Shown: in pieces, positions 1 to 64,000 of the stretch
Layout of the letters: each line of letters starts with the position of its first letter
How positions within the stretch are numbered: position 1 is the stretch's first letter
NCBI RefSeq assembly: GCF_030410485.1
Contig: NZ_JAUHHC010000001.1
Location: 868,001-932,000, forward strand
From: Roseateles violae
Lineage (GTDB): Bacteria > Pseudomonadota > Gammaproteobacteria > Burkholderiales > Burkholderiaceae_C
Reading direction: 5' to 3'
Length of the DNA stretch: 64,000 nucleotides
The notes under the pieces: generated by a model
Seen by the model: only the letters and a program-made list of their open reading frames with translations
Databases searched by the model: none
Told to the model about the DNA's origin: nothing
Translations under genes and position numbers: made by a program

Positions 1-1
1 G

Positions 2-748
2 CTGGTGCTGCTCTATGTGATTGCGGCCGGCTTCAATCTCTACATCCCGCGCACCGACACCCCGCTGCAGCCGGTGGCGCACAGCGCGGCCGGCCTGGTG
101 CGCGATTTCGCCGCCTGCAACTCGCGGCTCTGGCAGGACAAGCTGGGCCAGATCTCGCTGGCCACGACGACGCTGTTCTGGGGCGTGTCCGGCAATCTGC
201 GCATCATCGTCTTCCCCTGGGCCGCGGTGGCGCTGGGCTACACGACCACGCAGGCCTCCAACCTCAGCGGCGTGGTCGCGCTGGGCACCGCCTTCGGGGC
301 GGTGGCCGCCTCGGTCTATATGCGGCTGGACAAGGCGACCCGGGTGATCCCGCTGGGCATCGTGATGGGCGTGCTGATCGTCGGCCTAAACCTGATGCAG
401 AACGTCTGGATCGCCGCGCCCTTCCTGATGATGCTGGGCCTGGTCGGCGGCTATCTGGTCGTGCCGATGAACGCGCTCTTGCAGCACCGCGGCCACAACC
501 TGATGGGCGCCGGCCGCTCCATCGCCGTGCAGAACTTCAACGAGCAGGCCTGCATCCTGGGCCTGGGCGCGCTCTACACCGGCATGACGCGGCTGGGCCT
601 GTCGGCCTATATCTGCATCGCCGTCTTCGGCACCCTGGTCGCCGGCACCATGTGGGCGATCCGCCGCTGGCATCAGCGCAACTGCGTCGAGCACCGCGAG
701 GAAGTCGAGCGCCTGCTGCTGCTGGCGCGCAGCGACGAGATGCATTGA
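2..748 (+). CDS. lplT: Lysophospholipid transporter LplT (5' truncated by window edge)
   Basis: This is the C-terminal part (about 248 residues) of a major facilitator protein of the LplT type, which flips lysophospholipids from the periplasmic to the cytoplasmic leaflet for re-acylation. The reading frame is open from the first base, so the true start lies upstream. About six hydrophobic segments can be seen, and the family hallmark run NEQACILGLGALY lies near residue 180. LplT is usually beside the acyltransferase gene aas, which would be outside the window. The stop is followed at once by a string of hairpins (750-896). LplT is the best match to the motif; a generic MFS permease is the alternative. 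Confidence 0.85.
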   Translation: MVLLYVIAAGFNLYIPRTDTPLQPVAHSAAGLVRDFAACNSRLWQDKLGQISLATTTLFWGVSGNLRIIVFPWAAVALGYTTTQASNLSGVVALGTAFGAVAASVYMRLDKATRVIPLGIVMGVLIVGLNLMQNVWIAAPFLMMLGLVGGYLVVPMNALLQHRGHNLMGAGRSIAVQNFNEQACILGLGALYTGMTRLGLSAYICIAVFGTLVAGTMWAIRRWHQRNCVEHREEVERLLLLARSDEMH

Positions 749-749
749 C

Positions 750-896
750 TTGAGCCCGCAGGGCTCAATGCATTCAACTCAAGCCGCCCGCCGGGCCGCC
801 CCAAGGGCGGCTTGAGCGGATGTGATCGCGGGGCACCCCCCGCGATCATCCGCGTCCCCTCGGGGGACCGACCAGGTATTCCCTGGGCGAGGGGCT
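750..896. repeat. Multi-hairpin intergenic element, copy A
   Basis: The spacer between convergent lplT and the SGNH hydrolase gene is almost entirely inverted repeats. They are TTGAGCCC/GGGCTCAA (750-757/761-768), a perfect 12-bp pair (778-789/805-816), an 11-bp pair (823-833/838-848), CCCC/GGGG around 856-865, and CCAGG-TATTC-CCTGG (872-886) followed by GCGAGGGGCT. None has a downstream T-run, so these are not classical intrinsic terminators, although they may block RNA polymerase or protect mRNA ends. The last hairpin and its flank recur at 17574-17599. Confidence 0.6.
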
Positions 897-1821
897 AACG
901 CTGCTTGCCGACCGGCGCGGGGGGCGCCAGCACGTTCTGGATGTGCTCGGACCAGGCACGGGCGATCTTGAAGCTGCCGCTGTGGTTCAGGTGGATCTCG
1001 TTGTGCCAGTCGCCGCTATTGCCGCTGGAGCCCGGCGTCGCCAGCGCCAGCGGCACGGCGGTCGAGTCGAACACATGCAGGCCGGGGAACTGCGCCTTGT
1101 CGGCCGCCATCGCCTTCAGCAGCTGGGCCAGGTGGAAGACCATCAGCCGGCTGATCGCTGCCCAGTCGGCGCCGGGCAGGGCATAGGCCTTCAGCGCCGG
1201 ATAGAGCCAGGGCCCGCTGCTGCCCAGGCCGCCGTCCTCGGAGCCGGCCGGGCGCGGCATCGGCACCGCGTAGCAATGCATGAAGACCGGCTTAGCCGCA
1301 GAGGGGCCCTGGTCGCGCAGCGTCAGCAGATGGCGGACATTGCTGCGCAGATAGTCGGCATAGGTGGCCCAGCCCGGCTCGGAGAAATAGCGCGCGACGC
1401 CGGCCGAGGGCGGGCCCCACTCGGTCTGGCGGCGCAGGAGGCGCAGATGCAGCGGCACTTCCTTGCCGTCGGCCGTGTGCGCCGGCGTCTGCGCGGCGGC
1501 GATCAGGTCGTTGCCGCCCACCGACAGCAGCACGCCGTCCCAGACCGGCGCCTCGGGGCTGGACAGCAGGCGCACGAAGTCGGGCGCCGATTCCAGATCC
1601 ACCATATGGGCCAGCGCCTCGCCGGTGCCGGCGCAGTTGACCACGCAGGCCTTCTCCTTCAGCACCAGCTCCTGCAGCAGATTCGCATGGGCATTCAGCT
1701 TGGCCGTCGCGTTCGAGAACCAGGAGTCGCCCTGGGCCAGCAGGCGCCAGTGATAGCTGGACAGGTCGGGCGCCCGGGCCGATTGCAGGTCCCCCGGGGT
1801 GAAACAGGCCAGATGATCCAA
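895..1821 (-). CDS. SGNH/GDSL-family hydrolase
   Basis: A predicted serine esterase/lipase of the SGNH fold, about 308 residues. The blocks are visible in order: GDSW (block I, nucleophile Ser) near residue 30, GGND (block III) near 104, and a C-terminal WHNEIHLNHSG stretch holding the catalytic His (block V). The open frame extends upstream to 2064, but the extension is low-complexity arginine/proline-rich sequence typical of GC-rich read-through. I chose the TTG at 1821 because AGGGAG sits eight bases before it and the family-like sequence begins there. No clear signal peptide is visible, and the substrate is unknown. It is divergent from the transporter at 2012. Confidence 0.7.
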   Translation of the reverse strand: MDHLACFTPGDLQSARAPDLSSYHWRLLAQGDSWFSNATAKLNAHANLLQELVLKEKACVVNCAGTGEALAHMVDLESAPDFVRLLSSPEAPVWDGVLLSVGGNDLIAAAQTPAHTADGKEVPLHLRLLRRQTEWGPPSAGVARYFSEPGWATYADYLRSNVRHLLTLRDQGPSAAKPVFMHCYAVPMPRPAGSEDGGLGSSGPWLYPALKAYALPGADWAAISRLMVFHLAQLLKAMAADKAQFPGLHVFDSTAVPLALATPGSSGNSGDWHNEIHLNHSGSFKIARAWSEHIQNVLAPPAPVGKQR

Positions 1822-2011
1822 GAGCGGCTCTCCCTTTGTCGATGAACAACTGGTTTCACGGGCGGCCGGCCGCCCGGGCTGCGTGCCATTGGACGGCCGG
1901 CCGGCGCAGTGTGCCATGCTATAAACCCAGGGCAAGTCGACGGGCTTTCCCGGGCAGTGAACTTGCCCCGGGGTGTTGCGGCCGGCCAACCGCGGCCCCG
2001 TCTCCCGCTCG

Positions 2012-3406
2012 ATGTCCTCCCGCTCGTCTGCGCCGCCACTGGCCATCCTGGCCCTGATGTTCAACGCCCTGGTCTGGGGCCTGTCCTGGTGGCCGTTCCG
2101 CCAGTTTCAGGCCGGCGGCCTGCATCCGCTGTGGACCACGGTCGTGCTCTACCTGATCTCGCTGGCCGTGATCTCGCTGCGCCAGCGCGCTGCCTGGCTC
2201 GAATTCCTGCGCACGCCCAGCCTGTGGCTGATCATGGCCGCCGCCGGCATCACCAACACCGCCTTCAACTGGGCTGTGGCGATCGGCGACGTGGTGCGCG
2301 TGGTGCTGCTGTTCTATCTGATGCCGCTGTGGGCGGTGCTGCTGGCGCGCCTGATCCTGCACGAGCGTTTCGGCGCCGCGGCGGCGCTGCGCATGGCGCT
2401 GGCCCTGGCCGGCGCGGCCATCGTGCTGGCGCCCGCCGGCGGGGGCTTCCCGCTGCCGGCCAGCTTGGCCGACTGGCTGGGCGTGCTGGGCGGCTTCAGC
2501 TTCGCCTTCAACAATGTGATGCTGCGTCGCGAGGCGGCACGCGGCGCCGGCGCCCGCGCGCTGGCCATGTTCGGTGGCGGCGTGCTGGTCGCCGGCGCGG
2601 CCGCCAGCGCAATGGCCGCCGGCGGCCTGATCGGCTGGCCGGCGTTGCCGGGCACGCTGTGGCTGCTGCCGCTGACGGCGATGGCGCTGCTGTTCCTGCT
2701 GTCCAATCTGGCGCTGCAGTACGGCGCCGGCCGGCTGCCGGCCAATGTGACGGCGGTGGTCATGCTGACCGAGGTGCCGGCGGCGGCGCTGTCGGCGATC
2801 TGGCTGGGCGGCGGCGCGCTCGACGCACGCACCGCGGCCGGCGGCGCCTGCATCCTCGGCGCCGCCTTGCTGGCGGCGCTACCATCGCGGGCACGTCAAG
2901 GAGCGTCAGCAATGAGTTCGAGTCCCAGCGTCTACGATTTCCAGGCCCTTTCCATCACGGGCCAGCCGGCCGATCTGGCCAGCCAGCGCGGCAAGGTGCT
3001 GCTGATCGTCAACACCGCCAGCGCCTGCGGTTTCACCCCGCAGTTCGCCGGGCTGGAGCAGCTGTGGAAGGACTATGCCGAGCGCGGCCTGGTCGTCCTC
3101 GGCTTCCCGAGCAACGAGTTCGGCGCCCAGGATCCGGGCAGCAACGACGAGATCGCCTCCTTCTGCCAGCTGAACTACGGTGTCAGCTTCCCGATGATGA
3201 GCAAGGTCAAGGTCAACGGCGCCGATGCCCATCCGCTGTGGAAATGGCTGAAGGGCGAGAAGCCCGGCTTCCTCGGCACCGAGGCGATCAAGTGGAACTT
3301 CACAAAATTCCTGGTCGGCCGCGACGGCCAGGTGCTGAAGCGCTATGCGCCCAATGAGGCGCCGGAAAAGATGCGCGCCGATATCGAGGCGGCGCTGCAG
3401 GCTTGA
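2012..3406 (+). CDS. EamA (DMT) transporter fused in frame to glutathione peroxidase
   Basis: The first 300 residues are a drug/metabolite transporter with two EamA repeats and about ten membrane helices, probably an exporter of small metabolites or amino acids. The frame has no stop at the end of the transporter. It continues through a linker of about ten residues into a complete glutathione peroxidase whose own ATG is at 2912. Either the two are made as one polypeptide, or the peroxidase is mostly translated from its internal start, which has AAGGAG eight bases upstream. ATG 2012 is preferred over 1973 because the conserved transporter sequence begins just after it. A missed stop through sequencing error cannot be excluded. 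Confidence 0.7.
   Translation: MSSRSSAPPLAILALMFNALVWGLSWWPFRQFQAGGLHPLWTTVVLYLISLAVISLRQRAAWLEFLRTPSLWLIMAAAGITNTAFNWAVAIGDVVRVVLLFYLMPLWAVLLARLILHERFGAAAALRMALALAGAAIVLAPAGGGFPLPASLADWLGVLGGFSFAFNNVMLRREAARGAGARALAMFGGGVLVAGAAASAMAAGGLIGWPALPGTLWLLPLTAMALLFLLSNLALQYGAGRLPANVTAVVMLTEVPAAALSAIWLGGGALDARTAAGGACILGAALLAALPSRARQGASAMSSSPSVYDFQALSITGQPADLASQRGKVLLIVNTASACGFTPQFAGLEQLWKDYAERGLVVLGFPSNEFGAQDPGSNDEIASFCQLNYGVSFPMMSKVKVNGADAHPLWKWLKGEKPGFLGTEAIKWNFTKFLVGRDGQVLKRYAPNEAPEKMRADIEAALQA
2912..3406 (+). CDS. Glutathione peroxidase (BsaA/GpoA type), internal start within fused ORF
   Basis: A Cys-type glutathione peroxidase (164 residues when started here) that reduces hydroperoxides with thiol or thioredoxin donors. 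The peroxidatic Cys is at residue 39 in NTASACGFTPQF. The supporting Gln is at 73 (FGAQDPGS) and the Trp-Asn pair is at 128-129 (IKWNFTKF), so the catalytic set is complete. AAGGAG lies eight bases before the ATG, which argues for independent initiation even though the upstream transporter frame runs in without a stop. The stop TGA overlaps the TTG start of the next gene (TTGA), suggesting translational coupling. Confidence 0.85.
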   Translation: MSSSPSVYDFQALSITGQPADLASQRGKVLLIVNTASACGFTPQFAGLEQLWKDYAERGLVVLGFPSNEFGAQDPGSNDEIASFCQLNYGVSFPMMSKVKVNGADAHPLWKWLKGEKPGFLGTEAIKWNFTKFLVGRDGQVLKRYAPNEAPEKMRADIEAALQA

Positions 3407-4479
3407 GCGCCGGCGCCGGGCCCGCGCTGGCGGCGCCCTTCCGCCGCTTCGCCGCCGTCGACTGCACGCAGGACCCGCTCTATGTGGCGATCTGCCAGGC
3501 GGTGGCCGAGGCGCCCGAGCTGCTGGCGCTGATGGCCGAGGCGCCGGCGACGCAGCGCAAGCCGAACCTGCTGCTGGCGGCGCTGCACGAGGGGGTGCTG
3601 GCCGGCGTCGCGCATCCCTTGCGCGATTACTACCCCAGCGTCGGCGGAACGCGCCTGCCGGATGCCGCGCTGCCGGCCGCGCTGCTGGACTTCGCCCGCC
3701 TCGAGCGGCCGCGCCTGATCGAGCATCTGCGCCAGCGCAGCACGCAGACCAACGAGATCGGCCGCTGCGCGGTGCTGTGGCCGGCGCTGCAGCAGATCGC
3801 CGTGCTGACGGGCCGGCAGGAGCTGGCCCTGCTGGACTTCGGCGCCAGCGCCGGCCTGAACCTGGGCGTCGACGAGTACCGCTACGACTACGGCCGCTTC
3901 GCGCTCGGCGCGCCGGCCGCGGCCGGGCGTCCGACCATTGCCTGCGACTGGCTCGGCGACGCAGCGCCGCCGCCGGCCCGGCCCTGGCGACTGGCCGCCC
4001 GCGCGGGCCTGGATCCGGCACCGATCGATGTGGGCGATGAGGCGGCCGTGCGCTGGCTGCGCGCCTGCCTGTGGCCGCATGACCGCGAGCGCGCGCTGCG
4101 GCTGGACCAGGCGCTGGCCCTGGCGCGGCGGGCCGGCTGGCGGGTTCAGCAGGCCGAGGACTGCCTGGCGGCGGTCGAGCCCTGGCTCGACGGTCTGCCG
4201 GCCGGCGTGCAGCCGCTGCTGTTCAACAGCTGGGTGCTGTACTACTTCTCGGCGGAGGAACTGACGCGGCTGCGCGAGCGGCTGGGGCGGCTGGTGCGCG
4301 AGCGCGGCCTGCTCTGGCTCAGCGCCGAATCGCCGGCGCAGCGGCCACCGGGCCTGGCACTGCCGCCGCTGGCCCCAGGCGCCGAGCCCTCGACGCTGTG
4401 GACCCTGCAGTCGGCCACGGGCGTCCGCGCGCTGGCCTGGTCGCACCCGCATGGGCGCTGGCTGCAGTGGCTCGGATGA
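3403..4479 (+). CDS. DUF2332 family protein
   Basis: A 358-residue protein of the DUF2332 family; its function is not established. The N-terminal part carries the family-like stretch FRRFA..DC..DPLY. A central [17 protein letters not shown] motif near residue 146 resembles a Rossmann-type SAM-binding loop, so a methyltransferase-like fold is possible. Its TTG start overlaps the stop of the peroxidase gene by three bases. No signal peptide is seen, so it is probably cytosolic. The coupling to a glutathione peroxidase may be incidental. Confidence 0.75.
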
Positions 4480-4480
4480 G

Positions 4481-4750
4481 CTAGTTGCCGAAGCGCAGCG
4501 CCGATCGCTCGCGCGCCTTGGCCGCCTCGATCTCGCGGTCGCGCGGCGCGGCCGTGGTCTTCAGATCGGCGATCAGCACGCGCGCCGAGGCGGCGATCTC
4601 GGCCACCGCGCGCTCGAAGGCCGCCTCGTTGGCCTTGGACGGCACGGTGAATCCGCTCAGCTTGCGCACGAACTGCAGGGCCGCGTCGCGGATCTCGAGC
4701 TCGGTGGCCGGCGGTTCGAAATTGAACAGGGTGCGGATATTCCTGCACAT
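4481..4750 (-). CDS. DUF2277 family protein
   Basis: A small, soluble, charged 89-residue protein that begins [15 protein letters not shown], the diagnostic start of DUF2277, and ends in a helical Arg/Glu/Ala-rich tail. GGAGG lies seven bases before the ATG. The function is unknown. It ends one base after the convergent DUF2332 gene stop. Confidence 0.85.
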
Positions 4751-4818
4751 GGGTACGCCTCCAGGGTTGAGGCCATCCTACGCTCGGGCGCCGGCCGCGC
4801 CGCTCGATCCGCGCAAGC

Positions 4819-5277
4819 TCAGAGCAGTTCCGGCGGGATGTTGCCGCCATTGGCGGCTAGCTTGGTCAGCACCGTCTTGTGCAGCCATATATTCATCTGC
4901 GCGGAATCCGCCATCTTCTCCGGCGGGCAGCCGAGCTCGGCGGCCAGCTCCTTGCGCGCGGCCAGGCTGCTGTCCAGGCCCAAGAGCTTCATCAGGTCGA
5001 CGATGGAGGTCTTCCAGTTGAGCCGCTCGGCATGCTGGGCGGCTAGGCCCTCGAGCTTGGCGACGACGTCGACCTCGCTGATCGCCGCCGGCCTCGGTGC
5101 GGCGGCCGCCGGTGCCGGTGCAGCTGCCGGCGCCGCGCCGGCCGGTGGCGCCGCGGCCGGGGTGCCGGGCGCGGCCGTGGCCGTGGGTGTGGTGGTGTTG
5201 GCGGGAGTGGCCGCCGGCGTGGCCGCCGCGTCCGCGCCGAAACCTAGCTTGGACAGGATCTTGCTGAAGATGCTCAT
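4819..5277 (-). CDS. DUF3597 domain protein
   Basis: A 152-residue protein with the DUF3597 pattern: a short N-terminal amphipathic segment ([14 protein letters not shown]), an Ala/Pro/Thr linker of low complexity (residues about 14-65), and a folded C-terminal domain with [29 protein letters not shown] and an Asn-Ile-Trp-Leu segment. The longer frame to 5394 is low-complexity read-through and was rejected. The domain resembles those used as peptidoglycan- or lectin-associated modules in other proteins, but no function is proven. It is divergent from tyrB. Confidence 0.8.
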
Positions 5278-5392
5278 GGCATCGCTCCGTGGTCGAGTGG
5301 AAGTCCTCCCGCGGGGCAGGCGCCGTTCCCGGGCCGGGCGGCGCGCCGATAATGGGCCACGCAACCGTCCGCAGCTTTCGGAGTTCCCGCCC

Positions 5393-6580
5393 ATGTTCCA
5401 GCACGTTGACGCCTATGCCGGCGATCCCATCCTGAGTCTCAACGAGGCCTTCCAGAAGGACCCCCGCGCCGGCAAAGTCAATCTCTCGATCGGCATCTAT
5501 TTCGACGACGCCGGGACCATCCCGATGCTGGACTCGGTGCGCCGCGCCGAGCTGGCCGTGGTCGCCGAGGCCGGCGCCCGGCCCTATCTGCCGATGGAGG
5601 GCGCGGCCAATTTCCGCAGCGCCGTGCAGGCGCTTCTGTTCGGCGCGGACAATCCGGTGCGCGAACGCACGGTGACGATCCAGAGCGTCGGCTCCAGCGG
5701 CGGCCTGAAGGTCGGCGCCGATTTCATCAAGCGCTACTTCCCCGACAGCGCGATCTACGTCTCCGACCCGACCTGGGACAACCACCGCGCCGTCTTCGAG
5801 GGCTCGGGCATCGCGGTCAAGACCTATCCCTATTACGACCCGGCCACCGGCGGTGTGCGCTTTGCCGACATGCTGGCGGCGATTGCCCAGCTGCCGGCCA
5901 GGAGCGTCGTGCTGCTGCACGCCTGCTGCCACAACCCGACCGGGGTCGACCTGACGCAGGCGCAGTGGACCGAGCTGATCGCGGTCTTGAAGCAGCGTGA
6001 GCTGCTGCCCTTCCTGGACCTGGCCTACCAGGGCTATGGCGACGGCATCGAGGAGGATGCCTTCGCGGTGCGCGCACTGGCGGCGGCCGGCCTGTCCTTC
6101 TTCGTCGCCAACAGCTTCTCCAAGAGCATGAGCCTGTACGGCGAGCGCTGCGGCGCGCTGTCGGTGGTCTGCCCCGACGCGGCGCAGGCCGCCAATGTGC
6201 TGGGCCAGCTGAAGTTCATGATCCGGCGCAACTACTCGAACCCGCCGCTGCACGGCGGCCAGCTGGTCGCGCGCGTGCTCAGCGACCCGGCGCTGCGCGC
6301 GCAATGGGAGAGCGAGGTGGCCGAGATGCGCGAGCGCATCCAGGCCATGCGCAAGAGCCTGCACGAGGTGCTGTCGGCCAAGCTGCCCGGCCGCAACTTC
6401 GACTACTTCCTGACCCAGCGCGGCATGTTCAGCTACACCGGCCTCGCCGCGTCCCAGGTCGACCGGCTGAAGGACGAGTTCGCCGTCTACCTGGTGCGCT
6501 CCGGCCGCATGTGCGTGGCCGGCCTGAACAGCCGCAATGTCGAGACGACCGCGGTCGCGATGGCCGCCGTGCTGGGCTAG
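5393..6580 (+). CDS. tyrB: Aromatic-amino-acid aminotransferase (class I, PLP)
   Basis: A 395-residue class I aminotransferase of the AspC/TyrB group. It interconverts tyrosine, phenylalanine or aspartate and their keto acids with 2-oxoglutarate. The PLP-binding Lys is K244 in [14 protein letters not shown]. The HNPTGVDL motif near 180 and the MLDS/GAANFR substrate region are present. The length is that of the family. ATG 5393 has CGGAG about ten bases upstream; the frame also opens far upstream, but that part is a shadow of the antisense genes. TyrB rather than AspC is an inference from motif flavour. The context with dadA suggests amino-acid turnover. Confidence 0.85.
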
Positions 6581-6709
6581 CGAGCGCCTACCCTGCCAGG
6601 CCCCCCGGGGGGCATTCGACAGGGTTATGGCTGCCAGCGCCGCTTTCATTGGCGAGGCGGCCGCTTCATCCTTACGCTGCCGGCAATCGGTTGAAGCCCA
6701 AGATTCAGG

Positions 6710-7966
6710 ATGAAGCATTGTGTGGTGATTGGGGGAGGGGTCGTCGGCTTGACGACGGCCTGGTCCCTGGCCGAGCGTGGCCATGCGGTGACGCTGGTCG
6801 AGCGCGAAGCCGAGGTGGCCACCGGGGCCAGCCGCGCCAACGGTGGACAGCTCAGCTACCGCTATGTCTCGCCGCTGGCCGACGAGGGCGTGCCGCTGAA
6901 GGCGCTGCGCTGGCTGCTCGATCCGGACGGCCCGCTGCGCTTCAAGCCCGAGTTCAGCCTGCATCAGTGGTCCTGGCTGTTCGCCTTCCTGCGCGCCTGC
7001 CGCGGGCCGGTCAACCAGCGCATGACGGCTCGCCTCCTGGAGCTGGGTGCCTACAGCCAGGCCGCCTTCGGCAAGCTGAACGAGGCGGCGCGGCTCGAAT
7101 GCATCTCGCTGCGCACGCCAGGCAAGCTGGTCGTCTACCGCAAGCCGGCCGAGTTCGCCCGCGTCGCCGCCAAGCTGCAGCGCCGCCCCGCCGGCGGTCC
7201 CGAGCGGGCGCTGTCGCATGACGAATGCGTGGCGCTGGAGCCGGCGCTGGAGTCGACCGAGGCGACGCTGGCCGGCGGTATCTTCACCGAGGGCGAGGCG
7301 GTCGCCGACTGCTACAAGCTCTGCCTGCAGCTGGCTAAAGCCTTGCGCGAGCATGGAAATTTCCGCGGCTTCGTCACGGCCGAGGCGCAGGGCTTCGTGC
7401 AGCGCCAGGGCCGCGTGGTGGCGCTGAAAAGTTCGGCCGGCGAGATCGCCGCCGACGAGTTCGTCATCGCCGCCGGCCTGCAGAGCCGCGCGCTGGCGCA
7501 GACGGCCGGCATCGAGCTGCCGATCTATCCGCTCAAGGGCTACAGCCTGACCGCGCCGATAGCCGCCGCTCACCGGCCACCGGTCGTCAGCGTCACCGAT
7601 TTCGAAAAGAAGATCCTCTACGCCCGCATCGGCGAGCAGCTGCGCGTGGCGGCCATGGTCGATCTGGTCGGCGACGACCTGCGCCTGGATCCGCAGCGCA
7701 TCGCCTCGCTGCAGCGCGCGGTGCGCGCGACCTTTCCGCAGGCGGCCGACTATGACCAGGCCGTCGCCTGGGCCGGGCTGCGGCCGGCCACGCCCAGCGG
7801 TGCGCCGATCCTGGGCGCCTCCGGCCTGCCCAATCTCTGGCTCAATGTCGGCCATGGCGCTCTGGGCTTCACCTTCTCCTTCGGCACCGCCGAGATCGTC
7901 GCCGAGCTGATCGCCGGTCGCGCCAGCCCGGTGGCACTGGACGGCCTGAGGCTGCCGCAGTCATGA
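6710..7966 (+). CDS. dadA: D-amino-acid dehydrogenase, small subunit type (FAD)
   Basis: A 418-residue FAD oxidoreductase that deaminates D-alanine and other D-amino acids to keto acids, passing electrons to the respiratory chain. The dinucleotide-binding GGGVVG is at residues 8-13, and the C-terminal FAD motif LWLNVGHGALGFTFSFGTA is characteristic of DadA. The length matches the family. Its stop overlaps the ATG of the serine hydrolase gene (ATGA), and an LD-carboxypeptidase follows. The three together suggest recovery and burning of D-alanine from murein peptides (inference). No alanine racemase dadX is adjacent. Confidence 0.88.
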   Translation: MKHCVVIGGGVVGLTTAWSLAERGHAVTLVEREAEVATGASRANGGQLSYRYVSPLADEGVPLKALRWLLDPDGPLRFKPEFSLHQWSWLFAFLRACRGPVNQRMTARLLELGAYSQAAFGKLNEAARLECISLRTPGKLVVYRKPAEFARVAAKLQRRPAGGPERALSHDECVALEPALESTEATLAGGIFTEGEAVADCYKLCLQLAKALREHGNFRGFVTAEAQGFVQRQGRVVALKSSAGEIAADEFVIAAGLQSRALAQTAGIELPIYPLKGYSLTAPIAAAHRPPVVSVTDFEKKILYARIGEQLRVAAMVDLVGDDLRLDPQRIASLQRAVRATFPQAADYDQAVAWAGLRPATPSGAPILGASGLPNLWLNVGHGALGFTFSFGTAEIVAELIAGRASPVALDGLRLPQS

Positions 7967-9135
7967 CGCCGACCTTGCAGGCCGTGCTGGCCGAGGCGCT
8001 GCTCGGCGCCGTGCGCGCGCAGCGCTTCACCCGGGTGCCCGATTCGATGCAGGGCGGCGCGCCGGTCGGCGTCCATCCGAGCATCGACCTGGCCGTCGCC
8101 GCCTTCCCGGCCGACGGGCGGCCCCTGTTCGCCAATGTGCTGTTCTCGCGCGAGCATCCGGACGGCCTGATCGCCGACATCGGCGCCGAGGCCGGGCCGG
8201 TGCGCAATATCGCCTTTCTGGCCGACCAGCAGGACGGAGACGGCCGCTCGATCGCCTGGCTGCCCGGCGCCGACTGGACGCGCATGGACTGGAAGCCGCT
8301 GTTCGGCAACGGCCCGCGGCGCTTCGTCGCGCCCTATCCGGCTTCGCTGCTGAAGCTGATGGTGCTGGTCGGCATTGCGCGCCTGGTGGACCAGGGCCGC
8401 GCGAGATGGGAGCAGGCGCTGAGCTATGACGGCAGCGAACGCCCGGTCGGCGACTGGGCCTTCGACATGACCGTGATCAGCTGCAACCGCTCGACCTCGG
8501 CCCTGGTCACGCTCCTGCACGCCACGGGCGCGATCCGCCGCGCCGACGGCATCGAGACGCACAACGAGCTGCACGGCCTGTTCGAGGCGCTGGGCCTGCC
8601 GGGCCTGCGCCTGGCCAATACGCAGCCCGATGGCGGCTGGGGCAATGCGGCCGGCGCCGGCGTCGGCCAGCTGCAGATGACGGCCTGGGACACGGTGCGC
8701 CTGCTGTGGCTGCTCGACCCGGCGGCGCCCCCCGCGCCCTGGCGGCCCGCCGATGCGCCACCGCTGCTGGGCGCCAGCCGCGCCCATGTGCTGCACTGCC
8801 TGGCCGAGCAACGCCTGCACCAGATCCTCTCCAGCAGCGCGATCACCGAGCTGCCGGGCTGGGTGGCGGGCCTGCCGGCGCGCATGCCCGGCGCGGCCAG
8901 CGGCGGCGATGTGCGCTTCGCCCACAAGACCGGCAATACCGAAAACTACAGCGCCGATGCCGGTATCGTGCAGGGCATTGCCCCGGCGCGGCGCCATTAC
9001 CTGATCGCGCTGACCAGCAATCTGGGCAGCCGCTACGCACCGGCCGACTCTTCGGGCCGCTGCGTCGCCGACTGGCGCCTGCCGGCGCTGGGCGCGGCCG
9101 TCGATGCGCGGCTGCGCGAATTCCTCGGAGACTGA
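7963..9135 (+). CDS. Beta-lactamase-fold serine hydrolase without signal peptide
   Basis: A 390-residue protein with all three penicillin-recognising motifs. They are SxxK at S128-K131 (PASLLKLM), an S-x-N triad at 173-175 (SCN, where SDN is usual), and KTG at 322-324. This is the layout of class A beta-lactamases and DD-peptidases. No signal peptide or lipobox is evident, so it may act in the cytosol, for example on imported muropeptides or other amide/ester substrates. It overlaps dadA by four bases and sits five bases before ldcA. A true beta-lactamase would normally be exported, so I do not call resistance. The N-terminal 110 residues are an extra region without a recognised domain. Confidence 0.7.
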   Translation: MTPTLQAVLAEALLGAVRAQRFTRVPDSMQGGAPVGVHPSIDLAVAAFPADGRPLFANVLFSREHPDGLIADIGAEAGPVRNIAFLADQQDGDGRSIAWLPGADWTRMDWKPLFGNGPRRFVAPYPASLLKLMVLVGIARLVDQGRARWEQALSYDGSERPVGDWAFDMTVISCNRSTSALVTLLHATGAIRRADGIETHNELHGLFEALGLPGLRLANTQPDGGWGNAAGAGVGQLQMTAWDTVRLLWLLDPAAPPAPWRPADAPPLLGASRAHVLHCLAEQRLHQILSSSAITELPGWVAGLPARMPGAASGGDVRFAHKTGNTENYSADAGIVQGIAPARRHYLIALTSNLGSRYAPADSSGRCVADWRLPALGAAVDARLREFLGD

Positions 9136-9139
9136 TGCG

Positions 9140-10045
9140 ATGACCCGGATCGCCGCCCTGCGCCCCGGCGCCACCCTCGGCCTGATCGCGCCGGCCGGCC
9201 CGCCCAAGCCGGGCCAGCTGGAGCAGGTGCCGGCCCTGCTCGAGGCGCATGGCTTCAAGGCGAGGGTCTTCCCCGGCTGCGCCGGCCCGTCCCGGCTGGG
9301 CTTCCTGGCCGCCGACGACGCACAGCGCCTGGCCGATCTGCACGCCGCCTTCGCCGACCCCGAGGTCGAGGCGGTGCTGTGCCTGCGCGGCGGCTATGGC
9401 TGCGCGCGCCTGCTCGACCGCATCGACACCGAACTGCTGCGCCGCCATCCGAAACTGCTGATCGGCTACAGCGACATCACCTCGCTGCACGGCCTGCTGG
9501 ACACGCTGGGCCTGCCGGGCCTGCATGCGCCGATGCCGACCTCGGACCTCTTGGCGCCGGAGGGCGCGGCCGACGCGCGCACCCTGTTCGAGCGCCTGCG
9601 GCGCGGCTACGCGGCCGGCGATGTGATCGCGCCGGCGATGGCGCCGCATACGCTGAGCCAGGGCGAGCGCGCCGAGGGCCGGCTGATCGGTGGCAATCTG
9701 GCCGTGCTGGCCGCCCTGGTCGGCACGCGCTGGCTGCCCGACGCGCGCGGCGCCATCCTCTTCATGGAGGACATCGGCGAGGACCCCTACCGCGTCGACC
9801 GCATGCTGGCCCAGCTGCGCCTGGTCGGCGTGCTGGACCAGGCGGCCGGCTTCCTGGTCGGCAGCTTCAGCGAGGCCGAGGCGCCGGACGAGGTGCTGGC
9901 CGACTATCTGCGCCCGCTGGGCAAGCCCATCCTGGCCGGCTGGCCGTCCGGCCATTGCCGACCCAACGAGCCGCTGCCGCTGGGACTGCGGCTCGTGATG
10001 GATGTGGCGCAAAGGCGGCTCGCCTTGCCGATGGCCCCGCGCTGA
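9140..10045 (+). CDS. ldcA: Muramoyltetrapeptide (LD) carboxypeptidase, cytosolic, S66 family
   Basis: A 301-residue S66 peptidase that removes the terminal D-Ala from murein tetrapeptides during recycling. The Ser-Glu-His triad is visible: S111 (GYSDITS), E210 (FMEDIGED) and H272 (SGHCRPNE). There is no signal peptide, as in E. coli LdcA. ATG 9140 follows TCGGAG and the previous stop; the longer frame from 9104 overlaps the upstream gene and lacks support. It is probably cotranscribed with dadA, which could consume the D-Ala product. A second, exported family member lies at 17605-18648. Confidence 0.88.
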   Translation: MTRIAALRPGATLGLIAPAGPPKPGQLEQVPALLEAHGFKARVFPGCAGPSRLGFLAADDAQRLADLHAAFADPEVEAVLCLRGGYGCARLLDRIDTELLRRHPKLLIGYSDITSLHGLLDTLGLPGLHAPMPTSDLLAPEGAADARTLFERLRRGYAAGDVIAPAMAPHTLSQGERAEGRLIGGNLAVLAALVGTRWLPDARGAILFMEDIGEDPYRVDRMLAQLRLVGVLDQAAGFLVGSFSEAEAPDEVLADYLRPLGKPILAGWPSGHCRPNEPLPLGLRLVMDVAQRRLALPMAPR

Positions 10046-10085
10046 GGCTGCTGGTGCCGGACGGGAGGCCCGGGGCTCACCGGGC

Positions 10086-10544
10086 TCAGGGCTCGATCGG
10101 TGAACCGTCCGTCCTCGTGAAGCGGCGGACTTCGCCCTCGTGATGCAAGACGATGCCGTGATCCGGATAGTGCACGACGCCGCTGTGGGCTCTTGCACCG
10201 ATGACCAGGTAGACGGCATCCTCGCTCGACCGATTCTCCAGGCAGTGCGCAAGCGCATCGCCGGCGGCCCAGGCCGCGGCATCGCCGGCGCGCAGCACGG
10301 TCTCCTGGTCTTCAACAAGCACCAGTTCCCCGGCCAGCACATAGGCGAACTCGTCCTCCGTCTCATGCCAATGCCGATGCGAAGAACGCGAGCCCGGCGG
10401 CAGGCGCTCCAGGCGCACGCCGAACTGCGTGAGCCTCTCTTGCTCGCCGAGCACCAGTTCGGAAAACGGCCCGTCATTCTGGCCGGACAAGCGATTGACG
10501 GCGCCGGCGTGCTCCGTCCATCGACTGACATCGAGCTTGGGCAT
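10086..10544 (-). CDS. Cupin domain protein
   Basis: A 152-residue single-domain cupin. The conserved beta-barrel motifs are present: SSHRHWHETEDEFAYVL with the metal-binding His/Glu set, then G-x-x-x-x-L and a second motif around AGDALAHCLENRS. It is likely a small metal-binding sensor or enzyme of unknown substrate. The start at 10544 has GGAGGA five bases upstream. The frame is open to 10886, but that extension overlaps the next gene and looks non-coding. The local codon use is less GC-skewed than its neighbours. Confidence 0.8.
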   Translation of the reverse strand: MPKLDVSRWTEHAGAVNRLSGQNDGPFSELVLGEQERLTQFGVRLERLPPGSRSSHRHWHETEDEFAYVLAGELVLVEDQETVLRAGDAAAWAAGDALAHCLENRSSEDAVYLVIGARAHSGVVHYPDHGIVLHHEGEVRRFTRTDGSPIEP

Positions 10545-10582
10545 GGGGTCCTCCGGCATCGTTGCGCGATGCTTGCTGCGGG

Positions 10583-10945
10583 CTAAGGCGAAGATGAACG
10601 CTCGCCGACAAGGCTTGCGTGTCGATCGACCGCTTGTCTCGCATGGCGCCGCCTTCGCACCATTGAGTGGACACTCGTCAAGACAGTCGCCCACAGCAGG
10701 CTGTTGCTTGCCCAGGCGAGCAGGAAACCGGCCCAGCCAAGGTCCAGGTCGAAGCACAAGCGTCCCGGCAGCGTCAGCGTGAACGCGAGCGCCGGCACGA
10801 CCGCCGACTGGACCTGGTCCCAGACGGTCCACAGCGCGCGATCCTTGAAGCCCAGCCCCATGGCCACGCCGAGCGACCAGATCCAAAGCAGGGCACTCAG
10901 GGCGGCGTGCGCCAGGGCCCAGATCGCGATCCGCTTAATCCGCAT
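10583..10945 (-). CDS. Small integral membrane protein of unknown function
   Basis: A 120-residue protein with three or four hydrophobic segments (about residues 5-30, 45-60 and 70-92) and a basic, polar C-terminal tail rich in Arg and Ser. I do not recognise the family. Its start overlaps the end of the VOC gene by eleven bases, so the two are probably translated from one message. The base composition is lower in GC than the surroundings, which fits recent acquisition of the 10.1-11.4 kb group. Confidence 0.6.
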   Translation of the reverse strand: MRIKRIAIWALAHAALSALLWIWSLGVAMGLGFKDRALWTVWDQVQSAVVPALAFTLTLPGRLCFDLDLGWAGFLLAWASNSLLWATVLTSVHSMVRRRRHARQAVDRHASLVGERSSSP

Positions 10946-11363
10946 CCGGCTTGCTCACCAGCTCGCCGCCCCACTCGCTGGGCGGCACGTCCGCCACCGA
11001 CTGAGAGAAGACCCAGCAATGCCCAGCCAGGTCTTGCGCCGCGTACTGGCGCTCTCCGTAGGGATGGGTGGTGGGGATGCCGAACACCTTGGCCCCTGCG
11101 GCCACGGCCCGGGCGTAATGCGCGTCGACGTCGTCGACCCTGACCATGATCGAGTGGCAGGCGCTTTCCGCTGCCGTGGGGGCGGGACCGGCTCTCAGCA
11201 CAAGGGCACCGCTGCCGAACTCGAGTTGTGCGCGATGAGAGCCGATGCGCAGGCGAACGGAGAAACCGAAGGCCTCGATCAGCCATTGAGTTGCGGCGTG
11301 GACGTCCGGGTAGGCAAGCTCGGGAATGATCTGGGACCGAGGCATGGAGCGATTGGATTCCAT
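10935..11363 (-). CDS. VOC (glyoxalase/bleomycin-resistance) superfamily protein
   Basis: A 142-residue protein with the paired beta-alpha-beta-beta-beta modules of the vicinal oxygen chelate fold. IIPELAYPDVHAATQWLIEAFGF opens the first module and VRVDDVDAHYARAVAAGA the second. DLAGHCWVFSQ supplies the typical C-terminal strand. The activity cannot be assigned; glyoxalase, dioxygenase or antibiotic-binding roles all occur. The start is at ATG 11363, with an alternative at 11345. It lies upstream of, and overlaps, the small membrane protein gene. Confidence 0.8.
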   Translation of the reverse strand: MESNRSMPRSQIIPELAYPDVHAATQWLIEAFGFSVRLRIGSHRAQLEFGSGALVLRAGPAPTAAESACHSIMVRVDDVDAHYARAVAAGAKVFGIPTTHPYGERQYAAQDLAGHCWVFSQSVADVPPSEWGGELVSKPDAD

Positions 11364-11768
11364 GGCATGACGCCTTCACTGCGGCCTAGGGTCGGCAAGG
11401 GGCTGGCCGCAGGCGCGTCCCCTTGGCGGCGGGCCTAGACATCATTCGCGACCGGTACATCCGGATCGGAGACCTAGTGGCCGGATTGATCCCGTGGGGA
11501 CTTGATGGCGTCTGACGATCATGATGCTGGCTTGAAATCCGAGAGACCGCTGCTGTCGCTCTGATACCGGATCCGTCCGTATGACAAGGCAGCGTGCGCA
11601 TTGCTAGCGTACTAAAGATACACGGCAAATACACGGTAAGAGCCGCGCGGCAAGACCCGGCCCCGCACAGCGCCGCGCACGAGCGCAAAAAAAAGCCCCG
11701 CTGGTTCTCGCCGCGGGGCTTTGGGTATCGACGGCCACCCGGGCCGCAGCCCGGGTGCCGCTGCCGGA
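11364..11768. other. Intergenic spacer, 405 bp, with terminator and short tandem repeat
   Basis: No gene is supported here. The spacer is relatively AT-rich for this window. It contains an imperfect tandem of ATACACGGCAA and ATACACGGTAA around 11618-11639, and the terminator at 11687-11723 that serves the TonB receptor gene. The rest holds no recognised site. Confidence 0.5.
11687..11723 (-). terminator. Rho-independent terminator of the TonB receptor gene
   Basis: On the minus strand AAAGCCCCGC and GCGGGGCTTT form a stem of about nine base pairs around a loop of about eleven bases, followed by a run of eight T. It lies about 45 bases beyond the receptor stop, so it ends that transcript. Confidence 0.85.
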
Positions 11769-14627
11769 TCAGCGGAAGCTGTAGCTGGCCGACAGCACCA
11801 GCGTGCGGCCGAAGGGGTCGGCGACGCGCGGATCCCAGCCGGCACCGACCACGTCGTCGACGTTGTGGTAGGTGAAGTTGGGCGCCTTGTCGAAGAGATT
11901 GCGCAGGCCGGCCGTCAGCGTCAGGTTCTTGACGCCGGTGTAGCTGCCGAACAGATTGAAGGTTGTGTAGCTCGGGATGTCGCGCAGCGGGATGTTGAAG
12001 CGCGTCATGTCCTGGTCCTTGTAGCCCGACTTGTAGATCGTGCTGAAGGTCGTGGCCCAGGCATCGCCCGCCCAGCCGATGTCGAAGCTGAACTTGTCCT
12101 TCAGGTACAGGGTGCGCAGGCCGAAGGCGCCGACATATTGCTGCAGCGGCTGGCTGGCGATCGCGCGCTCCTTGTGGCTGATCATGTGCGTGCCGTCCAG
12201 CTTGGCGGTCCACAGGCCCGAGGACAGCTTCAGCGCGTAGCTGGCGCCGTAGTCCAGGCCCTGGGTCGAGCTGTCGGCCGCGTTGATCCAGCCGGCCTCG
12301 ACCAGGCGGATCTTGTTGGTGGCCGGGTCGCGCAGGAAATGCTCGGCGAACAGGTTGTAGTTGGCCTTCAGCTCACCCAGCGTCAGCTTCTTGATCCGCT
12401 CGTCCAGGTCGACGCGCCAGTAGTCGGCGAACATGGTCAGGTCGCGCACCGGCGACAGCACGATGCCCAAGGTGCCCTGCTTGGACTTCTCGGCCGACAG
12501 GCCCGGGTTGCCCGAGTTGGTGTAGTTCAGGCGGATCGCGCACTGGGTCGGATCGGTCGGGCACAGCACCGGATCGGAGAAGTCCGCCGTGTCCAGCAGC
12601 GGCGCGGTGTTCAGCGCCAGTTGCTGGAAGCTCGGGGCGCGGAAGCCGGTGTTCACCGAGCCGCGGAACAGGATCACGTCGTTCGGCTGGTAGCGGAAGG
12701 CGATCTTGGGGTTGGTCGTGCCGCCGAAGTCGCTGTACTTGTCATAGCGGATCGCCAGCTGCAGGTCCAGGCCCTTCATCACCGGCACGGCCAGCTCGCC
12801 ATACAGCGCGTTGACGTCGCGCGACATCTTCGGAATGGCCGTGTTGCCCGGGCAGTTGTAGACGATGTTGGCGTAGACGGGGTTGTCGGCGTTGATGGTC
12901 GGCGCGAGGCTGTCGCTGCAGGTGAAGCTGCCGGTCTCGGGCGCGAACTTGAAGCTTTCCTTGCGCAGGTCGAAGCCGACGGCGAAGTCCAGCGGGCCGG
13001 CCGGCAGCTTCATCAGATTGCCCGAGATCGCGCCGTCGAACTGCTGCAGCGTGGTCTCGCCGCCCTGCAGCTTGCCGCGCGCCTTGGTCGACTCGATCAG
13101 GTCCATCGCGGCCTGCGTCTGCTTCTCGCCCGGCTTGACCCAGGGGTTGATGGTGCCGGTCTTCAAGGCGTCGACCAGCTTGCCCAGATAGGCGTAGCCG
13201 TCGACCAGATTGGTCCAGGCCTCGCCCTTGGCCGTCGACAGGCCCAGCTTGTAATCGTATTCGCCGACGGTGCCGTCGACACCGACCAGCAGTCGGGCGT
13301 TCTCGGCCACTTGCTCCTGCGTGCGGTAGCCGAAGTCCTGCATGCGCCAGCGGTAGGCGATCGGCTTGGTCGGGTCGAACTCGTTGACGCCGTAGTTCTT
13401 CAGGTTCAGGTAGTAGGGGCCGTTGACCGGGTAATGCGTGCCCGAGGCATTGGTGGTGCTGAACTGGCTGGGCACCAGCTCGGCGGTCACCTCGCTGCGC
13501 GAGGCGCTCAGCTCGATGAAGGCGGTATGGTTGTCGGCGATCTGCAGATTGCCGCGCGTCACCAGGTTGTAGGCCTCCTTGGCCGGGGCCAGCATGTACT
13601 GCGCGCCGTAGTCGGTGTTGCACAGGTACTTGGTCGAGGCGTTCACCGCCGGCGTGACGGTGGCGTTCCACAGCTGCGGCTGGTACTTCACCCCGGTGTC
13701 GATCGAATCGCAGCCGGCTTGGCCGGCCAGCGCCAGCAGGTTGATGCGGGTGTACTTCAGCGGGTCGCCGGTGCCGACGGTGGAGCCGGTCGTGCCGTTG
13801 GCGCCGCCCAGGGCGGTGCCGGCCACGGTCGAGGAGTTGCCGAGGACGTTGGCGAAGGGGTGGCTGGACGAATCCGGCGACAGGAATCGATCCGGCTGGA
13901 AGCCGTTCGCCCATTCGCGGTCGCTGCCGCGCAGGATGTCGTTCTTGTCCAGCGTCAGGCTGGCCATCAGATTGAACTTGTCGCGCTCCAGCGAGCCGAT
14001 GCCGCCGGTGATGCTGGCGCGGCGGGTCGTGCCGGCGCTGTTTTCCAGCGGCTGGGCCCAGTCGACCTTGACGTCGACGCCCTCCATGTCCTTCTTCAGG
14101 ATGAAGTTGATCACGCCGCCGATCGCATCGGTGCCGTAGATGGCCGAGGCGCCGTCCTTCAGCACCTCGATGCGGGACACGGCCGCCATCGGGATCGCGT
14201 TCAGGTCGACCGCGCCGCCGCTCATGCCCTGGGCGGCGATGCGGCGGCCGTTCAGCAGCACCAGCGTGCTGCTCGGGCCCAGGCCGCGCAGATTGGCGTT
14301 CGAGGCGCCGCCGGTCAGGCGGTCGGTGTCGGAGCCGAAGACATTGTTGTTCGAGGTCGCGTTGTCGGCGCCGACGCCGTTGGCGGCCAGCTGGCGCAGC
14401 ATTTCCTCGGCCGAGGTGATGCCCTTGGCGTTCAGGTCGCTGGCGGTGATGACCTGGATCGGCACCGCGCCCTCGTTGGCCAGGCGCTTGATGCTGGAGC
14501 CGGTGACCTCGACTCTCTCGACCTTCTGCACCGGCGCGGTCGGGGTGGTCTGCGCCAGCGCCACGCCCAGCAATTGCGAGCCGAGGCCGACCAGGGCCAG
14601 ACTGCGCGTCAGTTTCTTCAGTTTCAC
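11769..14627 (-). CDS. TonB-dependent outer-membrane receptor
   Basis: A 952-residue TonB-dependent receptor. The signal peptide covers about residues 1-26 (ending GVALAQ). A TonB-box-like VERVEVTGSSIKR follows, then a plug domain (ANLRGLGPSSTLVLLNGRR, IEVLKDGASAIYGTDAIGGVINFILK), and a long beta-barrel ending in an aromatic strand (VLSASYSFR). The GTG start at 14627 has AAGGAG seven bases upstream, which beats the upstream ATG. The substrate is not evident and no siderophore gene is near. It lies beside the murein-salvage genes, so peptides or muropeptides are possible cargo (inference). A terminator follows at 11687-11723. Confidence 0.92.
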   Translation of the reverse strand: MKLKKLTRSLALVGLGSQLLGVALAQTTPTAPVQKVERVEVTGSSIKRLANEGAVPIQVITASDLNAKGITSAEEMLRQLAANGVGADNATSNNNVFGSDTDRLTGGASNANLRGLGPSSTLVLLNGRRIAAQGMSGGAVDLNAIPMAAVSRIEVLKDGASAIYGTDAIGGVINFILKKDMEGVDVKVDWAQPLENSAGTTRRASITGGIGSLERDKFNLMASLTLDKNDILRGSDREWANGFQPDRFLSPDSSSHPFANVLGNSSTVAGTALGGANGTTGSTVGTGDPLKYTRINLLALAGQAGCDSIDTGVKYQPQLWNATVTPAVNASTKYLCNTDYGAQYMLAPAKEAYNLVTRGNLQIADNHTAFIELSASRSEVTAELVPSQFSTTNASGTHYPVNGPYYLNLKNYGVNEFDPTKPIAYRWRMQDFGYRTQEQVAENARLLVGVDGTVGEYDYKLGLSTAKGEAWTNLVDGYAYLGKLVDALKTGTINPWVKPGEKQTQAAMDLIESTKARGKLQGGETTLQQFDGAISGNLMKLPAGPLDFAVGFDLRKESFKFAPETGSFTCSDSLAPTINADNPVYANIVYNCPGNTAIPKMSRDVNALYGELAVPVMKGLDLQLAIRYDKYSDFGGTTNPKIAFRYQPNDVILFRGSVNTGFRAPSFQQLALNTAPLLDTADFSDPVLCPTDPTQCAIRLNYTNSGNPGLSAEKSKQGTLGIVLSPVRDLTMFADYWRVDLDERIKKLTLGELKANYNLFAEHFLRDPATNKIRLVEAGWINAADSSTQGLDYGASYALKLSSGLWTAKLDGTHMISHKERAIASQPLQQYVGAFGLRTLYLKDKFSFDIGWAGDAWATTFSTIYKSGYKDQDMTRFNIPLRDIPSYTTFNLFGSYTGVKNLTLTAGLRNLFDKAPNFTYHNVDDVVGAGWDPRVADPFGRTLVLSASYSFR

Positions 14628-14959
14628 GGAAGTATCTCCTTCAACGACGTTGTGGGGCGGCGCAAAGCGCAGGCAGCATTTCTTTGCATAGCTTTGCAGC
14701 ATGATCGGTGAGGAATCCGGCACGAAGCCATAGGGGCGGACCGCATTTGTTGCGGCGCGCGCAATGAATGCTTGTCGGGCATGCATAACCTGGGGGAATG
14801 CGCGCGATGCCGGCGCGCCCTTCGCCCAGTCGAAGCGCCCATTCCGCCGCTGCTGGCAAGGCGCTCAAACAGTTATGGCCGCTGCGGGCCGGCCCCCTGC
14901 CGCGCGGGCCCGCGGGCCGATACAGTGCGGGCCACATCGTCCCAGCCGCGCAGCCCGCC
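14628..14959. other. Divergent intergenic region, 332 bp
   Basis: The spacer separates the TonB receptor gene from the divergent ornithine-cyclodeaminase-like gene and should hold both promoters. Apart from the Shine-Dalgarno of the receptor (AAGGAG near 14637) I see no convincing promoter hexamers, operator dyad or gene. A locally AT-richer patch (14670-14715) is the likeliest promoter zone. Confidence 0.4.
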
Positions 14960-15883
14960 ATGCAACTGATCACCGAAGCGCAAGTCCGCGCGACCCTCAC
15001 CCTGGACGCCGCCGTGCAGGCGCTGCGCCAGGCCTTTTTGCAGCAGGGCCAGGGCCTGGCCAGCGTGCTGGCGCGCGGCCGCGCCGCCGCCACCCTGGAC
15101 GGCCGGGCTCTGATGGTCAGCGCGATGGGCGCCGTGCTGCCCGAGGTGCTGGGCACCAAGGTCTATTCGACCCTGAACGGCCAGTTCCAGTTCGTCATCA
15201 CGCTGTTCTGCAGCAAGACCGGCGCGCCGCTGGCGACGCTGGAGGCCAACGAGCTGACCCGGCTGCGCACCGCCGCCGCCACCGCGGTCGCCGCCGAGGC
15301 GCTGGCGCTGCCCGAGTCGAAGACGCTGGCCATCTTCGGCGCCGGCACGCAGGCCCGCGCGCATGCCCAGGCGCTGCTGCCGCTGCGCAAGTTCGAGCGC
15401 GTTTTGGTCTGCGCGCGCAGCGGCGCGGGAGAGTTTGCCGCCGAGCTCGCCGCCACCCATGGCCTGCCGGCGCAGGCGGTCGACGCACAGACGGCCGCCA
15501 GCCAGGCCGAGGTGATCGCCACCTGCACCCGCGCCACCGAGCCGCTGTTCGACGGCGCCTGGGTCAAGCCGGGCAGCTTCGTCGCCGCGGTCGGCTCCAG
15601 CAAGCCGGTCGCGCGCGAGCTGGACGATGCGCTGCTGGCGCGCGCTGCGCTGATCGCCGTCGAATGGAAACCGGCCGCCGAGGGCGAGGCGGGCGAGTTC
15701 AAGCGCGCTGCCGCCGGCGTGATCGACCCGGCACGCGTCGCCGAGCTGGGCGCGCTGCTGGCCGCGCCGCGGCCGCGCGGCGAGCGGGACATCGTCGTCT
15801 ACAAGAGCGTCGGCATCGGCCTCGAGGACGTCGCGATCGCGCACTGGATCTACCGCCGCCTGCAGGGCGGAGCCGCGGCATGA
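14960..15883 (+). CDS. Ornithine cyclodeaminase / mu-crystallin family protein
   Basis: A 307-residue NAD(P)-dependent enzyme of the OCD/mu-crystallin family. Members deaminate ornithine to proline or reduce cyclic imines, and some make or break N-substituted amino acids. The Rossmann motif FGAGTQARAHA is near residue 118. The preceding ELTRLRTAAATAVAAEALA segment is characteristic of the family. Substrate specificity cannot be read; an imine reductase or opine-type role is possible. No Shine-Dalgarno is visible before ATG 14960. Its stop overlaps the dacB start (ATGA), so the two genes are coupled. Confidence 0.8.
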   Translation: MQLITEAQVRATLTLDAAVQALRQAFLQQGQGLASVLARGRAAATLDGRALMVSAMGAVLPEVLGTKVYSTLNGQFQFVITLFCSKTGAPLATLEANELTRLRTAAATAVAAEALALPESKTLAIFGAGTQARAHAQALLPLRKFERVLVCARSGAGEFAAELAATHGLPAQAVDAQTAASQAEVIATCTRATEPLFDGAWVKPGSFVAAVGSSKPVARELDDALLARAALIAVEWKPAAEGEAGEFKRAAAGVIDPARVAELGALLAAPRPRGERDIVVYKSVGIGLEDVAIAHWIYRRLQGGAAA

Positions 15884-17328
15884 GGGCCGCGCTGAGCCTG
15901 CTCGCGGCCGGCCTGCTGCTGGCCGGCTGTGCGACCCAGCAGGCGACGACGCCGCCGACCGCTTCGCCGCTGCCGGCCGAGGTCCGGCAGGCGCTGGACA
16001 AGGCGCAGATGAGCGAGGGCGTGCTGGGCATCGTCGCCTTCCCCTTGCACCAGCGCGATCGCGGCCTGCGCTTCAACGCCGAGCGGCCGATGCAGCCGGC
16101 CTCGACGATGAAGCTGCTGACCAGCATCGTCGCGCTGGATCGCCTGGGAGCCAATGCGCGCGGCCGCACCGATCTGCTGATCGACAGCACGCCGGTCGGC
16201 GACGTGCTGCCCGGCGCGCTCTATCTGCGCGGCGGCGCCGACACCGATCTGGACTGGGGTGCCCTGCACATGCTGCTGCGCCAGCTGCGCGAAGCGGGCC
16301 TGCGCGAGATCCGGGGCGGCCTGGTGGTCGACCGCACGCTGTTCCGCCCGGCGCGCATGGACATCGGCGTGCCGCGCTTCGACGAGCAGCCGGAGTTCCA
16401 GTACAACGTGATCCCCGACGCGCTGCAGCTGAACACCAGCGTGCTCGACTACACGATCAGCGCCGACGCCAAGGGCATCAGCGCCCGGGTCAGCCCGGCC
16501 TGGCCCGGCATCGAGATCGATGCGCGCGGCCTGACGCTGAACGAGCTGCCCTGCAAGGACTGGGAGAACGAGTGGCGGGTGCCGGTCACCGAGACGGCGG
16601 GCGGCATCCAGCGCGTGCGCCTGCTGGGCACCTTCCCGCGCAACTGCACGCAAAAGCCCGAGCTGAACCTGGTCGAGCGCCAATGGCTGACCGCCACCGC
16701 CGTGCGCCAGCTCTGGCGCGAGCTGGGCGGCACGATCGCCGGCGGCGACCGCGAGGCGGCAACGCCCGAGCAGGCCCGCATCGTCGCCAGCCACCGCGGC
16801 CGGCCGCTGGCCGAGGTGCTGCGCGGCATGATGAAGAGCTCGGACAACCCGGCAACAAGGCTGACCTATCTGCGCCTGGGTGCCGCCGTTGCCCGCGCCG
16901 AGGAGACGACGCTGGCCGCTTCGGAGCGCGTCGTGCGCGACTGGTTCGCGGCCAAGGGCCTGGACGCCGAGGGCCTGGTGCTCGAGAACGGTTCGGGCCT
17001 GTCGCGCATCGAGAAGATCAAGCCGGCGCAGCTGGCCGGGCTCCTGGCCGTCGCCTGGGACGGCCGCCAGGCGCCCGAGCTGCTCGGCACCCTGCCGATC
17101 GCCGGCGTCGACGGCACCCTGAGCCGGCGCCTGAAGGGCACGCCGGCCGAGGGCCGCGCGCGCCTGAAGACCGGCACCCTGCACAGCGCCGTCGCGCTGG
17201 CCGGCTATGTACCGGACGCCGCCGATCGGCCCTGGATCGTCGTCGCCATGCTCAACGACGAACTGGCCTCGAAGAACGGCCGACCGGTGATCGACGCGCT
17301 GGTCGACTGGGTGGCGCGCCAGCGCTGA
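15880..17328 (+). CDS. dacB: D-alanyl-D-alanine carboxypeptidase/endopeptidase, PBP4 type, lipoprotein
   Basis: A 482-residue class C penicillin-binding protein that trims D-Ala and cuts murein cross-links. The lipoprotein signal ends in LLAGC with Cys17, so it should be anchored in a membrane, unlike soluble E. coli PBP4. The active site is complete: SxxK at 75-78 (ASTMK), SDN at 321-323, and KTG at 430-432. It is translated by overlap with the upstream cyclodeaminase-like gene and is convergent with an exported LD-carboxypeptidase gene. It fits the start of the murein-salvage locus. Confidence 0.9.
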   Translation: MRAALSLLAAGLLLAGCATQQATTPPTASPLPAEVRQALDKAQMSEGVLGIVAFPLHQRDRGLRFNAERPMQPASTMKLLTSIVALDRLGANARGRTDLLIDSTPVGDVLPGALYLRGGADTDLDWGALHMLLRQLREAGLREIRGGLVVDRTLFRPARMDIGVPRFDEQPEFQYNVIPDALQLNTSVLDYTISADAKGISARVSPAWPGIEIDARGLTLNELPCKDWENEWRVPVTETAGGIQRVRLLGTFPRNCTQKPELNLVERQWLTATAVRQLWRELGGTIAGGDREAATPEQARIVASHRGRPLAEVLRGMMKSSDNPATRLTYLRLGAAVARAEETTLAASERVVRDWFAAKGLDAEGLVLENGSGLSRIEKIKPAQLAGLLAVAWDGRQAPELLGTLPIAGVDGTLSRRLKGTPAEGRARLKTGTLHSAVALAGYVPDAADRPWIVVAMLNDELASKNGRPVIDALVDWVARQR

Positions 17329-17447
17329 GCGGCGCCTTGCGGGCCGAGCGCCGGGCCGCTCCCAAGCCGGCCGGCCTCGGCGATGTGCCTGCCCGTCGAT
17401 CCGGCAAGCATCGCCGCCATCAGCCAGAGGCTGATGGCCCTCGCTGG

Positions 17448-17599
17448 CACAAACAGTCCTCAGGACTGTTTGTGTCCGCTCTCGGTCCCCACGGGGAGCG
17501 AGTGCCGCGGCTCCAATCCCGCCTGCGCGGGATTGGACGGCACGAGCGCCATCGGCGTGCCGCCGATGGCCGGCCAAGGTACTCCTTGGACGAGGGGCT
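17448..17599. repeat. Multi-hairpin intergenic element, copy B
   Basis: Five inverted repeats follow one another in the spacer between convergent dacB and the exported LD-carboxypeptidase gene. They are a 13-bp pair (17448-17460/17462-17474), a 10-bp pair with one mismatch (about 17481-17501), a 10-bp pair (17513-17522/17527-17536), another 10-bp pair (17548-17557/17561-17570), and CCAAGG-TACT-CCTTGG (17574-17589) followed by ACGAGGGGCT. The last unit matches copy A (872-896) in loop and flank while its stem differs in a compensated way. The rest of the spacer, 17329-17447, shows nothing recognisable. Confidence 0.6.
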
Positions 17600-17604
17600 T
17601 CAGC

Positions 17605-18648
17605 TCAGACGGTCGCCGGGCGCAGCAGCTCGATCGTGCCGGCGTCGGCGTCGATCTCGACCTCGGCGCCGACCGGCAGCGTGTGCTTGCGCTTGATGTG
17701 GCCGATCATCGCGCCGCGGAACACCGGCACGTTCAGGCCCTTGAAGTAGTCGTCGAAGACCTCGTCCAGGGTCAGGGTGCCGTAATTGCCTTCGCCCGGC
17801 TCGCACTTGGTGAACTTGCCGATCACGACGCCGGCCAGCGCGTCGAGCGAGCCGGCCAGGCGCAGGGTCGACAGCATGCGGTCGCAGCGGTAGATGTACT
17901 CGTTGATCTCTTCCAGGAACAGCACCGCGCCGCGGAAGTCCGGGTAGTAGGCCGAGCCGGCCAGCGAGCTGAGCACGGCCAGATTGCCGCCGAGCAGGCG
18001 CCCGCGCGCCTTGCCGCCGCGTATCGTCGTGATGCGGTCCTGCGTCTGCACCAGGTTGTCGCCGCGCTCGCCGCTGGGGTTGCGCAAGGTGTAGGCCTGA
18101 CCCTCCATCACGATGGCGCGGAAGCTGGCCAGGCTGAAGCCGTTCCATTCCGAGCCCGCGACCGGGCAGTGGAAGGTGACCAGGCCGGTCTGCGTGTGGA
18201 TCGCGTTGATCAGCGAGGTCAGGTCCGAGAAGCCGCCGAAGAACTTGGGCTTGGCAGCGATCAGCTTGTAGTCCAGCTTGTCGACGATGCGGTTGCAGCC
18301 CGAGCCGCCGGTCATCGCGATGATGCCGGCCACCGCGTCGTCGGCAAACATCGCGTTGATGTCCGCCGCGCGCTGCGCATCCGTGCCGGCAAACTGGCCG
18401 TAGCGCGCGGCGACGCTGGCGCCGAGCTTGACCTTGAAGCCCAGCGCCTGCAGCAGCTCGATCGCGATCTGCAGCGGCTCGCGCTCATAGGTGGCGTTGG
18501 CCGGGCTGACCAGGCCGATGGTGTCGCCGGGCCGCAGGCGCCTGGCGTGGATCGCAGGCCGGGGGCCGGCGGCGGCGTGGGCAAGAGCGGGCGCGGCGGC
18601 AGCGGCCGCCAGCAGGGCTTGGCCGAAATGGCGTCGGGAAGTCGTCAT
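17605..18648 (-). CDS. LD-carboxypeptidase (S66 family), Tat-exported
   Basis: A 347-residue S66 peptidase with an N-terminal twin-arginine signal (SRRHFGQALLAAAAAAPALAHA), so it should reach the periplasm folded. The nucleophile is S141 (GFSDLTS). The later LFLEEINEYIYRCDR and GAMIGHIKRKH segments carry the expected Glu and His. It would remove D-Ala from tetrapeptide stems outside the cytosol, complementing the cytosolic enzyme at 9140. It lies 25 bases downstream of the D-Ala-D-Ala dipeptidase gene and is probably cotranscribed with it. Its exact peptide specificity is not readable. Confidence 0.85.
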   Translation of the reverse strand: MTTSRRHFGQALLAAAAAAPALAHAAAGPRPAIHARRLRPGDTIGLVSPANATYEREPLQIAIELLQALGFKVKLGASVAARYGQFAGTDAQRAADINAMFADDAVAGIIAMTGGSGCNRIVDKLDYKLIAAKPKFFGGFSDLTSLINAIHTQTGLVTFHCPVAGSEWNGFSLASFRAIVMEGQAYTLRNPSGERGDNLVQTQDRITTIRGGKARGRLLGGNLAVLSSLAGSAYYPDFRGAVLFLEEINEYIYRCDRMLSTLRLAGSLDALAGVVIGKFTKCEPGEGNYGTLTLDEVFDDYFKGLNVPVFRGAMIGHIKRKHTLPVGAEVEIDADAGTIELLRPATV

Positions 18649-18673
18649 GGAGTTCGGTGCGGATTTCTTTTTT

Positions 18674-19276
18674 CTACATCACGCGCGGCAGATCGCGCCG
18701 CACGGCGACACGGTCGCCGAAGTCGAAGTGCCACCATTCGGTGCTGATGCTCTGGAAGCCCGCATGGCGCATGGCCGCGCGCAGCCAGCCGCGCTCGAGC
18801 AGATGCTGCGGCTGCAGCAGGCCCAGCGCCAGATGCTCGACCTCGTGGTCGGGGTGCGAGTTCAGGCTCATCTCGTCGAAGCCCGAGCCCATATCGACAT
18901 CGCGGCCCTCGGGATCGATGACGGTGACGTCGACGGCCATGCCGAAGGAGTGGATGGAGCCACGCTCCGGGTTGGCCAGGTACATGGTCAGCGGCGTGCC
19001 CTGCAGCTCGGCCCACAGCACTTCCTGCACGCGCTGCGGCCGTAGCGCGTCCAGCACGCGCAGCGAATAGCCGGGGCGCTTTTCGGCCAGCCAGGCGGCG
19101 GCGCGCTCCAGCGCATCGGCCGCCTCGCGGCGCAGCCAGGCGCAGTCGAGGCCGCCATAGACGTCATGGCCGACGAAGTTGTCGGGTGTCGCGTAGCGCA
19201 GCTCGACGCTGATGCCGGGGATGCTCAGCAGCGAACGGAAGTCCGGATGCGACGGCACGTCTTCGCAAGGAATCAT
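18674..19276 (-). CDS. ddpX: D-alanyl-D-alanine dipeptidase (VanX/DdpX family)
   Basis: A 200-residue zinc dipeptidase that splits D-Ala-D-Ala. The peptidase M15D signature is complete: SxHxxGxAxD at 107-116 (SIHSFGMAVD; zinc ligands H109 and D116) and ExWWH at 180-183 (catalytic Glu180, ligand H183). R80 corresponds to the transition-state Arg of VanX. There is no signal peptide, so it is probably cytosolic and acts on imported dipeptide. The gene lies with dppA-type and LysR genes, as E. coli ddpX lies with ddpABCDF. This is catabolic rather than vancomycin resistance (inference). Confidence 0.92.
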   Translation of the reverse strand: MIPCEDVPSHPDFRSLLSIPGISVELRYATPDNFVGHDVYGGLDCAWLRREAADALERAAAWLAEKRPGYSLRVLDALRPQRVQEVLWAELQGTPLTMYLANPERGSIHSFGMAVDVTVIDPEGRDVDMGSGFDEMSLNSHPDHEVEHLALGLLQPQHLLERGWLRAAMRHAGFQSISTEWWHFDFGDRVAVRRDLPRVM

Positions 19277-19379
19277 GTTGGCTCCCCGCTCGCCGGGTAC
19301 GGCGATCGACCCTCCGTGAGGGACGGGCCTTGTTTGGGGCGGCCCGGCGCGGCGGCCCGGCGCTTCGCTGCGCTCGCGT
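19277..19379. repeat. Possible degenerate hairpin element, copy C (inverted orientation)
   Basis: Between the LysR and ddpX genes the minus strand reads GCCGGGCCGCCCCAA (also present at 790-804). It then has CCCTC-ACG-GAGGG, a GCCG-TACC-CGGC hairpin, and GAGCGGGGAGC. The order (GC hairpins, then a hairpin with a TAC loop, then a CGAG..GGGG flank) resembles copies A and B, but matching is looser. It may instead be ordinary GC-rich spacer. Confidence 0.3.
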
Positions 19380-20282
19380 TCATGTGTTCAAACTCTCGAG
19401 GTTCTCGCGTGCCGCATCGCCCAGGTACTTGACCAGGCGGCGCGCCGTCTGCGCCAGCGGCGCGCTGGCCGCGGTCAGCAGGTAAAGATGCACCGGCATC
19501 GCCGGCGCCAGCGGCCGCAGGCGCACGCGCGCGCGGTCGGCCGAGGCGGCGGTGAAGGGGTCGACGACGGTCATGCCGACGCCGGCCTCGACCAGCGCGC
19601 GCGCCAGCTGGTAGGTCTGCACGCTGATGCGGCTGTGCAGCGGCGCACCCTGGGCTTCGCTGGCGTTCTGCACGACATTGGCCAGCGGGTCGTCGCCGGC
19701 CAGGCCGACCAGCTCGCTGGTGATCTCGGCGATCGACAGCGGGCCCTGGCCCTGCGCCTCGGGGCTGCCGACCGGGCACAGCGCCATCATCGTGCCGCTG
19801 GCCAGCGGTTCGGCCTTGATGCCGGGATGGCGCGGGTCCTGCAGCGACAGGGCCAGATCGGCCTCGCCGAGCAGCAGTGCGGCGACGATCTCGCGCGTGT
19901 GGTTGGTGGCCAGCGAGCAGTGGCCCAGCGGAAAGGCGCGGCACCATTGCGTCATCGCCGCCGGCACGACGGCGGCGGCCAGGGTCGGCGTCGCGACCAG
20001 GCGCACCTGCTCCGATTCGCCGCTGCGCAGATTGGCGGCCAGGCGCCGGATGCCGACCAGATCGCGGTTCAGCTTGTCGATCTCGACGAACAGGCGCTGC
20101 GCCTCCGGCGTCGGGTAGAGCTTGCCACGCACGCGGTCGAACAGCGGCATGCCCAGCTGCAGCTCGCAATGCTGCAGCACCTTGGTAACGGCCGGCTGCG
20201 AGATATGCAGCAGCTGCGCCGCGCCGCTGATCGTGCCGGCCTGCATGATCGCGTGGAAGACTTCGATATGGCGCAGCCTCAT
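19380..20282 (-). CDS. LysR-family transcriptional regulator
   Basis: A 300-residue LysR regulator. The N-terminal winged helix-turn-helix is clear (FHAIMQAGTISGAAQLLHISQPAVTKVLQHCE, residues 8-39). It is followed by the linker helix and a periplasmic-binding-like effector domain beginning near residue 90 (VRLVATPTLAAAVVP). It lies six bases downstream of the dipeptide-binding protein gene and upstream of ddpX in the same direction. It is the natural candidate to control the transporter and murein-peptide genes. The effector is unknown; D-Ala or a muropeptide is a reasonable guess. Confidence 0.9.
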   Translation of the reverse strand: MRLRHIEVFHAIMQAGTISGAAQLLHISQPAVTKVLQHCELQLGMPLFDRVRGKLYPTPEAQRLFVEIDKLNRDLVGIRRLAANLRSGESEQVRLVATPTLAAAVVPAAMTQWCRAFPLGHCSLATNHTREIVAALLLGEADLALSLQDPRHPGIKAEPLASGTMMALCPVGSPEAQGQGPLSIAEITSELVGLAGDDPLANVVQNASEAQGAPLHSRISVQTYQLARALVEAGVGMTVVDPFTAASADRARVRLRPLAPAMPVHLYLLTAASAPLAQTARRLVKYLGDAARENLESLNT

Positions 20283-20288
20283 GCCCGA

Positions 20289-21908
20289 TTACTTCCGGTA
20301 GACGTTCTCGAAGTCGACCGAGCCGTTCGGCGCCATGATGAAGCCGACCACGTCCTTGCGCACCGGGATGTAGACGGTCGAATGCGCCATCGTGATCCAG
20401 GGGCGCTCGCGCTTGAAGACCTCCTGCGCCTGCTCGTACAGGGCCAGGCGCTTCTTGGTGTCGGTGGTCGCGCGGGCCTCGTCGATCAGCTTCTCGAAAT
20501 CCTTGTTGCAGAACTTGACGCCGCTCTTGTTGGCCGCGCAGCTGAGGTTGGGCGTCAGGAACTCGTCGGCGTCGCCGGTCTCGCCGGACCAGCCACTCAT
20601 ATAGACGCTGTGCTCGCCGTTGTTGGCGCGCTTCAGGTACTCGCCCCACTCATAGGTCTTGATGTTCGCCTTGACGCCGATCTTGGCCCAGTCCTGCTGG
20701 ATCAGCTGGGCCATCAGCTGGCCGTTCGGATTGGTCGGCCGCGTCACCGGCAGCGCCCACAGGTCCAGCTCCAGCCCGTCCTTGTAGCCGGCCTTGGCCA
20801 GCAGCTCCTTGGCGCGCGTGGGGTTGTACTCGTTCTTCAGCTTCTTGTTGTAGCCGGGGATGGCCGGCGGGAAGGCGCTGACCGCCTGCATCGCGTCGCC
20901 GCGCGGGAACAGCGCCTTGAAGATCGCGTTGCGGTCGATGGAGATGTCCAGCGCCTCGCGCACCTCGCGCTTGTCGGTCGGCGCGTTCTTCATATTGAAG
21001 GACAGGTAGGAGATGTTCAGCGCCTGGATCTTCTCGACCTTGATGTCGGGCTTGCCGTCCAGCGCGGCGACGTCGACGTCGCGGATGGCCGCCGTCACAT
21101 GGCATTCGCCGGCCGCCAGCTTCTGCACCCGCACATTCGGCTCGCGGCTGATACTGAACACCAGGGCCGAGCTCTGCTGCTTGCTGCCCCAGTAGTCGGG
21201 GTTGGGCTCCATGCGGATCACATCGTCCTTGGCATAGGACTTGAAGCGGTAGGGCCCAGTGCCGACCGGCTGATTGTTGATCTGGCCGGCCTCGCCCTTC
21301 TTCAAGAGCTGCGCGCCGTACTCGGCCGAATGGATGCCGGCCCAGGCCATCGCGAAATTGGCGGCAAAGGTGACGTTGGGCGCCTTCAGGCGGAAGCGCA
21401 CCGTGTAGTCGTCGACCTTGTCGATGCCGTCCAGCAGCTTGGCCAGGCCCAGATTGTTCGGATAGACGAAGTTGGCCGGGAAGGCCTTGTTGAACGGGTG
21501 CTCGGGGTCGACGAAGCGCTGGAAGGTGAACAGCACGTCGTCGGCATTGAGCTCGCGCGTCGGCGTGAAGTAGGGCGTCTTGTGGAACTTGACGCCGCGG
21601 CGCAGGGTGAAGGTGAAGGTCTTCGCGTCCGGCGAGATGGTCCAGGCGGTCGCCAGCTTGGGCACCAGCTCGGTGGTGCCGCGCTTGAAGTCCAGCAGGC
21701 CCTGGAACATCTGCCGGCTGACGTTGTTGGTGCTGGCGCTGTCCCACATGCCGGGGTCGAAGCCCTCGGGGCTGGCGTCGGCGCAATAGACCAGCGGCTT
21801 GCCGGCCGCCTGGGCCGTCAGCACGGGCAGGGTCGTCAGCGCCAGGGCGGCGGCCGACAGGGCGGCCAAGCGGGGCAGGGGGAGCAGCAGGGTGGGCGTG
21901 GTTTTCAT
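20289..21908 (-). CDS. dppA: Dipeptide-type ABC transporter substrate-binding protein
   Basis: A 539-residue periplasmic binding protein of the SBP family 5. The signal peptide ends near residue 35 (LPVLTAQAAG). NNVSRQMFQGLLDFKRGTTE opens the mature domain and SGWSGETGDADEFLTPNLSC matches the ligand region of DppA/MppA proteins. ATG 21908 starts the signal peptide; the frame upstream to 21974 adds no support. It would feed di-, tri- or murein peptides to the Dpp membrane complex encoded at 24279-28099, although it is separated from those genes by the DUF2145 pair, HU and a small exported protein. MppA-like binding of murein tripeptide is possible but unproven. Confidence 0.88.
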   Translation of the reverse strand: MKTTPTLLLPLPRLAALSAAALALTTLPVLTAQAAGKPLVYCADASPEGFDPGMWDSASTNNVSRQMFQGLLDFKRGTTELVPKLATAWTISPDAKTFTFTLRRGVKFHKTPYFTPTRELNADDVLFTFQRFVDPEHPFNKAFPANFVYPNNLGLAKLLDGIDKVDDYTVRFRLKAPNVTFAANFAMAWAGIHSAEYGAQLLKKGEAGQINNQPVGTGPYRFKSYAKDDVIRMEPNPDYWGSKQQSSALVFSISREPNVRVQKLAAGECHVTAAIRDVDVAALDGKPDIKVEKIQALNISYLSFNMKNAPTDKREVREALDISIDRNAIFKALFPRGDAMQAVSAFPPAIPGYNKKLKNEYNPTRAKELLAKAGYKDGLELDLWALPVTRPTNPNGQLMAQLIQQDWAKIGVKANIKTYEWGEYLKRANNGEHSVYMSGWSGETGDADEFLTPNLSCAANKSGVKFCNKDFEKLIDEARATTDTKKRLALYEQAQEVFKRERPWITMAHSTVYIPVRKDVVGFIMAPNGSVDFENVYRK

Positions 21909-22105
21909 CGTGGCGGCGGCAGCGGGGCTTGGCGGGACAATGAAGCGCATTTTGAAACGCGCATCAAGGCCCACAACTGAGAAGTCCGGTGGAGTCTATA
22001 ACTTCTGCTTATGGAAGACCCGCTTCGACGCGCTATCCTTCCGGCTGCGCCGGTTTCGGCCTCTTCTTCCCCCTCCCGCTTCGCGCCGCGAAGCCCGCTC
22101 CCCTG

Positions 22106-22582
22106 ATGATGATGAACGACAAGCTGGTCAAGACTTCCCTCGTGTTTGCCGCCGCGCTGGCGACGGCTTTGCCCGCGCTGCCGGCGCTGGCCGGCAGCTC
22201 GGCCGCCTCCTCGGCCTCCGACAGCGCCTCCACCTCGGTGGGCAGTTCCTCCACCTCGATCGAGAAGTCCAGCGCCTCGTCCACCGGCGACAAGAAGGTC
22301 GCCGCCGGCGATTACCAGCTGATCGAGATGGCCGAGGCGGCCGGGCGCCCGGGCCTGCTGCGCCTGCGGCTGCAGGCGCTGGCCGGCGAGCGCGACGAGT
22401 TCTTCCTGCTGCTGCCGCGCGAGGCGGCCCAGGTCGGCCGCCTGGCCGAGGGCAAGATCGTCAGCGCGCAGCAGCGCCCCTACGGCCTCGAATTCGCCGC
22501 CGCCGACACGCGGACCACCTTCTTCCTGGTGCTGGAGGACGGATGGCAGCGCGAACTGGACAGCCGCCCGGTCCTGCTTTGA
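22106..22582 (+). CDS. Exported protein of unknown function
   Basis: A 158-residue protein with a signal peptide (cleavage about residue 30, after PALAG). A Ser/Ala/Thr-rich linker (residues about 31-65) follows, and then a compact C-terminal domain containing YQLIEMAEAAGRPGLLRLRL and TTFFLVLEDGWQRELDSRPV. I do not recognise the family. Three ATG codons stand in a row (22106, 22109, 22112), so the start is uncertain by two residues. Its stop overlaps the TTG start of the DUF2145 gene (TTGA), and the two are likely made together. Confidence 0.7.
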   Translation: MMMNDKLVKTSLVFAAALATALPALPALAGSSAASSASDSASTSVGSSSTSIEKSSASSTGDKKVAAGDYQLIEMAEAAGRPGLLRLRLQALAGERDEFFLLLPREAAQVGRLAEGKIVSAQQRPYGLEFAAADTRTTFFLVLEDGWQRELDSRPVLL

Positions 22583-23484
22583 GGCCGCGGCGGGCCTTGC
22601 GCCGGCTGCTGCCGGCACTGCCGCTGCTGCTCGGCGCCGGCCTGGCGGCGGCCCAGGCCGCCTCGCTGCGCTTTTGCGACAAGCCGGCCGCGCTGACGGC
22701 CGCCGAGCAGGACCGGATGCTGCGCTTCGGCGCCGTCGTCAAGCAGGAGCTCGAACGCTCCGGTGCCGACAGCGCGCTGATCGCCCGCTCCGGCCTGGAC
22801 CTCGAACGGTTGGGCCAGCGCTATTCGCATGCCGGCCTGAGCCTGCGGGCCAGCGGCAACACGCCCTGGTCGGTGCGCCAGCTCTACTACGCTTGCGACG
22901 AGGGCCGGCCGCGCCTGTTCGACCAGGGCATGGCCGGCTTCGTGATGGGAACCAGCGAGCCGGCGCTGGGCTATGTCTCGCTGGTCCTGCTGCCGGCCGA
23001 GGCGGCCGCGGCGCTGGAGCGCACCGCGCTGGACGACCGCCGCGCGCTGGCGCTGCTGGGCGGCGACTACAGCGCCAACGCCCATGCCTGGGGCCTGCGC
23101 TACCAGAACTGCAATCAATGGCTGGTCGAGCTGCTGGCCAGCGCCTGGGGCGCCGCAGCCGACCGCGCCGCCGCGCAGCAATGGCTGCGCGAGCAGCGCT
23201 ACCGGCCCAGCGAGATCGAGCTCGGCCCGGTGCTGATGCTGGCCAGCCTGTTCGTGCCCTGGGTGCATATGGCCGACCATCCGCAGGACGATATTGCCGC
23301 CGGTCGCTACCGCCTCAGCCTGCCGGTGGCCATCGAGGGCTTCGTGCGCGAGCGCCTGCCCGGCGCGAGGCGGATCGAGCTCTGCCACACCGACAGCCGG
23401 ATCGTCGTGCGCCACGGCTGGCAGCCGCTCGCGGACGGCTGCGTCGCCGGCGACGGCGACGAGGTGATCGCGCTCCAGCAATAG
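22579..23484 (+). CDS. DUF2145 family exported protein
   Basis: A 301-residue protein of the DUF2145 type with an N-terminal signal sequence (LRRLLPALPLLLGAGLAAAQA). The mature part starts SLRFCDKPAALTAAEQDR. It contains GNTPWSVRQLYYACDEGRPRLFDQG and YQNCNQWLVELLA, with several conserved Cys. The function is unknown; it should be periplasmic. The TTG at 22579 is embedded in the stop of the previous gene, implying coupled translation. The pair runs against the strand of the surrounding murein-salvage genes and looks like an insertion between dppA and hupB. Confidence 0.75.
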   Translation: MRPRRALRRLLPALPLLLGAGLAAAQAASLRFCDKPAALTAAEQDRMLRFGAVVKQELERSGADSALIARSGLDLERLGQRYSHAGLSLRASGNTPWSVRQLYYACDEGRPRLFDQGMAGFVMGTSEPALGYVSLVLLPAEAAAALERTALDDRRALALLGGDYSANAHAWGLRYQNCNQWLVELLASAWGAAADRAAAQQWLREQRYRPSEIELGPVLMLASLFVPWVHMADHPQDDIAAGRYRLSLPVAIEGFVRERLPGARRIELCHTDSRIVVRHGWQPLADGCVAGDGDEVIALQQ

Positions 23485-23485
23485 G

Positions 23486-23514
23486 CAAAAAAAAGAGACG
23501 CGCGAGCGTCTCTT
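23486..23514 (-). terminator. Rho-independent terminator downstream of hupB
   Basis: AAGAGACGC-GCGA-GCGTCTCTT forms a perfect nine-base-pair stem with a four-base loop. On the minus strand it is followed by eight T, the form expected at the end of the HU gene 30 bases upstream. For the converging DUF2145 transcript the T-run is lacking, although the stem may still act. Confidence 0.85.
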
Positions 23515-23543
23515 GGCGGGGTCGGGTCTTGCGACCGGCCTGC

Positions 23544-23819
23544 TTACTTGTTCAGCGCGTCCTTCAGCGCCTTGCCGGGGCTGAACTTGGCCGCGGTCGA
23601 GGCGGCGATTTCCAGCGCCTCGCCGGTGGCGGGGTTCTTGCCGGTGCGGGCGGCGCGCGCGCTGGTCTTGAAGGTGCCGAAGCCGACCAGGGCGACGGCG
23701 TCGCCGGCGGCGAGGGCTTCGGTGATCGTGCTCAGGGTGGCATCCAGCATCGTGGTGGCGACGGCGCGGGTGACGCCGGCCTTGCTGGCGATGCTTTCGA
23801 TCAGTTCGGTTTTGTTCAT
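23544..23819 (-). CDS. hupB: DNA-binding protein HU
   Basis: A 91-residue HU/IHF-family nucleoid protein: MNKTELIESIA at the start, the hallmark GFGTF-K at about 46-51, the arm with TGKNPATGE, and the basic tail PGKALKDALNK. It compacts DNA as a dimer. It should be highly expressed and has its own terminator at 23486-23514. Upstream, on the minus strand, a GATAAT lies about 50 bases before the ATG and could be a -10 box, followed by a CCCC-TTC-GGGG hairpin in the leader; no good -35 is visible. Its place between dppA and dppF is unrelated to transport. Confidence 0.95.
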   Translation of the reverse strand: MNKTELIESIASKAGVTRAVATTMLDATLSTITEALAAGDAVALVGFGTFKTSARAARTGKNPATGEALEIAASTAAKFSPGKALKDALNK

Positions 23820-23881
23820 CAGTGATCCATTGAAACAGGGAGTTCCCCGAAGGGGCGCCGATTATCGCGGCTTCCGGCGCC

Positions 23882-24229
23882 TCAGCGGTCGCCCGCCGCC
23901 GAGGGCAGCGGCGTGTGCAGCACGATCTGCAGCGCCTGCTCGGCGCTGAAGCCCTTCTTCACGAGGGCCTCGAACAGATTGCGCTTGAAGCTGGCGATGC
24001 GCGCGGCCGTCTCCGGGCGCTCGGCGAATCGCAGCTCGGCATCGAGGATGGCGTCGGCCATGCGCGCCGCATTCGGCACCACCGGGCTGGCCGTGCTTTC
24101 CATCATGCGGCGGATGTTTTCCTCGCGCGCGGACGGTGGCGCGGAACTCTGGGCCAGGCCCAGCGCCGGCATGAGGCCCAGGACGTGACCCAGGACGAGG
24201 GTCGGAAACAGGAGACGGCGGATGCGCAT
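23882..24229 (-). CDS. Small exported protein of unknown function
   Basis: A 115-residue protein with a signal peptide (MRIRRLLFPTLVLG..ALGLAQ, cleavage about residue 27). The mature part is helical, with ENIRRMMESTASP, AILDAELRFAERPETAARIASFKRNLFEALVKKGFSAEQALQIV. The last segment resembles a short helix bundle seen in periplasmic hypothetical proteins. No family is recognised. It follows dppF on the same strand after 49 bases, so it may be read from the transporter message. Confidence 0.65.
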   Translation of the reverse strand: MRIRRLLFPTLVLGHVLGLMPALGLAQSSAPPSAREENIRRMMESTASPVVPNAARMADAILDAELRFAERPETAARIASFKRNLFEALVKKGFSAEQALQIVLHTPLPSAAGDR

Positions 24230-24278
24230 GGTCGGACTCCGGTGGATAGGGGTTGCCGCTAATTTAGCGGCCCGGTGC

Positions 24279-25241
24279 TCAAACCACGTGGCAGGCGACC
24301 TGCCGGCCCTCGACCTCCCGCAGTCGCGGCGTCTCCACCTTGCAGCGCTCGACGGCCAGCGGGCAGCGCTTGTGGAAGGCGCAGCCGCTCGGTGGGTTCA
24401 GGGGGCTGGGCAGTTCGCCGTGAATCTTGATGCGCTCGCGGCGGTCGGCCGCACGCAGGGCCGGCGTCGCGCTCATCAGCGCGCGCGTGTAGGGGTGCAG
24501 CGGGCGGGCGAAGATGGTTTTCTTGTCGCCGTACTCGACCGCCGCGCCCAGGTACATGACCATCAGATCGTCGGCCATGTGCTCGACGACGCTGAGGTTG
24601 TGCGAGATGAACACATAGCCGGTGCCGAACTCGGCCTGCAGGTCCATGAACAGGTTCAGGATCTGCGCCTGGATCGACACGTCCAGCGCCGACACCGGCT
24701 CGTCCGCGACGACGATCTTCGGGTTCAGGATCATCGCGCGCGCGATCGCGATCCGCTGGCGCTGGCCGCCCGAGAACATGTGCGGATAGCGGCGCAGATG
24801 CTCGGGCCGCAGGCCCACCTTGGCGACCAGGGCCTCGACGCGCTCGCGCCGCTCGGCCTTCGTCAGGCTCGTGTTGATCAGCAGCGGCTCGTCCAGGGTC
24901 GTGGCGATGCTCTTGCGCGGGTTTAGCGAGGCAAAAGGGTTCTGGAACACCATCTGCACCTGCTGGCGCAGAGCCTTCAGCTGCGCCTTGTCGGCATGGG
25001 CCGCATCGGTGCCCGAAAGTCGCAGCGCGCCCGAGGTCGGCGCCTCGATCAGGGTCAGCTGGCGCGCCAGGGTCGACTTGCCGCAGCCCGATTCGCCGAC
25101 GACGGCCAGCGTCCTGCGGGCCTCCAGCGTGAAGGAGACGCCATTCAAGGCCTTGACGGTCGCCTTGGGCTTGAACAGGCCCTGGCCGACCTTGTAATGG
25201 CGGGCCAGGTCTTGCGCTTGCAGCAGCGGTGCGGCGCTCAT
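24279..25241 (-). CDS. dppF: Dipeptide ABC transporter ATP-binding protein DppF
   Basis: A 320-residue ABC ATPase of the oligopeptide/nickel class. Walker [10 protein letters not shown] is near residue 49, the signature [14 protein letters not shown] near 155, Walker [14 protein letters not shown] near 175, and the C-terminal Cys-rich region [15 protein letters not shown] is typical of the OppF group. The start overlaps the dppD stop (ATGA). It is the last transporter gene of the amiD-dppBCDF run. Confidence 0.93.
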
Positions 25242-26179
25242 GCGGCGCTCCTCGGGAAGAAGCAGCGTACGCCCTCGGCCAGCGCCGGGCGCTCGTTGCG
25301 GCAGCGCGGCTGCATATAGGGGCAGCGCGGCGACAGCAGGCAGCCGCCGGGGCGGTCCAGCGCGCCGGGCACGATGCCGGGCAGGGCGGCCAGGCGGGCC
25401 GTGCCCTTGTTGTGTTCGGGGATCGCGGCCAGCAGCGCCTCGGTGTACGGGTGGCGCGGCGCGTCGAAGATCGCCGGCACGGCGGCCGTTTCGACGATCT
25501 GGCCGGCGTACATCACCGCGATGCGCTGCGCCATCTCGGCGACGATGGCCAGGTCGTGCGTGATCATCACCAGGCCCATGCCCTGCTCGCGCTGCAGGCG
25601 CAAGAGCAGGTCCATGATCTGGGCCTGGATGGTCACGTCCAGCGCGGTGGTCGGCTCGTCGGCGATCAAGAGCTTGGGCCCGCAGGCAATCGCCATCGCG
25701 ATCATCACGCGCTGGTTCATGCCGCCCGAGAGCTGGTGCGGATAGGCCCGCATGCGGTTCCTCGCATCGGGGATCTCGACCAGCTCCAGCAGCTCCAGCA
25801 CGCGCTTCTCCGCTGCCGCGCCGCGCAGGCCCAGATGGGCCTTGAGCACCTCGGCAATCTGGTAGCCGACCGTATAGCTTGGGTTCAAGCTGGACAGGGC
25901 GTCCTGGAAGACCATCGCCATATCGCGGCCGATCAGCGCGCGGCGCTGCTTAGCGTTGAGCTTCAGCAAGTCCTGACCCTGGAACTCGAGCTTGTCGGCC
26001 GTCACCTTGCCCGGCGCGTCGATCAGGCCCATCAGGGCCAGCATGGTCACCGACTTGCCCGAGCCCGATTCGCCGACGATGCCCAGCAATTCGCCGGCCT
26101 CCAGCGTCAGGTCGACGCCATCGACGGCCGGGAAGCGCCCGAACTCGACGCGCAGATTCTTGATATCGAGCAGGGCCAT
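25238..26179 (-). CDS. dppD: Dipeptide ABC transporter ATP-binding protein DppD
   Basis: A 313-residue ABC ATPase pairing with DppF. Walker A is GESGSGKSV near residue 38, the signature is [14 protein letters not shown], Walker B is [13 protein letters not shown], and the C-terminal motif [15 protein letters not shown] matches the OppD/DppD class, which can bind an iron-sulfur cluster. It overlaps dppF by four bases and follows the DppC gene after one base, so the genes form one operon. Confidence 0.93.
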
Positions 26180-26180
26180 C

Positions 26181-27089
26181 TCAGCTCACGCGCTTCAGTT
26201 TGGGGTCCAGCGCGTCGCGCAGGCCGTCGCCCATCAGATTGATCGCCAGCACGCTGACCAGGATGGTCAGGCCGGGCAGGGTGACGACCCAGGGCGCGCG
26301 CTCGATGTAGTCGCGCGCGGCGGACAGCATCGTGCCCCACTCGGGCGTCGGCGCCTGCACGCCCAGGCCCAGGAAACCGAGACCGGCGGTCTCGAGGATG
26401 GCCGAGGAGAAGCTCAAGGTCGCGTTGACGATCAGCGGCGCCATGCAGTTGGGCAGCACGGTGATGAACATCAGCCGCCAGACGCCGGCGCCGGCGACGC
26501 GGCTGGCCGTCACATAGTCGCGGCCGATCTCGGCCAGGGCGGCGGCGCGGGTCAGGCGCGTGTAGCCGGGCAGCGCGCCGATAGCGATCGCGATGACGGT
26601 ATTGATGAGGCCCGGGCCCAGCACCGTGATCACGCAGATCGCCAGCAGCAGGGCCGGCAGGGCCAGCATGATGTCCATCACCCGCATGATCACCGGCGAG
26701 AAGCTGTGCTGGTAGAAGGCGGCCAAGAGGCCCAAGAGCACGCCGGGCAGTAGCGACAAAAAGACCGAGGCCAGGCCGATGCCCAGCGAGACGCGGCCGC
26801 CGTGCAGCAGGCGCGAGAGGATGTCGCGGCCCAGCTCGTCGGTGCCGAGGATGAAGCGCCAGCTGCCGCCCTCGGCCCAGACCGGCGGCTGCAGCATGTG
26901 CTCGCGGAACTGCTCGATCGGGCTGTGCGGCGCGATCAGCGGGCTCAGGATGGCAGCCAGCGCGATCAGGGCGAACACGATCAGCGCAATGAGGGCGCCG
27001 CGATTGGCGCTGAAGCCCGACCAGAACTCGCGCAGCGGCGAAGGGTGGTCGGGCACGACGGGGCTTGTTTCTGCGACGGCGCTGGACAT
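26181..27089 (-). CDS. dppC: Dipeptide ABC transporter permease DppC
   Basis: A 302-residue inner-membrane permease with an N-terminal OppC-type extension and about six helices. The [24 protein letters not shown] segment near 90 and the ABC-facing EAA-type loop ([16 protein letters not shown]) are diagnostic. The ATG at 27089 overlaps the dppB stop (ATGA). The open frame continues upstream to 27659, but that part is a shadow of dppB. Confidence 0.92.
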
Positions 27090-28099
27090 CAGTGCTGGGA
27101 ACGGATGCGCGGATTGACCACGCCATAGAGGATGTCGACGACCAGATTGACGCCGATGAAGGTGGCGGCCGAGATCAGGATGCCGGCCTGCACGACGGGA
27201 TAGTCGCGGCGGGCGATCGAGTCGATCAGCCATTTGCCGATGCCCGGCCAGGAGAAGATGGTCTCGGTCAGCACCGCGCCGGCCAGGAGGCTGCCGGTCT
27301 GCATGCCGACGACCGTCAGCACCGGGATCAAGGCATTGCGCAAGGCATGGACGATGACGACGCGCTTCGGGTCCAGGCCCTTGGCGCGCGCGGTGCGGAT
27401 GTAGTCCTCGCGCAGCACCTCCAGCATCGAGGAGCGCGTCATGCGCGCGACGACGGCCATCGTGCTGGTGCCCAGCACCAGGGCCGGCAGCAGCAGATGC
27501 GCGGCGGCCGAGGCCAAGGCGCCTTCCTCGCCGGACAGCCAGGCGTCGACCAGCAGGAAGCCGGTGACGCGGGCGACGTCGTACTCGATGCCGATGCGGC
27601 CCGAGACCGGCGTCCAGCCCAGATTGACCGAGAAGAACATGATCAGGATCAGGCCCCACCAGAACACCGGCATCGAATAGCCGACGGTGGCCATGCCCAT
27701 CACGCCCTGGTCCAGTAGCGAGCCGCGCTTGAGCCCGGCCATCATGCCCAGCAAGAGGCCCAGGGTGACGGCCAGCAAGAGCGCGGCCAGCGCCAGCTCG
27801 ACGGTGGCCGGGAACAGGGCGGCGAATTCCTTGGCCACCGGCTCGCGGCTGACCAGGGACTGGCCGAGGTCGCCCTGGGCCAGCTTGGCCACATAGTCGA
27901 AGTACTGCACCGGCAGCGGCTGGTCCAGGCCCATGCGCTTGACCAGGGCCGCGTGGGCCTCGGGGTCGAGCCGGCGCTCGCCCATCATCACCTCGATCGG
28001 GTCGCCGGGCACCAGGCGGATCAGGCCGAAGGCGACGATGGTGATGCCGACCAGGGTCGGGATCAGGGTCGCCAGTTTCTTGAGCAGAAAGGTCAGCAC
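27089..28099 (-). CDS. dppB: Dipeptide ABC transporter permease DppB
   Basis: A 336-residue permease that starts with the typical MLTFLLKKLATLIPTLVGITI helix followed by LVPGDPIEVMMG. The EAA-type loop VLREDYIRTARAKGL lies near 225. It begins with GTG and lacks a good Shine-Dalgarno, so it probably relies on coupling to the amidase gene that ends 19 bases upstream. Together with DppC, DppD and DppF it should import di- and oligopeptides, here perhaps murein-derived. Confidence 0.92.
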   Translation of the reverse strand: MLTFLLKKLATLIPTLVGITIVAFGLIRLVPGDPIEVMMGERRLDPEAHAALVKRMGLDQPLPVQYFDYVAKLAQGDLGQSLVSREPVAKEFAALFPATVELALAALLLAVTLGLLLGMMAGLKRGSLLDQGVMGMATVGYSMPVFWWGLILIMFFSVNLGWTPVSGRIGIEYDVARVTGFLLVDAWLSGEEGALASAAAHLLLPALVLGTSTMAVVARMTRSSMLEVLREDYIRTARAKGLDPKRVVIVHALRNALIPVLTVVGMQTGSLLAGAVLTETIFSWPGIGKWLIDSIARRDYPVVQAGILISAATFIGVNLVVDILYGVVNPRIRSQH

Positions 28100-28118
28100 G
28101 GGAAAGGAGGAAATCGGG

Positions 28119-28961
28119 TCAGGGCTTGCCGGTGCCCGTCGGCGCCGGCGCCGGCGCCATCAGCATGCCGCCGGGCGTCGTCGCGACGTCGATCAGCGCG
28201 GCCGTCTCGGCGTCCAGCACGCCGCCGTAGTCGGCCGGGCGGTACTTCATCTGGAAGGTCGCGATCGCGTCGCTGGTCAGCTTGTCCGGCTGACCGCTGC
28301 GCGCGATATTGAATCCATAGCGGCCCAGGCGGTCCTGCGCCCAGCCGATGTCGGCCGGCACGGCTTCGTAAGCGGTCTTCCTGGCCGCAACCTGCACCGG
28401 GTCCGGCCAGGGGATCAGGCCGGCCTCGTGCAGCTGCTTCCAGGGGAACATCGGGCCCGGGTCCTGCTTGCGGCCAGGCGCGATGTCGGCATGGCCGATG
28501 ATGCGCTCCGGCTTGACGTTGTGGCGCTTCTGGATGTCGCGCACCAGCTTGATCACCTCTTCGATCTGCTTCTGCGGGAAGGGCGCGTAAACGCGGCCGC
28601 CCGGCGTGTCCACCCAACCGGCGTTGACGATCTCGATGCCGATCGAGGAGGAATTGAGGTTCTGGTTGCCGGCCCAGTAGCTGGCGCCGGCATGCCAGGA
28701 GCGGCGGTTCTCGTCGACCAGCTGGTAGATCTCGGCCGGCTCCTCGCGCACCAGGTAGTGCGCGCTCACCTGGCCGCCGGTGGTCAGCACCTTCAGCGAC
28801 TTCTCCCAGTCCAGCACCGTGTAGTGCAGCACGATGAACAGGCTGCGGCTGTCCTGGTTCTGCGAGACGTAGTCATGGCGGATCACCGGCGTCTGCGGTC
28901 CGGTGGCGCAGGCGCTCAGCAGCAGCGCGCAGGCGGCGCCTAGAAAGAGCTTGTGATTCAT
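28119..28961 (-). CDS. amiD: N-acetylmuramoyl-L-alanine amidase, outer-membrane lipoprotein (AmiD type)
   Basis: A 280-residue zinc amidase that cuts the bond between MurNAc and L-Ala. The lipobox LLSAC has Cys18, with no Asp at +2, so outer-membrane sorting is expected. The amidase_2 domain has zinc ligands H46 (VLHYT), H157 (GHADIAPGRK) and D167, plus E110 (IGIEIVN). A C-terminal peptidoglycan-binding helical domain follows (about 205-265, with AIATFQMKYRP). The layout matches E. coli AmiD. ATG 28961 precedes the signal; the longer frame upstream is not supported. It is first in the run leading into dppBCDF. Confidence 0.92.
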   Translation of the reverse strand: MNHKLFLGAACALLLSACATGPQTPVIRHDYVSQNQDSRSLFIVLHYTVLDWEKSLKVLTTGGQVSAHYLVREEPAEIYQLVDENRRSWHAGASYWAGNQNLNSSSIGIEIVNAGWVDTPGGRVYAPFPQKQIEEVIKLVRDIQKRHNVKPERIIGHADIAPGRKQDPGPMFPWKQLHEAGLIPWPDPVQVAARKTAYEAVPADIGWAQDRLGRYGFNIARSGQPDKLTSDAIATFQMKYRPADYGGVLDAETAALIDVATTPGGMLMAPAPAPTGTGKP

Positions 28962-29299
28962 TCGTCGTCGAGGCTCGCAGGAAAGCGGAAAGCGCGGCCG
29001 GCGGGGCGGCGCTGCGCGAGGGTGCCATTGTTGCAGGCTTGGCCGGCCACCGATCCGGCGGCCGCGGCGACCGGGGCGGACTTCATCATCGTCATTGCGC
29101 GGCAGTTTGGGCGCAGCGGCCGCGGCCGGCAAATGTCAATGCCGCCGCGGGGCATAACTTTTTTTGCGGCCCGGGCCCTGTTTGGCCCGAAATCCTCGCG
29201 TTAACCCTGAAGCCGGGGCGAACCCCGATCCCCAGGGCGCAGGATTCCGGCGCTGCCGCCCTCCCTCTAGGCTGCGGGCTGGCTTGTGGAGGGCGCGAC
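28962..29299. other. Divergent intergenic region, 338 bp
   Basis: The spacer lies between amiD and the divergent toroid-like gene and should hold both promoters. A CGGGCC-CTGTTT-GGCCCG hairpin lies around 29176-29193, preceded by seven T, which is the wrong order for a terminator on either strand. GGAGGG lies about nine bases before the ATG at 29300. No convincing -35/-10 pair or coding sequence is seen. Confidence 0.4.
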
Positions 29300-30841
29300 A
29301 TGATCACCAGCAAACAGGAGCCCGAGAAAGGCAGTGCCTGGCGCGGTGCCTCGGCCGGATTCGGCGCGGTCACCGTGCTGCTGGGCTGGCTGGTCCATGC
29401 CGCCGAGGTCCATAACGCGCTGACCTCGCTGGTCGGCCCCGACTGGATCCGCTCGCTGCAGATCGGCGTCAGCGCCCTCGTCACGCTGCTGTTCGTCGCC
29501 GGCTATTCGGCGCTGGGCGTCTGGCTCTATCGGCGCTATCTGGCAAGGCACCGGCGCCGCCATCTGTTTCTGGCGGCCCTGGTCCTGGTCGGCCTCTTGA
29601 TCACCGGCTGCAGCATCTATGTGGCGCTGCCCAAGCCGCCCGACGCCAGCGAGCTGCAGCGCAATGCGCAGAACTGGGATCGCCTGCTGCTGGAGCTGGG
29701 CAAGGCCGAGGCCGGGGTGGCGGGCGAGGGCCTGCGCTACAACCGGCTCGATCGGGCGGTGAAGCCGCAGGTCTGGAGCACGGCCCAGGGGCTGTGGGCG
29801 ATGCTGCCCGAGGGCGGAGCGCCACCGACCGCCGCCGACGCGAAGACGATGCGCGCGGCGCTGACCTATATCGAGGGCAAGCGCCTGCCCGGCGACGAGG
29901 GCTGGGCCTATATGGGCCAGCTCGACTACGGCATCACCGAGGTCAACGGCTGGGTGGTGCTGGCCCAGGTGGCGGCCTTGCGGCCGGCGGTGGCCGGGGC
30001 GATCTGGGGCGATCAGCAGGCGCAGGCGCGGGCGCGCTTGCAGCGCGATGTGCAGCTCTTGATCGCTCAGCAGCTGGACAGCGGCGCCTGGAGCCCGCTC
30101 GGCGACGCGGGCATGCTGGGCGACGATGCGGCGAAGAAAAAGGAGCTGAAGGAGCGCGAGGCCGAGCACCAGCGCAGCTATTCGAGCGCGATCGCGCTGT
30201 GGGCGCTGGTCGAGGCGCAGCGCGCCGGCCTGCTGGCGCCCGAGCAGCGTGATCTCGCGCTGGCGAAGATCCGCAACGGCGTCGGCTGGCTGATCGGTAC
30301 CTATCAGATCGCGCTGCGCAGCTGGGTGCCGAACCCCAAGCGCAGCGGCAATACCGAGCGCTATGCGGGCCTGAGTGCCCAGGTGCTCTATGTGCTGGAG
30401 CGGGCCCGGCCCTATGCCAATGCGCTGCAGACTCAGCACTATCTGAATGCGCGGCGCGAGTTCCTGATAGGGATCGAGACCGCCGGCGCCGGCGACACGC
30501 AGGAGCTCGCGCAGCGCCGCATCGACGCGAATGACCGCACGCACGACAGCGACGTCCACCTGCCCGGCGCGCGCGTGCTGCTGGAGGGCAGCAGCTTTCT
30601 CTGGTATCCCTGGACCCTGGCCGCCTGCTCGACGCGCGCCGAGATGCAGCTCGACGAGGAGGACCAGGCGCTGGCCGAGCGCGGCTGTGCGCGCCTCGGC
30701 GATCGGATCAAGGAGCTGCTGAACTTTGCCGAGACCGATCCCTTCACCTATGCGATGGCCGAAAGCCTCTTTGGCCTGCGCTGCCAGCTGCGCGTGTTGC
30801 AGCAGCGCGCCCAGGCGGCCAAGGTTCAGGCCAAGCGGTAG
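29300..30841 (+). CDS. Membrane-anchored protein with helical toroid-like domain, unknown function
   Basis: A 513-residue protein. There are three hydrophobic segments (about 18-36, 54-77 and 89-109), and the Arg-rich stretch at 78-88 should be cytosolic, which puts the large C-terminal part in the periplasm. That part is made of repeated helix pairs with conserved Trp and Gly-Ala patterns (TAQGLWAML, NGWVVLAQV, SSAIALWALVEAQ, IRNGVGWLIGTY, SAQVLYVLE). This is reminiscent of the alpha/alpha toroids of terpene-cyclase and prenyltransferase folds, but it lacks a recognisable catalytic motif. It is on the opposite strand to, and its 3' end overlaps by 16 bases, the DigH-type gene. No function is assigned. 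Confidence 0.7.
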   Translation: MITSKQEPEKGSAWRGASAGFGAVTVLLGWLVHAAEVHNALTSLVGPDWIRSLQIGVSALVTLLFVAGYSALGVWLYRRYLARHRRRHLFLAALVLVGLLITGCSIYVALPKPPDASELQRNAQNWDRLLLELGKAEAGVAGEGLRYNRLDRAVKPQVWSTAQGLWAMLPEGGAPPTAADAKTMRAALTYIEGKRLPGDEGWAYMGQLDYGITEVNGWVVLAQVAALRPAVAGAIWGDQQAQARARLQRDVQLLIAQQLDSGAWSPLGDAGMLGDDAAKKKELKEREAEHQRSYSSAIALWALVEAQRAGLLAPEQRDLALAKIRNGVGWLIGTYQIALRSWVPNPKRSGNTERYAGLSAQVLYVLERARPYANALQTQHYLNARREFLIGIETAGAGDTQELAQRRIDANDRTHDSDVHLPGARVLLEGSSFLWYPWTLAACSTRAEMQLDEEDQALAERGCARLGDRIKELLNFAETDPFTYAMAESLFGLRCQLRVLQQRAQAAKVQAKR

Positions 30842-32355
30842 GCGACCCGCGGCCCCTCGATGCCCAGCCGGTCGATCGCCGAGACGACGATGGCGTCCAG
30901 CCCCTGTGCCGACAGCAGCAGCTCGCTGCCGGCGCGGAACTCCCAGCGCTCGCCATAGCGCAGCCAGCAGGCGCAGCGCTGGCCGCTGCCGGCCGCCAGG
31001 CTCAGCTGCCACTGGCCATTGGACTGCCTGGCCAGGCCCGGCTGCGGCGCGGCCGGCGGCACGCTGCCCGCGGCGGCCAGCCAGGGCGTGGCCGGCACCA
31101 GGGCTGCGTCGGTGTAAGTGCCGGCCTTCAGCGCATCGACGAGGCCGCGACGGTTCTGCTGCAAGGCGATCATGCTGAAGTGCACATGGCCGGCGCCCGT
31201 GCCGTTGGCCGGTGCCCGCTGGCGCTGCAGGGCGATCTGGCCGGTGATCTCGTCGACCGGCCAGCTCTCGGGCTTGTCGGTGATCCTGCTGGTGTACAGC
31301 CCCGGCCAGACATGGCGCGCCCTGGCGTTCTGTCCATGCCAGTAATCGAGCAGGGGGCCGAAGGCCTGGGCCTGCTGCGCCCGCGGCCAGTAGAGCTGCG
31401 GCACCAGATAGTCGAGCCAGCCCTCGGCCAGCCAGCGCTCCACGTCGGCATAGAGCTTGTCGTACTGGCTGAAGCCGGCGATGCCCGCGGGGCGCAGCGC
31501 CGGCTTGCCGATGCCGAAGGGGCTGATGCCGAAGCGGACCTGCGGCTTGGTCGCCGCGACCATCTTGTAGATGCGCACGATCAGCGTGTCGACGTTCTGG
31601 CGCCGCCAGTCGGCGCGGCCCAGCGTGCCGCCGCTCTTCAGATAGCGCTGCCAGGATGGCTCGTCCGGAAAGTCGATCTCCTGCTTGGTAGCCGGGTCGT
31701 TGACCGCATAGGGATAGAAATAGTCGTCGATATGAATGCCGTCGACGTCGTAGCGCTGCAGCACGTCCTTGAACACGGCCAGGCTGTGCTCGGCGGCGCC
31801 GGGCTCGCCCGGGTCCAGCCAGAGCTGGTCGCCATAGGACTTGACCCAGTCGGGCCGGGTCTTGCCCAGGTGTGTGGCGGCCAGCGCGCTCCTGGCGCCG
31901 CTCTGGCGGGCGCGGAAGGGGTTGAACCAGGCATGCAGCTCCAGGCCGCGCTTGTGGGCCTCGGCGATCCACAGCGCCAGCGGGTCGTAGAAGGGCTCCG
32001 GCGCCTGGCCCTGGCTGCCGCTCAGGTACTCGCTCCAGGGCTCAAGCTTCGAGTCGTAGAGCGCGTCGGCGCTGGTGCGAACCTGGAAGATGATCGCGTT
32101 GAGCTTCAGCTCGACGGCGCGGTCCAGCATCGCGTGCATCTCGGCCTGCTGTTCGGCCGTGCTCAGACCCTTCTTGCTGGGCCAGTCGATATTGGCCACC
32201 GTCGCCACCCAGGCGGCGCGGAATTCGCGCGGCGCGGCCGGCGCCAGCGCGGCCAGCTCGGGCGCCGGCTTCAGGCTCGGGCCGAAGAGAGGGCGCTCGG
32301 CGCAGGCGCTCAGCGCGAGCGGTGCGGCCAGCAGGGTGCGACGGGACAGGACCAT
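30826..32355 (-). CDS. Glycoside-hydrolase-like family 10 (UPF0748) lipoprotein, DigH/YddW type
   Basis: A 509-residue secreted protein whose N-terminus (SRRTLLAAPLALSAC) carries a lipobox with Cys18 and a twin-Arg pair. The GHL10 TIM-barrel begins near residue 42 (EFRAAWVATVANIDWPSKKG). It contains DGIHIDDYFYPY, EIDFPDEPSWQRY and FGISPFGIG, the pattern of E. coli DigH (YddW), which cleaves denuded murein glycan strands. A C-terminal beta-rich module follows. It lies four bases downstream of the NagX-like gene in the murQ-ampG-nagX run. Glycan cleavage is inferred from the family. Confidence 0.88.
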   Translation of the reverse strand: MVLSRRTLLAAPLALSACAERPLFGPSLKPAPELAALAPAAPREFRAAWVATVANIDWPSKKGLSTAEQQAEMHAMLDRAVELKLNAIIFQVRTSADALYDSKLEPWSEYLSGSQGQAPEPFYDPLALWIAEAHKRGLELHAWFNPFRARQSGARSALAATHLGKTRPDWVKSYGDQLWLDPGEPGAAEHSLAVFKDVLQRYDVDGIHIDDYFYPYAVNDPATKQEIDFPDEPSWQRYLKSGGTLGRADWRRQNVDTLIVRIYKMVAATKPQVRFGISPFGIGKPALRPAGIAGFSQYDKLYADVERWLAEGWLDYLVPQLYWPRAQQAQAFGPLLDYWHGQNARARHVWPGLYTSRITDKPESWPVDEITGQIALQRQRAPANGTGAGHVHFSMIALQQNRRGLVDALKAGTYTDAALVPATPWLAAAGSVPPAAPQPGLARQSNGQWQLSLAAGSGQRCACWLRYGERWEFRAGSELLLSAQGLDAIVVSAIDRLGIEGPRVAYRLA

Positions 32356-32359
32356 GGGT

Positions 32360-33496
32360 TCAGACCCTCACAAACCAGCGCTTGCGCCACATGGCCCAGG
32401 CGACGAGATACATCAGGGCGAGGAAAGCGATGGCAAACAAGAGCGAGGCATTGACCGGCGCGATGTCCAGCGCCTGAATCGGCGCGTACAGCGCCGCCTT
32501 CAGGCTGCGGCCATCGCCCAGCTTGATGAAGCCCAAGATCTTGGCCACCAGGCCCGACAGCGCGAACAGGAACAGCGCATTCATGCCGAACTGCACCAGC
32601 GGCAGCGACCAGCGCGCGACGCGCTGGCGGGCCAGCGGCAGCGGCATCGCATCGAGCAGCCAGAAGAAGACACCGAAGACCAGGCAGGACCAGCCGGCCA
32701 TCAGCGCCACGTAGGACGGCGTCCACAGGCTCTTGTTGATCGGCATCAGCCAGGCATCGCCGAGCTGGCCCAGCCACAGGCAGGCAAGACCCGCCACCAT
32801 CAGCCACATCGCCTTCTCGATCGGCTGGCGCTTGCTTGCCAGCCAATGGCCGACCAGCACACCGGTCAGCTGGCTGGCCACGGCCGGCAGCGTCGACAGC
32901 AGGCCCTCCGGATCCCAGGTCTTGGCCTGCGCCCAGAGATGGCCGTTCATCAGCAGCCGGTCCAGCCAGGCACCGGTGTCCTCGCCCTTGTTGAGCGAGC
33001 CGGTGTGCAGCACGCCCAGGGCATCGGGCACCGTGACGCACAGCATCAGCACGCTATAGGCCGTCAGCAGCCCGACGATCCAGGCCACTTGCTGCTTCCA
33101 GTTGAACCACAGCACCAGCGGCGCGGCGAGGAGGGTGCACAAGCCCAGGCGCTGCAGCACGCCGGGGATGCGCAGCGTCTCGAAGCTGAAGCTCGGAATC
33201 AGGTTCAGCGCCAGACCGATCGCGATGATGATCAGGCCGCGGCGCCAGGTCTGCAGCAGCAGCGAGCGCTTCGAATCGCCCAGCGCCGCGCGGCGGCCCA
33301 GGCTGATCGTCATCGAGATGCCGCTGATGAAGACGAAGAAGGGAAAGATCCAGTCGGTGAAGGTCCAGCCATGCCAGGCCGCATGGGCCAGCGGGCCGTA
33401 GAGATGGCCCCAGTCGCCCGGGTTGTTGACCAAGAGCATCGCGGCGATGGTGAAGCCGCGGAAGGCGTCGAGCGAGAGCAGGCGCTGGCCGTTCAT
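32360..33496 (-). CDS. NagX-like membrane acyltransferase (DUF5009 / heparan-glucosaminide acetyltransferase-like)
   Basis: A 378-residue integral membrane protein with about ten helices. It begins RLLSLDAFRGFTIAAMLLVNNPG, the mark of the DUF5009/YeiB-like acyltransferases, with WHGWTFTDWIFPFFVFISGISM next. In amino-sugar pathways of other proteobacteria, NagX-type genes accompany GlcNAc uptake genes, and a role in transmembrane acetylation or transport of amino sugars is suspected. The ATG overlaps the ampG stop (ATGA); the open frame to 33865 is a shadow. It is translationally coupled within the murein-salvage operon. Confidence 0.85.
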   Translation of the reverse strand: MNGQRLLSLDAFRGFTIAAMLLVNNPGDWGHLYGPLAHAAWHGWTFTDWIFPFFVFISGISMTISLGRRAALGDSKRSLLLQTWRRGLIIIAIGLALNLIPSFSFETLRIPGVLQRLGLCTLLAAPLVLWFNWKQQVAWIVGLLTAYSVLMLCVTVPDALGVLHTGSLNKGEDTGAWLDRLLMNGHLWAQAKTWDPEGLLSTLPAVASQLTGVLVGHWLASKRQPIEKAMWLMVAGLACLWLGQLGDAWLMPINKSLWTPSYVALMAGWSCLVFGVFFWLLDAMPLPLARQRVARWSLPLVQFGMNALFLFALSGLVAKILGFIKLGDGRSLKAALYAPIQALDIAPVNASLLFAIAFLALMYLVAWAMWRKRWFVRV

Positions 33497-34785
33497 GCCG
33501 CGGCCTTTTTGCCGAAGCCCTCGGGCACCCGGATCAGCGCCGTCATCAGGAAGGAGGGCAGGGTCGCCAGCAGCACCCAGCCGAAGAAGTGCAGATAGCC
33601 GAGCTGCTGCTGCAGCCAGCCGCTCCACATGCCCGGGATCATCATGCCCAGGGCCATGAAGCCGGTGCAGATCGCATAGTGCGCGGTCTTGTGCGGCCCC
33701 TCGGCCACATGGATCATGTACATCAGATAGGCGGTGAAGCCCAGGCCATAGCCGAACTGCTCGACGGCCAGGCCGCTGCAGATGATCCACAGGCTGCCCG
33801 GGTGCTGCCAGGCCATCAGCAGGAAGACGATATTGGGCAGGTGCATGGCGAGGATTAGCGGCCACAGCGCCCGCTTCAGGCCGATGCGCGAGACGATCCA
33901 GCCGCCCAAGAGGCCGCCCAGGGTCAGGGCGATCAGGCCCACCGTGCCGTAGGCGATGCCGACCTCCTTGGTCGTCAGGCCCAGGCCCCCGGCCTCCAGC
34001 TTGTCGAGCAGAAAGGGCGTGGCCAGCTTCAAGAGCTGCGCCTCGGGAAAGCGGTAGAGCAGCAGGAAGCCGAGGATCACCAAGATGCCGGGCTTCCTGA
34101 AAAACTCGGCAAAGACGGCAAAGAACTCGGCCACCAGATGGCCGGCCTTGCCTTCGCCGCGGGTGTCACTGCTCGGCCGCGGCAGCACCCCCAGGTGGTA
34201 GGCGGCCATGGCGACGAACAGCAGGGCCAGCACGGCAAACACGATGGACCAGGCCATCGCCATGCTGCCCGTGCGCTCCTGCAGCTCGCCGGCCAGATAG
34301 ACCAGGCCGCCCTGGCCGCCGATATTGGCCAGCCGGTAGAAGGTCGAGCGCACGCCGACGAAGGCCGCTTGGCTGTGCTGCGGCAGCGCCAGCATGTAGA
34401 AGCCGTCGGCGGCGATATCGTGCGAGGCCGAGGCGAAGGCCATCAGCCAGAACACGGCCAGCGTCATCTGGAAGGCCTTGGGGCCGGGAATGGTCAGCGC
34501 GACGCCGGCCAGCGCGGCGCCAATCAGAAACTGCAGCGCCCAGATCCAGCGCCGCTTGGTGCCCAGCAGCTCGATCAGCGGGCTCCACAGCGGCTTGATC
34601 ACCCAGGGCAGATAGAGCCAGCTGGTGTAGAGCGCGATCTCGGTGTTCGAGATGCCGAGGTTCTTGTACATGATGACCGACAGCGTCATCACGACCACAT
34701 AGGGAATGCCTTGGCCGAAGTAGAGCGTCGGGATCCAGGCCCAGGGATTGCGTTGCGGGGTTTCGGCGGCGATGGGGTGCGTCAT
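33493..34785 (-). CDS. ampG: AmpG-like major facilitator permease (muropeptide importer)
   Basis: A 430-residue MFS protein with twelve predicted helices. PTLYFGQGIPYVVVMTLSVIMYKNLGIS and YLPWVIKPLWSPLIE near the start are typical of the AmpG family, which imports GlcNAc-anhydroMurNAc peptides. ASHDIAADGFYMLAL corresponds to the conserved DAxxxD region. It follows murQ by 22 bases and overlaps the NagX-like gene. No signs of truncation are seen. Muropeptide import is inferred from family and context; other sugars are conceivable. Confidence 0.85.
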   Translation of the reverse strand: MTHPIAAETPQRNPWAWIPTLYFGQGIPYVVVMTLSVIMYKNLGISNTEIALYTSWLYLPWVIKPLWSPLIELLGTKRRWIWALQFLIGAALAGVALTIPGPKAFQMTLAVFWLMAFASASHDIAADGFYMLALPQHSQAAFVGVRSTFYRLANIGGQGGLVYLAGELQERTGSMAMAWSIVFAVLALLFVAMAAYHLGVLPRPSSDTRGEGKAGHLVAEFFAVFAEFFRKPGILVILGFLLLYRFPEAQLLKLATPFLLDKLEAGGLGLTTKEVGIAYGTVGLIALTLGGLLGGWIVSRIGLKRALWPLILAMHLPNIVFLLMAWQHPGSLWIICSGLAVEQFGYGLGFTAYLMYMIHVAEGPHKTAHYAICTGFMALGMMIPGMWSGWLQQQLGYLHFFGWVLLATLPSFLMTALIRVPEGFGKKAAA

Positions 34786-34807
34786 GCGGCGCGAGCCTAG
34801 CAGGCCT

Positions 34808-35689
34808 TCAGGCGGCCAGCGCCTGGCGCACGCTGCCCCGGGCGGCGTCGAGCAGGGCGCGCGCGGCCGCCGCGTCCACGCCCTTCTTGATCATCACCAG
34901 CGCCGTCTTCACATGGTGGTCGCAGGCCTGCAGCGCCGCCTGGGCCGTCGCCTCGTCGGCGCCGCTGGCGCGCATGGTCAGCGCCAGCGCGCGCCGCACC
35001 AGCTTGGCATTGGTGGCCTTCAGATCGACCATCAGATTGCCGTAGACCTTGTTCATCTTCACCATCAGCGCGCTGGAGAAGGTGTTCAGCGCCATCTTCT
35101 GTGCGCTGCCAGCCTTCAGCCGCGTGGAGCCGGAAATCACCTCGGGGCCGGTGTCCAGCGTGATGCCGACCTCGGCCTCGCGGGTGACCGGCGCGTCGGC
35201 GTTGTTGGCAAAGCCGATCACGAGCGCGCCGGCGGCGCGGGCGGCGCGAATAGCGCCCAGCACATAGGGCGTGCCGCCCGAGGCGGCCAGGGCCAGCAGC
35301 ACGTCGTTCGGGCCGGGCTGCAGCGCATTGAGGTCGGCCTGGCCCTGCACGGCATCGTCCTCCGCGCCCTCGACGGCGACGAACATCGCCGATTGACCGC
35401 CGGCCAGGATGGCCAGCGCACGCTCGCGCGGCCAGGAGAAGGTCGGGTACAGCTCGACGCTGTCCAGCACGCCCAGCCGCCCAGAGGTGCCGGCACCGGC
35501 ATAGAGGATGCGGCCGCCGGCCTCGATGCGCGGCAGCGCCCGCGCGACCGCCTCGGCCAGCTGCGGCGCGGCCGCGCGCACCGCATTGACCGCCTCCACC
35601 TGGTCCTCGACGAAGGCGCCGATCAGCGCGGGCAGCTCGTACTGGTCGAGATCGGGATGGCGGCTGCTGGGCGTTTCGGTCTTGAGCAT
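34808..35689 (-). CDS. murQ: N-acetylmuramic acid 6-phosphate etherase
   Basis: A 293-residue SIS-domain lyase that removes lactate from MurNAc-6-phosphate, giving GlcNAc-6-phosphate. The sugar-phosphate loop AGTSGRLGVLDSVE is near 73, with the catalytic-region Glu in DSVE. VAVEGAEDDA follows near 110, and the signature SGSTRLKAGSAQKMALNTFS is near 195. The start at 35689 is preferred; the frame extension to 35830 lacks conserved sequence. It is the promoter-proximal gene of the murQ-ampG-nagX-digH run and diverges from a peroxiredoxin gene. The kinase that makes its substrate is not in the window. Confidence 0.93.
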   Translation of the reverse strand: MLKTETPSSRHPDLDQYELPALIGAFVEDQVEAVNAVRAAAPQLAEAVARALPRIEAGGRILYAGAGTSGRLGVLDSVELYPTFSWPRERALAILAGGQSAMFVAVEGAEDDAVQGQADLNALQPGPNDVLLALAASGGTPYVLGAIRAARAAGALVIGFANNADAPVTREAEVGITLDTGPEVISGSTRLKAGSAQKMALNTFSSALMVKMNKVYGNLMVDLKATNAKLVRRALALTMRASGADEATAQAALQACDHHVKTALVMIKKGVDAAAARALLDAARGSVRQALAA

Positions 35690-35894
35690 GGGGAATCCAG
35701 GGACGGGCGGACGGAGCGACTCTAGGGGTCTCGGCCGGAGGCGGCCAATGACGAGCGCCATTGTCCCCATAACTGCAGGTGATCCTGGGCATGCCCGCGG
35801 CTTCCGTCCGCCGCGCATGGATCGGCACAAGCCAGGATGCGGCGCGGGCGCGACGCGGGCATGATGTGAACCTCACCGTCCGGAGTTGCACCCC

Positions 35895-36449
35895 ATGCCC
35901 CGTATCAACACCCGTTTCCTGCTGGCTGCAGCGCTGAGCGGCGCGCTGGTCAGCGCCCCGGCGCTGGCCGCGCTGGCCGTCGGCGCCGCGGCGCCCGATT
36001 TCTCGGCCGATGCCGCCGTCGGCGGCCAGCCCTTCAAGTTCAATCTGGCCGGCACCCTGAAACAGGGCCCGGTCGTGCTGTACTTCTATCCCAAGGCCTT
36101 CACCAGCGGCTGCACCGTCGAGGCGCACAACTTCGCCGAGGCGACGGACAAGTTCAAGGCCATGGGCGCCACCGTCATCGGCATCTCCAACGACGATATC
36201 GACACGCTGAAGAAGTTCTCGGTCGAGGCCTGCCGCAACAAGTTCGCCGTCGCCGCCGATGCCGGCGCCAAGGTGATGAAGGACTATGACGCGGCGCTGC
36301 TGAAGTACCCGGGCGTCGCCGACCGCATCTCCTACCTGATCACGCCGGAGGGCAAGGTCGGCGCCGTCTTCGCCAGCCTGAACCCGGACGGCCATGTGGA
36401 GGCGATGCTGAAGGCGGTCGAGCAATGGAAGGCCGGCGCCAAGCGCTGA
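35895..36449 (+). CDS. Exported peroxiredoxin (Bcp/PrxQ type)
   Basis: A 184-residue thioredoxin-fold peroxidase with a signal peptide (FLLAAALSGALVSAPALA), so it is probably periplasmic. The peroxidatic Cys lies in FTSGCTVEAHNF, close to the TPGCT consensus. The near resolving Cys of PrxQ (five residues on) is replaced by His, and the only other Cys is in SVEACRNKF near residue 115. It therefore acts as a 1-Cys or atypical 2-Cys enzyme. CGGAG precedes the ATG by about ten bases. It diverges from murQ and is followed by the GntR operon. Confidence 0.87.
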   Translation: MPRINTRFLLAAALSGALVSAPALAALAVGAAAPDFSADAAVGGQPFKFNLAGTLKQGPVVLYFYPKAFTSGCTVEAHNFAEATDKFKAMGATVIGISNDDIDTLKKFSVEACRNKFAVAADAGAKVMKDYDAALLKYPGVADRISYLITPEGKVGAVFASLNPDGHVEAMLKAVEQWKAGAKR

Positions 36450-36492
36450 GCGCGCAGGGAATCACGCCGGCGATCTGGAACAATCCAGCCCG

Positions 36493-37299
36493 ATGAGCAA
36501 GCAGCAGCAGGATCACCACGGGCAGGCATCGCCGCCGCTGTCGACCAGGCCGGTGCGGCGGCGCGTGGCCGAGGACACCCTGCCCGGCGCGCTGGACGAG
36601 CTGGTGGGCGACGGAGCCGGCCGCGTGCGCCTGGTCGACGAGGTCGCCCATGTGCTGCGCCAGCGCATCTACAGCGGCGCCCATGCGCCCGGCGAGCTGC
36701 TGCGCCAGGTGCAGCTGTCGCAGCAGCTCAACGTCAGCCGCACGCCCTTGCGCGAGGCCCTGCGCATGCTGCAAAGCGAGGGCCTGGTGGAGGCCGACGG
36801 GCCGCGCGGCGTCTGCGTCGCCCGCGCCGACCGCCAGCGCCTGCTCAATGCCTATGCGCTGCGCGAGATGATCGACGGCTTGGCCGCGCGCCAGGCGGCC
36901 GAGCGCCAGGCGGCGCGCGCGCGGGCGCGGCTGATGCCGCTGATCGAGCAGCAGCTGGGCACGCTGGAGCCCTGGTCGCCGGCCGACTATGTGCGCTTCA
37001 ACGTCGACTTCCATGCGGCCATCATCGAGCTGGCCGACAACGAATTCCTCAGCGGCCAGATGGCGGTCGTGCGCCTGACCTCGACCGTGTTCGCGCCGGC
37101 GGTGCTGGTCAGCCGCGACCGCGCGCGGCCGGCCGTCGACGAGCATGCGCTGGTCGTCCAGGCGATCGCCGCCGGCGACGGCGAGGCGGCCGAGCGCCTG
37201 GCCCGCCAGCACATCCGCGAGACCATCGCCTGCCTGCTGGCCGGGCGCGGCGCCGCCGCGACGATTGCGCCCGCCGCGCCCCCCGCCTGGGCGGCATGA
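36493..37299 (+). CDS. GntR-family regulator (FadR/FCD subfamily)
   Basis: A 268-residue repressor-like protein. The N-terminal 50 residues are polar and unstructured. The winged helix (VAHVLRQRIYSGAHAPGELLRQVQLSQQLNVSRTPLREALRMLQSEGLV) lies at about 50-100, followed by a helical FCD effector domain with metal-binding His/Asp residues (FNVDFHAAIIELADN). Its stop overlaps the first permease gene (ATGA). It is therefore expressed with, and presumably controls, the following transporter-amidase operon. The ligand is unknown. Confidence 0.9.
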   Translation: MSKQQQDHHGQASPPLSTRPVRRRVAEDTLPGALDELVGDGAGRVRLVDEVAHVLRQRIYSGAHAPGELLRQVQLSQQLNVSRTPLREALRMLQSEGLVEADGPRGVCVARADRQRLLNAYALREMIDGLAARQAAERQAARARARLMPLIEQQLGTLEPWSPADYVRFNVDFHAAIIELADNEFLSGQMAVVRLTSTVFAPAVLVSRDRARPAVDEHALVVQAIAAGDGEAAERLARQHIRETIACLLAGRGAAATIAPAAPPAWAA

Positions 37300-38264
37300 C
37301 GCTGTTCCTGCTCCGCCGCGCCTTCACCCTGCTGGCCACCCTGCTGGCGGCCTCGGCCCTGGTGTTCGGCGTGCTGGAGCTGCTGCCCGGCAATGCGGCG
37401 CAGGCCTTGATGGGCCCGGAGGCCGCGCCCGAGGCGGTGGCCGCGCTGGCCGAGAAGCTGGGCCTGAACGAGAGCGCCCTGCTGCGCTACGGCCGCTGGC
37501 TGGCCGGCATGGCGCAGGGCGAGTTCGGCGACAGCTATGCCTACAGCACGCCGGTGCGCGCGCTGATCGCCGAGCGGCTGACGCTGACGGTGCCGCTGGC
37601 CCTGCTGGCGATGGCGCTGACGACGCTGCTGGCGCTGACGGCCGGCGTCTATGCCGCCGCGCGCCAGGGCCGGGCCGGGGACTGGGCGGTGATGGGCCTG
37701 ACGCAACTGGGCATCGCCGTGCCCAATTTCTGGTTCGCGATCCTCTTGATCCTGGCCTTCTCGGTCGGCCTGCAATGGCTGCCGGCCGGTGGCTTCCCCG
37801 GCTGGAACGAAGCCGCCGGCGGCGGCTGGTGGCCGGCGCTGCAGGCACTGCTGCTGCCGGCGCTCGCGCTGGCCCTGGTGCAGGCGGCCATCCTGGCGCG
37901 CGTCACCCGCGGCGCGGTGCTGGACCTGCTGGGCGAGGATTTCGTCCGCACCGCGCGCGCCAAGGGCCTGACGTGCCGGCAGGCGCTGTGGCGTCATGTG
38001 CTGCGCAATGCGCTGCCGCCGGTGCTGACGGTGATGGGCCTGCAGTTCGCCAATCTGCTGGCCGGCACCATCGTGATCGAGAACGTGTTCACCCTGCCGG
38101 GCCTGGGTCGGCTGATCTTCCAGGCGATCGCCAACCGCGACCTGGTCGTGGTGCGCAACTGCGTGATGCTGCTCGCCGGCCTGGTGGTGCTCGTCAATTT
38201 CTGCGTGGACGTGCTGGCCGCCGTCATCGACCCGAGGCTGCGCCTGCATGCGGCGGCGTCCTGA
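37296..38264 (+). CDS. Oligopeptide-type ABC transporter permease (DppB/OppB family)
   Basis: A 322-residue permease with six helices. It opens with FLLRRAFTLLATLLAASALVFGVLELLPGNAAQALMG and has the EAA-type loop LLGEDFVRTARAKGLTCRQ near 215. It overlaps the GntR gene upstream and the second permease gene downstream (by 17 bases), which indicates a single message. It is the first membrane subunit of the second peptide/nickel-type system in the window. Confidence 0.9.
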   Translation: MTLFLLRRAFTLLATLLAASALVFGVLELLPGNAAQALMGPEAAPEAVAALAEKLGLNESALLRYGRWLAGMAQGEFGDSYAYSTPVRALIAERLTLTVPLALLAMALTTLLALTAGVYAAARQGRAGDWAVMGLTQLGIAVPNFWFAILLILAFSVGLQWLPAGGFPGWNEAAGGGWWPALQALLLPALALALVQAAILARVTRGAVLDLLGEDFVRTARAKGLTCRQALWRHVLRNALPPVLTVMGLQFANLLAGTIVIENVFTLPGLGRLIFQAIANRDLVVVRNCVMLLAGLVVLVNFCVDVLAAVIDPRLRLHAAAS

Positions 38265-39072
38265 GCGCGGCCTGGCGATCGGCCTGGTGCTGAGCCTGGC
38301 CCTGTTGCTGGCGGCCGGCCTGTCGCTCTTGTGGACGCCCTGGCCGGTGCAGGAAATCGACCTGGCCGCCAAGCTGAAGGGTCCCAGCGCCGCGCATTGG
38401 CTGGGCACCGACAGCCTGGGCCGCGATGTCGCCAGCCTGCTCTTGGCCGGCGCGCAGGTCTCCCTGCTAGTGGGCGTGATCGCCGTCGCGATCGGCCTCG
38501 TGCTGGGCGTCGCGCTGGGCCTGCTGGCGGCGGCGCGCGGCGGCTGGGTGGAGGAGGTCATCATGCGCGCGGCCGACCTCGGCTTCGCCTTTCCGGCCAT
38601 TCTGACCGCGCTGCTGATCGCCGCGGTCTGGGGGCCCGGCATCGTCGGCGCCATCGTCGCCATCGGCCTGCACAATGTGCCCACCTTCGCCCGCGTCGCC
38701 CGCAACGGCGCGCATGCGGCCTGGGCGCGCGACTACTGCCTGGCCGCGCGCGCCTGCGGCAAGAGCGCCCTGGCGATCAGCCTGCAGCATGTGCTGCCGA
38801 ATATCGCGCCGCTGCTGATCGTGCAGGCGACGATCCAGTTCGCGCTGGCCATCCTGGCCGAGGCGGCGCTGTCCTTCCTGGGCCTGGGCACGCAGGCGCC
38901 GCAGGCCTCCTGGGGCCGCATGCTGGCCGAGGCGCAGACGCAGCTGTTCAACGCGCCGCTGCTGGCCGTGTTCCCGGGCCTGGCCATCATGCTGGCCGTG
39001 CTGGGCCTGAACCTGCTCGGCGACGGCTTGCGCGATCTCAGCGATCCGAAGCGGCGGGGGGCGCGGCGATGA
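38248..39072 (+). CDS. Oligopeptide-type ABC transporter permease (DppC/OppC family)
   Basis: A 274-residue permease with LGTDSLGRDVASLLLAGAQVSLLVG near 50 and the EAA-type loop AAWARDYCLAARACGKS near 155. The GTDxxGRD motif is diagnostic of OppC. It is shorter than DppC at 26181 because the N-terminal region is compact. It overlaps both neighbours (17 and four bases). Confidence 0.9.
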   Translation: MRRRPERGLAIGLVLSLALLLAAGLSLLWTPWPVQEIDLAAKLKGPSAAHWLGTDSLGRDVASLLLAGAQVSLLVGVIAVAIGLVLGVALGLLAAARGGWVEEVIMRAADLGFAFPAILTALLIAAVWGPGIVGAIVAIGLHNVPTFARVARNGAHAAWARDYCLAARACGKSALAISLQHVLPNIAPLLIVQATIQFALAILAEAALSFLGLGTQAPQASWGRMLAEAQTQLFNAPLLAVFPGLAIMLAVLGLNLLGDGLRDLSDPKRRGARR

Positions 39073-40037
39073 GCGCGCTGCTGGAGGTCGAGGACCTGCG
39101 CATCCGCCTCGGCGGGCTCGAGCTGCTGCGCGGCCTGAGCTTCTCGCTGGCTCCAGGCGAGACCCTGGGCCTGATCGGCGAGTCGGGCAGCGGCAAGACG
39201 CTCACCGCGCTGGCCCTGATGGGCCTGCTGCCGGAGGGCGCCGAGCTCGCGGGGCGCTTGCGCTTCGCCGGCCAGGATCTGCTGGCGCTCGACGAGCGCG
39301 GCTGGTGCGCGCTGCGCGGCGGCCGCATCGCGATGGTGTTCCAGGAGCCGATGACGGCGCTGAACCCGCTGCATCGCGTCGGCCGCCAGGTGGCCGAGCC
39401 GCTGCGCCTGCAGCGCCGGCTGCCGGCCGCGGCGGCGCAGGCCGAGGCGGGGCGACTGCTGGCCCGCGTGGGCCTGGACGAACAGGCGGCCCAGCGCTAT
39501 CCGCACCAGCTCTCCGGCGGCCAGCGCCAGCGCGTGATGATCGCGATCGCGCTGGCGGCCGGGCCGCAGCTGCTGATCGCCGACGAGCCGACCACCGCGC
39601 TGGACGCCAGCCTGCAGGGCCAGGTGCTGGAGTTGCTGGCCGGCCTGGTGGCCGAGCGCGGCATGGGCCTCCTGATGATCTCGCACGACATGGCCCTGAT
39701 CGCGCGCCAGGTGCAGCGCCTGGTCGTCATGTATGCCGGCCAGGCCGTCGACAGCGGGCCGACGGCCGCCGTGCTCACGCGCCAGGCTCATCCCTACACG
39801 CGTGCGCTGCTGGCGGCGCGGCCCCGGCTCGGCGTCGGCCGCGGCCAGCGCCTGGCCGCGCTGCCGGGCCAGGTGCCCGCGCCGGGCGAGCTGCGCGCCG
39901 GCGCCGGCTGCAGCTTCCGGCCGCGCTGCCCGCTGGCGGCCGAGATCTGCCGGCAGGATCCGGCGCCGGTCGCCGTCGAGGGGCATGCGCACTGGATACG
40001 CTGCCTGCGGGCCGGGGAGGCGCTGCACCGTGGCTGA
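39069..40037 (+). CDS. Oligopeptide-type ABC transporter ATP-binding protein (OppD/DppD family)
   Basis: A 322-residue ABC ATPase. Walker A is GESGSGKTL near residue 39, the Q-loop VFQEPMTALNP, the signature LSGGQRQRVMIAIA, Walker [13 protein letters not shown], and the C-terminal Cys motif GCSFRPRCPLAAEIC are all present. It overlaps the permease gene by four bases and the next ATPase gene by eight. It couples ATP hydrolysis to uptake. Confidence 0.92.
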   Translation: MSALLEVEDLRIRLGGLELLRGLSFSLAPGETLGLIGESGSGKTLTALALMGLLPEGAELAGRLRFAGQDLLALDERGWCALRGGRIAMVFQEPMTALNPLHRVGRQVAEPLRLQRRLPAAAAQAEAGRLLARVGLDEQAAQRYPHQLSGGQRQRVMIAIALAAGPQLLIADEPTTALDASLQGQVLELLAGLVAERGMGLLMISHDMALIARQVQRLVVMYAGQAVDSGPTAAVLTRQAHPYTRALLAARPRLGVGRGQRLAALPGQVPAPGELRAGAGCSFRPRCPLAAEICRQDPAPVAVEGHAHWIRCLRAGEALHRG

Positions 40038-40833
40038 ACAGGCACCGCTGCTGCGCGTCGAGGGCCTGAGCCGCAGCTATGCGCTGCCGCGCCAAAGCCT
40101 GTTTCGCGCGCCGCCGCGGCTGCAGGCGCTGCAGGACATTGCCTTCCAGATCGAGGCCGGCCAATGCCTGGGCGTGATCGGGGAGTCCGGCTCGGGCAAG
40201 AGCACCCTGGCGCGCGCGGTGCTGGCGCTGGACCGGCCACAGCGCCGGCACGACGCCGGCCGCGTGCTGCTGAAGGGCCAGGACCTGCAGGCGCTGGACG
40301 CCAAGGCCTTGCGGCGCGCCCGCCAGGACATGCAGATGGTGTTCCAGGACCCCTATGCCTCGCTCGATCCGCGCATGAGCATCGGCCGCATCGTCGCCGA
40401 GCCGCTGGCCGCCTTGCACGGCGGCCTGGGCCCGCGCGGCCGCCACGAGCGGGTGCGCGACAGCCTGGAGGCGGTGGGCCTGCGTGCCGCCGACATGAAC
40501 CGTTATCCACACGAATTCTCCGGCGGCCAGCGCCAGCGCATCGCGATCGCGCGCGCCCTGGTCAGCCGGCCCAAGCTGATCGTCGCCGACGAGCCGGTCA
40601 GCGCGCTCGACGTCTCCATCCAGGCCCAGGTGCTGAATCTGATGCAGGAGCTGGCGCGGCAGTACGGCCTGGCCTATCTGCTGATCAGCCACGACCTGGC
40701 CGTCGTCGACCACCTGGCCGACCAGGTGCTGGTGCTCTACCAGGGCCGCATCGTCGAGCGCGGCACGCCGGCGCAGGTGTTCGGCGCGCCGGAACATCCC
40801 TACACGCGCCGGCTGGTGGCAGCCATGCCCTGA
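40030..40833 (+). CDS. Oligopeptide-type ABC transporter ATP-binding protein (OppF/DppF family), short
   Basis: A 267-residue ABC ATPase with Walker [10 protein letters not shown] near 49, signature [14 protein letters not shown] near 160 and Walker [14 protein letters not shown]. It ends at EHPYTRRLVAAMP and lacks the Cys-rich C-terminal region found in the DppF at 24279. It is therefore a naturally shortened OppF; the stop is clean and no frameshift is evident. The GTG at 40030 lies inside the end of the preceding gene. Confidence 0.9.
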   Translation: MAEQAPLLRVEGLSRSYALPRQSLFRAPPRLQALQDIAFQIEAGQCLGVIGESGSGKSTLARAVLALDRPQRRHDAGRVLLKGQDLQALDAKALRRARQDMQMVFQDPYASLDPRMSIGRIVAEPLAALHGGLGPRGRHERVRDSLEAVGLRAADMNRYPHEFSGGQRQRIAIARALVSRPKLIVADEPVSALDVSIQAQVLNLMQELARQYGLAYLLISHDLAVVDHLADQVLVLYQGRIVERGTPAQVFGAPEHPYTRRLVAAMP

Positions 40834-40849
40834 TGTCATCATCGCCCTC

Positions 40850-42340
40850 ATGACCTGGATCGAACCGGCCCTCCGCGGCCTGCTGCTGACCCTGGGCCTG
40901 CTGGCGGCCGCGCTCGCCCAGGCCGCCAAGCCGAACCTCGTGCTCGGCATGACCCTGGAGCCGCCGGGCCTGGACCCGACCGCCGGCGCGGCCTCGGCGA
41001 TCGCCGAGGTCGTGCACTACAACGTGTTCGAGACGCTGACCAAGATCACGCCCTCGGGCGGCGTGCAGCCGCTGCTGGCGCAGAGCTGGGAAATCTCGCC
41101 CGACCGCAAGACCTACACCTTCCGGCTGCGCCGCGATGCGCGCTTCCAGAACGGCGAGCCCTTCGACGCGGCGGCGGTGAAGTTCTCCTTCGAGCGCGCG
41201 GCCGGCGCGCAGAGCAGCAACAAGGACCGGCGCGTGTTCGCCGCGATGCAGGCGATCGCAACGCCCGACCCCGGGACGGTCGTGATCACGCTCAAGGAGC
41301 TGGAGCCGGACCTGCTGTTCCTGCTGGGCCAGGCGACGGCGGCCATCGTCGAGCCCAAGAGCGCGGCCGGCAATGCGACGGCGCCGGTGGGTACCGGGCC
41401 CTACCAGCTGGAGCACTGGGCCAAGGGCGCCGCGCTGAGCCTGAAGGCCTGGCCCGGCTACCGCGCCGCTGCGGCGGTGAAGATCCCCCGGGTGAGCTTC
41501 CGCTTCATCGCCGAGCCGGCGGCCCAGGTTGCGGCCCTGCTGTCCGGCGATGTCGACGCCTTCCCGCGCGTGGCGGCGGCGCGCAGCCTGGCGCAGTTCA
41601 AGAACCAGCCGCAGCGCTTCCAGGTGCTGAGCAATCCCTCGCGGGCGAAGACCATGCTGGCGCTCAACAACAAGCGCAGGCCGCTCGACGATGTGCGCGT
41701 GCGGCGCGCGATCGCGGCCGCGATCGACCGCAAGGCGGTGATCGAGGTCGCGGCCGACGGCTTCGGTGTGCCGATCGGCAGCCACTATGTGCCCGGCGCC
41801 CCCGGCTATGTGGACCTGACGGCGCTCAATCGCTACGACCCGGCCGCGGCCCGGGCGCTGCTCAAGGAGGCGGGGGTGGGCTTGCCGCTAGAGCTGAGCC
41901 TCAAGCTGCCGCCGACGCCCTATGCGCGCCAGGGCGGCGAGCTGATCGCGGCACAGCTGGCCCAGGTCGGCATCAAGCTGAAGATCGAGAACATCGAGTG
42001 GGCGCAATGGCTGTCCGGCGTCTACGCGAACCGCAACTACGACTTGACGCTGATCTCGCACGTCGAGCCGCTGGACCTCGGCAACTACGCCAAGCCCGGT
42101 TATTACTGGGGCTACGAGAGCGCCGAGTTCGCCGCGCTCTACGCCAAGACCCTGAATGCGCCCAATGAGGCCGAGCGCCTGCGCCTGCTCGGCGACGCGC
42201 AGCGCCTGCTGGCGCGCGACGCGGTCAATGTCTGGCTGTACCAGCCGCTGTGGATCACGGTGGCGAAGAAATCGGTGAAAGGCCTGTGGACCGAGATGCC
42301 GATCTTCGTCAACGATCTGTCGGCACTGAGCTGGGAATGA
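40850..42340 (+). CDS. ABC transporter substrate-binding protein (SBP family 5)
   Basis: A 496-residue periplasmic binding protein. The signal peptide ends near residue 25 (AAALAQA). The mature protein has LEPPGLDPTAGAASAIAEVVHYNVFETLTKI, the signature region YTFRLRRDARFQNGEPFDAAAVKFSFERA and GTGPYQLEHWAKG, all typical of the peptide/nickel class. It serves the permease-ATPase set just upstream, 16 bases away. Its stop overlaps the amidase start (ATGA), linking uptake to hydrolysis of an amide-containing substrate (inference). Confidence 0.9.
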   Translation: MTWIEPALRGLLLTLGLLAAALAQAAKPNLVLGMTLEPPGLDPTAGAASAIAEVVHYNVFETLTKITPSGGVQPLLAQSWEISPDRKTYTFRLRRDARFQNGEPFDAAAVKFSFERAAGAQSSNKDRRVFAAMQAIATPDPGTVVITLKELEPDLLFLLGQATAAIVEPKSAAGNATAPVGTGPYQLEHWAKGAALSLKAWPGYRAAAAVKIPRVSFRFIAEPAAQVAALLSGDVDAFPRVAAARSLAQFKNQPQRFQVLSNPSRAKTMLALNNKRRPLDDVRVRRAIAAAIDRKAVIEVAADGFGVPIGSHYVPGAPGYVDLTALNRYDPAAARALLKEAGVGLPLELSLKLPPTPYARQGGELIAAQLAQVGIKLKIENIEWAQWLSGVYANRNYDLTLISHVEPLDLGNYAKPGYYWGYESAEFAALYAKTLNAPNEAERLRLLGDAQRLLARDAVNVWLYQPLWITVAKKSVKGLWTEMPIFVNDLSALSWE

Positions 42341-43728
42341 GGATGAGCATGAGCCTCCATGAACTGAGCGCCGTCGAACTGCTGCAGGCCTATCGCGCGC
42401 GGACGCTGTCGCCGGTCGAGGTGCTGCAGGCCACCTTGGCCCATATCGAGCGCTGGGAGCCGCGGTTGCGCGCGCTCTATGCCTTCGATCCCGAGGCGGC
42501 GCTGGCCCAGGCGCGCGCATCGGAGGCGCGCTGGCGGCGCGGCGAGGCCTTGGCCCTGGATGGCCTGCCGCTGACGCTGAAGGAGAACATCGCCAGCCGC
42601 GGCACGCCGGCGCCGCTGGGCAGCGCCGCGACCGTGCTGCAGCCGGCCGCCGAGGACGCGCCGCCGGCGGCGCGCATGCGCGAGGCCGGCGCGGTGCTGC
42701 TGGCCAAGACGACGATGCCGGACTACGGCATGCTCAGCTCGGGCCTGTCGAGCTTCCACCCGCTGACGCGCAATCCCTGGGACCTGGACAAGAACCCGGG
42801 CGGTTCCAGCGCCGGTGCCGCCGCGGCGGCCGCGGCAGGCTACGGGCCGCTGCATGTGGGCACCGATATCGGCGGCTCGATCCGCCTGCCGGCCGGCTGG
42901 TGCGGGGTGTTCGGCCTCAAGCCCAGCCTGGGCCGCATTCCGATCAAGCCGGCCTATGCCGGCCGCGTGGCGGGGCCCATGACGCGTACGGTGGCCGATG
43001 CGGCGCTGATGATGGGGGCCTTGAGCCGGCCCGACTGGCGCGATCCGACCAGCCTGCCGCCGCAGGACATAGCCTGGACGGCGCTGCGCCGCGAGCTGCG
43101 CGGCCTGAGGCTGGGCCTGCAGATGGACGCCGGCTGGGGCCTGGCGGTCGAGCCCGAGACGGCCGCGGCGGTGCAGGCGGCGGCGCGGCTGTTCGAGCAG
43201 GCCGGCGCCATCGTCGAGCCGCTGCAAGCGTTCACGACCCGTTCGATGATCGAGGGCCTGGACCGCTTCTGGCGCCTGCGCTGCTGGCTGGACATCGCCG
43301 CGCTGCCGGCCGAGCGGCAGGACCGCATCCTCCCCTATATCCGCGACTGGGCCGCCGGCGCGGCCGGCATCGGCGCCGCCGAGCTGTTCCACGGCCATGC
43401 GCAGATGGCGGCGCTGCGCGAGGCGGCGGTGTCGGCCTGCCAGCCCTTCGACTTCGTGCTCTCGCCGGTCAGCCCGGTGCCGGCCTTCAAGGCCGAATGG
43501 GCCAGTCCGATCAACGATCCGCAGCGGCCCTTCGAGCACATTGCCTTCACGCTGCCCTTCAATATGAGCGAGCAGCCCTCGGCCAGCATCAACTGCGGCT
43601 ACACCGCGACCGGCTTGCCGATCGGCCTGCAGATCACCGGCCGGCGCTTCGACGACCTGGGCGTGCTGCAGCTGTCGGCCGAGTTCGAGCGCCTGCGTGC
43701 GCCGCAGCAGCCCTGGCCGCAGCCATGA
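42337..43728 (+). CDS. Amidase signature family hydrolase
   Basis: A 463-residue amidase of the Ser-cisSer-Lys class. The catalytic set is visible: Lys82 (LTLKENIAS), the cis-Ser at 157/158 (PGGSSAG) and nucleophile Ser181 (TDIGGSIRLP). No signal peptide is present, so it acts in the cytosol on imported substrate. The start overlaps the binding-protein stop (ATGA), and several in-frame Met codons follow (42343, 42349), leaving a small start uncertainty. The family includes acetamidase, peptide amidase and aryl-amide hydrolases; the substrate is not readable. It is not GatA, since no gatB or gatC is near. Confidence 0.88.
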   Translation: MRMSMSLHELSAVELLQAYRARTLSPVEVLQATLAHIERWEPRLRALYAFDPEAALAQARASEARWRRGEALALDGLPLTLKENIASRGTPAPLGSAATVLQPAAEDAPPAARMREAGAVLLAKTTMPDYGMLSSGLSSFHPLTRNPWDLDKNPGGSSAGAAAAAAAGYGPLHVGTDIGGSIRLPAGWCGVFGLKPSLGRIPIKPAYAGRVAGPMTRTVADAALMMGALSRPDWRDPTSLPPQDIAWTALRRELRGLRLGLQMDAGWGLAVEPETAAAVQAAARLFEQAGAIVEPLQAFTTRSMIEGLDRFWRLRCWLDIAALPAERQDRILPYIRDWAAGAAGIGAAELFHGHAQMAALREAAVSACQPFDFVLSPVSPVPAFKAEWASPINDPQRPFEHIAFTLPFNMSEQPSASINCGYTATGLPIGLQITGRRFDDLGVLQLSAEFERLRAPQQPWPQP

Positions 43729-44300
43729 GCGACGGCAGCGAGCGCGAGAAGATGCTGGCCGGCGCCGACTACGACGCCGGCGATGCCGAACTGCTCGCGC
43801 TGCGCCAGCGCGCGCGCCGGCTCTGCCAGCGCCTGAACGCGCTCGATCCGGCCGACACCGCGACGCAGCAGGCGCTGACCGCCGAGCTGCTGGGCGTCGA
43901 CAGCAGCGACGCCTTCATCACGCCGCCCTTCTTCTGCGACTACGGCCTGCACCTGAAGCTGGGCGCCCGCGCCTATTTCAACGCCGGCTGCACCGTGCTC
44001 GACGTCGCGCCGGTGACCATCGGCGAGCATGTGCTGATCGGCCCGGCGGTGCAGATCTACACCGCCCTGCATCCGCTGGACGCCCGGCGGCGCCGCGCCG
44101 GCGTCGAGTCCGGCGCGCCGGTTGCCATTGGCGACGATGTCTGGATCGGCGGCGCGGCGGTGATCTGCCCCGGCGTGACCATCGGTGCGGGCGCGGTGAT
44201 CGGCGCCGGCAGCGTCGTCACCCGCGATGTGCCGCCCGGCGTCTTCGCCGCCGGCAATCCCTGCCGGGTGATACGCCGGCTCGGCGACGCGTCGGCCTGA
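43725..44300 (+). CDS. Sugar O-acetyltransferase (Maa/LacA/NodL family)
   Basis: A 191-residue acetyl-CoA-dependent transferase. The N-terminal cap SEREKMLAGADYDAGDAELLALRQRARRL is typical of maltose acetyltransferases. The left-handed beta-helix hexapeptide repeats run from about 70 (FFCDYGLHLKLG, VTIGEHVLIGPAVQIYTALHP with the catalytic His, VWIGGAAVICPGVTIGAGAVIGAGSVVTRDVP). It overlaps the amidase stop (ATGA), so it belongs to the transporter-amidase operon. The acceptor, a sugar or amino sugar, is unknown. Confidence 0.88.
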   Translation: MSDGSEREKMLAGADYDAGDAELLALRQRARRLCQRLNALDPADTATQQALTAELLGVDSSDAFITPPFFCDYGLHLKLGARAYFNAGCTVLDVAPVTIGEHVLIGPAVQIYTALHPLDARRRRAGVESGAPVAIGDDVWIGGAAVICPGVTIGAGAVIGAGSVVTRDVPPGVFAAGNPCRVIRRLGDASA

Positions 44301-44317
44301 ACACAAGGAGATTCGCG

Positions 44318-44962
44318 ATGCTCACGCTTTATGGCACCCAGGGTTCGGGCTCGGCCGCGGTCGAGGCCGCGCTGGCATGGGCCGGCCTGCCCGTCCGCTT
44401 CGTCGATGCCGCGTCCTGGAAGCCCGGCCCGGGCCTGGACGAGCTGGCCCAGGTCAACCCCTTGCAGCAGATCCCGACCCTGCGCCTGGAAGACGGCACG
44501 GTGCTGACCGAGAGCGCGGCCATCCTGATCCATCTGGGGCTGGCGCATCCGGCTTCCGGCCTGCTGCCGGCCGAGGCTTCGGCGCGGGCGCTGGCGATCC
44601 GCGGCCTGGTCTTCATCGCGGCCAACTGCTATTCGGCCATCAGCATCATCGACTACCCGCAGCGCTGGTGCGCCGATGCCGAGGAGGACAAGCCGGTGCA
44701 GGAGCGCATCATTGCCGGCTCGCGCGCGCGCCTGCACAAGCACTGGGAGATCTTCGCCGACCAGTTTTTTGCCGAAGGGCGCCCCTTCCTGGGCGGCGAG
44801 CAGCCCGGCGCGCTGGATCTGCTCGCCACGGTGGTCTCCAAATGGTCGGGCGCACGCAAGCATCTGCAGCAGCAGCGGCCGGGCTTCCATGCGCTGCTGC
44901 AGCGCGTCGAGCAGCACCCCAGGTTGGCCCCGCTGTTCGCGCGCCACTGGCCGGCACCATAA
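44318..44962 (+). CDS. Glutathione S-transferase family protein
   Basis: A 214-residue GST: thioredoxin-like N-domain (MLTLYGTQGSGSAAVEAALAWAGLPV, NPLQQIPTLRLEDGTVLTESAAI with the cis-Pro and the Glu-Ser glutathione contact) and helical C-domain. AAGGAG precedes the ATG by seven bases. It lies 17 bases after the acetyltransferase gene, possibly the end of that operon. The catalytic residue and substrate are not assignable. Confidence 0.85.
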   Translation: MLTLYGTQGSGSAAVEAALAWAGLPVRFVDAASWKPGPGLDELAQVNPLQQIPTLRLEDGTVLTESAAILIHLGLAHPASGLLPAEASARALAIRGLVFIAANCYSAISIIDYPQRWCADAEEDKPVQERIIAGSRARLHKHWEIFADQFFAEGRPFLGGEQPGALDLLATVVSKWSGARKHLQQQRPGFHALLQRVEQHPRLAPLFARHWPAP

Positions 44963-45030
44963 TTCACGCCGTTGCCGGTCGATCTCCGCTCAAGCGGACG
45001 CGCCGGCCGGCCGAAGACGACCGGAGGAGA

Positions 45031-45600
45031 ATGAATTCCATCATGTTCATCGAGCTGCCCGATGGCTTGAGCATCTATTTGCTGCCGCTGCTGATCGCCG
45101 TGCCGCTGGCGCTGCTGGTCTATTTCATCAGCCGCCGCCAGGAGCCCGAGGAGCAGCTGCCCCCGCCGGCACCGGTGCCCGCGCCGACGCCCGTCGCCGC
45201 GGCTGCTCCCGCGCCGACCGCCGCCGTCGAGCCGGCCGCCGTGCTGCTGGTCGACGATTCGGCGGTCGCACGCGCCAAGCTGGGCCGGCTGTTCGACGGC
45301 GCCGGCTACCGCACGACCCTGGCGCGCGATGGCGTCGAGGCGCTGGAGCGCCTGGCCGAGCAGCGCTTCCAGGTGATGGTCACCGACCTCGAGATGCCCA
45401 ACAAGGACGGCTTCGAGCTGATCGCCGCCGTCCAGGGCGCGATGGAGACCGAGGACCTGCCCATCATCGCGATCACCGGCCACGACGAGCTGCAGGCGCG
45501 GGTGCACCAGATCCAGGGCGTCTACGGCATCTTCAAAAAGCCCTGGAACGACCGCGAGCTGCTCAAGCGCGTCGAGGCGCTGGCGCATCTGCGCCACTAG
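45031..45600 (+). CDS. Membrane-anchored response-regulator receiver protein
   Basis: A 189-residue protein. One N-terminal membrane helix (about 14-34) is followed by a Pro/Ala linker (45-70) and a single CheY-like receiver. The acidic pair is D75-D76, the phospho-acceptor is D119 (VTDLEMPNKDG), and the Lys is K170 (FKKPW). There is no output domain, so it should work by phosphorylation-dependent contacts at the membrane. GGAGGAGA directly precedes the ATG. No kinase is adjacent, although a hybrid kinase lies at 54441. Membrane-tethered lone receivers are uncommon. Confidence 0.85.
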   Translation: MNSIMFIELPDGLSIYLLPLLIAVPLALLVYFISRRQEPEEQLPPPAPVPAPTPVAAAAPAPTAAVEPAAVLLVDDSAVARAKLGRLFDGAGYRTTLARDGVEALERLAEQRFQVMVTDLEMPNKDGFELIAAVQGAMETEDLPIIAITGHDELQARVHQIQGVYGIFKKPWNDRELLKRVEALAHLRH

Positions 45601-45651
45601 CGGCTCAAGACCAGGCCCCGGCGGGCCCGCCTGTCGCTATGCTTCGGCCGC

Positions 45652-48039
45652 ATGAAACGCCTGCTGAAGATCCTCATCGCCGGGCTGCTGGCCCTGTTTC
45701 TGCTTGCCGCGGCCGTGCTGGCCTGGTATCTGCACGGCAAGCGCCCGCAGCGCGACGCCGAGCTGCGGCTGGCCGGCCTGAGCGCGGCCGTCGGCGTGCG
45801 CTGGGACGAGGCCGGCGTGCCGCATATCGAGGCGCGCAGCGAGGCCGATCTGTACCGCGCGCTCGGCTATCTCCATGCGCAGGACCGGCTGTTCCAGATG
45901 GAGATGCTGCGCCGCCTGTCGCGCGGCGAGCTGGCCGAGGTGCTGGGCCCCAAGCTGGTCGACACCGACCGGCTGTTCCGCACCCTGGGCATCCGTGCCT
46001 ATGCCGACGCCTATGCGGCGCGCGAGTTCGCCAACGCCGACACGCCGGCCAAGCGCGCGCTGCTGGCCTATCTGGACGGCATCAACCAGTACCAGGCGAC
46101 GCGCCCGGCGCCGCTGGAGTTCGACCTCCTCGGCATCCCCAAGCGGCCGTTCACGCCGGCCGACACGGTCAGCGTGGCCGGCTATCTGGCCTACAGCTTC
46201 GCCGCGGCCTTCCGCACCGAGCCGGCGCTGAGCGAGCTGCGCGACAAGCTGGGCGCCGACTATCTGAAGATCTTCGACCTGGCCTGGCACCCGGACGGCG
46301 TCGTGCGCCGCGATCTGCGCCCGGGCGACTGGCAGGACCTCGGCCGCCTGGCGCGGCTGAGCCAGGACGCGCTGGAAGCCGCTGGCCAGCCGCTGTTCGA
46401 GGGCAGCAATGCCTGGGCGGTCTCGGGCAGCCGCACGGCCAGCGGCCGCGCGCTGCTGGCCGGCGACCCGCATATCCAGTTCAGCGTGCCGGCGGTCTGG
46501 TACGAGGCGCATCTGAAGGCGCCCGGCTTCGAGCTCTACGGCCACTACCAGGCGCTGAACCCGATGGCCCTGCTGGGCCATAACCAGGCCTTTGGCTGGA
46601 GCCTGACGATGTTCCAGAACGACGATCTGGACCTAATCGCCGAGAAGCTCAACCCGGCCAATGCCAACGAGGTTTGGTACCAAGGCCGCTGGGTCGCCTT
46701 GCAGACGCGCGAGGAGCAGATTGCCGTCAAGGGCGCGGCGCCGGTCAGGCTGGCGCTGCGCCGCTCGCCGCACGGGCCCATCGTCAACGACGCCTTGGCC
46801 GGCGCCGCCGGCAGGACGCCGATCGCGATGTGGTGGGCTTTTGCCGAGACCGAGAACCCGGTGCTGCAGGCCTTCTACGAGCTGAACCGCGCCGACACGC
46901 TGGACAAGGCGCGCGCGGCGGCGGCCAAGGTCCATGCGCCGGGGCTGAACATCGTCTGGGCCAATGCGGCCGGCGACATCGGCTGGTGGGCCGCGGCCAA
47001 GCTGCCGCTGCGGCCGGCCGGCGTCGATCCGAGCTTCATCCTCGACGGCGCCAGCGCCGAGTCGGACAAGCTCGGCTTCGCGCCCTTCGAGCGCAATCCG
47101 CAGGAGGAGAACCCGGCGCGCGGCTACATCGTCTCGGCCAACCACCAGCCGGCCGGCAGCGAGCCGGTGCCCGGCTACTACAACCTCTGGGACCGCGCCG
47201 AGCGGCTGGACTCGGTCCTACGCGACCCGGCGATCAAGTGGGCGACGGCCAATAGCAAGGCCCTGCAGCTGGACGTGGAGAGCGGCTACAGCCGGCGCAT
47301 CCTGCGGCCGCTGCTGGCGGCCCTGCGCCAGGCGGCGCGCAACGACGAGGACCGCCTGCTGATCGAGGAGCTGATCGCCTGGAACGGCCGCTACACGATC
47401 GAGCAGCGCGCGCCGGTGCTGTTCCAGCAGCTGCACTACGAGCTGGCTCGCGCGGCCATGGCCGACGAGCTCGGCGAGGCCTGGTTCGACAATCTGCGCC
47501 GCACCCGTGCGCTCGACCATGCCTTGCCGCGCCTGATGGCCGACGCGGCCTCGCCCTGGTGGGACAAGCGCGGCACGCCGCAGGTGGAGACGCAGGCGGA
47601 GATCGTCGCCGAGGCCTGGGCCCGGACGATCGATCATCTGCGCCAGAGCTTCGGTGCCGAGCCCAAGGACTGGACCTGGGGCCGCGCCCACACGCTGACC
47701 CATGGCCATCCGCTGGGCCAGCAGGCGCCGCTGGACAAGATTTTCAACGTCGGCCCCTTTGCCGCGCCGGGCTCCCACGAGATGCCCAACAATCTGGCCG
47801 CCCGGCTCGGACCGGCGCCCTGGACGGTGGTCTACGGGCCGTCAACGCGGCGCATCATCGACTTCGCCGCGCCCGGGCAGGCGCTGGGCATCAACCCGGT
47901 CGGCCAGAGCGGCGTCTGGGGCGACCCGCATTACGCCGACCAGGCCGAGCGCCATGTGAGCGGCCAATACCGGCAGCAGTATCTGGACGAGGCCGATGTG
48001 GCGGCGCACACGCGCAGCCGCCTGCAGCTCAGGCCCTGA
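45652..48039 (+). CDS. Penicillin acylase family (Ntn) amidohydrolase
   Basis: A 795-residue N-terminal-nucleophile hydrolase precursor. The hydrophobic N-terminus (about 5-27) is a signal anchor. The alpha-chain region includes WDEAGVPHIEARSEADLYRALGYLHAQDRLFQMEMLRR. The autoprocessing site is at G251-S252 (EGSNAWAVSGSRT), where Ser252 becomes the N-terminal nucleophile of the beta-chain. Later conserved Asn/Arg segments are present (ANHQPAG, LLGHNQAFGWSLT). Members hydrolyse penicillin side chains, acyl-homoserine lactones or other N-acyl compounds in the periplasm. Which applies cannot be read; quorum quenching or amide scavenging are options. Confidence 0.88.
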   Translation: MKRLLKILIAGLLALFLLAAAVLAWYLHGKRPQRDAELRLAGLSAAVGVRWDEAGVPHIEARSEADLYRALGYLHAQDRLFQMEMLRRLSRGELAEVLGPKLVDTDRLFRTLGIRAYADAYAAREFANADTPAKRALLAYLDGINQYQATRPAPLEFDLLGIPKRPFTPADTVSVAGYLAYSFAAAFRTEPALSELRDKLGADYLKIFDLAWHPDGVVRRDLRPGDWQDLGRLARLSQDALEAAGQPLFEGSNAWAVSGSRTASGRALLAGDPHIQFSVPAVWYEAHLKAPGFELYGHYQALNPMALLGHNQAFGWSLTMFQNDDLDLIAEKLNPANANEVWYQGRWVALQTREEQIAVKGAAPVRLALRRSPHGPIVNDALAGAAGRTPIAMWWAFAETENPVLQAFYELNRADTLDKARAAAAKVHAPGLNIVWANAAGDIGWWAAAKLPLRPAGVDPSFILDGASAESDKLGFAPFERNPQEENPARGYIVSANHQPAGSEPVPGYYNLWDRAERLDSVLRDPAIKWATANSKALQLDVESGYSRRILRPLLAALRQAARNDEDRLLIEELIAWNGRYTIEQRAPVLFQQLHYELARAAMADELGEAWFDNLRRTRALDHALPRLMADAASPWWDKRGTPQVETQAEIVAEAWARTIDHLRQSFGAEPKDWTWGRAHTLTHGHPLGQQAPLDKIFNVGPFAAPGSHEMPNNLAARLGPAPWTVVYGPSTRRIIDFAAPGQALGINPVGQSGVWGDPHYADQAERHVSGQYRQQYLDEADVAAHTRSRLQLRP

Positions 48040-48081
48040 GTCGGCGCCGCGGCGTCGCGGGCCTCCTGTCGCCCCGCGCTC

Positions 48082-49368
48082 TCAATGCCCGACGATCACG
48101 CGATGCGCGCGTCGCACCAGGGCCCAGACGACCAGCGCCACCACGGGCACGGCCACGGCACTGGTCGTCTCGACGCCGAAGGGCCAGCCGATCTTCTGCG
48201 CCCCCTTGGCCAGATAGCTGATCAGCCCCACGATGTAGTAGCTGATCGCGGCGACCGACAGGCCCTCCACCATCGCCTGCAGCTTCAGCTGCAGATCCTG
48301 GCGCCGGTTCATCGCCGCCAGCAGCGCCTGGATGCCGACCTGCTGCTCGATCTCGACCCGTGTGCGCAGCAGGTTGCTGACGCGCGAGATGCGTTCCGAC
48401 AAGGCGGTCTGCCGGCGCGCCGCCCATTCGCAGGTGCTCTTGGCGGGCGTCAGCCGGCGCTCCATGAACTCGGCAATCGTCTGCAGGCCCGGCAGCCGCG
48501 TTTCGGCGATGTCGGCGATGCGTTTTTCCATCAGCTCGAAGTAGGCGGTGCTGGCGGAAAAGCGCGAATGTGTCGCGGCATAACCGCCCTCGACCTTGGC
48601 CGCCAGTCGCGTCAGGCGGTCGAGCAGCTCCGGCTCCTGCTCGCGCCGGGCGCTGCGGATCGCCTGCGCCAATTCCGCCAGCTCGTGCTCCGCCGCGCCC
48701 AGCATGGCCGAGGCCTCACGCGCGACGGGCAGTCCCAGCAGGGCCGCCATCCGGTAGGTCTCGATCTCCAGCAGGCGCTGAACCAGCCGCCCCAGGCGGC
48801 GCGGCGCCATCTTGCCGGGCAGTACCAGCATCCTGGAGAAGCCATCGGCATGGGTGGCGAAATCGGTGAAGACCTGCCCCTCGCCGCCGGCGACCGCGGA
48901 GCCCAGTAGGCTGTCCTCGCTCAACAGGCCGCGGGCGAGATCCTGCGCCGCCCAGCGGCCGTCCGCCAGCAGCCACAGATGCAGGCCCACCAGACAGGCA
49001 CCGGGCAGGGCGGCCAGCCAGTCTTGCGGCAGCACGGCCAAGGCGGTGGCCGGCTGCTGCGCATCGAATCGCTCGTCGGCCAACGTGCGCGAGAAGGTCC
49101 AGCTGACGAACTCGGTATGCAATTCCCAGCGCAGCCGGTAGCTGCCCAGGTCCATGCGCAGGTGGGTCGTGTCGGGCCCCGGCTCGGCCAGGTGCTGATC
49201 GCGCAGCAGCCGGGCCAGATGCTCGCGGCTGGCCAGCAATTGCTCGCGGTCGCAGAGCATCACGATGTGCGAGATCGACAGGGGCGCGCTCAGCGGCTCC
49301 GGAGGGCGCTCATGGACCTCGTTGTGCAGCCGTATCCTCTGCGCGTGCTGGGTCAGCGCACCGTACAT
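48082..49368 (-). CDS. DUF3422 family membrane-associated protein
   Basis: A 428-residue protein recognised by LHNEVHERPPEPLSAP near the start, the DUF3422 hallmark. A long helical middle with ETRLPGLQTIAEFMERRLTPA follows, and then two C-terminal membrane segments (about 360-382 and 398-418). The middle region has coiled-coil character. Function is unknown; a cytosolic domain tethered to the inner membrane is likely. AAAGGGG lies five bases before the ATG. It is convergent with the penicillin-acylase gene. Confidence 0.85.
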   Translation of the reverse strand: MYGALTQHAQRIRLHNEVHERPPEPLSAPLSISHIVMLCDREQLLASREHLARLLRDQHLAEPGPDTTHLRMDLGSYRLRWELHTEFVSWTFSRTLADERFDAQQPATALAVLPQDWLAALPGACLVGLHLWLLADGRWAAQDLARGLLSEDSLLGSAVAGGEGQVFTDFATHADGFSRMLVLPGKMAPRRLGRLVQRLLEIETYRMAALLGLPVAREASAMLGAAEHELAELAQAIRSARREQEPELLDRLTRLAAKVEGGYAATHSRFSASTAYFELMEKRIADIAETRLPGLQTIAEFMERRLTPAKSTCEWAARRQTALSERISRVSNLLRTRVEIEQQVGIQALLAAMNRRQDLQLKLQAMVEGLSVAAISYYIVGLISYLAKGAQKIGWPFGVETTSAVAVPVVALVVWALVRRAHRVIVGH

Positions 49369-49484
49369 CGAAACCCCTTTCGGCTATGTTGCATTGCAGC
49401 ATAGCCCAAGGCGAGCGTTCTGGGGACCTTGCTGTTGTGCACGCACCCCAAGGCCTGGGATCACGACCAGCCGCCGCAGACGCT

Positions 49485-50495
49485 TCAGCTCGACACGCTG
49501 ACGACGACCTTCCCCTTCGCCCTGCCCCCCTCCAGATAGCCGAGCGCCTCCTTGGCCTGGTCGAAGGGGAATATCTTGTCGACGACGACCTCGATCGCCT
49601 TGCCGTCGATGAGGGCGGCGATCGTTTCCAGATCGGCGCCGCTCGGATGCATGAACAGGTAGCGGTAGCGAACGCCGTGCCGGGCCGCGGTGCGTCGCGT
49701 GGCGAAACTGATGAGCCAGAAAAGCGCGGTCAGAGCGGCGCCGCGCCGGAGGTCGCGCCGCGCCGTCTCCGGTTCGGGCAGGCCTGCAATCGACACCACC
49801 GTCGCTCCGCGCTTGAGCACCGAGAAACTGCTGGCAAGGGTGGGTCCACCGAGCAGATCGAAGGCCGCGTCGTAGTCGTGGAGCAGGTCCTGAAATCGCT
49901 CCCGCGTGTAGTCGACCACCAGATCGGCACCGAGACGGCGCACCAGCGCCTCGCCGCGCGGCGAGGCCGTGGTCGCCACCGTCGCACCGAGGTGCTTGGC
50001 AATCTGGATGGCGAAGGTGCCGACACCCCCCGCGCCGCCGGAAATGAAGACGCGCTGCCCCTTCGCGAGTCGCAGCTCGTCGCGCAGTGCCTGCAGGGCG
50101 GTCAGGGCCGCGAGCGGAACGGCGGCGGCCGCCTCGAAGCTCAGCGAGGCCGGCATTCTTGCAAGATGGTCCTCATGCACCGAGGCCCACTCGGCCAGCC
50201 CGCCCATCCGGTCCTTGTCGAGGCGGGCATAGACGCGGTCGCCAGGCGAAAAGCGCCTGACGTCGCTGCCCACCGCATCCACCACGCCGGCGATCTCGTT
50301 GCCCATCACCGCCGGCAGCGGATAGCGCCGGATCACCTTGAGCTGGCCTTCCCTGGTCTTGAAGTCCACCGGGTTCAGGCCCGCCGCCCGCACGCGGACC
50401 AGGACCTCGGCAGGCCCGGGCCGAGGAGGGGGGACGTCGTCCCGCAATTCGGTGGCTTCGGGTCCGCCGTAGCGGGTCAGCATCAACGCGCGCAT
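49485..50495 (-). CDS. NADP-dependent zinc-independent alcohol dehydrogenase / quinone oxidoreductase
   Basis: A 336-residue MDR-superfamily oxidoreductase. The GroES-like domain has VLVRVRAAGLNPVDFKTREG and GNEIAGVVDAVG. The Rossmann motif is ISGGAGGVGTFAIQIAKHLGA near 155. The zinc-binding Cys/His set is absent, as in quinone oxidoreductases. The start at 50495 is the conserved MRALMLTRYGG; the extension to 50594 is not supported. It stands alone, and its base composition is slightly lower in GC than its neighbours. Confidence 0.87.
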   Translation of the reverse strand: MRALMLTRYGGPEATELRDDVPPPRPGPAEVLVRVRAAGLNPVDFKTREGQLKVIRRYPLPAVMGNEIAGVVDAVGSDVRRFSPGDRVYARLDKDRMGGLAEWASVHEDHLARMPASLSFEAAAAVPLAALTALQALRDELRLAKGQRVFISGGAGGVGTFAIQIAKHLGATVATTASPRGEALVRRLGADLVVDYTRERFQDLLHDYDAAFDLLGGPTLASSFSVLKRGATVVSIAGLPEPETARRDLRRGAALTALFWLISFATRRTAARHGVRYRYLFMHPSGADLETIAALIDGKAIEVVVDKIFPFDQAKEALGYLEGGRAKGKVVVSVSS

Positions 50496-50608
50496 CAGCC
50501 GTGCCTCATGGTGAATGGAAGGATGTGAAAGCCAGCCCCGCGCCGCGAGGTTACCCCGATCGGCGCAGGCCTGCAGCAGGGGGCTGCCGCCCATGAAACA
50601 AGCCTTTG

Positions 50609-51244
50609 CTAGCCCGGCTGCCTTTCGTCGGCCCAGTCGACGATCTCGAAGCGTTCGCCGCGGACCTGCACGCGGTTGATGCCGGCGTTCGGGATCGCGC
50701 AGACGCGCGGTCCCTGAAGGTCCAGCCCATGGGCCAGGCGCCAGACGATGTCCAGCACGCCGCCATGGGTGACGACGGCCAGGCGCCGGCCCGGCCAGGC
50801 CGCGGCCAGCTGCGCCAGCGCCGCCGAGACGCGCGCATGAAAGGCCTGCCGGCTCTCGGCGCCGCCGGGCAAGGCGTAGTCCGGCTGATGCCGCGCCCAG
50901 CGCTCGAACTCGGCCGGGTGCTTGGCACGGATCTCCTCGAAGCTGAGGCCCTCGAGGATGCCGAAGGCCTGCTCGCGCAGCGCCGGCGCGAGCTGCGCCG
51001 GCAGCCGCAGCGCCCGCGCGACCGGCTCGGCCGTCTGGCGGGCGCGCAACAGATCGCTGACGACCAGGCCGTCTATCGGTCCTCGGCCATGCTCATCGAG
51101 CAGGCGCCGGGCCAGGTCTTGCGCCTGGGCCAGGCCCTGCGCGTTCAGCGCGGTGTCGATCTGACCCTGGAAGCAGGGGCGCCGGTTCCAGTCGGTCTCG
51201 CCGTGGCGGATCAGCAGCAGCTCGGTGGGCGGCGTCGGCAACAA
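50609..51244 (-). CDS. Histidine phosphatase family protein (phosphoglycerate mutase/CobC-like)
   Basis: About 211 residues with the RHGE motif (LLIRHGETDWNRR), the catalytic His near residue 14, a SDLLRARQTAEP segment, and the second His in VVTHGGVLD. It is a 2-His phosphatase of unknown substrate; alpha-ribazole phosphatase and small-molecule phosphatases are similar. The start is uncertain: the conserved region begins right after two TTG codons (51244, 51241), four bases beyond the GST stop. The frame upstream is a shadow of the GST gene. It is probably cotranscribed with the GST. Confidence 0.8.
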   Translation of the reverse strand: MLPTPPTELLLIRHGETDWNRRPCFQGQIDTALNAQGLAQAQDLARRLLDEHGRGPIDGLVVSDLLRARQTAEPVARALRLPAQLAPALREQAFGILEGLSFEEIRAKHPAEFERWARHQPDYALPGGAESRQAFHARVSAALAQLAAAWPGRRLAVVTHGGVLDIVWRLAHGLDLQGPRVCAIPNAGINRVQVRGERFEIVDWADERQPG

Positions 51245-51248
51245 GGGT

Positions 51249-51917
51249 TCAGATCCAGGGCTGCGGCAGCTGCTCGGTGGCGATCGCGCGCTGCACGGCC
51301 GGCCGGGCCAGCATGCGCTGCAGATAGGCGGCGATGGCCGGCAGGCTGCGCGCCGGGCGGGCGAAGCCGCGCGTCCAGCGGCACAGCATGAAGGCCATCG
51401 GATCGGCGACCGTGTATTGAGCGCCGAGCAGCCAGGGGCCGCCGCTGCGCGCCAGCTGCGCCTCGAGCTGATCGAGCAGCGGGGCGATGCGCGCCTCGGC
51501 ATGTTGCTTCACCTGGGCCACGCCCTCGACATTGCCCTCGTCGACCCAGCGCTCGGGGTAGTAGTAGGCGATCAGCAGCGGCTGCAGCGTGTTGGTCAGC
51601 CAGACCAGCCATTTGTAGAACTGCGCGCGGGCGGCCGTGCCCAGCGCCGGCGCCAGATTCGCGTCGGCATGGGTGTCGGCCAGGTGCAGCAGGATGGCGG
51701 CCGTCTCGTAGAGCACCTGGCCGCCATCGACCAGCACCGGGATCAGGCCGTTCGGGTTCATCGCCAGATAGGCCGGCGACTTGTGCGCGCCGACATCGCG
51801 GCGCACCAGCTCGAGCTGGAAGGGGCGCTGCAGCTCCTCCAGCACGATGTGCGGCGCCATGCTGGCGTTGCTGGGGTGGTAGTGCAGGGTGATGGTGGGC
51901 GGGGTAGGGCTGCTCAT
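51249..51917 (-). CDS. Glutathione S-transferase family protein
   Basis: A 222-residue GST with an N-terminal thioredoxin-like domain (LHYHPSNASMAPHIVLEELQ, NPNGLIPVLVDGGQVLYETAAILLHLAD) and a helical C-domain (WLLGAQYTVADPMAFMLCRW). The Asn-Ala-Ser near residue 18 may supply the catalytic Ser of the beta-class-like enzymes. ATG 51917 is chosen; the open frame to 52379 is a shadow of the porin gene. Four bases separate it from the phosphatase gene. Confidence 0.87.
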   Translation of the reverse strand: MSSPTPPTITLHYHPSNASMAPHIVLEELQRPFQLELVRRDVGAHKSPAYLAMNPNGLIPVLVDGGQVLYETAAILLHLADTHADANLAPALGTAARAQFYKWLVWLTNTLQPLLIAYYYPERWVDEGNVEGVAQVKQHAEARIAPLLDQLEAQLARSGGPWLLGAQYTVADPMAFMLCRWTRGFARPARSLPAIAAYLQRMLARPAVQRAIATEQLPQPWI

Positions 51918-52074
51918 CGGGCCATTATTGCAAGCACGCCGCCGAGCCCCGGCGTCGCGGCGGCGCGACGATCGGGCCGGCCGGCGCGGCCCTGAGGTAA
52001 AAGCGCGGGGCGGCGCCGGTTTTTTTCTTTGACGGGCTCGCGGCCCGAACGAAACACGCACGGGGAGCAGCTCG

Positions 52075-53466
52075 ATGAGGCAGATGGGAGGCTCGATCGC
52101 CTTGGCGCTGGCCTTGGCCGCCGGCGGCGCGCAGGCGCAGCCGAGCAGTGAGGAACTGAGCAAGCGGCTCGAACAGGCGCTGCGCACGATCCAGGATCTG
52201 CAGGCGCGCGTGCAGGCGCTCGAAGCGGCGCAGCAGCCGCCGGCCAGACCGGCCGCCGCCGCCAGCGCAGCGCCGCCGGCGCAAGTCCTGACCCCGCCGC
52301 CGGCCGCAGCGGTCGCCGCCGCCGCCGCGCCAGCCGCGCCCGCCGCTTCGGCCGCCGACACCACGGTTGCCGCCGCCAAGACCCGGCTCGAGCCCTATGG
52401 CCAGGTGATGCTGGACGCCATCTACGACGCCAGGCGAATGAACCCGGCCTACCAGGCGACCATGCGGCCCTCGCAGATCCCGGTCAATTGCCCGGCCGAT
52501 CCCGGCTGCGGCCAGGACGGTGCCTTCGTCGCCAGCGTGCGCCAGTCCTCGCTGGGCCTGCGCGCGAGCTTGCCGACCGAATGGGGCGAGCTGAAGACCG
52601 ATCTGTTCTTCGACCTGTTCGGCACCGATGGCGGCACCAATATCCACTGGCAGCGCGCCTGGGCCGAGCTGGGCCGCTGGGGTGTCGGGCAGAACGACTC
52701 GAACTTCATGAACATCGACGCCTTCCCCAGCGTGATCGACTACTGGGGTCCCTCCGGTGCCGTCTTCCTGCGCAACCCGCAGGTCCGCTATGCCGCCCCG
52801 GCCGGCGAGGGCCGGGTCTGGGCCGTGTCACTGGAGGCGCCGAACTCGGTCATCGACACCGGCAAGCTCTCGCAGCTCGATCCGGCGCTGGGCAGCGGCA
52901 TCGCGCCGCACAACCGCCTGCCGGACCTGACCGGCTCGCTGCGCATCGAGGGCGACTGGGGGCATCTGAAGGCGGCCGCGATCCTGCGCCGGGTCGGCTT
53001 CCAGACCACGACCACGCCGAACGGCCAGCCGGCAAAGGAGCAGACCGGCTACGGCCTGAACCTCAGCGGTGCGCTGAAGCTGTCCGAGCGCGGCACGCTC
53101 GGCTGGGACCTGGCCGGCGGCAAGGCGATCGCCAGCTATATCAGCGACGGCGGCACCGATCTGGCGCCGGACGCCCGGCTGCGCGCGCAGGCGGTCGGCT
53201 CGCTGGGCTACTTCGTCTACTACGGCCGCGCCTGGGACGACAAGCTGACGAGCTCGATCGGCGTCAGCCAGCACCGCCAGGACAACACGGCCGGCCAGGC
53301 CGGCAATGCGCTGCACACAGGCAGCTATGCGTCGGCGAACCTGCTCTACGCGCTGAACACCCATGTGCTCCTGGGCGGCGAATACATCTGGGGCCGGCGC
53401 GAGAACAAGGACGGCGCCAGCGCCATCGACAGCCGCTTCCAGTTCTCGACCCGCGTCAATTTCTGA
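52075..53466 (+). CDS. DcaP-like outer-membrane porin
   Basis: A 463-residue porin. The signal peptide ends near 22 (AAGGAQAQ). A coiled-coil segment (SEELSKRLEQALRTIQDLQARVQALEAAQ, 25-53) and an Ala/Pro spacer (55-100) precede a beta-barrel that ends in the aromatic FSTRVNF. The barrel start YGQVMLDAIYDARRMNP and the GGEYIWGRRENKDG region near the end match DcaP-type trimeric porins, which pass dicarboxylates or other anions. GGGGAG lies nine bases before the ATG. The VIT-like gene follows after 22 bases. Confidence 0.85.
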   Translation: MRQMGGSIALALALAAGGAQAQPSSEELSKRLEQALRTIQDLQARVQALEAAQQPPARPAAAASAAPPAQVLTPPPAAAVAAAAAPAAPAASAADTTVAAAKTRLEPYGQVMLDAIYDARRMNPAYQATMRPSQIPVNCPADPGCGQDGAFVASVRQSSLGLRASLPTEWGELKTDLFFDLFGTDGGTNIHWQRAWAELGRWGVGQNDSNFMNIDAFPSVIDYWGPSGAVFLRNPQVRYAAPAGEGRVWAVSLEAPNSVIDTGKLSQLDPALGSGIAPHNRLPDLTGSLRIEGDWGHLKAAAILRRVGFQTTTTPNGQPAKEQTGYGLNLSGALKLSERGTLGWDLAGGKAIASYISDGGTDLAPDARLRAQAVGSLGYFVYYGRAWDDKLTSSIGVSQHRQDNTAGQAGNALHTGSYASANLLYALNTHVLLGGEYIWGRRENKDGASAIDSRFQFSTRVNF

Positions 53467-53488
53467 ACCGAACGAGGGGGACCATCGA

Positions 53489-54178
53489 ATGAACGCCACC
53501 GCTGAACTGCCGGGCATCGCATCGGCCGCAGAGACACGCGAGCCGGTGCTGAGCCCGATCGACCGGGTCTGCGAGCTGTGCTTCGGCCTCTTCATGGCGC
53601 TGACCTTCGTCGGCGCCGTGTCGGCCGCCACCCATGCCGAGCAGCGCGAGGCCGGCCAGCTGATGTTCTACACCGCGCTGGGCTGCAATCTGGCCTGGGG
53701 CCTGGCCGACGGCGTGATGTACCTGGTGCGCACCTTGACCGAGCGCGCGCGCCGGCTCTGGCTGGCGACCGCCATCCGTGCCGAGGCCGACGAGGCGCGC
53801 GGCATCGACAGCCTGCGCGGCGAGTTGAGCGGCGTGATGCGCAATCTGGTCGGCAACGCCGAGCTCGCTGCGATCCGCCGGCGCCTGATCGGCCTGCCCG
53901 AGCTGCCGCCGCGCGCGCGGCTCAATCTGCGCGACTTCCAGGCCGCCGGCGCGGTGTTCGTGATCGTCGTGCTGGGCACCTTCCCGGTCGCGCTGCCCTT
54001 CCTGATCTTCGAGCCCAAGCCGGCCCTGCTGGTCTCGCGCGTGCTGACCCTGGCGATGCTGTTCGCCTGCGGCCTGGCCCTGGGCCGCTACGCCGGCGGC
54101 GGCGGCTGGAAGTCGGGGCTGACGATGATCCTGCTCGGCTGCGGGCTGACGGCGGCGATCATCGCCTTGGGGGGCTGA
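53489..54178 (+). CDS. VIT1/CCC1-like membrane protein
   Basis: A 229-residue inner-membrane protein with about four or five helices (33-50, 57-80, 150-172, 178-197, 206-227). LCFGLFMALTFVGAVSAA and ALGCNLAWGLADGVMYLV resemble the first two helices of the VIT family, which moves iron or manganese. The metal-binding spoke region of plant VIT1 is not evident, so transport of metal is only suggested. It follows the porin gene by 22 bases with the weak Shine-Dalgarno GAGGGGG, and overlaps the convergent DUF3820 gene by 20 bases. Confidence 0.65.
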   Translation: MNATAELPGIASAAETREPVLSPIDRVCELCFGLFMALTFVGAVSAATHAEQREAGQLMFYTALGCNLAWGLADGVMYLVRTLTERARRLWLATAIRAEADEARGIDSLRGELSGVMRNLVGNAELAAIRRRLIGLPELPPRARLNLRDFQAAGAVFVIVVLGTFPVALPFLIFEPKPALLVSRVLTLAMLFACGLALGRYAGGGGWKSGLTMILLGCGLTAAIIALGG

Positions 54179-54407
54179 GCGGCCGGGCGCCGCGGCGCAG
54201 CGGCCGCAGCAGCTCGCCCAGGCCGTTGTGGTCGATCTCGTGCATCAGCGCCAGCAGGCGGCCGAGTTCGCCCTTGGGAAAGCCTTCGCGGGCGAACCAG
54301 TTCAGGTAGTTGCCCGGCAGGTCGGCCAGCAGCGTGCCCTGGTGCTTGCCGAAGGGCATGGGCATGGTGACGAGTTTTTGCAGATCGTCGGCTTGTGGGG
54401 CGCTCAT
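54159..54407 (-). CDS. DUF3820 family protein
   Basis: An 82-residue protein with the DUF3820 core: MPFGKHQGTLLADLPGNYLNWFAREGFPKGELGRLLALM. The family (sometimes called quorum-sensing-regulated virulence factor) has a small alpha/beta fold related to exonuclease-associated domains. The function is unproven. Its 3' end overlaps the VIT-like gene by 20 bases in convergent orientation. Confidence 0.85.
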   Translation of the reverse strand: MSAPQADDLQKLVTMPMPFGKHQGTLLADLPGNYLNWFAREGFPKGELGRLLALMHEIDHNGLGELLRPLRRGARPLSPPRR

Positions 54408-54440
54408 CGGGGTGGCGGGCTCGGTGGCTTCGGAGAGCGA

Positions 54441-56014
<1,574 letters not shown>

Positions 56015-56018
<4 letters not shown>

Positions 56019-57559
56019 GATTGCGACGGCGGCGTGCCGTTGGTGGGGGTCGGCACGCCGGTCAGGATGCCGCGGAAATGGCGCAGCGGTTCGCCGACGC
56101 GCACGCCCTGCGCGGTCAGCGAGAACTCGCGGATGCTGCGCTCGTGTGCGCCGCCACGCTTCTTCAGCACCGAGATCGCCTGCCGCACCTCCCCGGCATG
56201 CTCGAAATAGCGCAACAACACCACCCCGTCGGCCAGATAGCTGGCGTCGACCGGGGTCTGCATCTGCATGCCGATCAGCCCGTGCTGGGCGCCGACCAGC
56301 AGGGTGGCGACGCTGGCCTGGCCCAGATAGGTCAGCAGCTCGTGCAGCTGCGCGATCAGGAAGCGCTCGTCGGGCATCGCGTTCAGATAGCCGTTCAGGC
56401 TGTCGATGACGACGACCTTGACCCGGTCCTGCTCGACCGAGCGGCGGATCGCGTCGACGAATTCGCCCGGCGACAGCTCGGCCGGGTCGACCTGGCGCAC
56501 GGTGATGCGGCCGGCGGCGATCTGCGGCGCCAGGTCCATGCCCATGCCGGCGGCGCGGCTGCGCAGCGTCTGGCTGCTCTCGTCGAAGATGAACAGCGCC
56601 GCCGCCTGGCCGCGTTCGGCCGCGGCCAGCGCGAAATGCACGGCCAGCGAGGACTTGCCGGTGCCCGGCGCGCCGAGCAGCAAGGTGCTGGTGCCTTCTT
56701 CGATGCCGCCTCCCAGCAGCTCGTCCAGTGCCGGCAGGCCGCTGGCCAGGCGCTGCTGCGACGCCGGCATCGGATGCTCGGCCGCCACCAGGCGCGGAAA
56801 GACCTGCAGCCCGCCGCGCAGGATCTTGTAATCGTGGAAGCCACCACGGAACTGGCGGCCGCGGTATTTGCAGACCATCAGCCGGCGCCGCGCCGTGCCG
56901 TAGTCCACGCTCAGGCTCTCCAGCCGGATCACCGCATGGGCGATGCTCTGCACCTGCAGGTCATGCTCCATGGCCGTCATATCGTCCAGCAGCAGCACCG
57001 TGCACTGGCGGCCGGCGAAGAACTGCTTCAGCGCCAGGATCTGGCGGCGGTAGCGCAGCGAGTTGCCGGCCAGCAGGCGCAGCTCGGACAGCGAATCGAA
57101 GACGACGCGGCTGGGCTTGATCTGGTCGACCTCGCTGAGGATCTTCAGGGTCGTCTCGCCGAGTTCGACCTCGGACGGATGGAAGATCGTGTAGTTCTCG
57201 TCCGGCTCCAGCGCTTCGGCCGACGGCAGCAGCTCGCGCACATGGATGCCGGCGAGGTCCCAGCCATGCGAGCGGGCGACGCCGCGCAGCTCGCCGATGG
57301 TCTCGGACAGGGTGACGTAGAGCATCGACTCGCCGCGCCGCCGTCCCTCGAACAGGAACTGCATCGCGATCGTCGTCTTGCCGGTGCCGGGCGAGCCTTC
57401 GAGCAGATAGAGCCGCTCGGCGGTCAGGCCGCCGCCGAGGACGTCATCCAGTCCCGGCACGCCCAGTTGCAGCACCTGCTCGGCGCCGGCCTGCTCGGGC
57501 GCTTCGGGCTGCAGGGCGGGTGGCGGCGTCTGGTGGATGTTCTCCATGGCAAATCCCAT
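56015..57559 (-). CDS. KaiC-like double-domain ATPase
   Basis: A 514-residue protein with two RecA/KaiC domains, as in cyanobacterial KaiC. Walker A motifs lie at 55-62 (GSPGTGKT) and 296-303 (GAPGTGKS). Walker B regions are RVVFDSLSEL near 151 and VVVIDSLNGYL in domain two. Acidic residues in TLSET and FDESSQ lie where KaiC has its catalytic Glu pair. No kaiA or kaiB is nearby, so a clock is not implied. Outside cyanobacteria such proteins act in stress or signalling. The stop overlaps the start of the hybrid kinase gene, its probable partner. The first ATG is 57559, with another at 57547. Confidence 0.9.
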
Positions 57560-57599
57560 CGATCGTTCTGCGGGCGATCTTCAGACAGGCGCGCCGAAG

Positions 57600-57622
57600 C
57601 GGCCGTCAGTGCGACGGCCGCC
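57600..57622. other. Inverted repeat (9-bp stem) in the glsB to kaiC-like spacer
   Basis: GCGGCCGTC-AGTGC-GACGGCCGC is a perfect stem with a five-base loop, 30 bases beyond the stop of the GlsB-type gene and about 40 upstream of the KaiC-like start. There is no T-run. It may stabilise or attenuate the message between the two genes. Confidence 0.4.
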
Positions 57623-57651
57623 GGCTTGTAGGACTGGGATGATCCGCGCCG

Positions 57652-57921
57652 CTAGCGGGCGGTGCCGCGGCGGAACAGATTGACGATGGCAAGCAGGATG
57701 ATGGCGCCCAGCAGCGACAGGCCCAGGCCGGCCACGCTGAAGTCGCCCTGGTTGATCGTGCCGATGCCGAACAGCGGTGCCAGCAGCCAGCCGCCCAGCA
57801 GCGCGCCGACGATGCCGACGACCACGTTCAGGACGATGCCCTGCTGCGCATCGGTACGCATGATCATGCTGGCGACCCAGCCGATCAGGCCGCCGACGAC
57901 GAGCCATATGACGAGATTCAT
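57652..57921 (-). CDS. GlsB/YeaQ/YmgE family stress membrane protein
   Basis: An 89-residue protein with three membrane helices and the glycine-zipper-like pattern of the transglycosylase-associated family (LVVGGLIGWVASMIM, VVGIVGALLGGWLL, GLSLLGAIILLAIVNLF). Members are induced by envelope, acid or osmotic stress. AGGAGG lies six bases before the ATG, a strong ribosome site. It sits between the KaiC-like operon and the hemerythrin gene. Confidence 0.9.
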   Translation of the reverse strand: MNLVIWLVVGGLIGWVASMIMRTDAQQGIVLNVVVGIVGALLGGWLLAPLFGIGTINQGDFSVAGLGLSLLGAIILLAIVNLFRRGTAR

Positions 57922-58004
57922 GAAAGGCCTCCTAATAATGATGGAAATGGTCCCCTGGCTGCGGCAATCGGTGTTCCATGGCCGGCCGGGGCGGGGGTCG
58001 GGTT

Positions 58005-58547
58005 TCAGGCCTCTTCGGCCTCCTCATCGCTTTGTTCGCCCAGCAATTCCTCCTTGCGTGCGGCAATTTCGTCGCCGAGCGCGGCCAGGTCGAAGTCCTC
58101 GTCCTTGAGCTTCTTCAGCTTCGGGAACATTTCGCCTTCCTCCTCCTTGACGTGGTGGCGAATGTATTCGCCGAGCACCTTGACCTTGGCGTCGTAGAGC
58201 TCGTCGGCCGGCGAGGCCGATTCGAGCTGGGCGATCAGGTCCTTGGCGGTCGAATGCTCGACCTCGGCCTCGTCGACCAGGTCCTCGTCCTCGCCGAGCA
58301 CCTCGCGCGCGGCCGGGTAGAAGATTTCCTCCTCAACCGTCGCGTGCGCGCTCAGCAGCATGCAGATCTGCTGGGCGATCTCCTGCTTCTCCTCGTCCTC
58401 GGCCTCCTCGTCGACGAGCTTTTCATACTGCTTGAACAGCGCCTCGACTTCCTTGTGGTCCTGCGTCAGCAGCTTGATCGCGTCTTCGGAGCCGGACTCG
58501 CTGCTGCTGCTCGATTTGCGAGCGGTGGTCTTTTTTGCGGTCGCCAT
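58005..58547 (-). CDS. Hemerythrin HHE domain protein
   Basis: A 180-residue acidic protein. A basic Lys/Ser N-terminus (ATAKKTTARKSSSSS) precedes a four-helix HHE domain. Its His/Glu ligands are in LLTQDHKEVEALF, LSAHATVEEEIFYPA, EHSTAKDLI and YIRHHVKEEEGEMFPKL. It may bind oxygen, NO or a di-iron centre for stress defence. AAGGAGA is seven bases before the ATG. The Lys-rich N-terminus resembles histone-like tails and could contact DNA (inference). Confidence 0.88.
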   Translation of the reverse strand: MATAKKTTARKSSSSSESGSEDAIKLLTQDHKEVEALFKQYEKLVDEEAEDEEKQEIAQQICMLLSAHATVEEEIFYPAAREVLGEDEDLVDEAEVEHSTAKDLIAQLESASPADELYDAKVKVLGEYIRHHVKEEEGEMFPKLKKLKDEDFDLAALGDEIAARKEELLGEQSDEEAEEA

Positions 58548-58652
58548 GGTTTCTCCTTGCTGGTTGCTGGGTGAAAAGGGTGGAGCAACCCGGCAAGGCC
58601 CGTTCCCGCGGCCTTGCCCGACACGGGCATGTCCCTTGCCGCCCGCCGGGGC

Positions 58653-58907
58653 ATGGATGAGACGAGCGAATACCGCGGCATGCGCTACCGCGTCGAGGCG
58701 CGGCGCGCCGGGCCGGCCTGGGTCGGCCATTACCTGCTGCTGGGCCTGTCCGAGGCCGAGGCCGCCGAGGCGGCCGATCAGGCGCGCCTGCAATGGGTGC
58801 CGCTGGAGCCGGCCTGGGCGACCGAGAACGAGGCCCGTACCAACGCCAGCGAGGGGGCGCAGGCGGCGATCGATGCGCTGCTGGCGAGCCGCGGCGCGGA
58901 AAGCTGA
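58653..58907 (+). CDS. Small hypothetical protein
   Basis: An 84-residue protein when started at ATG 58653 (MDETSEYRGMRYRVEARR). It contains AWVGHYLLLGLSEAEAAEAADQ and an acidic Ala-rich C-terminal helix. There is no signal or membrane segment. The frame is open back to a TTG at 58614, so the start is uncertain. No family is recognised; small stress-island proteins of this look are common in Burkholderiales. It is convergent with xdhC. Confidence 0.6.
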   Translation: MDETSEYRGMRYRVEARRAGPAWVGHYLLLGLSEAEAAEAADQARLQWVPLEPAWATENEARTNASEGAQAAIDALLASRGAES

Positions 58908-58920
58908 CGCCGCGGCCCGA

Positions 58921-59919
58921 TCAGACGGCGCAGCCGCCGTCGGCGCCGTAGCCGCTGGGCGTGGCGCCGATCTGCACGCCGTAGCGCTCGGCCGTCATAT
59001 GCGCCAGGATGGCCAACGCGATCTCGGGCGGCGTGCGCGCACCGATATGCAGGCCCACCGGGCCGTGCAGCCGCGCCAGCTCCGCCTCGCCGAGGCCGAA
59101 GTGCTCGGCCAGGCGCGCCTTGCGCTTGCCCTGGTTGACGCGCGAGCCGATCGCGCCGACATAGAAGGCCGGGCTTTTCAGCGCCTCCATCAGCGCCAGA
59201 TCGTCGAGCTTGGGATCGTGGGTCAAGGCGATGACGGCGCTGTGGCCATCCGGTGCGAAGCGCAGCACGACGTCGTCCGGCATCTCGCGCGTCAGCTGCA
59301 CGCCGGCGACGGCGAAACCGTCGGCATATTCCTCGCGCGGATCGCAGATCAGCACCTGGTAGTCCAGCGCCAGCGCCATGCCGGCCAGGTACTGCGTCAT
59401 CTGGCCGGCGCCGATGATCAGGAGGCGCCATTGCGGGCCATGGTGGGTGCTCAGATGCGTGTCGCTCAGGCGCAGCACGTCGGCATCGCGCGCCGGCGCG
59501 GCCAGCCGCACCGCGCCGCTGGCCAGTTCCAGCTCGCGCTGCACGCGCTCGCCGCGGTCCAGGCGCGCCAGCAGCTCCTCGATCTGCGAGGCCGGCGTCA
59601 GCGGCTCCAGCATCAGCTCCAAGGTGCCGCCACAGGGCAGGCCGAAGCGGGTCGCCTCCTCGGCGCCGACGCCGTAGCGCAGCAGCTCGGGCTTGCGCAG
59701 GCGCAGCGCGCCCTCGCGCACCTTGGCGATCAGATCGTCCTCGATGCAGCCGCCGGACACCGAGCCGGCGATCTGGCCGTCGTCGCGCACCGCGACGACC
59801 GAACCGATCGGCCGCGGCGCCGAGCCCCAGGTGCGGGTGATGGTGCCCAGCACGACGCGGCGCTCCTCGCGCAACCAGCTGGCCACCTGGCGCAGCACAT
59901 TCAGGTCGACATTGTCCAT
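58921..59919 (-). CDS. xdhC: XdhC family protein (molybdenum hydroxylase maturation)
   Basis: A 332-residue protein with the XdhC/CoxI N-terminal region (GTITRTWGSAPRPIGSVVAVRDDG, SVSGGCIEDDLI) and a C-terminal Rossmann domain (LIIGAGQMTQYLAGMALALDYQ, GAIGSRVNQGKRKARL). Such proteins bind and help sulfurate the molybdopterin cofactor before it enters xanthine-dehydrogenase-family enzymes. The start at 59919 matches the family; the extension to 60081 is unsupported. It diverges from the coxSLM cluster, which it presumably serves. Confidence 0.9.
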   Translation of the reverse strand: MDNVDLNVLRQVASWLREERRVVLGTITRTWGSAPRPIGSVVAVRDDGQIAGSVSGGCIEDDLIAKVREGALRLRKPELLRYGVGAEEATRFGLPCGGTLELMLEPLTPASQIEELLARLDRGERVQRELELASGAVRLAAPARDADVLRLSDTHLSTHHGPQWRLLIIGAGQMTQYLAGMALALDYQVLICDPREEYADGFAVAGVQLTREMPDDVVLRFAPDGHSAVIALTHDPKLDDLALMEALKSPAFYVGAIGSRVNQGKRKARLAEHFGLGEAELARLHGPVGLHIGARTPPEIALAILAHMTAERYGVQIGATPSGYGADGGCAV

Positions 59920-59994
59920 GGGGTGGCAGCTTAAGGGCTTTGCCGCCGGCCTGCCCGGCGCCGCGCTTTTCCGAACCCGGGTCGCCGGCTTTCT

Positions 59995-60010
59995 ATGTAT
60001 GGGCATACAT
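59995..60010. promoter_or_regulatory. Inverted repeat ATGTAT-N4-ATACAT in the xdhC/coxS divergent promoter region
   Basis: A perfect 6-bp dyad with a four-base centre stands out as AT-rich sequence inside a GC-rich spacer of 173 bp. It lies about 83 bases upstream of coxS and 76 upstream of xdhC. It has the form of an operator for a dimeric regulator, or an AT-rich promoter core. No regulator gene is adjacent in the window. Confidence 0.4.
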
Positions 60011-60092
60011 GCGGGAAACCCTGAGATGGCGCCTGAGCGGCGCTGCCGCGAGGATTGGACTCGGTCCTTGACAGACAACACCAGGAGACGAG

Positions 60093-60569
<477 letters not shown>

Positions 60570-60584
60570 GGGGAGACGCAAGCC

Positions 60585-62939
60585 ATGAATGCTCCGCAAC
60601 AAGGCCTGATCGGCCAATCGATCAAGCGCCGCGAGGACGCCCGCTTCCTGACCGGCCGCGGCCAGTACACCGATGACATCGTGCTGCCGCGCCAGAGCTA
60701 TGCCTTCTTCCTGCGCTCGCCCTATGCGCATGCGCGCATCCGCAGCCTGGACAAGAGCGCCGCCGCGGCGGCCGAGGGCGTGCTGGGTGTTTACACCGGC
60801 GAGGACTTCCGCGCCGTCGGCGGCCTGCCCTGCGGCTGGCTGATCACCAGCATCGACGGCACGCCGATGCGCGAGCCCAAGCATCCGGTGCTGGCCGACG
60901 GCAAGGTGCGCTATGTCGGCGATCCGGTCGCCCTGGTCGTCGCCGAGAGCTATGCCGAGGCCAAGGCCGCGGCGCAGCTGATCGAGATCGACTACGAGGA
61001 ACTGCCGGCCGCGGTCGACACCGCCGCCGCCAAGGGCCATGCCGGCCAGGTGCACGAGGAGGCGCCCGACAACGTCTGCTACACCTGGGGCTGCGGCGAC
61101 AAGGCGGCGACCGACGCCGCGATGGCCGGGGCCGCCCATGTGACGCGGCTGGAGTTCCGCAACAACCGGCTGATCCCCAACGCGATCGAGCCGCGCGCGG
61201 CCAACGCCAGCTACAACCCGGCCGAGGACAGCTACACGCTCTATGTGACCAGCCAGAACCCGCATGTGGCGCGGCTCCTGATGTGCGCCTTCGTGCTGGG
61301 CATCCCGGAGCACAAGATGCGCGTCGTGGCGCCCGACGTGGGCGGCGGCTTCGGCTCCAAGATCTTTCTCTACAACGAGGAGACGGCCATCGTCTGGGCC
61401 AGCAAGCAGCTGGCCCGGCCGATCAAATGGACCGCCGACCGCAGCGAGGCCTTCCTCAGCGACGCCCATGGCCGCGATCATGCGACGCTGGCCGAGCTGG
61501 GCCTGGACGCGAACGGCAAGTTCCTGGCGATGCGGGTGACGACGACGGCGAACCTGGGCGCCTATCTGTCCACCTTCGCCTCCAGCGTGCCGACCATCCT
61601 CTACGCGACCCTGCTGGCCGGCCAGTACACGACGCCGGCCATCTATGCCGAGGTGACCGGCGTGTTCAGCAATACCGCGCCGGTCGATGCCTACCGCGGC
61701 GCCGGCCGGCCCGAGGCGACCTATGTGGTCGAGCGCCTGGTCGAGACGGCGGCGCGCGAGCTGAAGATCGACCCGGCCGAGCTGCGCCGGCGCAATTTCA
61801 TCCGGAGCTTCCCCTATGCGACGCCGGTCGGCCTCAGCTACGACACCGGCGACTACGAGGCGACCTTGAACAGCGTGATCGAGCTGGCCGATGTGGCGGG
61901 CTTCCCGGCGCGCCGTGCGGCCAGCGAGGCCAAGGGGCTCAAGCGCGGCCTCGGCTACTCGACCTATATCGAGGCCTGCGGCCTGGCGCCGTCGAACATC
62001 GCCGGTGCCCTGGGCGCGCGCGCCGGCCTGTTCGAGGCCGGCGAGGTGCGCGTGCACCCGACCGGCAAGGTGACCATCTTCACCGGCAGCCATTCGCATG
62101 GCCAGGGCCACGAGACCACCTTTGCCCAGCTGGTGGCCGACAAGCTGGGCATCCCGCTGGACGATGTCGACATCCAGCATGGCGACACCGGCAAGGTGCT
62201 GTTCGGCATGGGCACCTATGGCAGCCGCTCGCTGGCGGTCGGCGGCACGGCGATCCTGAAGGCGGTCGACAAGGTGATCGCCAAGGGCAAGAAGATCGCC
62301 GCCCATCTGCTGGAGGCGGCCGAGGGCGATGTCGAATTCGAGAACGGCCAGTTCAAGATCGCCGGCACCGACAAGGCCGTGCCCTTTGCCTCGGTCTCGC
62401 TGACCGCCTATGTGCCCCACAACTACCCGCTGGACAAGCTGGAGCCGGGCCTGAACGAGAACGCCTTCTACGACCCGACGAACTTCACCTATCCGGCCGG
62501 CAGCTATGTCTGCGAGGTCGAGGTCGACCCGGCCACCGGCGCGGTGCGCGTGGACCGCTTCAGCGCCGTCGACGACTTCGGCAATATCGTCAATCCGATG
62601 ATCGTCGAGGGCCAGGTCCATGGCGGCATCGCCCAGGGCCTGGGCCAGGCGCTGCTGGAGCATGGCATCTACGACGTCGACAGCGGCCAGCTGCTCAGCG
62701 GCAGCTATATGGACTATGCGATGCCGCGCGCCGACGACCTGCCCAGCTTCCAGGTGCGCACCGCCAAGGGCACGCCCTGCACGCACAACCCGCTGGGGGT
62801 CAAGGGTTGCGGAGAGGCCGGCGCGATCGGCTCGCCGGCGGCGGCGATCAATGCGATCTGCGACGCGCTGGGCGTCAAGGACCTGCCGATGCCGGCGACG
62901 CCGCACACCGTGTGGCAGGCGATCCAATCGACACGTTGA
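60585..62939 (+). CDS. coxL: Molybdenum hydroxylase large subunit, form II CO-dehydrogenase-like (CoxL family)
   Basis: A 784-residue molybdopterin-binding subunit. The active-site motif at 369-375 is AYRGAGR, that of form II enzymes, and not AYXCSFR of true (form I) aerobic CO dehydrogenase. The substrate is therefore uncertain and CO oxidation should not be assumed. VGGGFGSK near 252 binds the cofactor, and the catalytic Glu lies in [14 protein letters not shown] near the C-terminus. GGGGAGACG precedes the ATG. It follows coxS by 15 bases. Confidence 0.92.
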
Positions 62940-62953
62940 GCGGGGAGACGAGC

Positions 62954-63742
62954 ATGACATTCGCATACGAACAGGCCGGCTCGCTGGCCGATGCCGCCCG
63001 CGCCGCCGGCGGGCCCGATGCCAAGATCCTGGCCGGGGGGCAGTCCTTGCTGGCCGCCGTCAAGCTGGGCCTGGCCGCGCCCCAGACCCTGGTCGACCTG
63101 GGCGCCCTGGCCGAGCTGAAGGGCATCAAGCTCGAGGGCGACAACGTCGTCATCGGCGCGATGAGCACCCATGCCGAGGTGGCCGCGTCCAGCGTCGTGC
63201 AGCAGGCGATCCCGGCGCTGGCCGATCTGGCCGGCCATATCGGCGACCGCCAGGTGCGCAACCGCGGCACCTTGGGCGGCAGCCTGGCCAACAACGACCC
63301 GGCTGCCTGTTATCCGGCGGCGGTGCTGGGCCTGGGCGCGACCATACGCACCGACCGCCGGGCTATAGACGCCGGCGATTTCTTCCTCGGCCTGTACCAG
63401 ACGGCGCTGCAGGACGGCGAGATCATCACCGCGGTCAGCTTCCCGCGGCCGCAGAAGGCCGGCTGGCAGAAGTTCAAGCAGCCGGCCTCGCGCTTCTCCA
63501 TCGTCGGTGTCTTCGTCGCCCAAACGAGCTCCGGCGTGCGCGTCGCCGTCACCGGCGCCGGGCCCGGCGTGTTCCGCGCGGCGGCGCTGGAGGCGGCGCT
63601 GGCGGCCGATTGGAGCGCGGCCGCGGCGCAGAAGGTGGCGATCTCGGCCGAGGGCCTCAACACCGATCTGCACGGCTCGGCCGAATACCGCGCGGCGCTG
63701 ATCCCGGTGCTGGCCGCGCGCGCGGTGGCGGCGGCGACTTGA
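62954..63742 (+). CDS. coxM: Molybdenum hydroxylase medium subunit, FAD-binding (CoxM family)
   Basis: A 262-residue FAD subunit. The FAD-binding segments KILAGGQSLLAAVKLGLA near 30 and RNRGTLGGSLANNDPAACYP near 105 match the family, and a C-terminal CODH-FAD domain follows. GGGGAGACG precedes the ATG at 62954. The length is slightly short of the usual 280-290. Its stop overlaps the TTG start of the MoxR ATPase gene. Confidence 0.92.
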   Translation: MTFAYEQAGSLADAARAAGGPDAKILAGGQSLLAAVKLGLAAPQTLVDLGALAELKGIKLEGDNVVIGAMSTHAEVAASSVVQQAIPALADLAGHIGDRQVRNRGTLGGSLANNDPAACYPAAVLGLGATIRTDRRAIDAGDFFLGLYQTALQDGEIITAVSFPRPQKAGWQKFKQPASRFSIVGVFVAQTSSGVRVAVTGAGPGVFRAAALEAALAADWSAAAAQKVAISAEGLNTDLHGSAEYRAALIPVLAARAVAAAT

Positions 63743-64000
63743 CGGCCACGCCCGAACCGCAGCCGCTGCCGGCCTCGATCGACGCGATGGCCGCCGGCCT
63801 GCTGGCGCAGGGCTATGTGGCCCAGCGCGAGCTGGCGACGGCGGCCTTTCTGGCGCTGCGCCTGCAGCGCCCGCTGTTCCTCGAGGGCGAGCCGGGCACC
63901 GGCAAGACCGAGATCGCCAAGACGCTGGCCGCGCTGCTGGGCCGGCCGCTGATTCGCCTGCAGTGCTACGAGGGCCTGGACCTGGCCGGCGCGGCCTACG
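63739..64000 (+). CDS. MoxR-family AAA ATPase (CoxD-like), 3' truncated by window edge
   Basis: The first 87 residues are present. After a variable start they read LFLEGEPGTGKTEIAKTLAALLGRPLIRLQCYEGLD, containing a Walker A (GEPGTGKT) as in CoxD/MoxR ATPases. These act as chaperones in assembling the molybdenum active site. The TTG at 63739 is embedded in the coxM stop (TTGA); an in-frame ATG follows at 63787. The rest, and probably a CoxE partner with a VWA domain, lies beyond the window. Confidence 0.85.
   Translation, partial: MTATPEPQPLPASIDAMAAGLLAQGYVAQRELATAAFLALRLQRPLFLEGEPGTGKTEIAKTLAALLGRPLIRLQCYEGLDLAGAAY

Follow-up and report, generated by a model that had tools for sequence, protein, structure and literature searches.

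Hairpin clusters at gene borders in the window

The window, a stretch of 64,000 nucleotides from a contig of Roseateles violae, carries clusters of hairpins in three spacers between genes. Two of these spacers separate convergent genes, and the third adjoins the start of a dipeptidase gene. The features are listed below by position in the window, with the support for each in parentheses (CM, covariance model).

2..748, + strand: gene convergent with copy 1, cut by the window edge, no Pfam match
740..773, no strand assigned: palindrome beyond the core element, spanning the stop codon (746-748) of the + strand gene (inverted repeats I4 and I5)
779..896, - strand: copy 1, hairpins A-B-C-D (CM match, 93.3 bits, E 3.5e-13)
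778..816, - strand: copy 1 hairpin D, non-consensus stem, conserved head CTTGGGGCGGCCCGGCG (inverted repeat I1, alignment A1)
816..853, - strand: copy 1 hairpin C, with a two-base bulge (inverted repeats I2 and I3, fold)
854..868, - strand: copy 1 hairpin B, + strand GTCCCC/TCG/GGGGAC (inverted repeat I13)
872..886, - strand: copy 1 hairpin A, + strand CCAGG/TATTC/CCTGG (sequence and fold)
895..1944, - strand: gene whose end meets copy 1, no Pfam match in the stretch scanned; open frame 895-2064
15880..17328, + strand: D-Ala-D-Ala carboxypeptidase (S13) gene, convergent with copy 2 (Pfam PF02113, E 2.6e-73)
17339..17599, - strand: copy 2, hairpin B swapped for a run of other hairpins (two CM matches)
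17340..17373, - strand: copy 2 hairpin D, beyond the spacer as first annotated (sequence and CM alignment)
17379..17415, - strand: copy 2 hairpin C (sequence and CM alignment)
17416..17570, - strand: five inserted hairpins of copy 2 (inverted repeats; one by eye)
17574..17599, - strand: copy 2 start unit, + strand CCAAGG/TACT/CCTTGG plus ACGAGGGGCT (sequence, pattern searches)
17605..18648, - strand: LD-carboxypeptidase (S66) gene, its end 5 nt from copy 2 (Pfam PF02016, PF17676)
18674..19276, - strand: D-Ala-D-Ala dipeptidase (M15) gene, start adjoining copy 3 (Pfam PF01427)
19280..19347, + strand: copy 3, divergent, without hairpin C (CM match, 29.7 bits, E 0.0038)
19380..20282, - strand: LysR-type regulator gene on the far side of copy 3 (Pfam PF03466, PF00126)

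The first-pass annotation had placed five consecutive inverted repeats in each of two spacers (750-896 and 17448-17599), and an inverted-repeat search of the sequence bears out the hairpins in both. The count of five does not carry over to the second element, which is longer (17339-17599), includes canonical hairpins C and D, and has eight hairpins because a run of others replaces hairpin B. The inserted hairpins lie at 17548-17570, 17512-17537, ~17480-17503, 17443-17479, and 17416-17438; the one at ~17480-17503 was recognised by eye and the others are inverted repeats. The covariance model matches copy 2 in two parts, 17339-17471 (68.8 bits) and 17507-17599 (33.8 bits), which we read as one element, as a related expanded copy (L001/L051) supports. 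Copy 1 is one of the 26 sequences used to build the model. A looser third copy, suspected at about 19277-19379, proved to be real and divergent.

The unit that had been described as the common end of the two spacers is indeed repeated above chance, but it is the 5' start of the element, read on the minus strand. It touches minus-strand stop codons as claimed: the first bases of copy 1 are the AG of a TAG stop (895-897), a 2-nt overlap, and the 5' end of copy 2 lies 5 nt from a TGA (17605-17607). With up to three mismatches, its pattern GCCCCTCGNCCANGGANTACCTNGG matches the window twice against 0.01 expected. Across the assembly, AGCCCCTCGNCC-N8-16-TGG has 18 matches against none for the reversed pattern, which excludes that the unit is no commoner than chance, even though two of the 18 (L010 and L013) look on reading like chance matches in coding DNA.

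Architecture and spread of the element

The hairpin clusters of the window are copies of a small, dispersed, apparently mobile DNA repeat. Its order is AGCCCCTCG, hairpin A, a conserved hairpin B, a hairpin C that may be missing, and hairpin D, whose head is conserved; the core element measures ~121 bp, a short form ~81 bp, and tandem arrays also occur. Stem A has ~6 bp and opens with C-G pairs, so that neither of the first two positions is A-T. Conservation stops ~5 nt past hairpin D, beyond which the 3' tail is variable (0 to 81 nt in 62 rows). No terminal inverted repeats were seen by eye across the aligned copies. A 3' module, E, is shared by 7 of 130 copies, against none among 484 gene starts and 2 among 2360 random stretches; it was considered as a general 3' part of the element and dropped, since only those seven copies have it.

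The modular multi-hairpin element proposed from the window is thus repeated genome-wide, with at least 53 covariance-model matches in the assembly and at least 60 in another genome (G030), lower bounds because 60 candidates were scored per genome. BLASTN gave 42 matches in the assembly, among which at least two pairs are fragments of the same copy. Among relatives, 8 of 59 other genomes carry the element, all of them among the 35 genomes of the same family and none among the 24 from other families. A pattern scan of GTDB found at least 113 stretches, of which 80 were fetched; the matches listed place the element in Roseateles, Pelomonas, Rhizobacter, Aquabacterium, and their kin. Plasmid and phage collections held no match, and one IMG/VR contig matches. 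Searches of the openly accessible literature listed no description of the element.

Docking at stop and start codons

Mobility together with docking at stop and start codons is the main fact about the element, and one that the first-pass annotation had not proposed. In 33 of the 39 copies examined in this assembly, the 5' end falls between -2 and +8 nt relative to the stop of a co-oriented gene, and one more lies at 20 nt. In other genomes, 44 of 92 copies begin within -2 to +10 nt of a stop, 16 keep a distance of exactly 3 nt to the start codon of an opposite gene, as copy 3 does (start codon 19274-19276), and 24 are antisense, flanked by a start and a stop that are both opposite. Gene borders were taken from a simple composition-based caller; within the window it missed the minus-strand gene at copy 1 and reported two small frames on the + strand instead. 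Between co-directional genes, the gap on the 5' side is shorter than that on the 3' side in 19 of 19 and in 33 of 37 pairs. Because the element lands mostly at stop or start codons, it spreads without breaking genes.

In the 7 nt that precede CCCCTCG, the motif RTGA is present in 15 of the 39 copies here and in 39 of 89 elsewhere, compared with 2.0% of random 7-mers. An upstream RTG is missing in 19 of 39 and 26 of 89 copies, respectively, and among the window copies it is present only at copy 3. Its distance from the core differs by a few bases, which is unusual for a strict transposase target. One idea, that a reading frame running through the element opens at the upstream RTG, was abandoned, as the frame differs among copies. 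Some copies lie inside genes. Urocanate hydratase contains an in-frame element in two organisms, one of which was aligned to a solved structure; in Ideonella oryzae, 30 residues (164-193) stand at the element where PDB 1uwl has one skipped residue.

Occupied and empty sites

The element appears to be mobile, as orthologous sites exist in occupied and empty form. One case is a pair of Pelomonas isolates: in Root1237 (L275) the empty site shows a single ATGA where stop and start overlap, and in Root1217 (L129) the occupied site has ATGA on both sides. Such an exact duplication was found at one of the nine loci analysed. A general duplication of RTGA at the right end is unsupported, since the motif is not overrepresented at downstream start codons (26 of 51 versus 286 of 576). 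At L129 an 18-nt tail was gained together with the element. This tail is hard to square with conservation that ends ~5 nt past hairpin D.

For the window itself, 15 genomes have both flanks of site 1 with no element between them, as do two genomes for site 2 and 12 for site 3, and at a further locus (L179) eight orthologues lack the element. The model found no match to the element at the empty-site junctions. Judged from near-precise empty sites rather than from a dated tree, the direction of change would be gain and not loss.

Compensated stems and a possible role in RNA

The compensated base changes noticed between the two window spacers had been taken as a sign of selection on structure, and the compensation is strong: over 92 copies from other genomes, a covariation analysis counted 230 doubly changed cells, against a shuffled mean of 68 and 17 to 36 in slid alignments. 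What the pairs do not favour is selection at the RNA level, because this predicts more G·U, yet the non-Watson-Crick departures in stems A to C are 11 G·T and 24 A·C. Over the whole structure there are 190 G·T and 43 A·C, but two constant pairs account for 167 of the 190, and at variable positions G·U is not in excess over A·C. The balance in stems A to C thus does not favour RNA-level selection over correction of a palindrome in DNA. Compensated stems in repeats need not imply an RNA function.

An alternative view is that the element is a selected 3'-untranslated RNA structure (a terminator, processing site, or mRNA-stability element) that was amplified through its usefulness. Co-oriented stop codons precede most copies, and on the strand read from the stop onward three divergent copies adopt the same fold, with the minimum-energy structure equal to the centroid, the opposite strand folding less uniquely. 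Stem covariation surrounds conserved loops, and the two constant pairs, U·G in 87 and 80 of 90 copies, fit the strand read from the stop. Against this, besides the G·T count, stand the absence of any intrinsic terminator (a hairpin followed by a T-run) in 600-1000 and 17250-17700, and of any credible Rfam match, be it at gathering level in the window or with E up to 5 at seven element loci. Stability is no guide to the strand, as the two strands of copy 1 score z -5.36 and -5.61, and a short form (L110) shows no more stability than its shuffles (z -0.51). The antisense copies and those inside genes also speak against it, and orthologous gene pairs manage without the element. We regard a selected RNA function as unlikely to explain the family.

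Candidate routes of mobilisation

No transposase was recognised, by eye, among neighbour-protein clusters of four or more (92 copies in 79 loci, each at most 8 kb long); the recurrent clusters look like common families. A second alternative is that the repeat is a REP-type element, be it a CGTC-tagged REP, a relative of the Rickettsia palindromic element (RPE), or a REP mobilised by a RAYT. The tetranucleotide before stem A is CGTC in 79 of 131 copies, and CGTC REPs are described as having no dedicated transposase; the same source states that REPs may sit in open reading frames and that GTAG REPs may supply stop codons (PMC3733652). The in-frame insertions resemble those of RPEs. On the other side, the tetranucleotide is CGCC in 38 copies (CGAC in 3, CGGC in 1, unread in 10), and the GTAG tag of RAYT-associated REPs is not present at the hairpin foot in the copies that could be read there. 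A unit of 81 to 121 bp with three or four hairpins exceeds the 20 to 40 bp of a REP, and its short stem A differs from the 8- to 9-bp stems given for CGTC REPs. None of 11 Y1_Tnp loci has the element in its 1.5-kb flanks, and one genome that carries the element (G011) has no Y1_Tnp match. A REP of one of these types seems to us quite improbable.

Copying through RNA, in the manner of short retroelements with a fixed 5' end and a variable 3' tail starting in A, would fit the docking of the 5' end, the range of tail lengths, and the tail gained with the element at L129. The first tail bases are A-rich (60% A at tail position 2 in 73 tails versus a background of 16%). Yet the tails lack long poly-A, and module E is common to seven copies. 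The short A-rich stretch may belong to the element itself. We hold this route to be highly unlikely.

A stand-alone relic of an IscB/IsrB (OMEGA, HEARO) transposon, RNA-guided and preferring NTGA or NTGG beside its target, is extremely improbable: the upstream RTGA or RTGG recalls the IsrB target-adjacent motifs NTGA, NTGG, and NTG reported in PMC9581776, but the HEARO model RF02033 matches none of seven element loci (E up to 5) while matching two of three same-family IscB-type loci (both in one genome), a positive control that confirms the search, the element is absent from those three loci (best E 0.37; genomes without the element), and the RRXRR domain was not found in the assembly and occurs in 2 of 150 family genomes.

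A probable mobile repeat that docks between genes

These observations make it likely that the spacers hold a mobile repeat, non-autonomous and built of several hairpins, which belongs to the clade of Roseateles, Pelomonas, and Rhizobacter and docks at gene borders. Points that weigh against this reading are that no mobilising enzyme was recognised near the copies examined, that the exact ATGA duplication was seen at one locus of nine, that the 3' tail and the distance from RTG to the core vary, and that many copies have no upstream RTG. We propose that an enzyme acting in trans would recognise the hairpin-rich strand, and that insertion would occur beside RTGA, a motif characteristic of stop/start overlaps, leaving the genes on both sides intact. 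Insertions within genes would be kept only if translated in frame. Once placed, the element would form a compact hairpin array between two genes, and as a by-product this array may shield mRNA ends or keep them apart.

A bolder version, which we offer as a long shot, is that integration is aimed at translation borders, with a machinery, perhaps guided by single strands or RNA, that recognises RTGA and puts the cassette precisely between a stop and the next start. If this were true, a hairpin cassette would turn overlapping genes into separated ones and harm neither. Small palindromic repeats are common in bacteria. For the question of how families without a known transposase move, this one provides numerous copies, named isolates in which sites are either occupied or empty, and a clear-cut, testable rule for docking at stops and starts. 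Should docking reflect a choice of target and not selection alone, it would be a natural route for DNA into dense operons with the genes unbroken.

Comparison with known systems

Several known repeats resemble the element, as judged from their published descriptions. HEARO and IscB/IsrB elements share with it a structured element adjoining an NTGA- or NTGG-like sequence, but the HEARO model misses our element and no IscB-type gene is linked to it. REPs and BIMEs, including CGTC REPs, are likewise clustered hairpin repeats that lie close to coding regions or overlap them, in some cases inside open reading frames. The CGTC families, described as lacking a known transposase, have the tag CGTC (or TGTC, CCTC) and a single stem of 8 to 9 bp with A-T in the first two positions and a loop of 4 to 5 (PMC3733652). 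The element differs in being a multi-hairpin unit with an optional module and no GTAG tag, and was not found beside Y1 transposase genes.

The RPE, a palindromic repeat of 105 to 146 bp found in frame in genes for conserved proteins, is comparable by its description (PMC2229807, PMC10969869) as a small palindromic repeat in frame in conserved genes; our element lies mostly at gene borders, has three or four separate hairpins, and belongs to a different bacterial class. YPAL, or RU-2, of Yersinia (~168 bp) shares internal inverted repeats, a composition that is not A+T-rich, a lack of TA termini, and filled and empty sites (PMC2229807). Its target duplications are given there as 3 to 26 bp with targets at dyad symmetries, in contrast to the stop/start docking, with RTGA common, seen here. 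The best reading is that the element is in kind like REP, RPE, and YPAL, yet docks with unusual precision.

Results

The element and its distribution

The window carries three copies of a small dispersed multi-hairpin repeat, located with a covariance model (CM) built from 26 copies, copy 1 among them:

779-896, minus strand: copy 1, CM hit
17339-17599, minus strand: copy 2, two CM hits read as one element
19280-19347, plus strand: copy 3, divergent, CM hit

The first-pass annotation had described five inverted repeats and a common terminal unit in each of two spacers (750-896 and 17448-17599), and both are present in the sequence; the looser third copy that it suggested corresponds to the divergent match. 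On the minus strand the terminal unit, which is the beginning of the element, consists of AGCCCCTCG followed, after one base, by a short hairpin such as CCAAGG-AGTA-CCTTGG. A genome-wide pattern search for this unit returned 18 exact matches in the 5.2-Mb assembly against none for a reversed control; read individually, 2 of the 18 resemble chance occurrences in coding DNA. In copy 2 a run of other hairpins takes the place of hairpin B, and a related expanded copy is found at locus L001/L051. The hairpin CAAACAGTCC-NNN-GGACTGTTTG inside copy 2 (window 17443-17479) recurs in genome G035 at the site of copy 1, where the element is absent (L313 307-329), and similar GGAC-CAGTCC hairpins are present in three further loci (L059, L060 and L112); it may represent a dispersed hairpin repeat in its own right.

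A full copy used as BLASTN query gave 42 matches in the assembly, among them at least two pairs that are fragments of a single copy, and the CM gave at least 53 at E ≤ 0.001 (60 candidates scored per genome). Under stricter filters, the element is present in 8 of the 59 other genomes of the relatives set, all within the 35 of the same family and one with at least 60 copies, and the CM found it in none of the 24 genomes from other families of the order. Among GTDB contigs, a pattern scan yielded at least 113 stretches; the 80 listed include Pelomonas, Roseateles, Rhizobacter, Aquabacterium, Inhella, Paucibacter, Ideonella, Rivibacter and one Methylotenera metagenome-assembled genome (MAG), the rest being titled only Burkholderiales, Burkholderiaceae, Comamonadaceae, Betaproteobacteria, Proteobacteria or Pseudomonadota. 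These 80 loci contain 92 CM matches, with L145 alone having none. The Methylotenera contig, outside the usual clade, bears a full copy (L171 7131-7251), and mis-binning or transfer is possible. Plasmid and phage collections gave no element match at E up to 1e-5.

Anatomy

The core comprises four hairpins: A, whose stem is short or long; B, GTCCCCcgaGGGGAC, which is conserved; C, which is optional and has a two-base bulge in its variable stem; and D, with a variable outer stem and a conserved head, CTTGGG(A)GCGGCCCGGCG. The pattern that retrieved the 92 copies from other genomes fixes CCCCTCG and hairpin B, which partly accounts for their constancy at those positions; among copies retrieved by BLASTN or a short pattern, hairpin B is conserved, not invariant. 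Of the 92, 59 are at least 110 nt long and 32 at most 90 nt. The short form lacks hairpin C and occurs in Aquabacterium, Rhizobacter, Rivibacter, Roseateles and Pelomonas. Conservation ends about 5 bases past hairpin D (judged on the 73 of 131 copies having the canonical D end), and the tail to the next start codon spans 0-81 nt in 62 of the 131 rows supplied, two of which (L067 and L127) look like a single site. A further module before the start codon is common to 7 of 130 copies, compared with 0 of 484 gene starts and 2 of 2360 random stretches. This minority 3' module ends TGGAAAnCTGAnATG or similar and bridges the 3' end of the element and the start codon that follows (L024, L025, L032, L107 and L133).

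Docking at gene borders

Gene borders came from our own composition-based caller, which missed the minus-strand gene at copy 1; when the window copies are read directly, two of them lie at -2 and 5 nt from a stop codon and the third at 3 nt from a start codon. Of the 39 copies examined in this assembly, out of at least 53, 34 come after a co-oriented stop (33 at -2 to +8 nt), 4 adjoin an opposite start and 1 does neither. Elsewhere, 48 of 92 follow a stop (44 at -2 to +10 nt), 37 face the start of an opposite gene (exactly 3 nt away in 16; some of those farther off are inner members of arrays) and 7 do neither. Between co-directional genes, the 5' gap is smaller than the 3' gap in 19 of 19 cases here and 33 of 37 elsewhere. 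RTG lies within 7 nt upstream of CCCCTCG in 20/39 copies here and 63/89 elsewhere, against 13.4% of random 7-mers, and RTGA in 15/39 and 39/89, against 2.0%; three of the 92 copies, missing the anchor, were excluded. RTGA is no commoner at start codons downstream of the element than at others (26/51 versus 286/576), which argues against a general RTGA duplication.

Occupied and empty sites

Empty sites were sought in other genomes with the flanks of 11 of 12 prepared loci (L105 was omitted), and nine were analysed for element-free orthologues, leaving out L136 (a weak 68% junction match) and L107 (matches present). In most of the nine, the flanks are too changed to place an exact boundary. The clearest case is L129, where the empty site in Root1237 reads AAGAAATGACATTC, with one ATGA common to stop and start, and the occupied site has ATGA, the element with an 18-nt tail, and a second ATGA. 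In our reading, the stop and start codons overlap or are one base apart at the empty site in five of the nine (L179, L129, L183, L119 and L104). The window sites of copies 1, 3 and 2 are empty in 15, 12 and 2 relatives, respectively; in the remaining relatives, either the two flanks could not both be located or the distance between them was too great. CM scans found no copy at the empty window-site junctions, the sole match (in L287) lying elsewhere, and none at the other empty junctions, where four matches lie elsewhere.

Copies inside genes and tandem arrays

Eight of the 92 copies lie inside called genes, several of these calls being short and doubtful. The two convincing cases are in urocanate hydratase of Ideonella oryzae (L115 4925-5004) and of a MAG (L126 6095-6205), where the element is translated in frame at the same place in the protein in two organisms. 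Residues 13-163 and 194-592 of the Ideonella protein align with PDB 1uwl, and 30 residues stand against one skipped in that structure, where the element sits. Head-to-tail arrays also occur:

L130 2231-2392: period 81 bp
L166 3907-4074: period 87 bp
L114 540-800: periods 90 and 90 bp
L174 3437-3682: period 126 bp
L152 6666-6913: periods 83 and 84 bp
L148 4588-4830: period 125 bp, second copy divergent

Periods of 81, 87, 90 and 126 are multiples of three; because L152 and L148 depart from this pattern, a rule of three is suggestive only. The L166 array lies antisense between its two neighboring genes, is flanked on each side by ATGA (3700-4250) and forms an open frame from the upstream ATGA.

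Covariation and folding

The first-pass annotation had taken compensated stem changes to suggest selection on structure. The compensation itself holds: in 90 distinct copies, 96.4% of stem cells pair, and 230 cells are changed on both sides, compared with 68 in shuffles and 17-36 with a slid alignment, although stem C alleles recur in many copies, so that these cells are not independent events, and the alignment had been fitted to the CM. The variable positions, however, do not favor an RNA read from the stop. Departures from pairing in stems A-C comprise 11 G·T and 24 A·C; the whole structure has 190 G·T and 43 A·C, but two constant U·G pairs supply 167 of the 190 (87 at the foot of hairpin A, 80 in hairpin D), leaving 23 against 43. 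The constant pairs do suit an RNA read from the stop. That strand adopts the same fold in three divergent copies, and the opposite strand is less uniquely folded. Copy 1 is similarly stable relative to shuffles on both strands (z = -5.36 and -5.61). For the short form, stability does not exceed that of shuffles (z = -0.51). Quasi-palindrome correction in DNA is a further source of stem compensation and can explain it as well as RNA selection does.

Discussion

The element is dispersed, present or absent at orthologous sites and docked at gene borders, with one exact ATGA duplication and tolerance of insertion in frame. An enzyme supplied in trans may act on a hairpin-rich single strand beside RTGA, and gene-breaking insertions would be purged by selection. 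A search for the mobilizing enzyme did not find it, and no element lies within 1.5 kb of 11 Y1 transposase matches. IsrB enzymes are described in excerpts of PMC9581776 as using the motifs NTGA, NTGG or NTG. Identity with HEARO/IscB is unlikely: the HEARO model matched none of the seven element loci scanned, although two of three IscB-type loci in the same family did give a hit. Few family members have the RRXRR domain (2 of 150 genomes), and one member, G074, has IscB-type genes with HEARO RNA (L278 2142-2376 and L279 1169-1411).

Going by excerpts of PMC2229807, PMC10969869 and PMC3733652, the RPE, YPAL and REP repeats are the element's nearest in kind; REPs may sit within ORFs, and GTAG REPs may also provide stop codons. 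Unlike these repeats, the element is a modular multi-hairpin unit that lacks a GTAG tag and docks precisely. Our literature search found no description of this repeat family.
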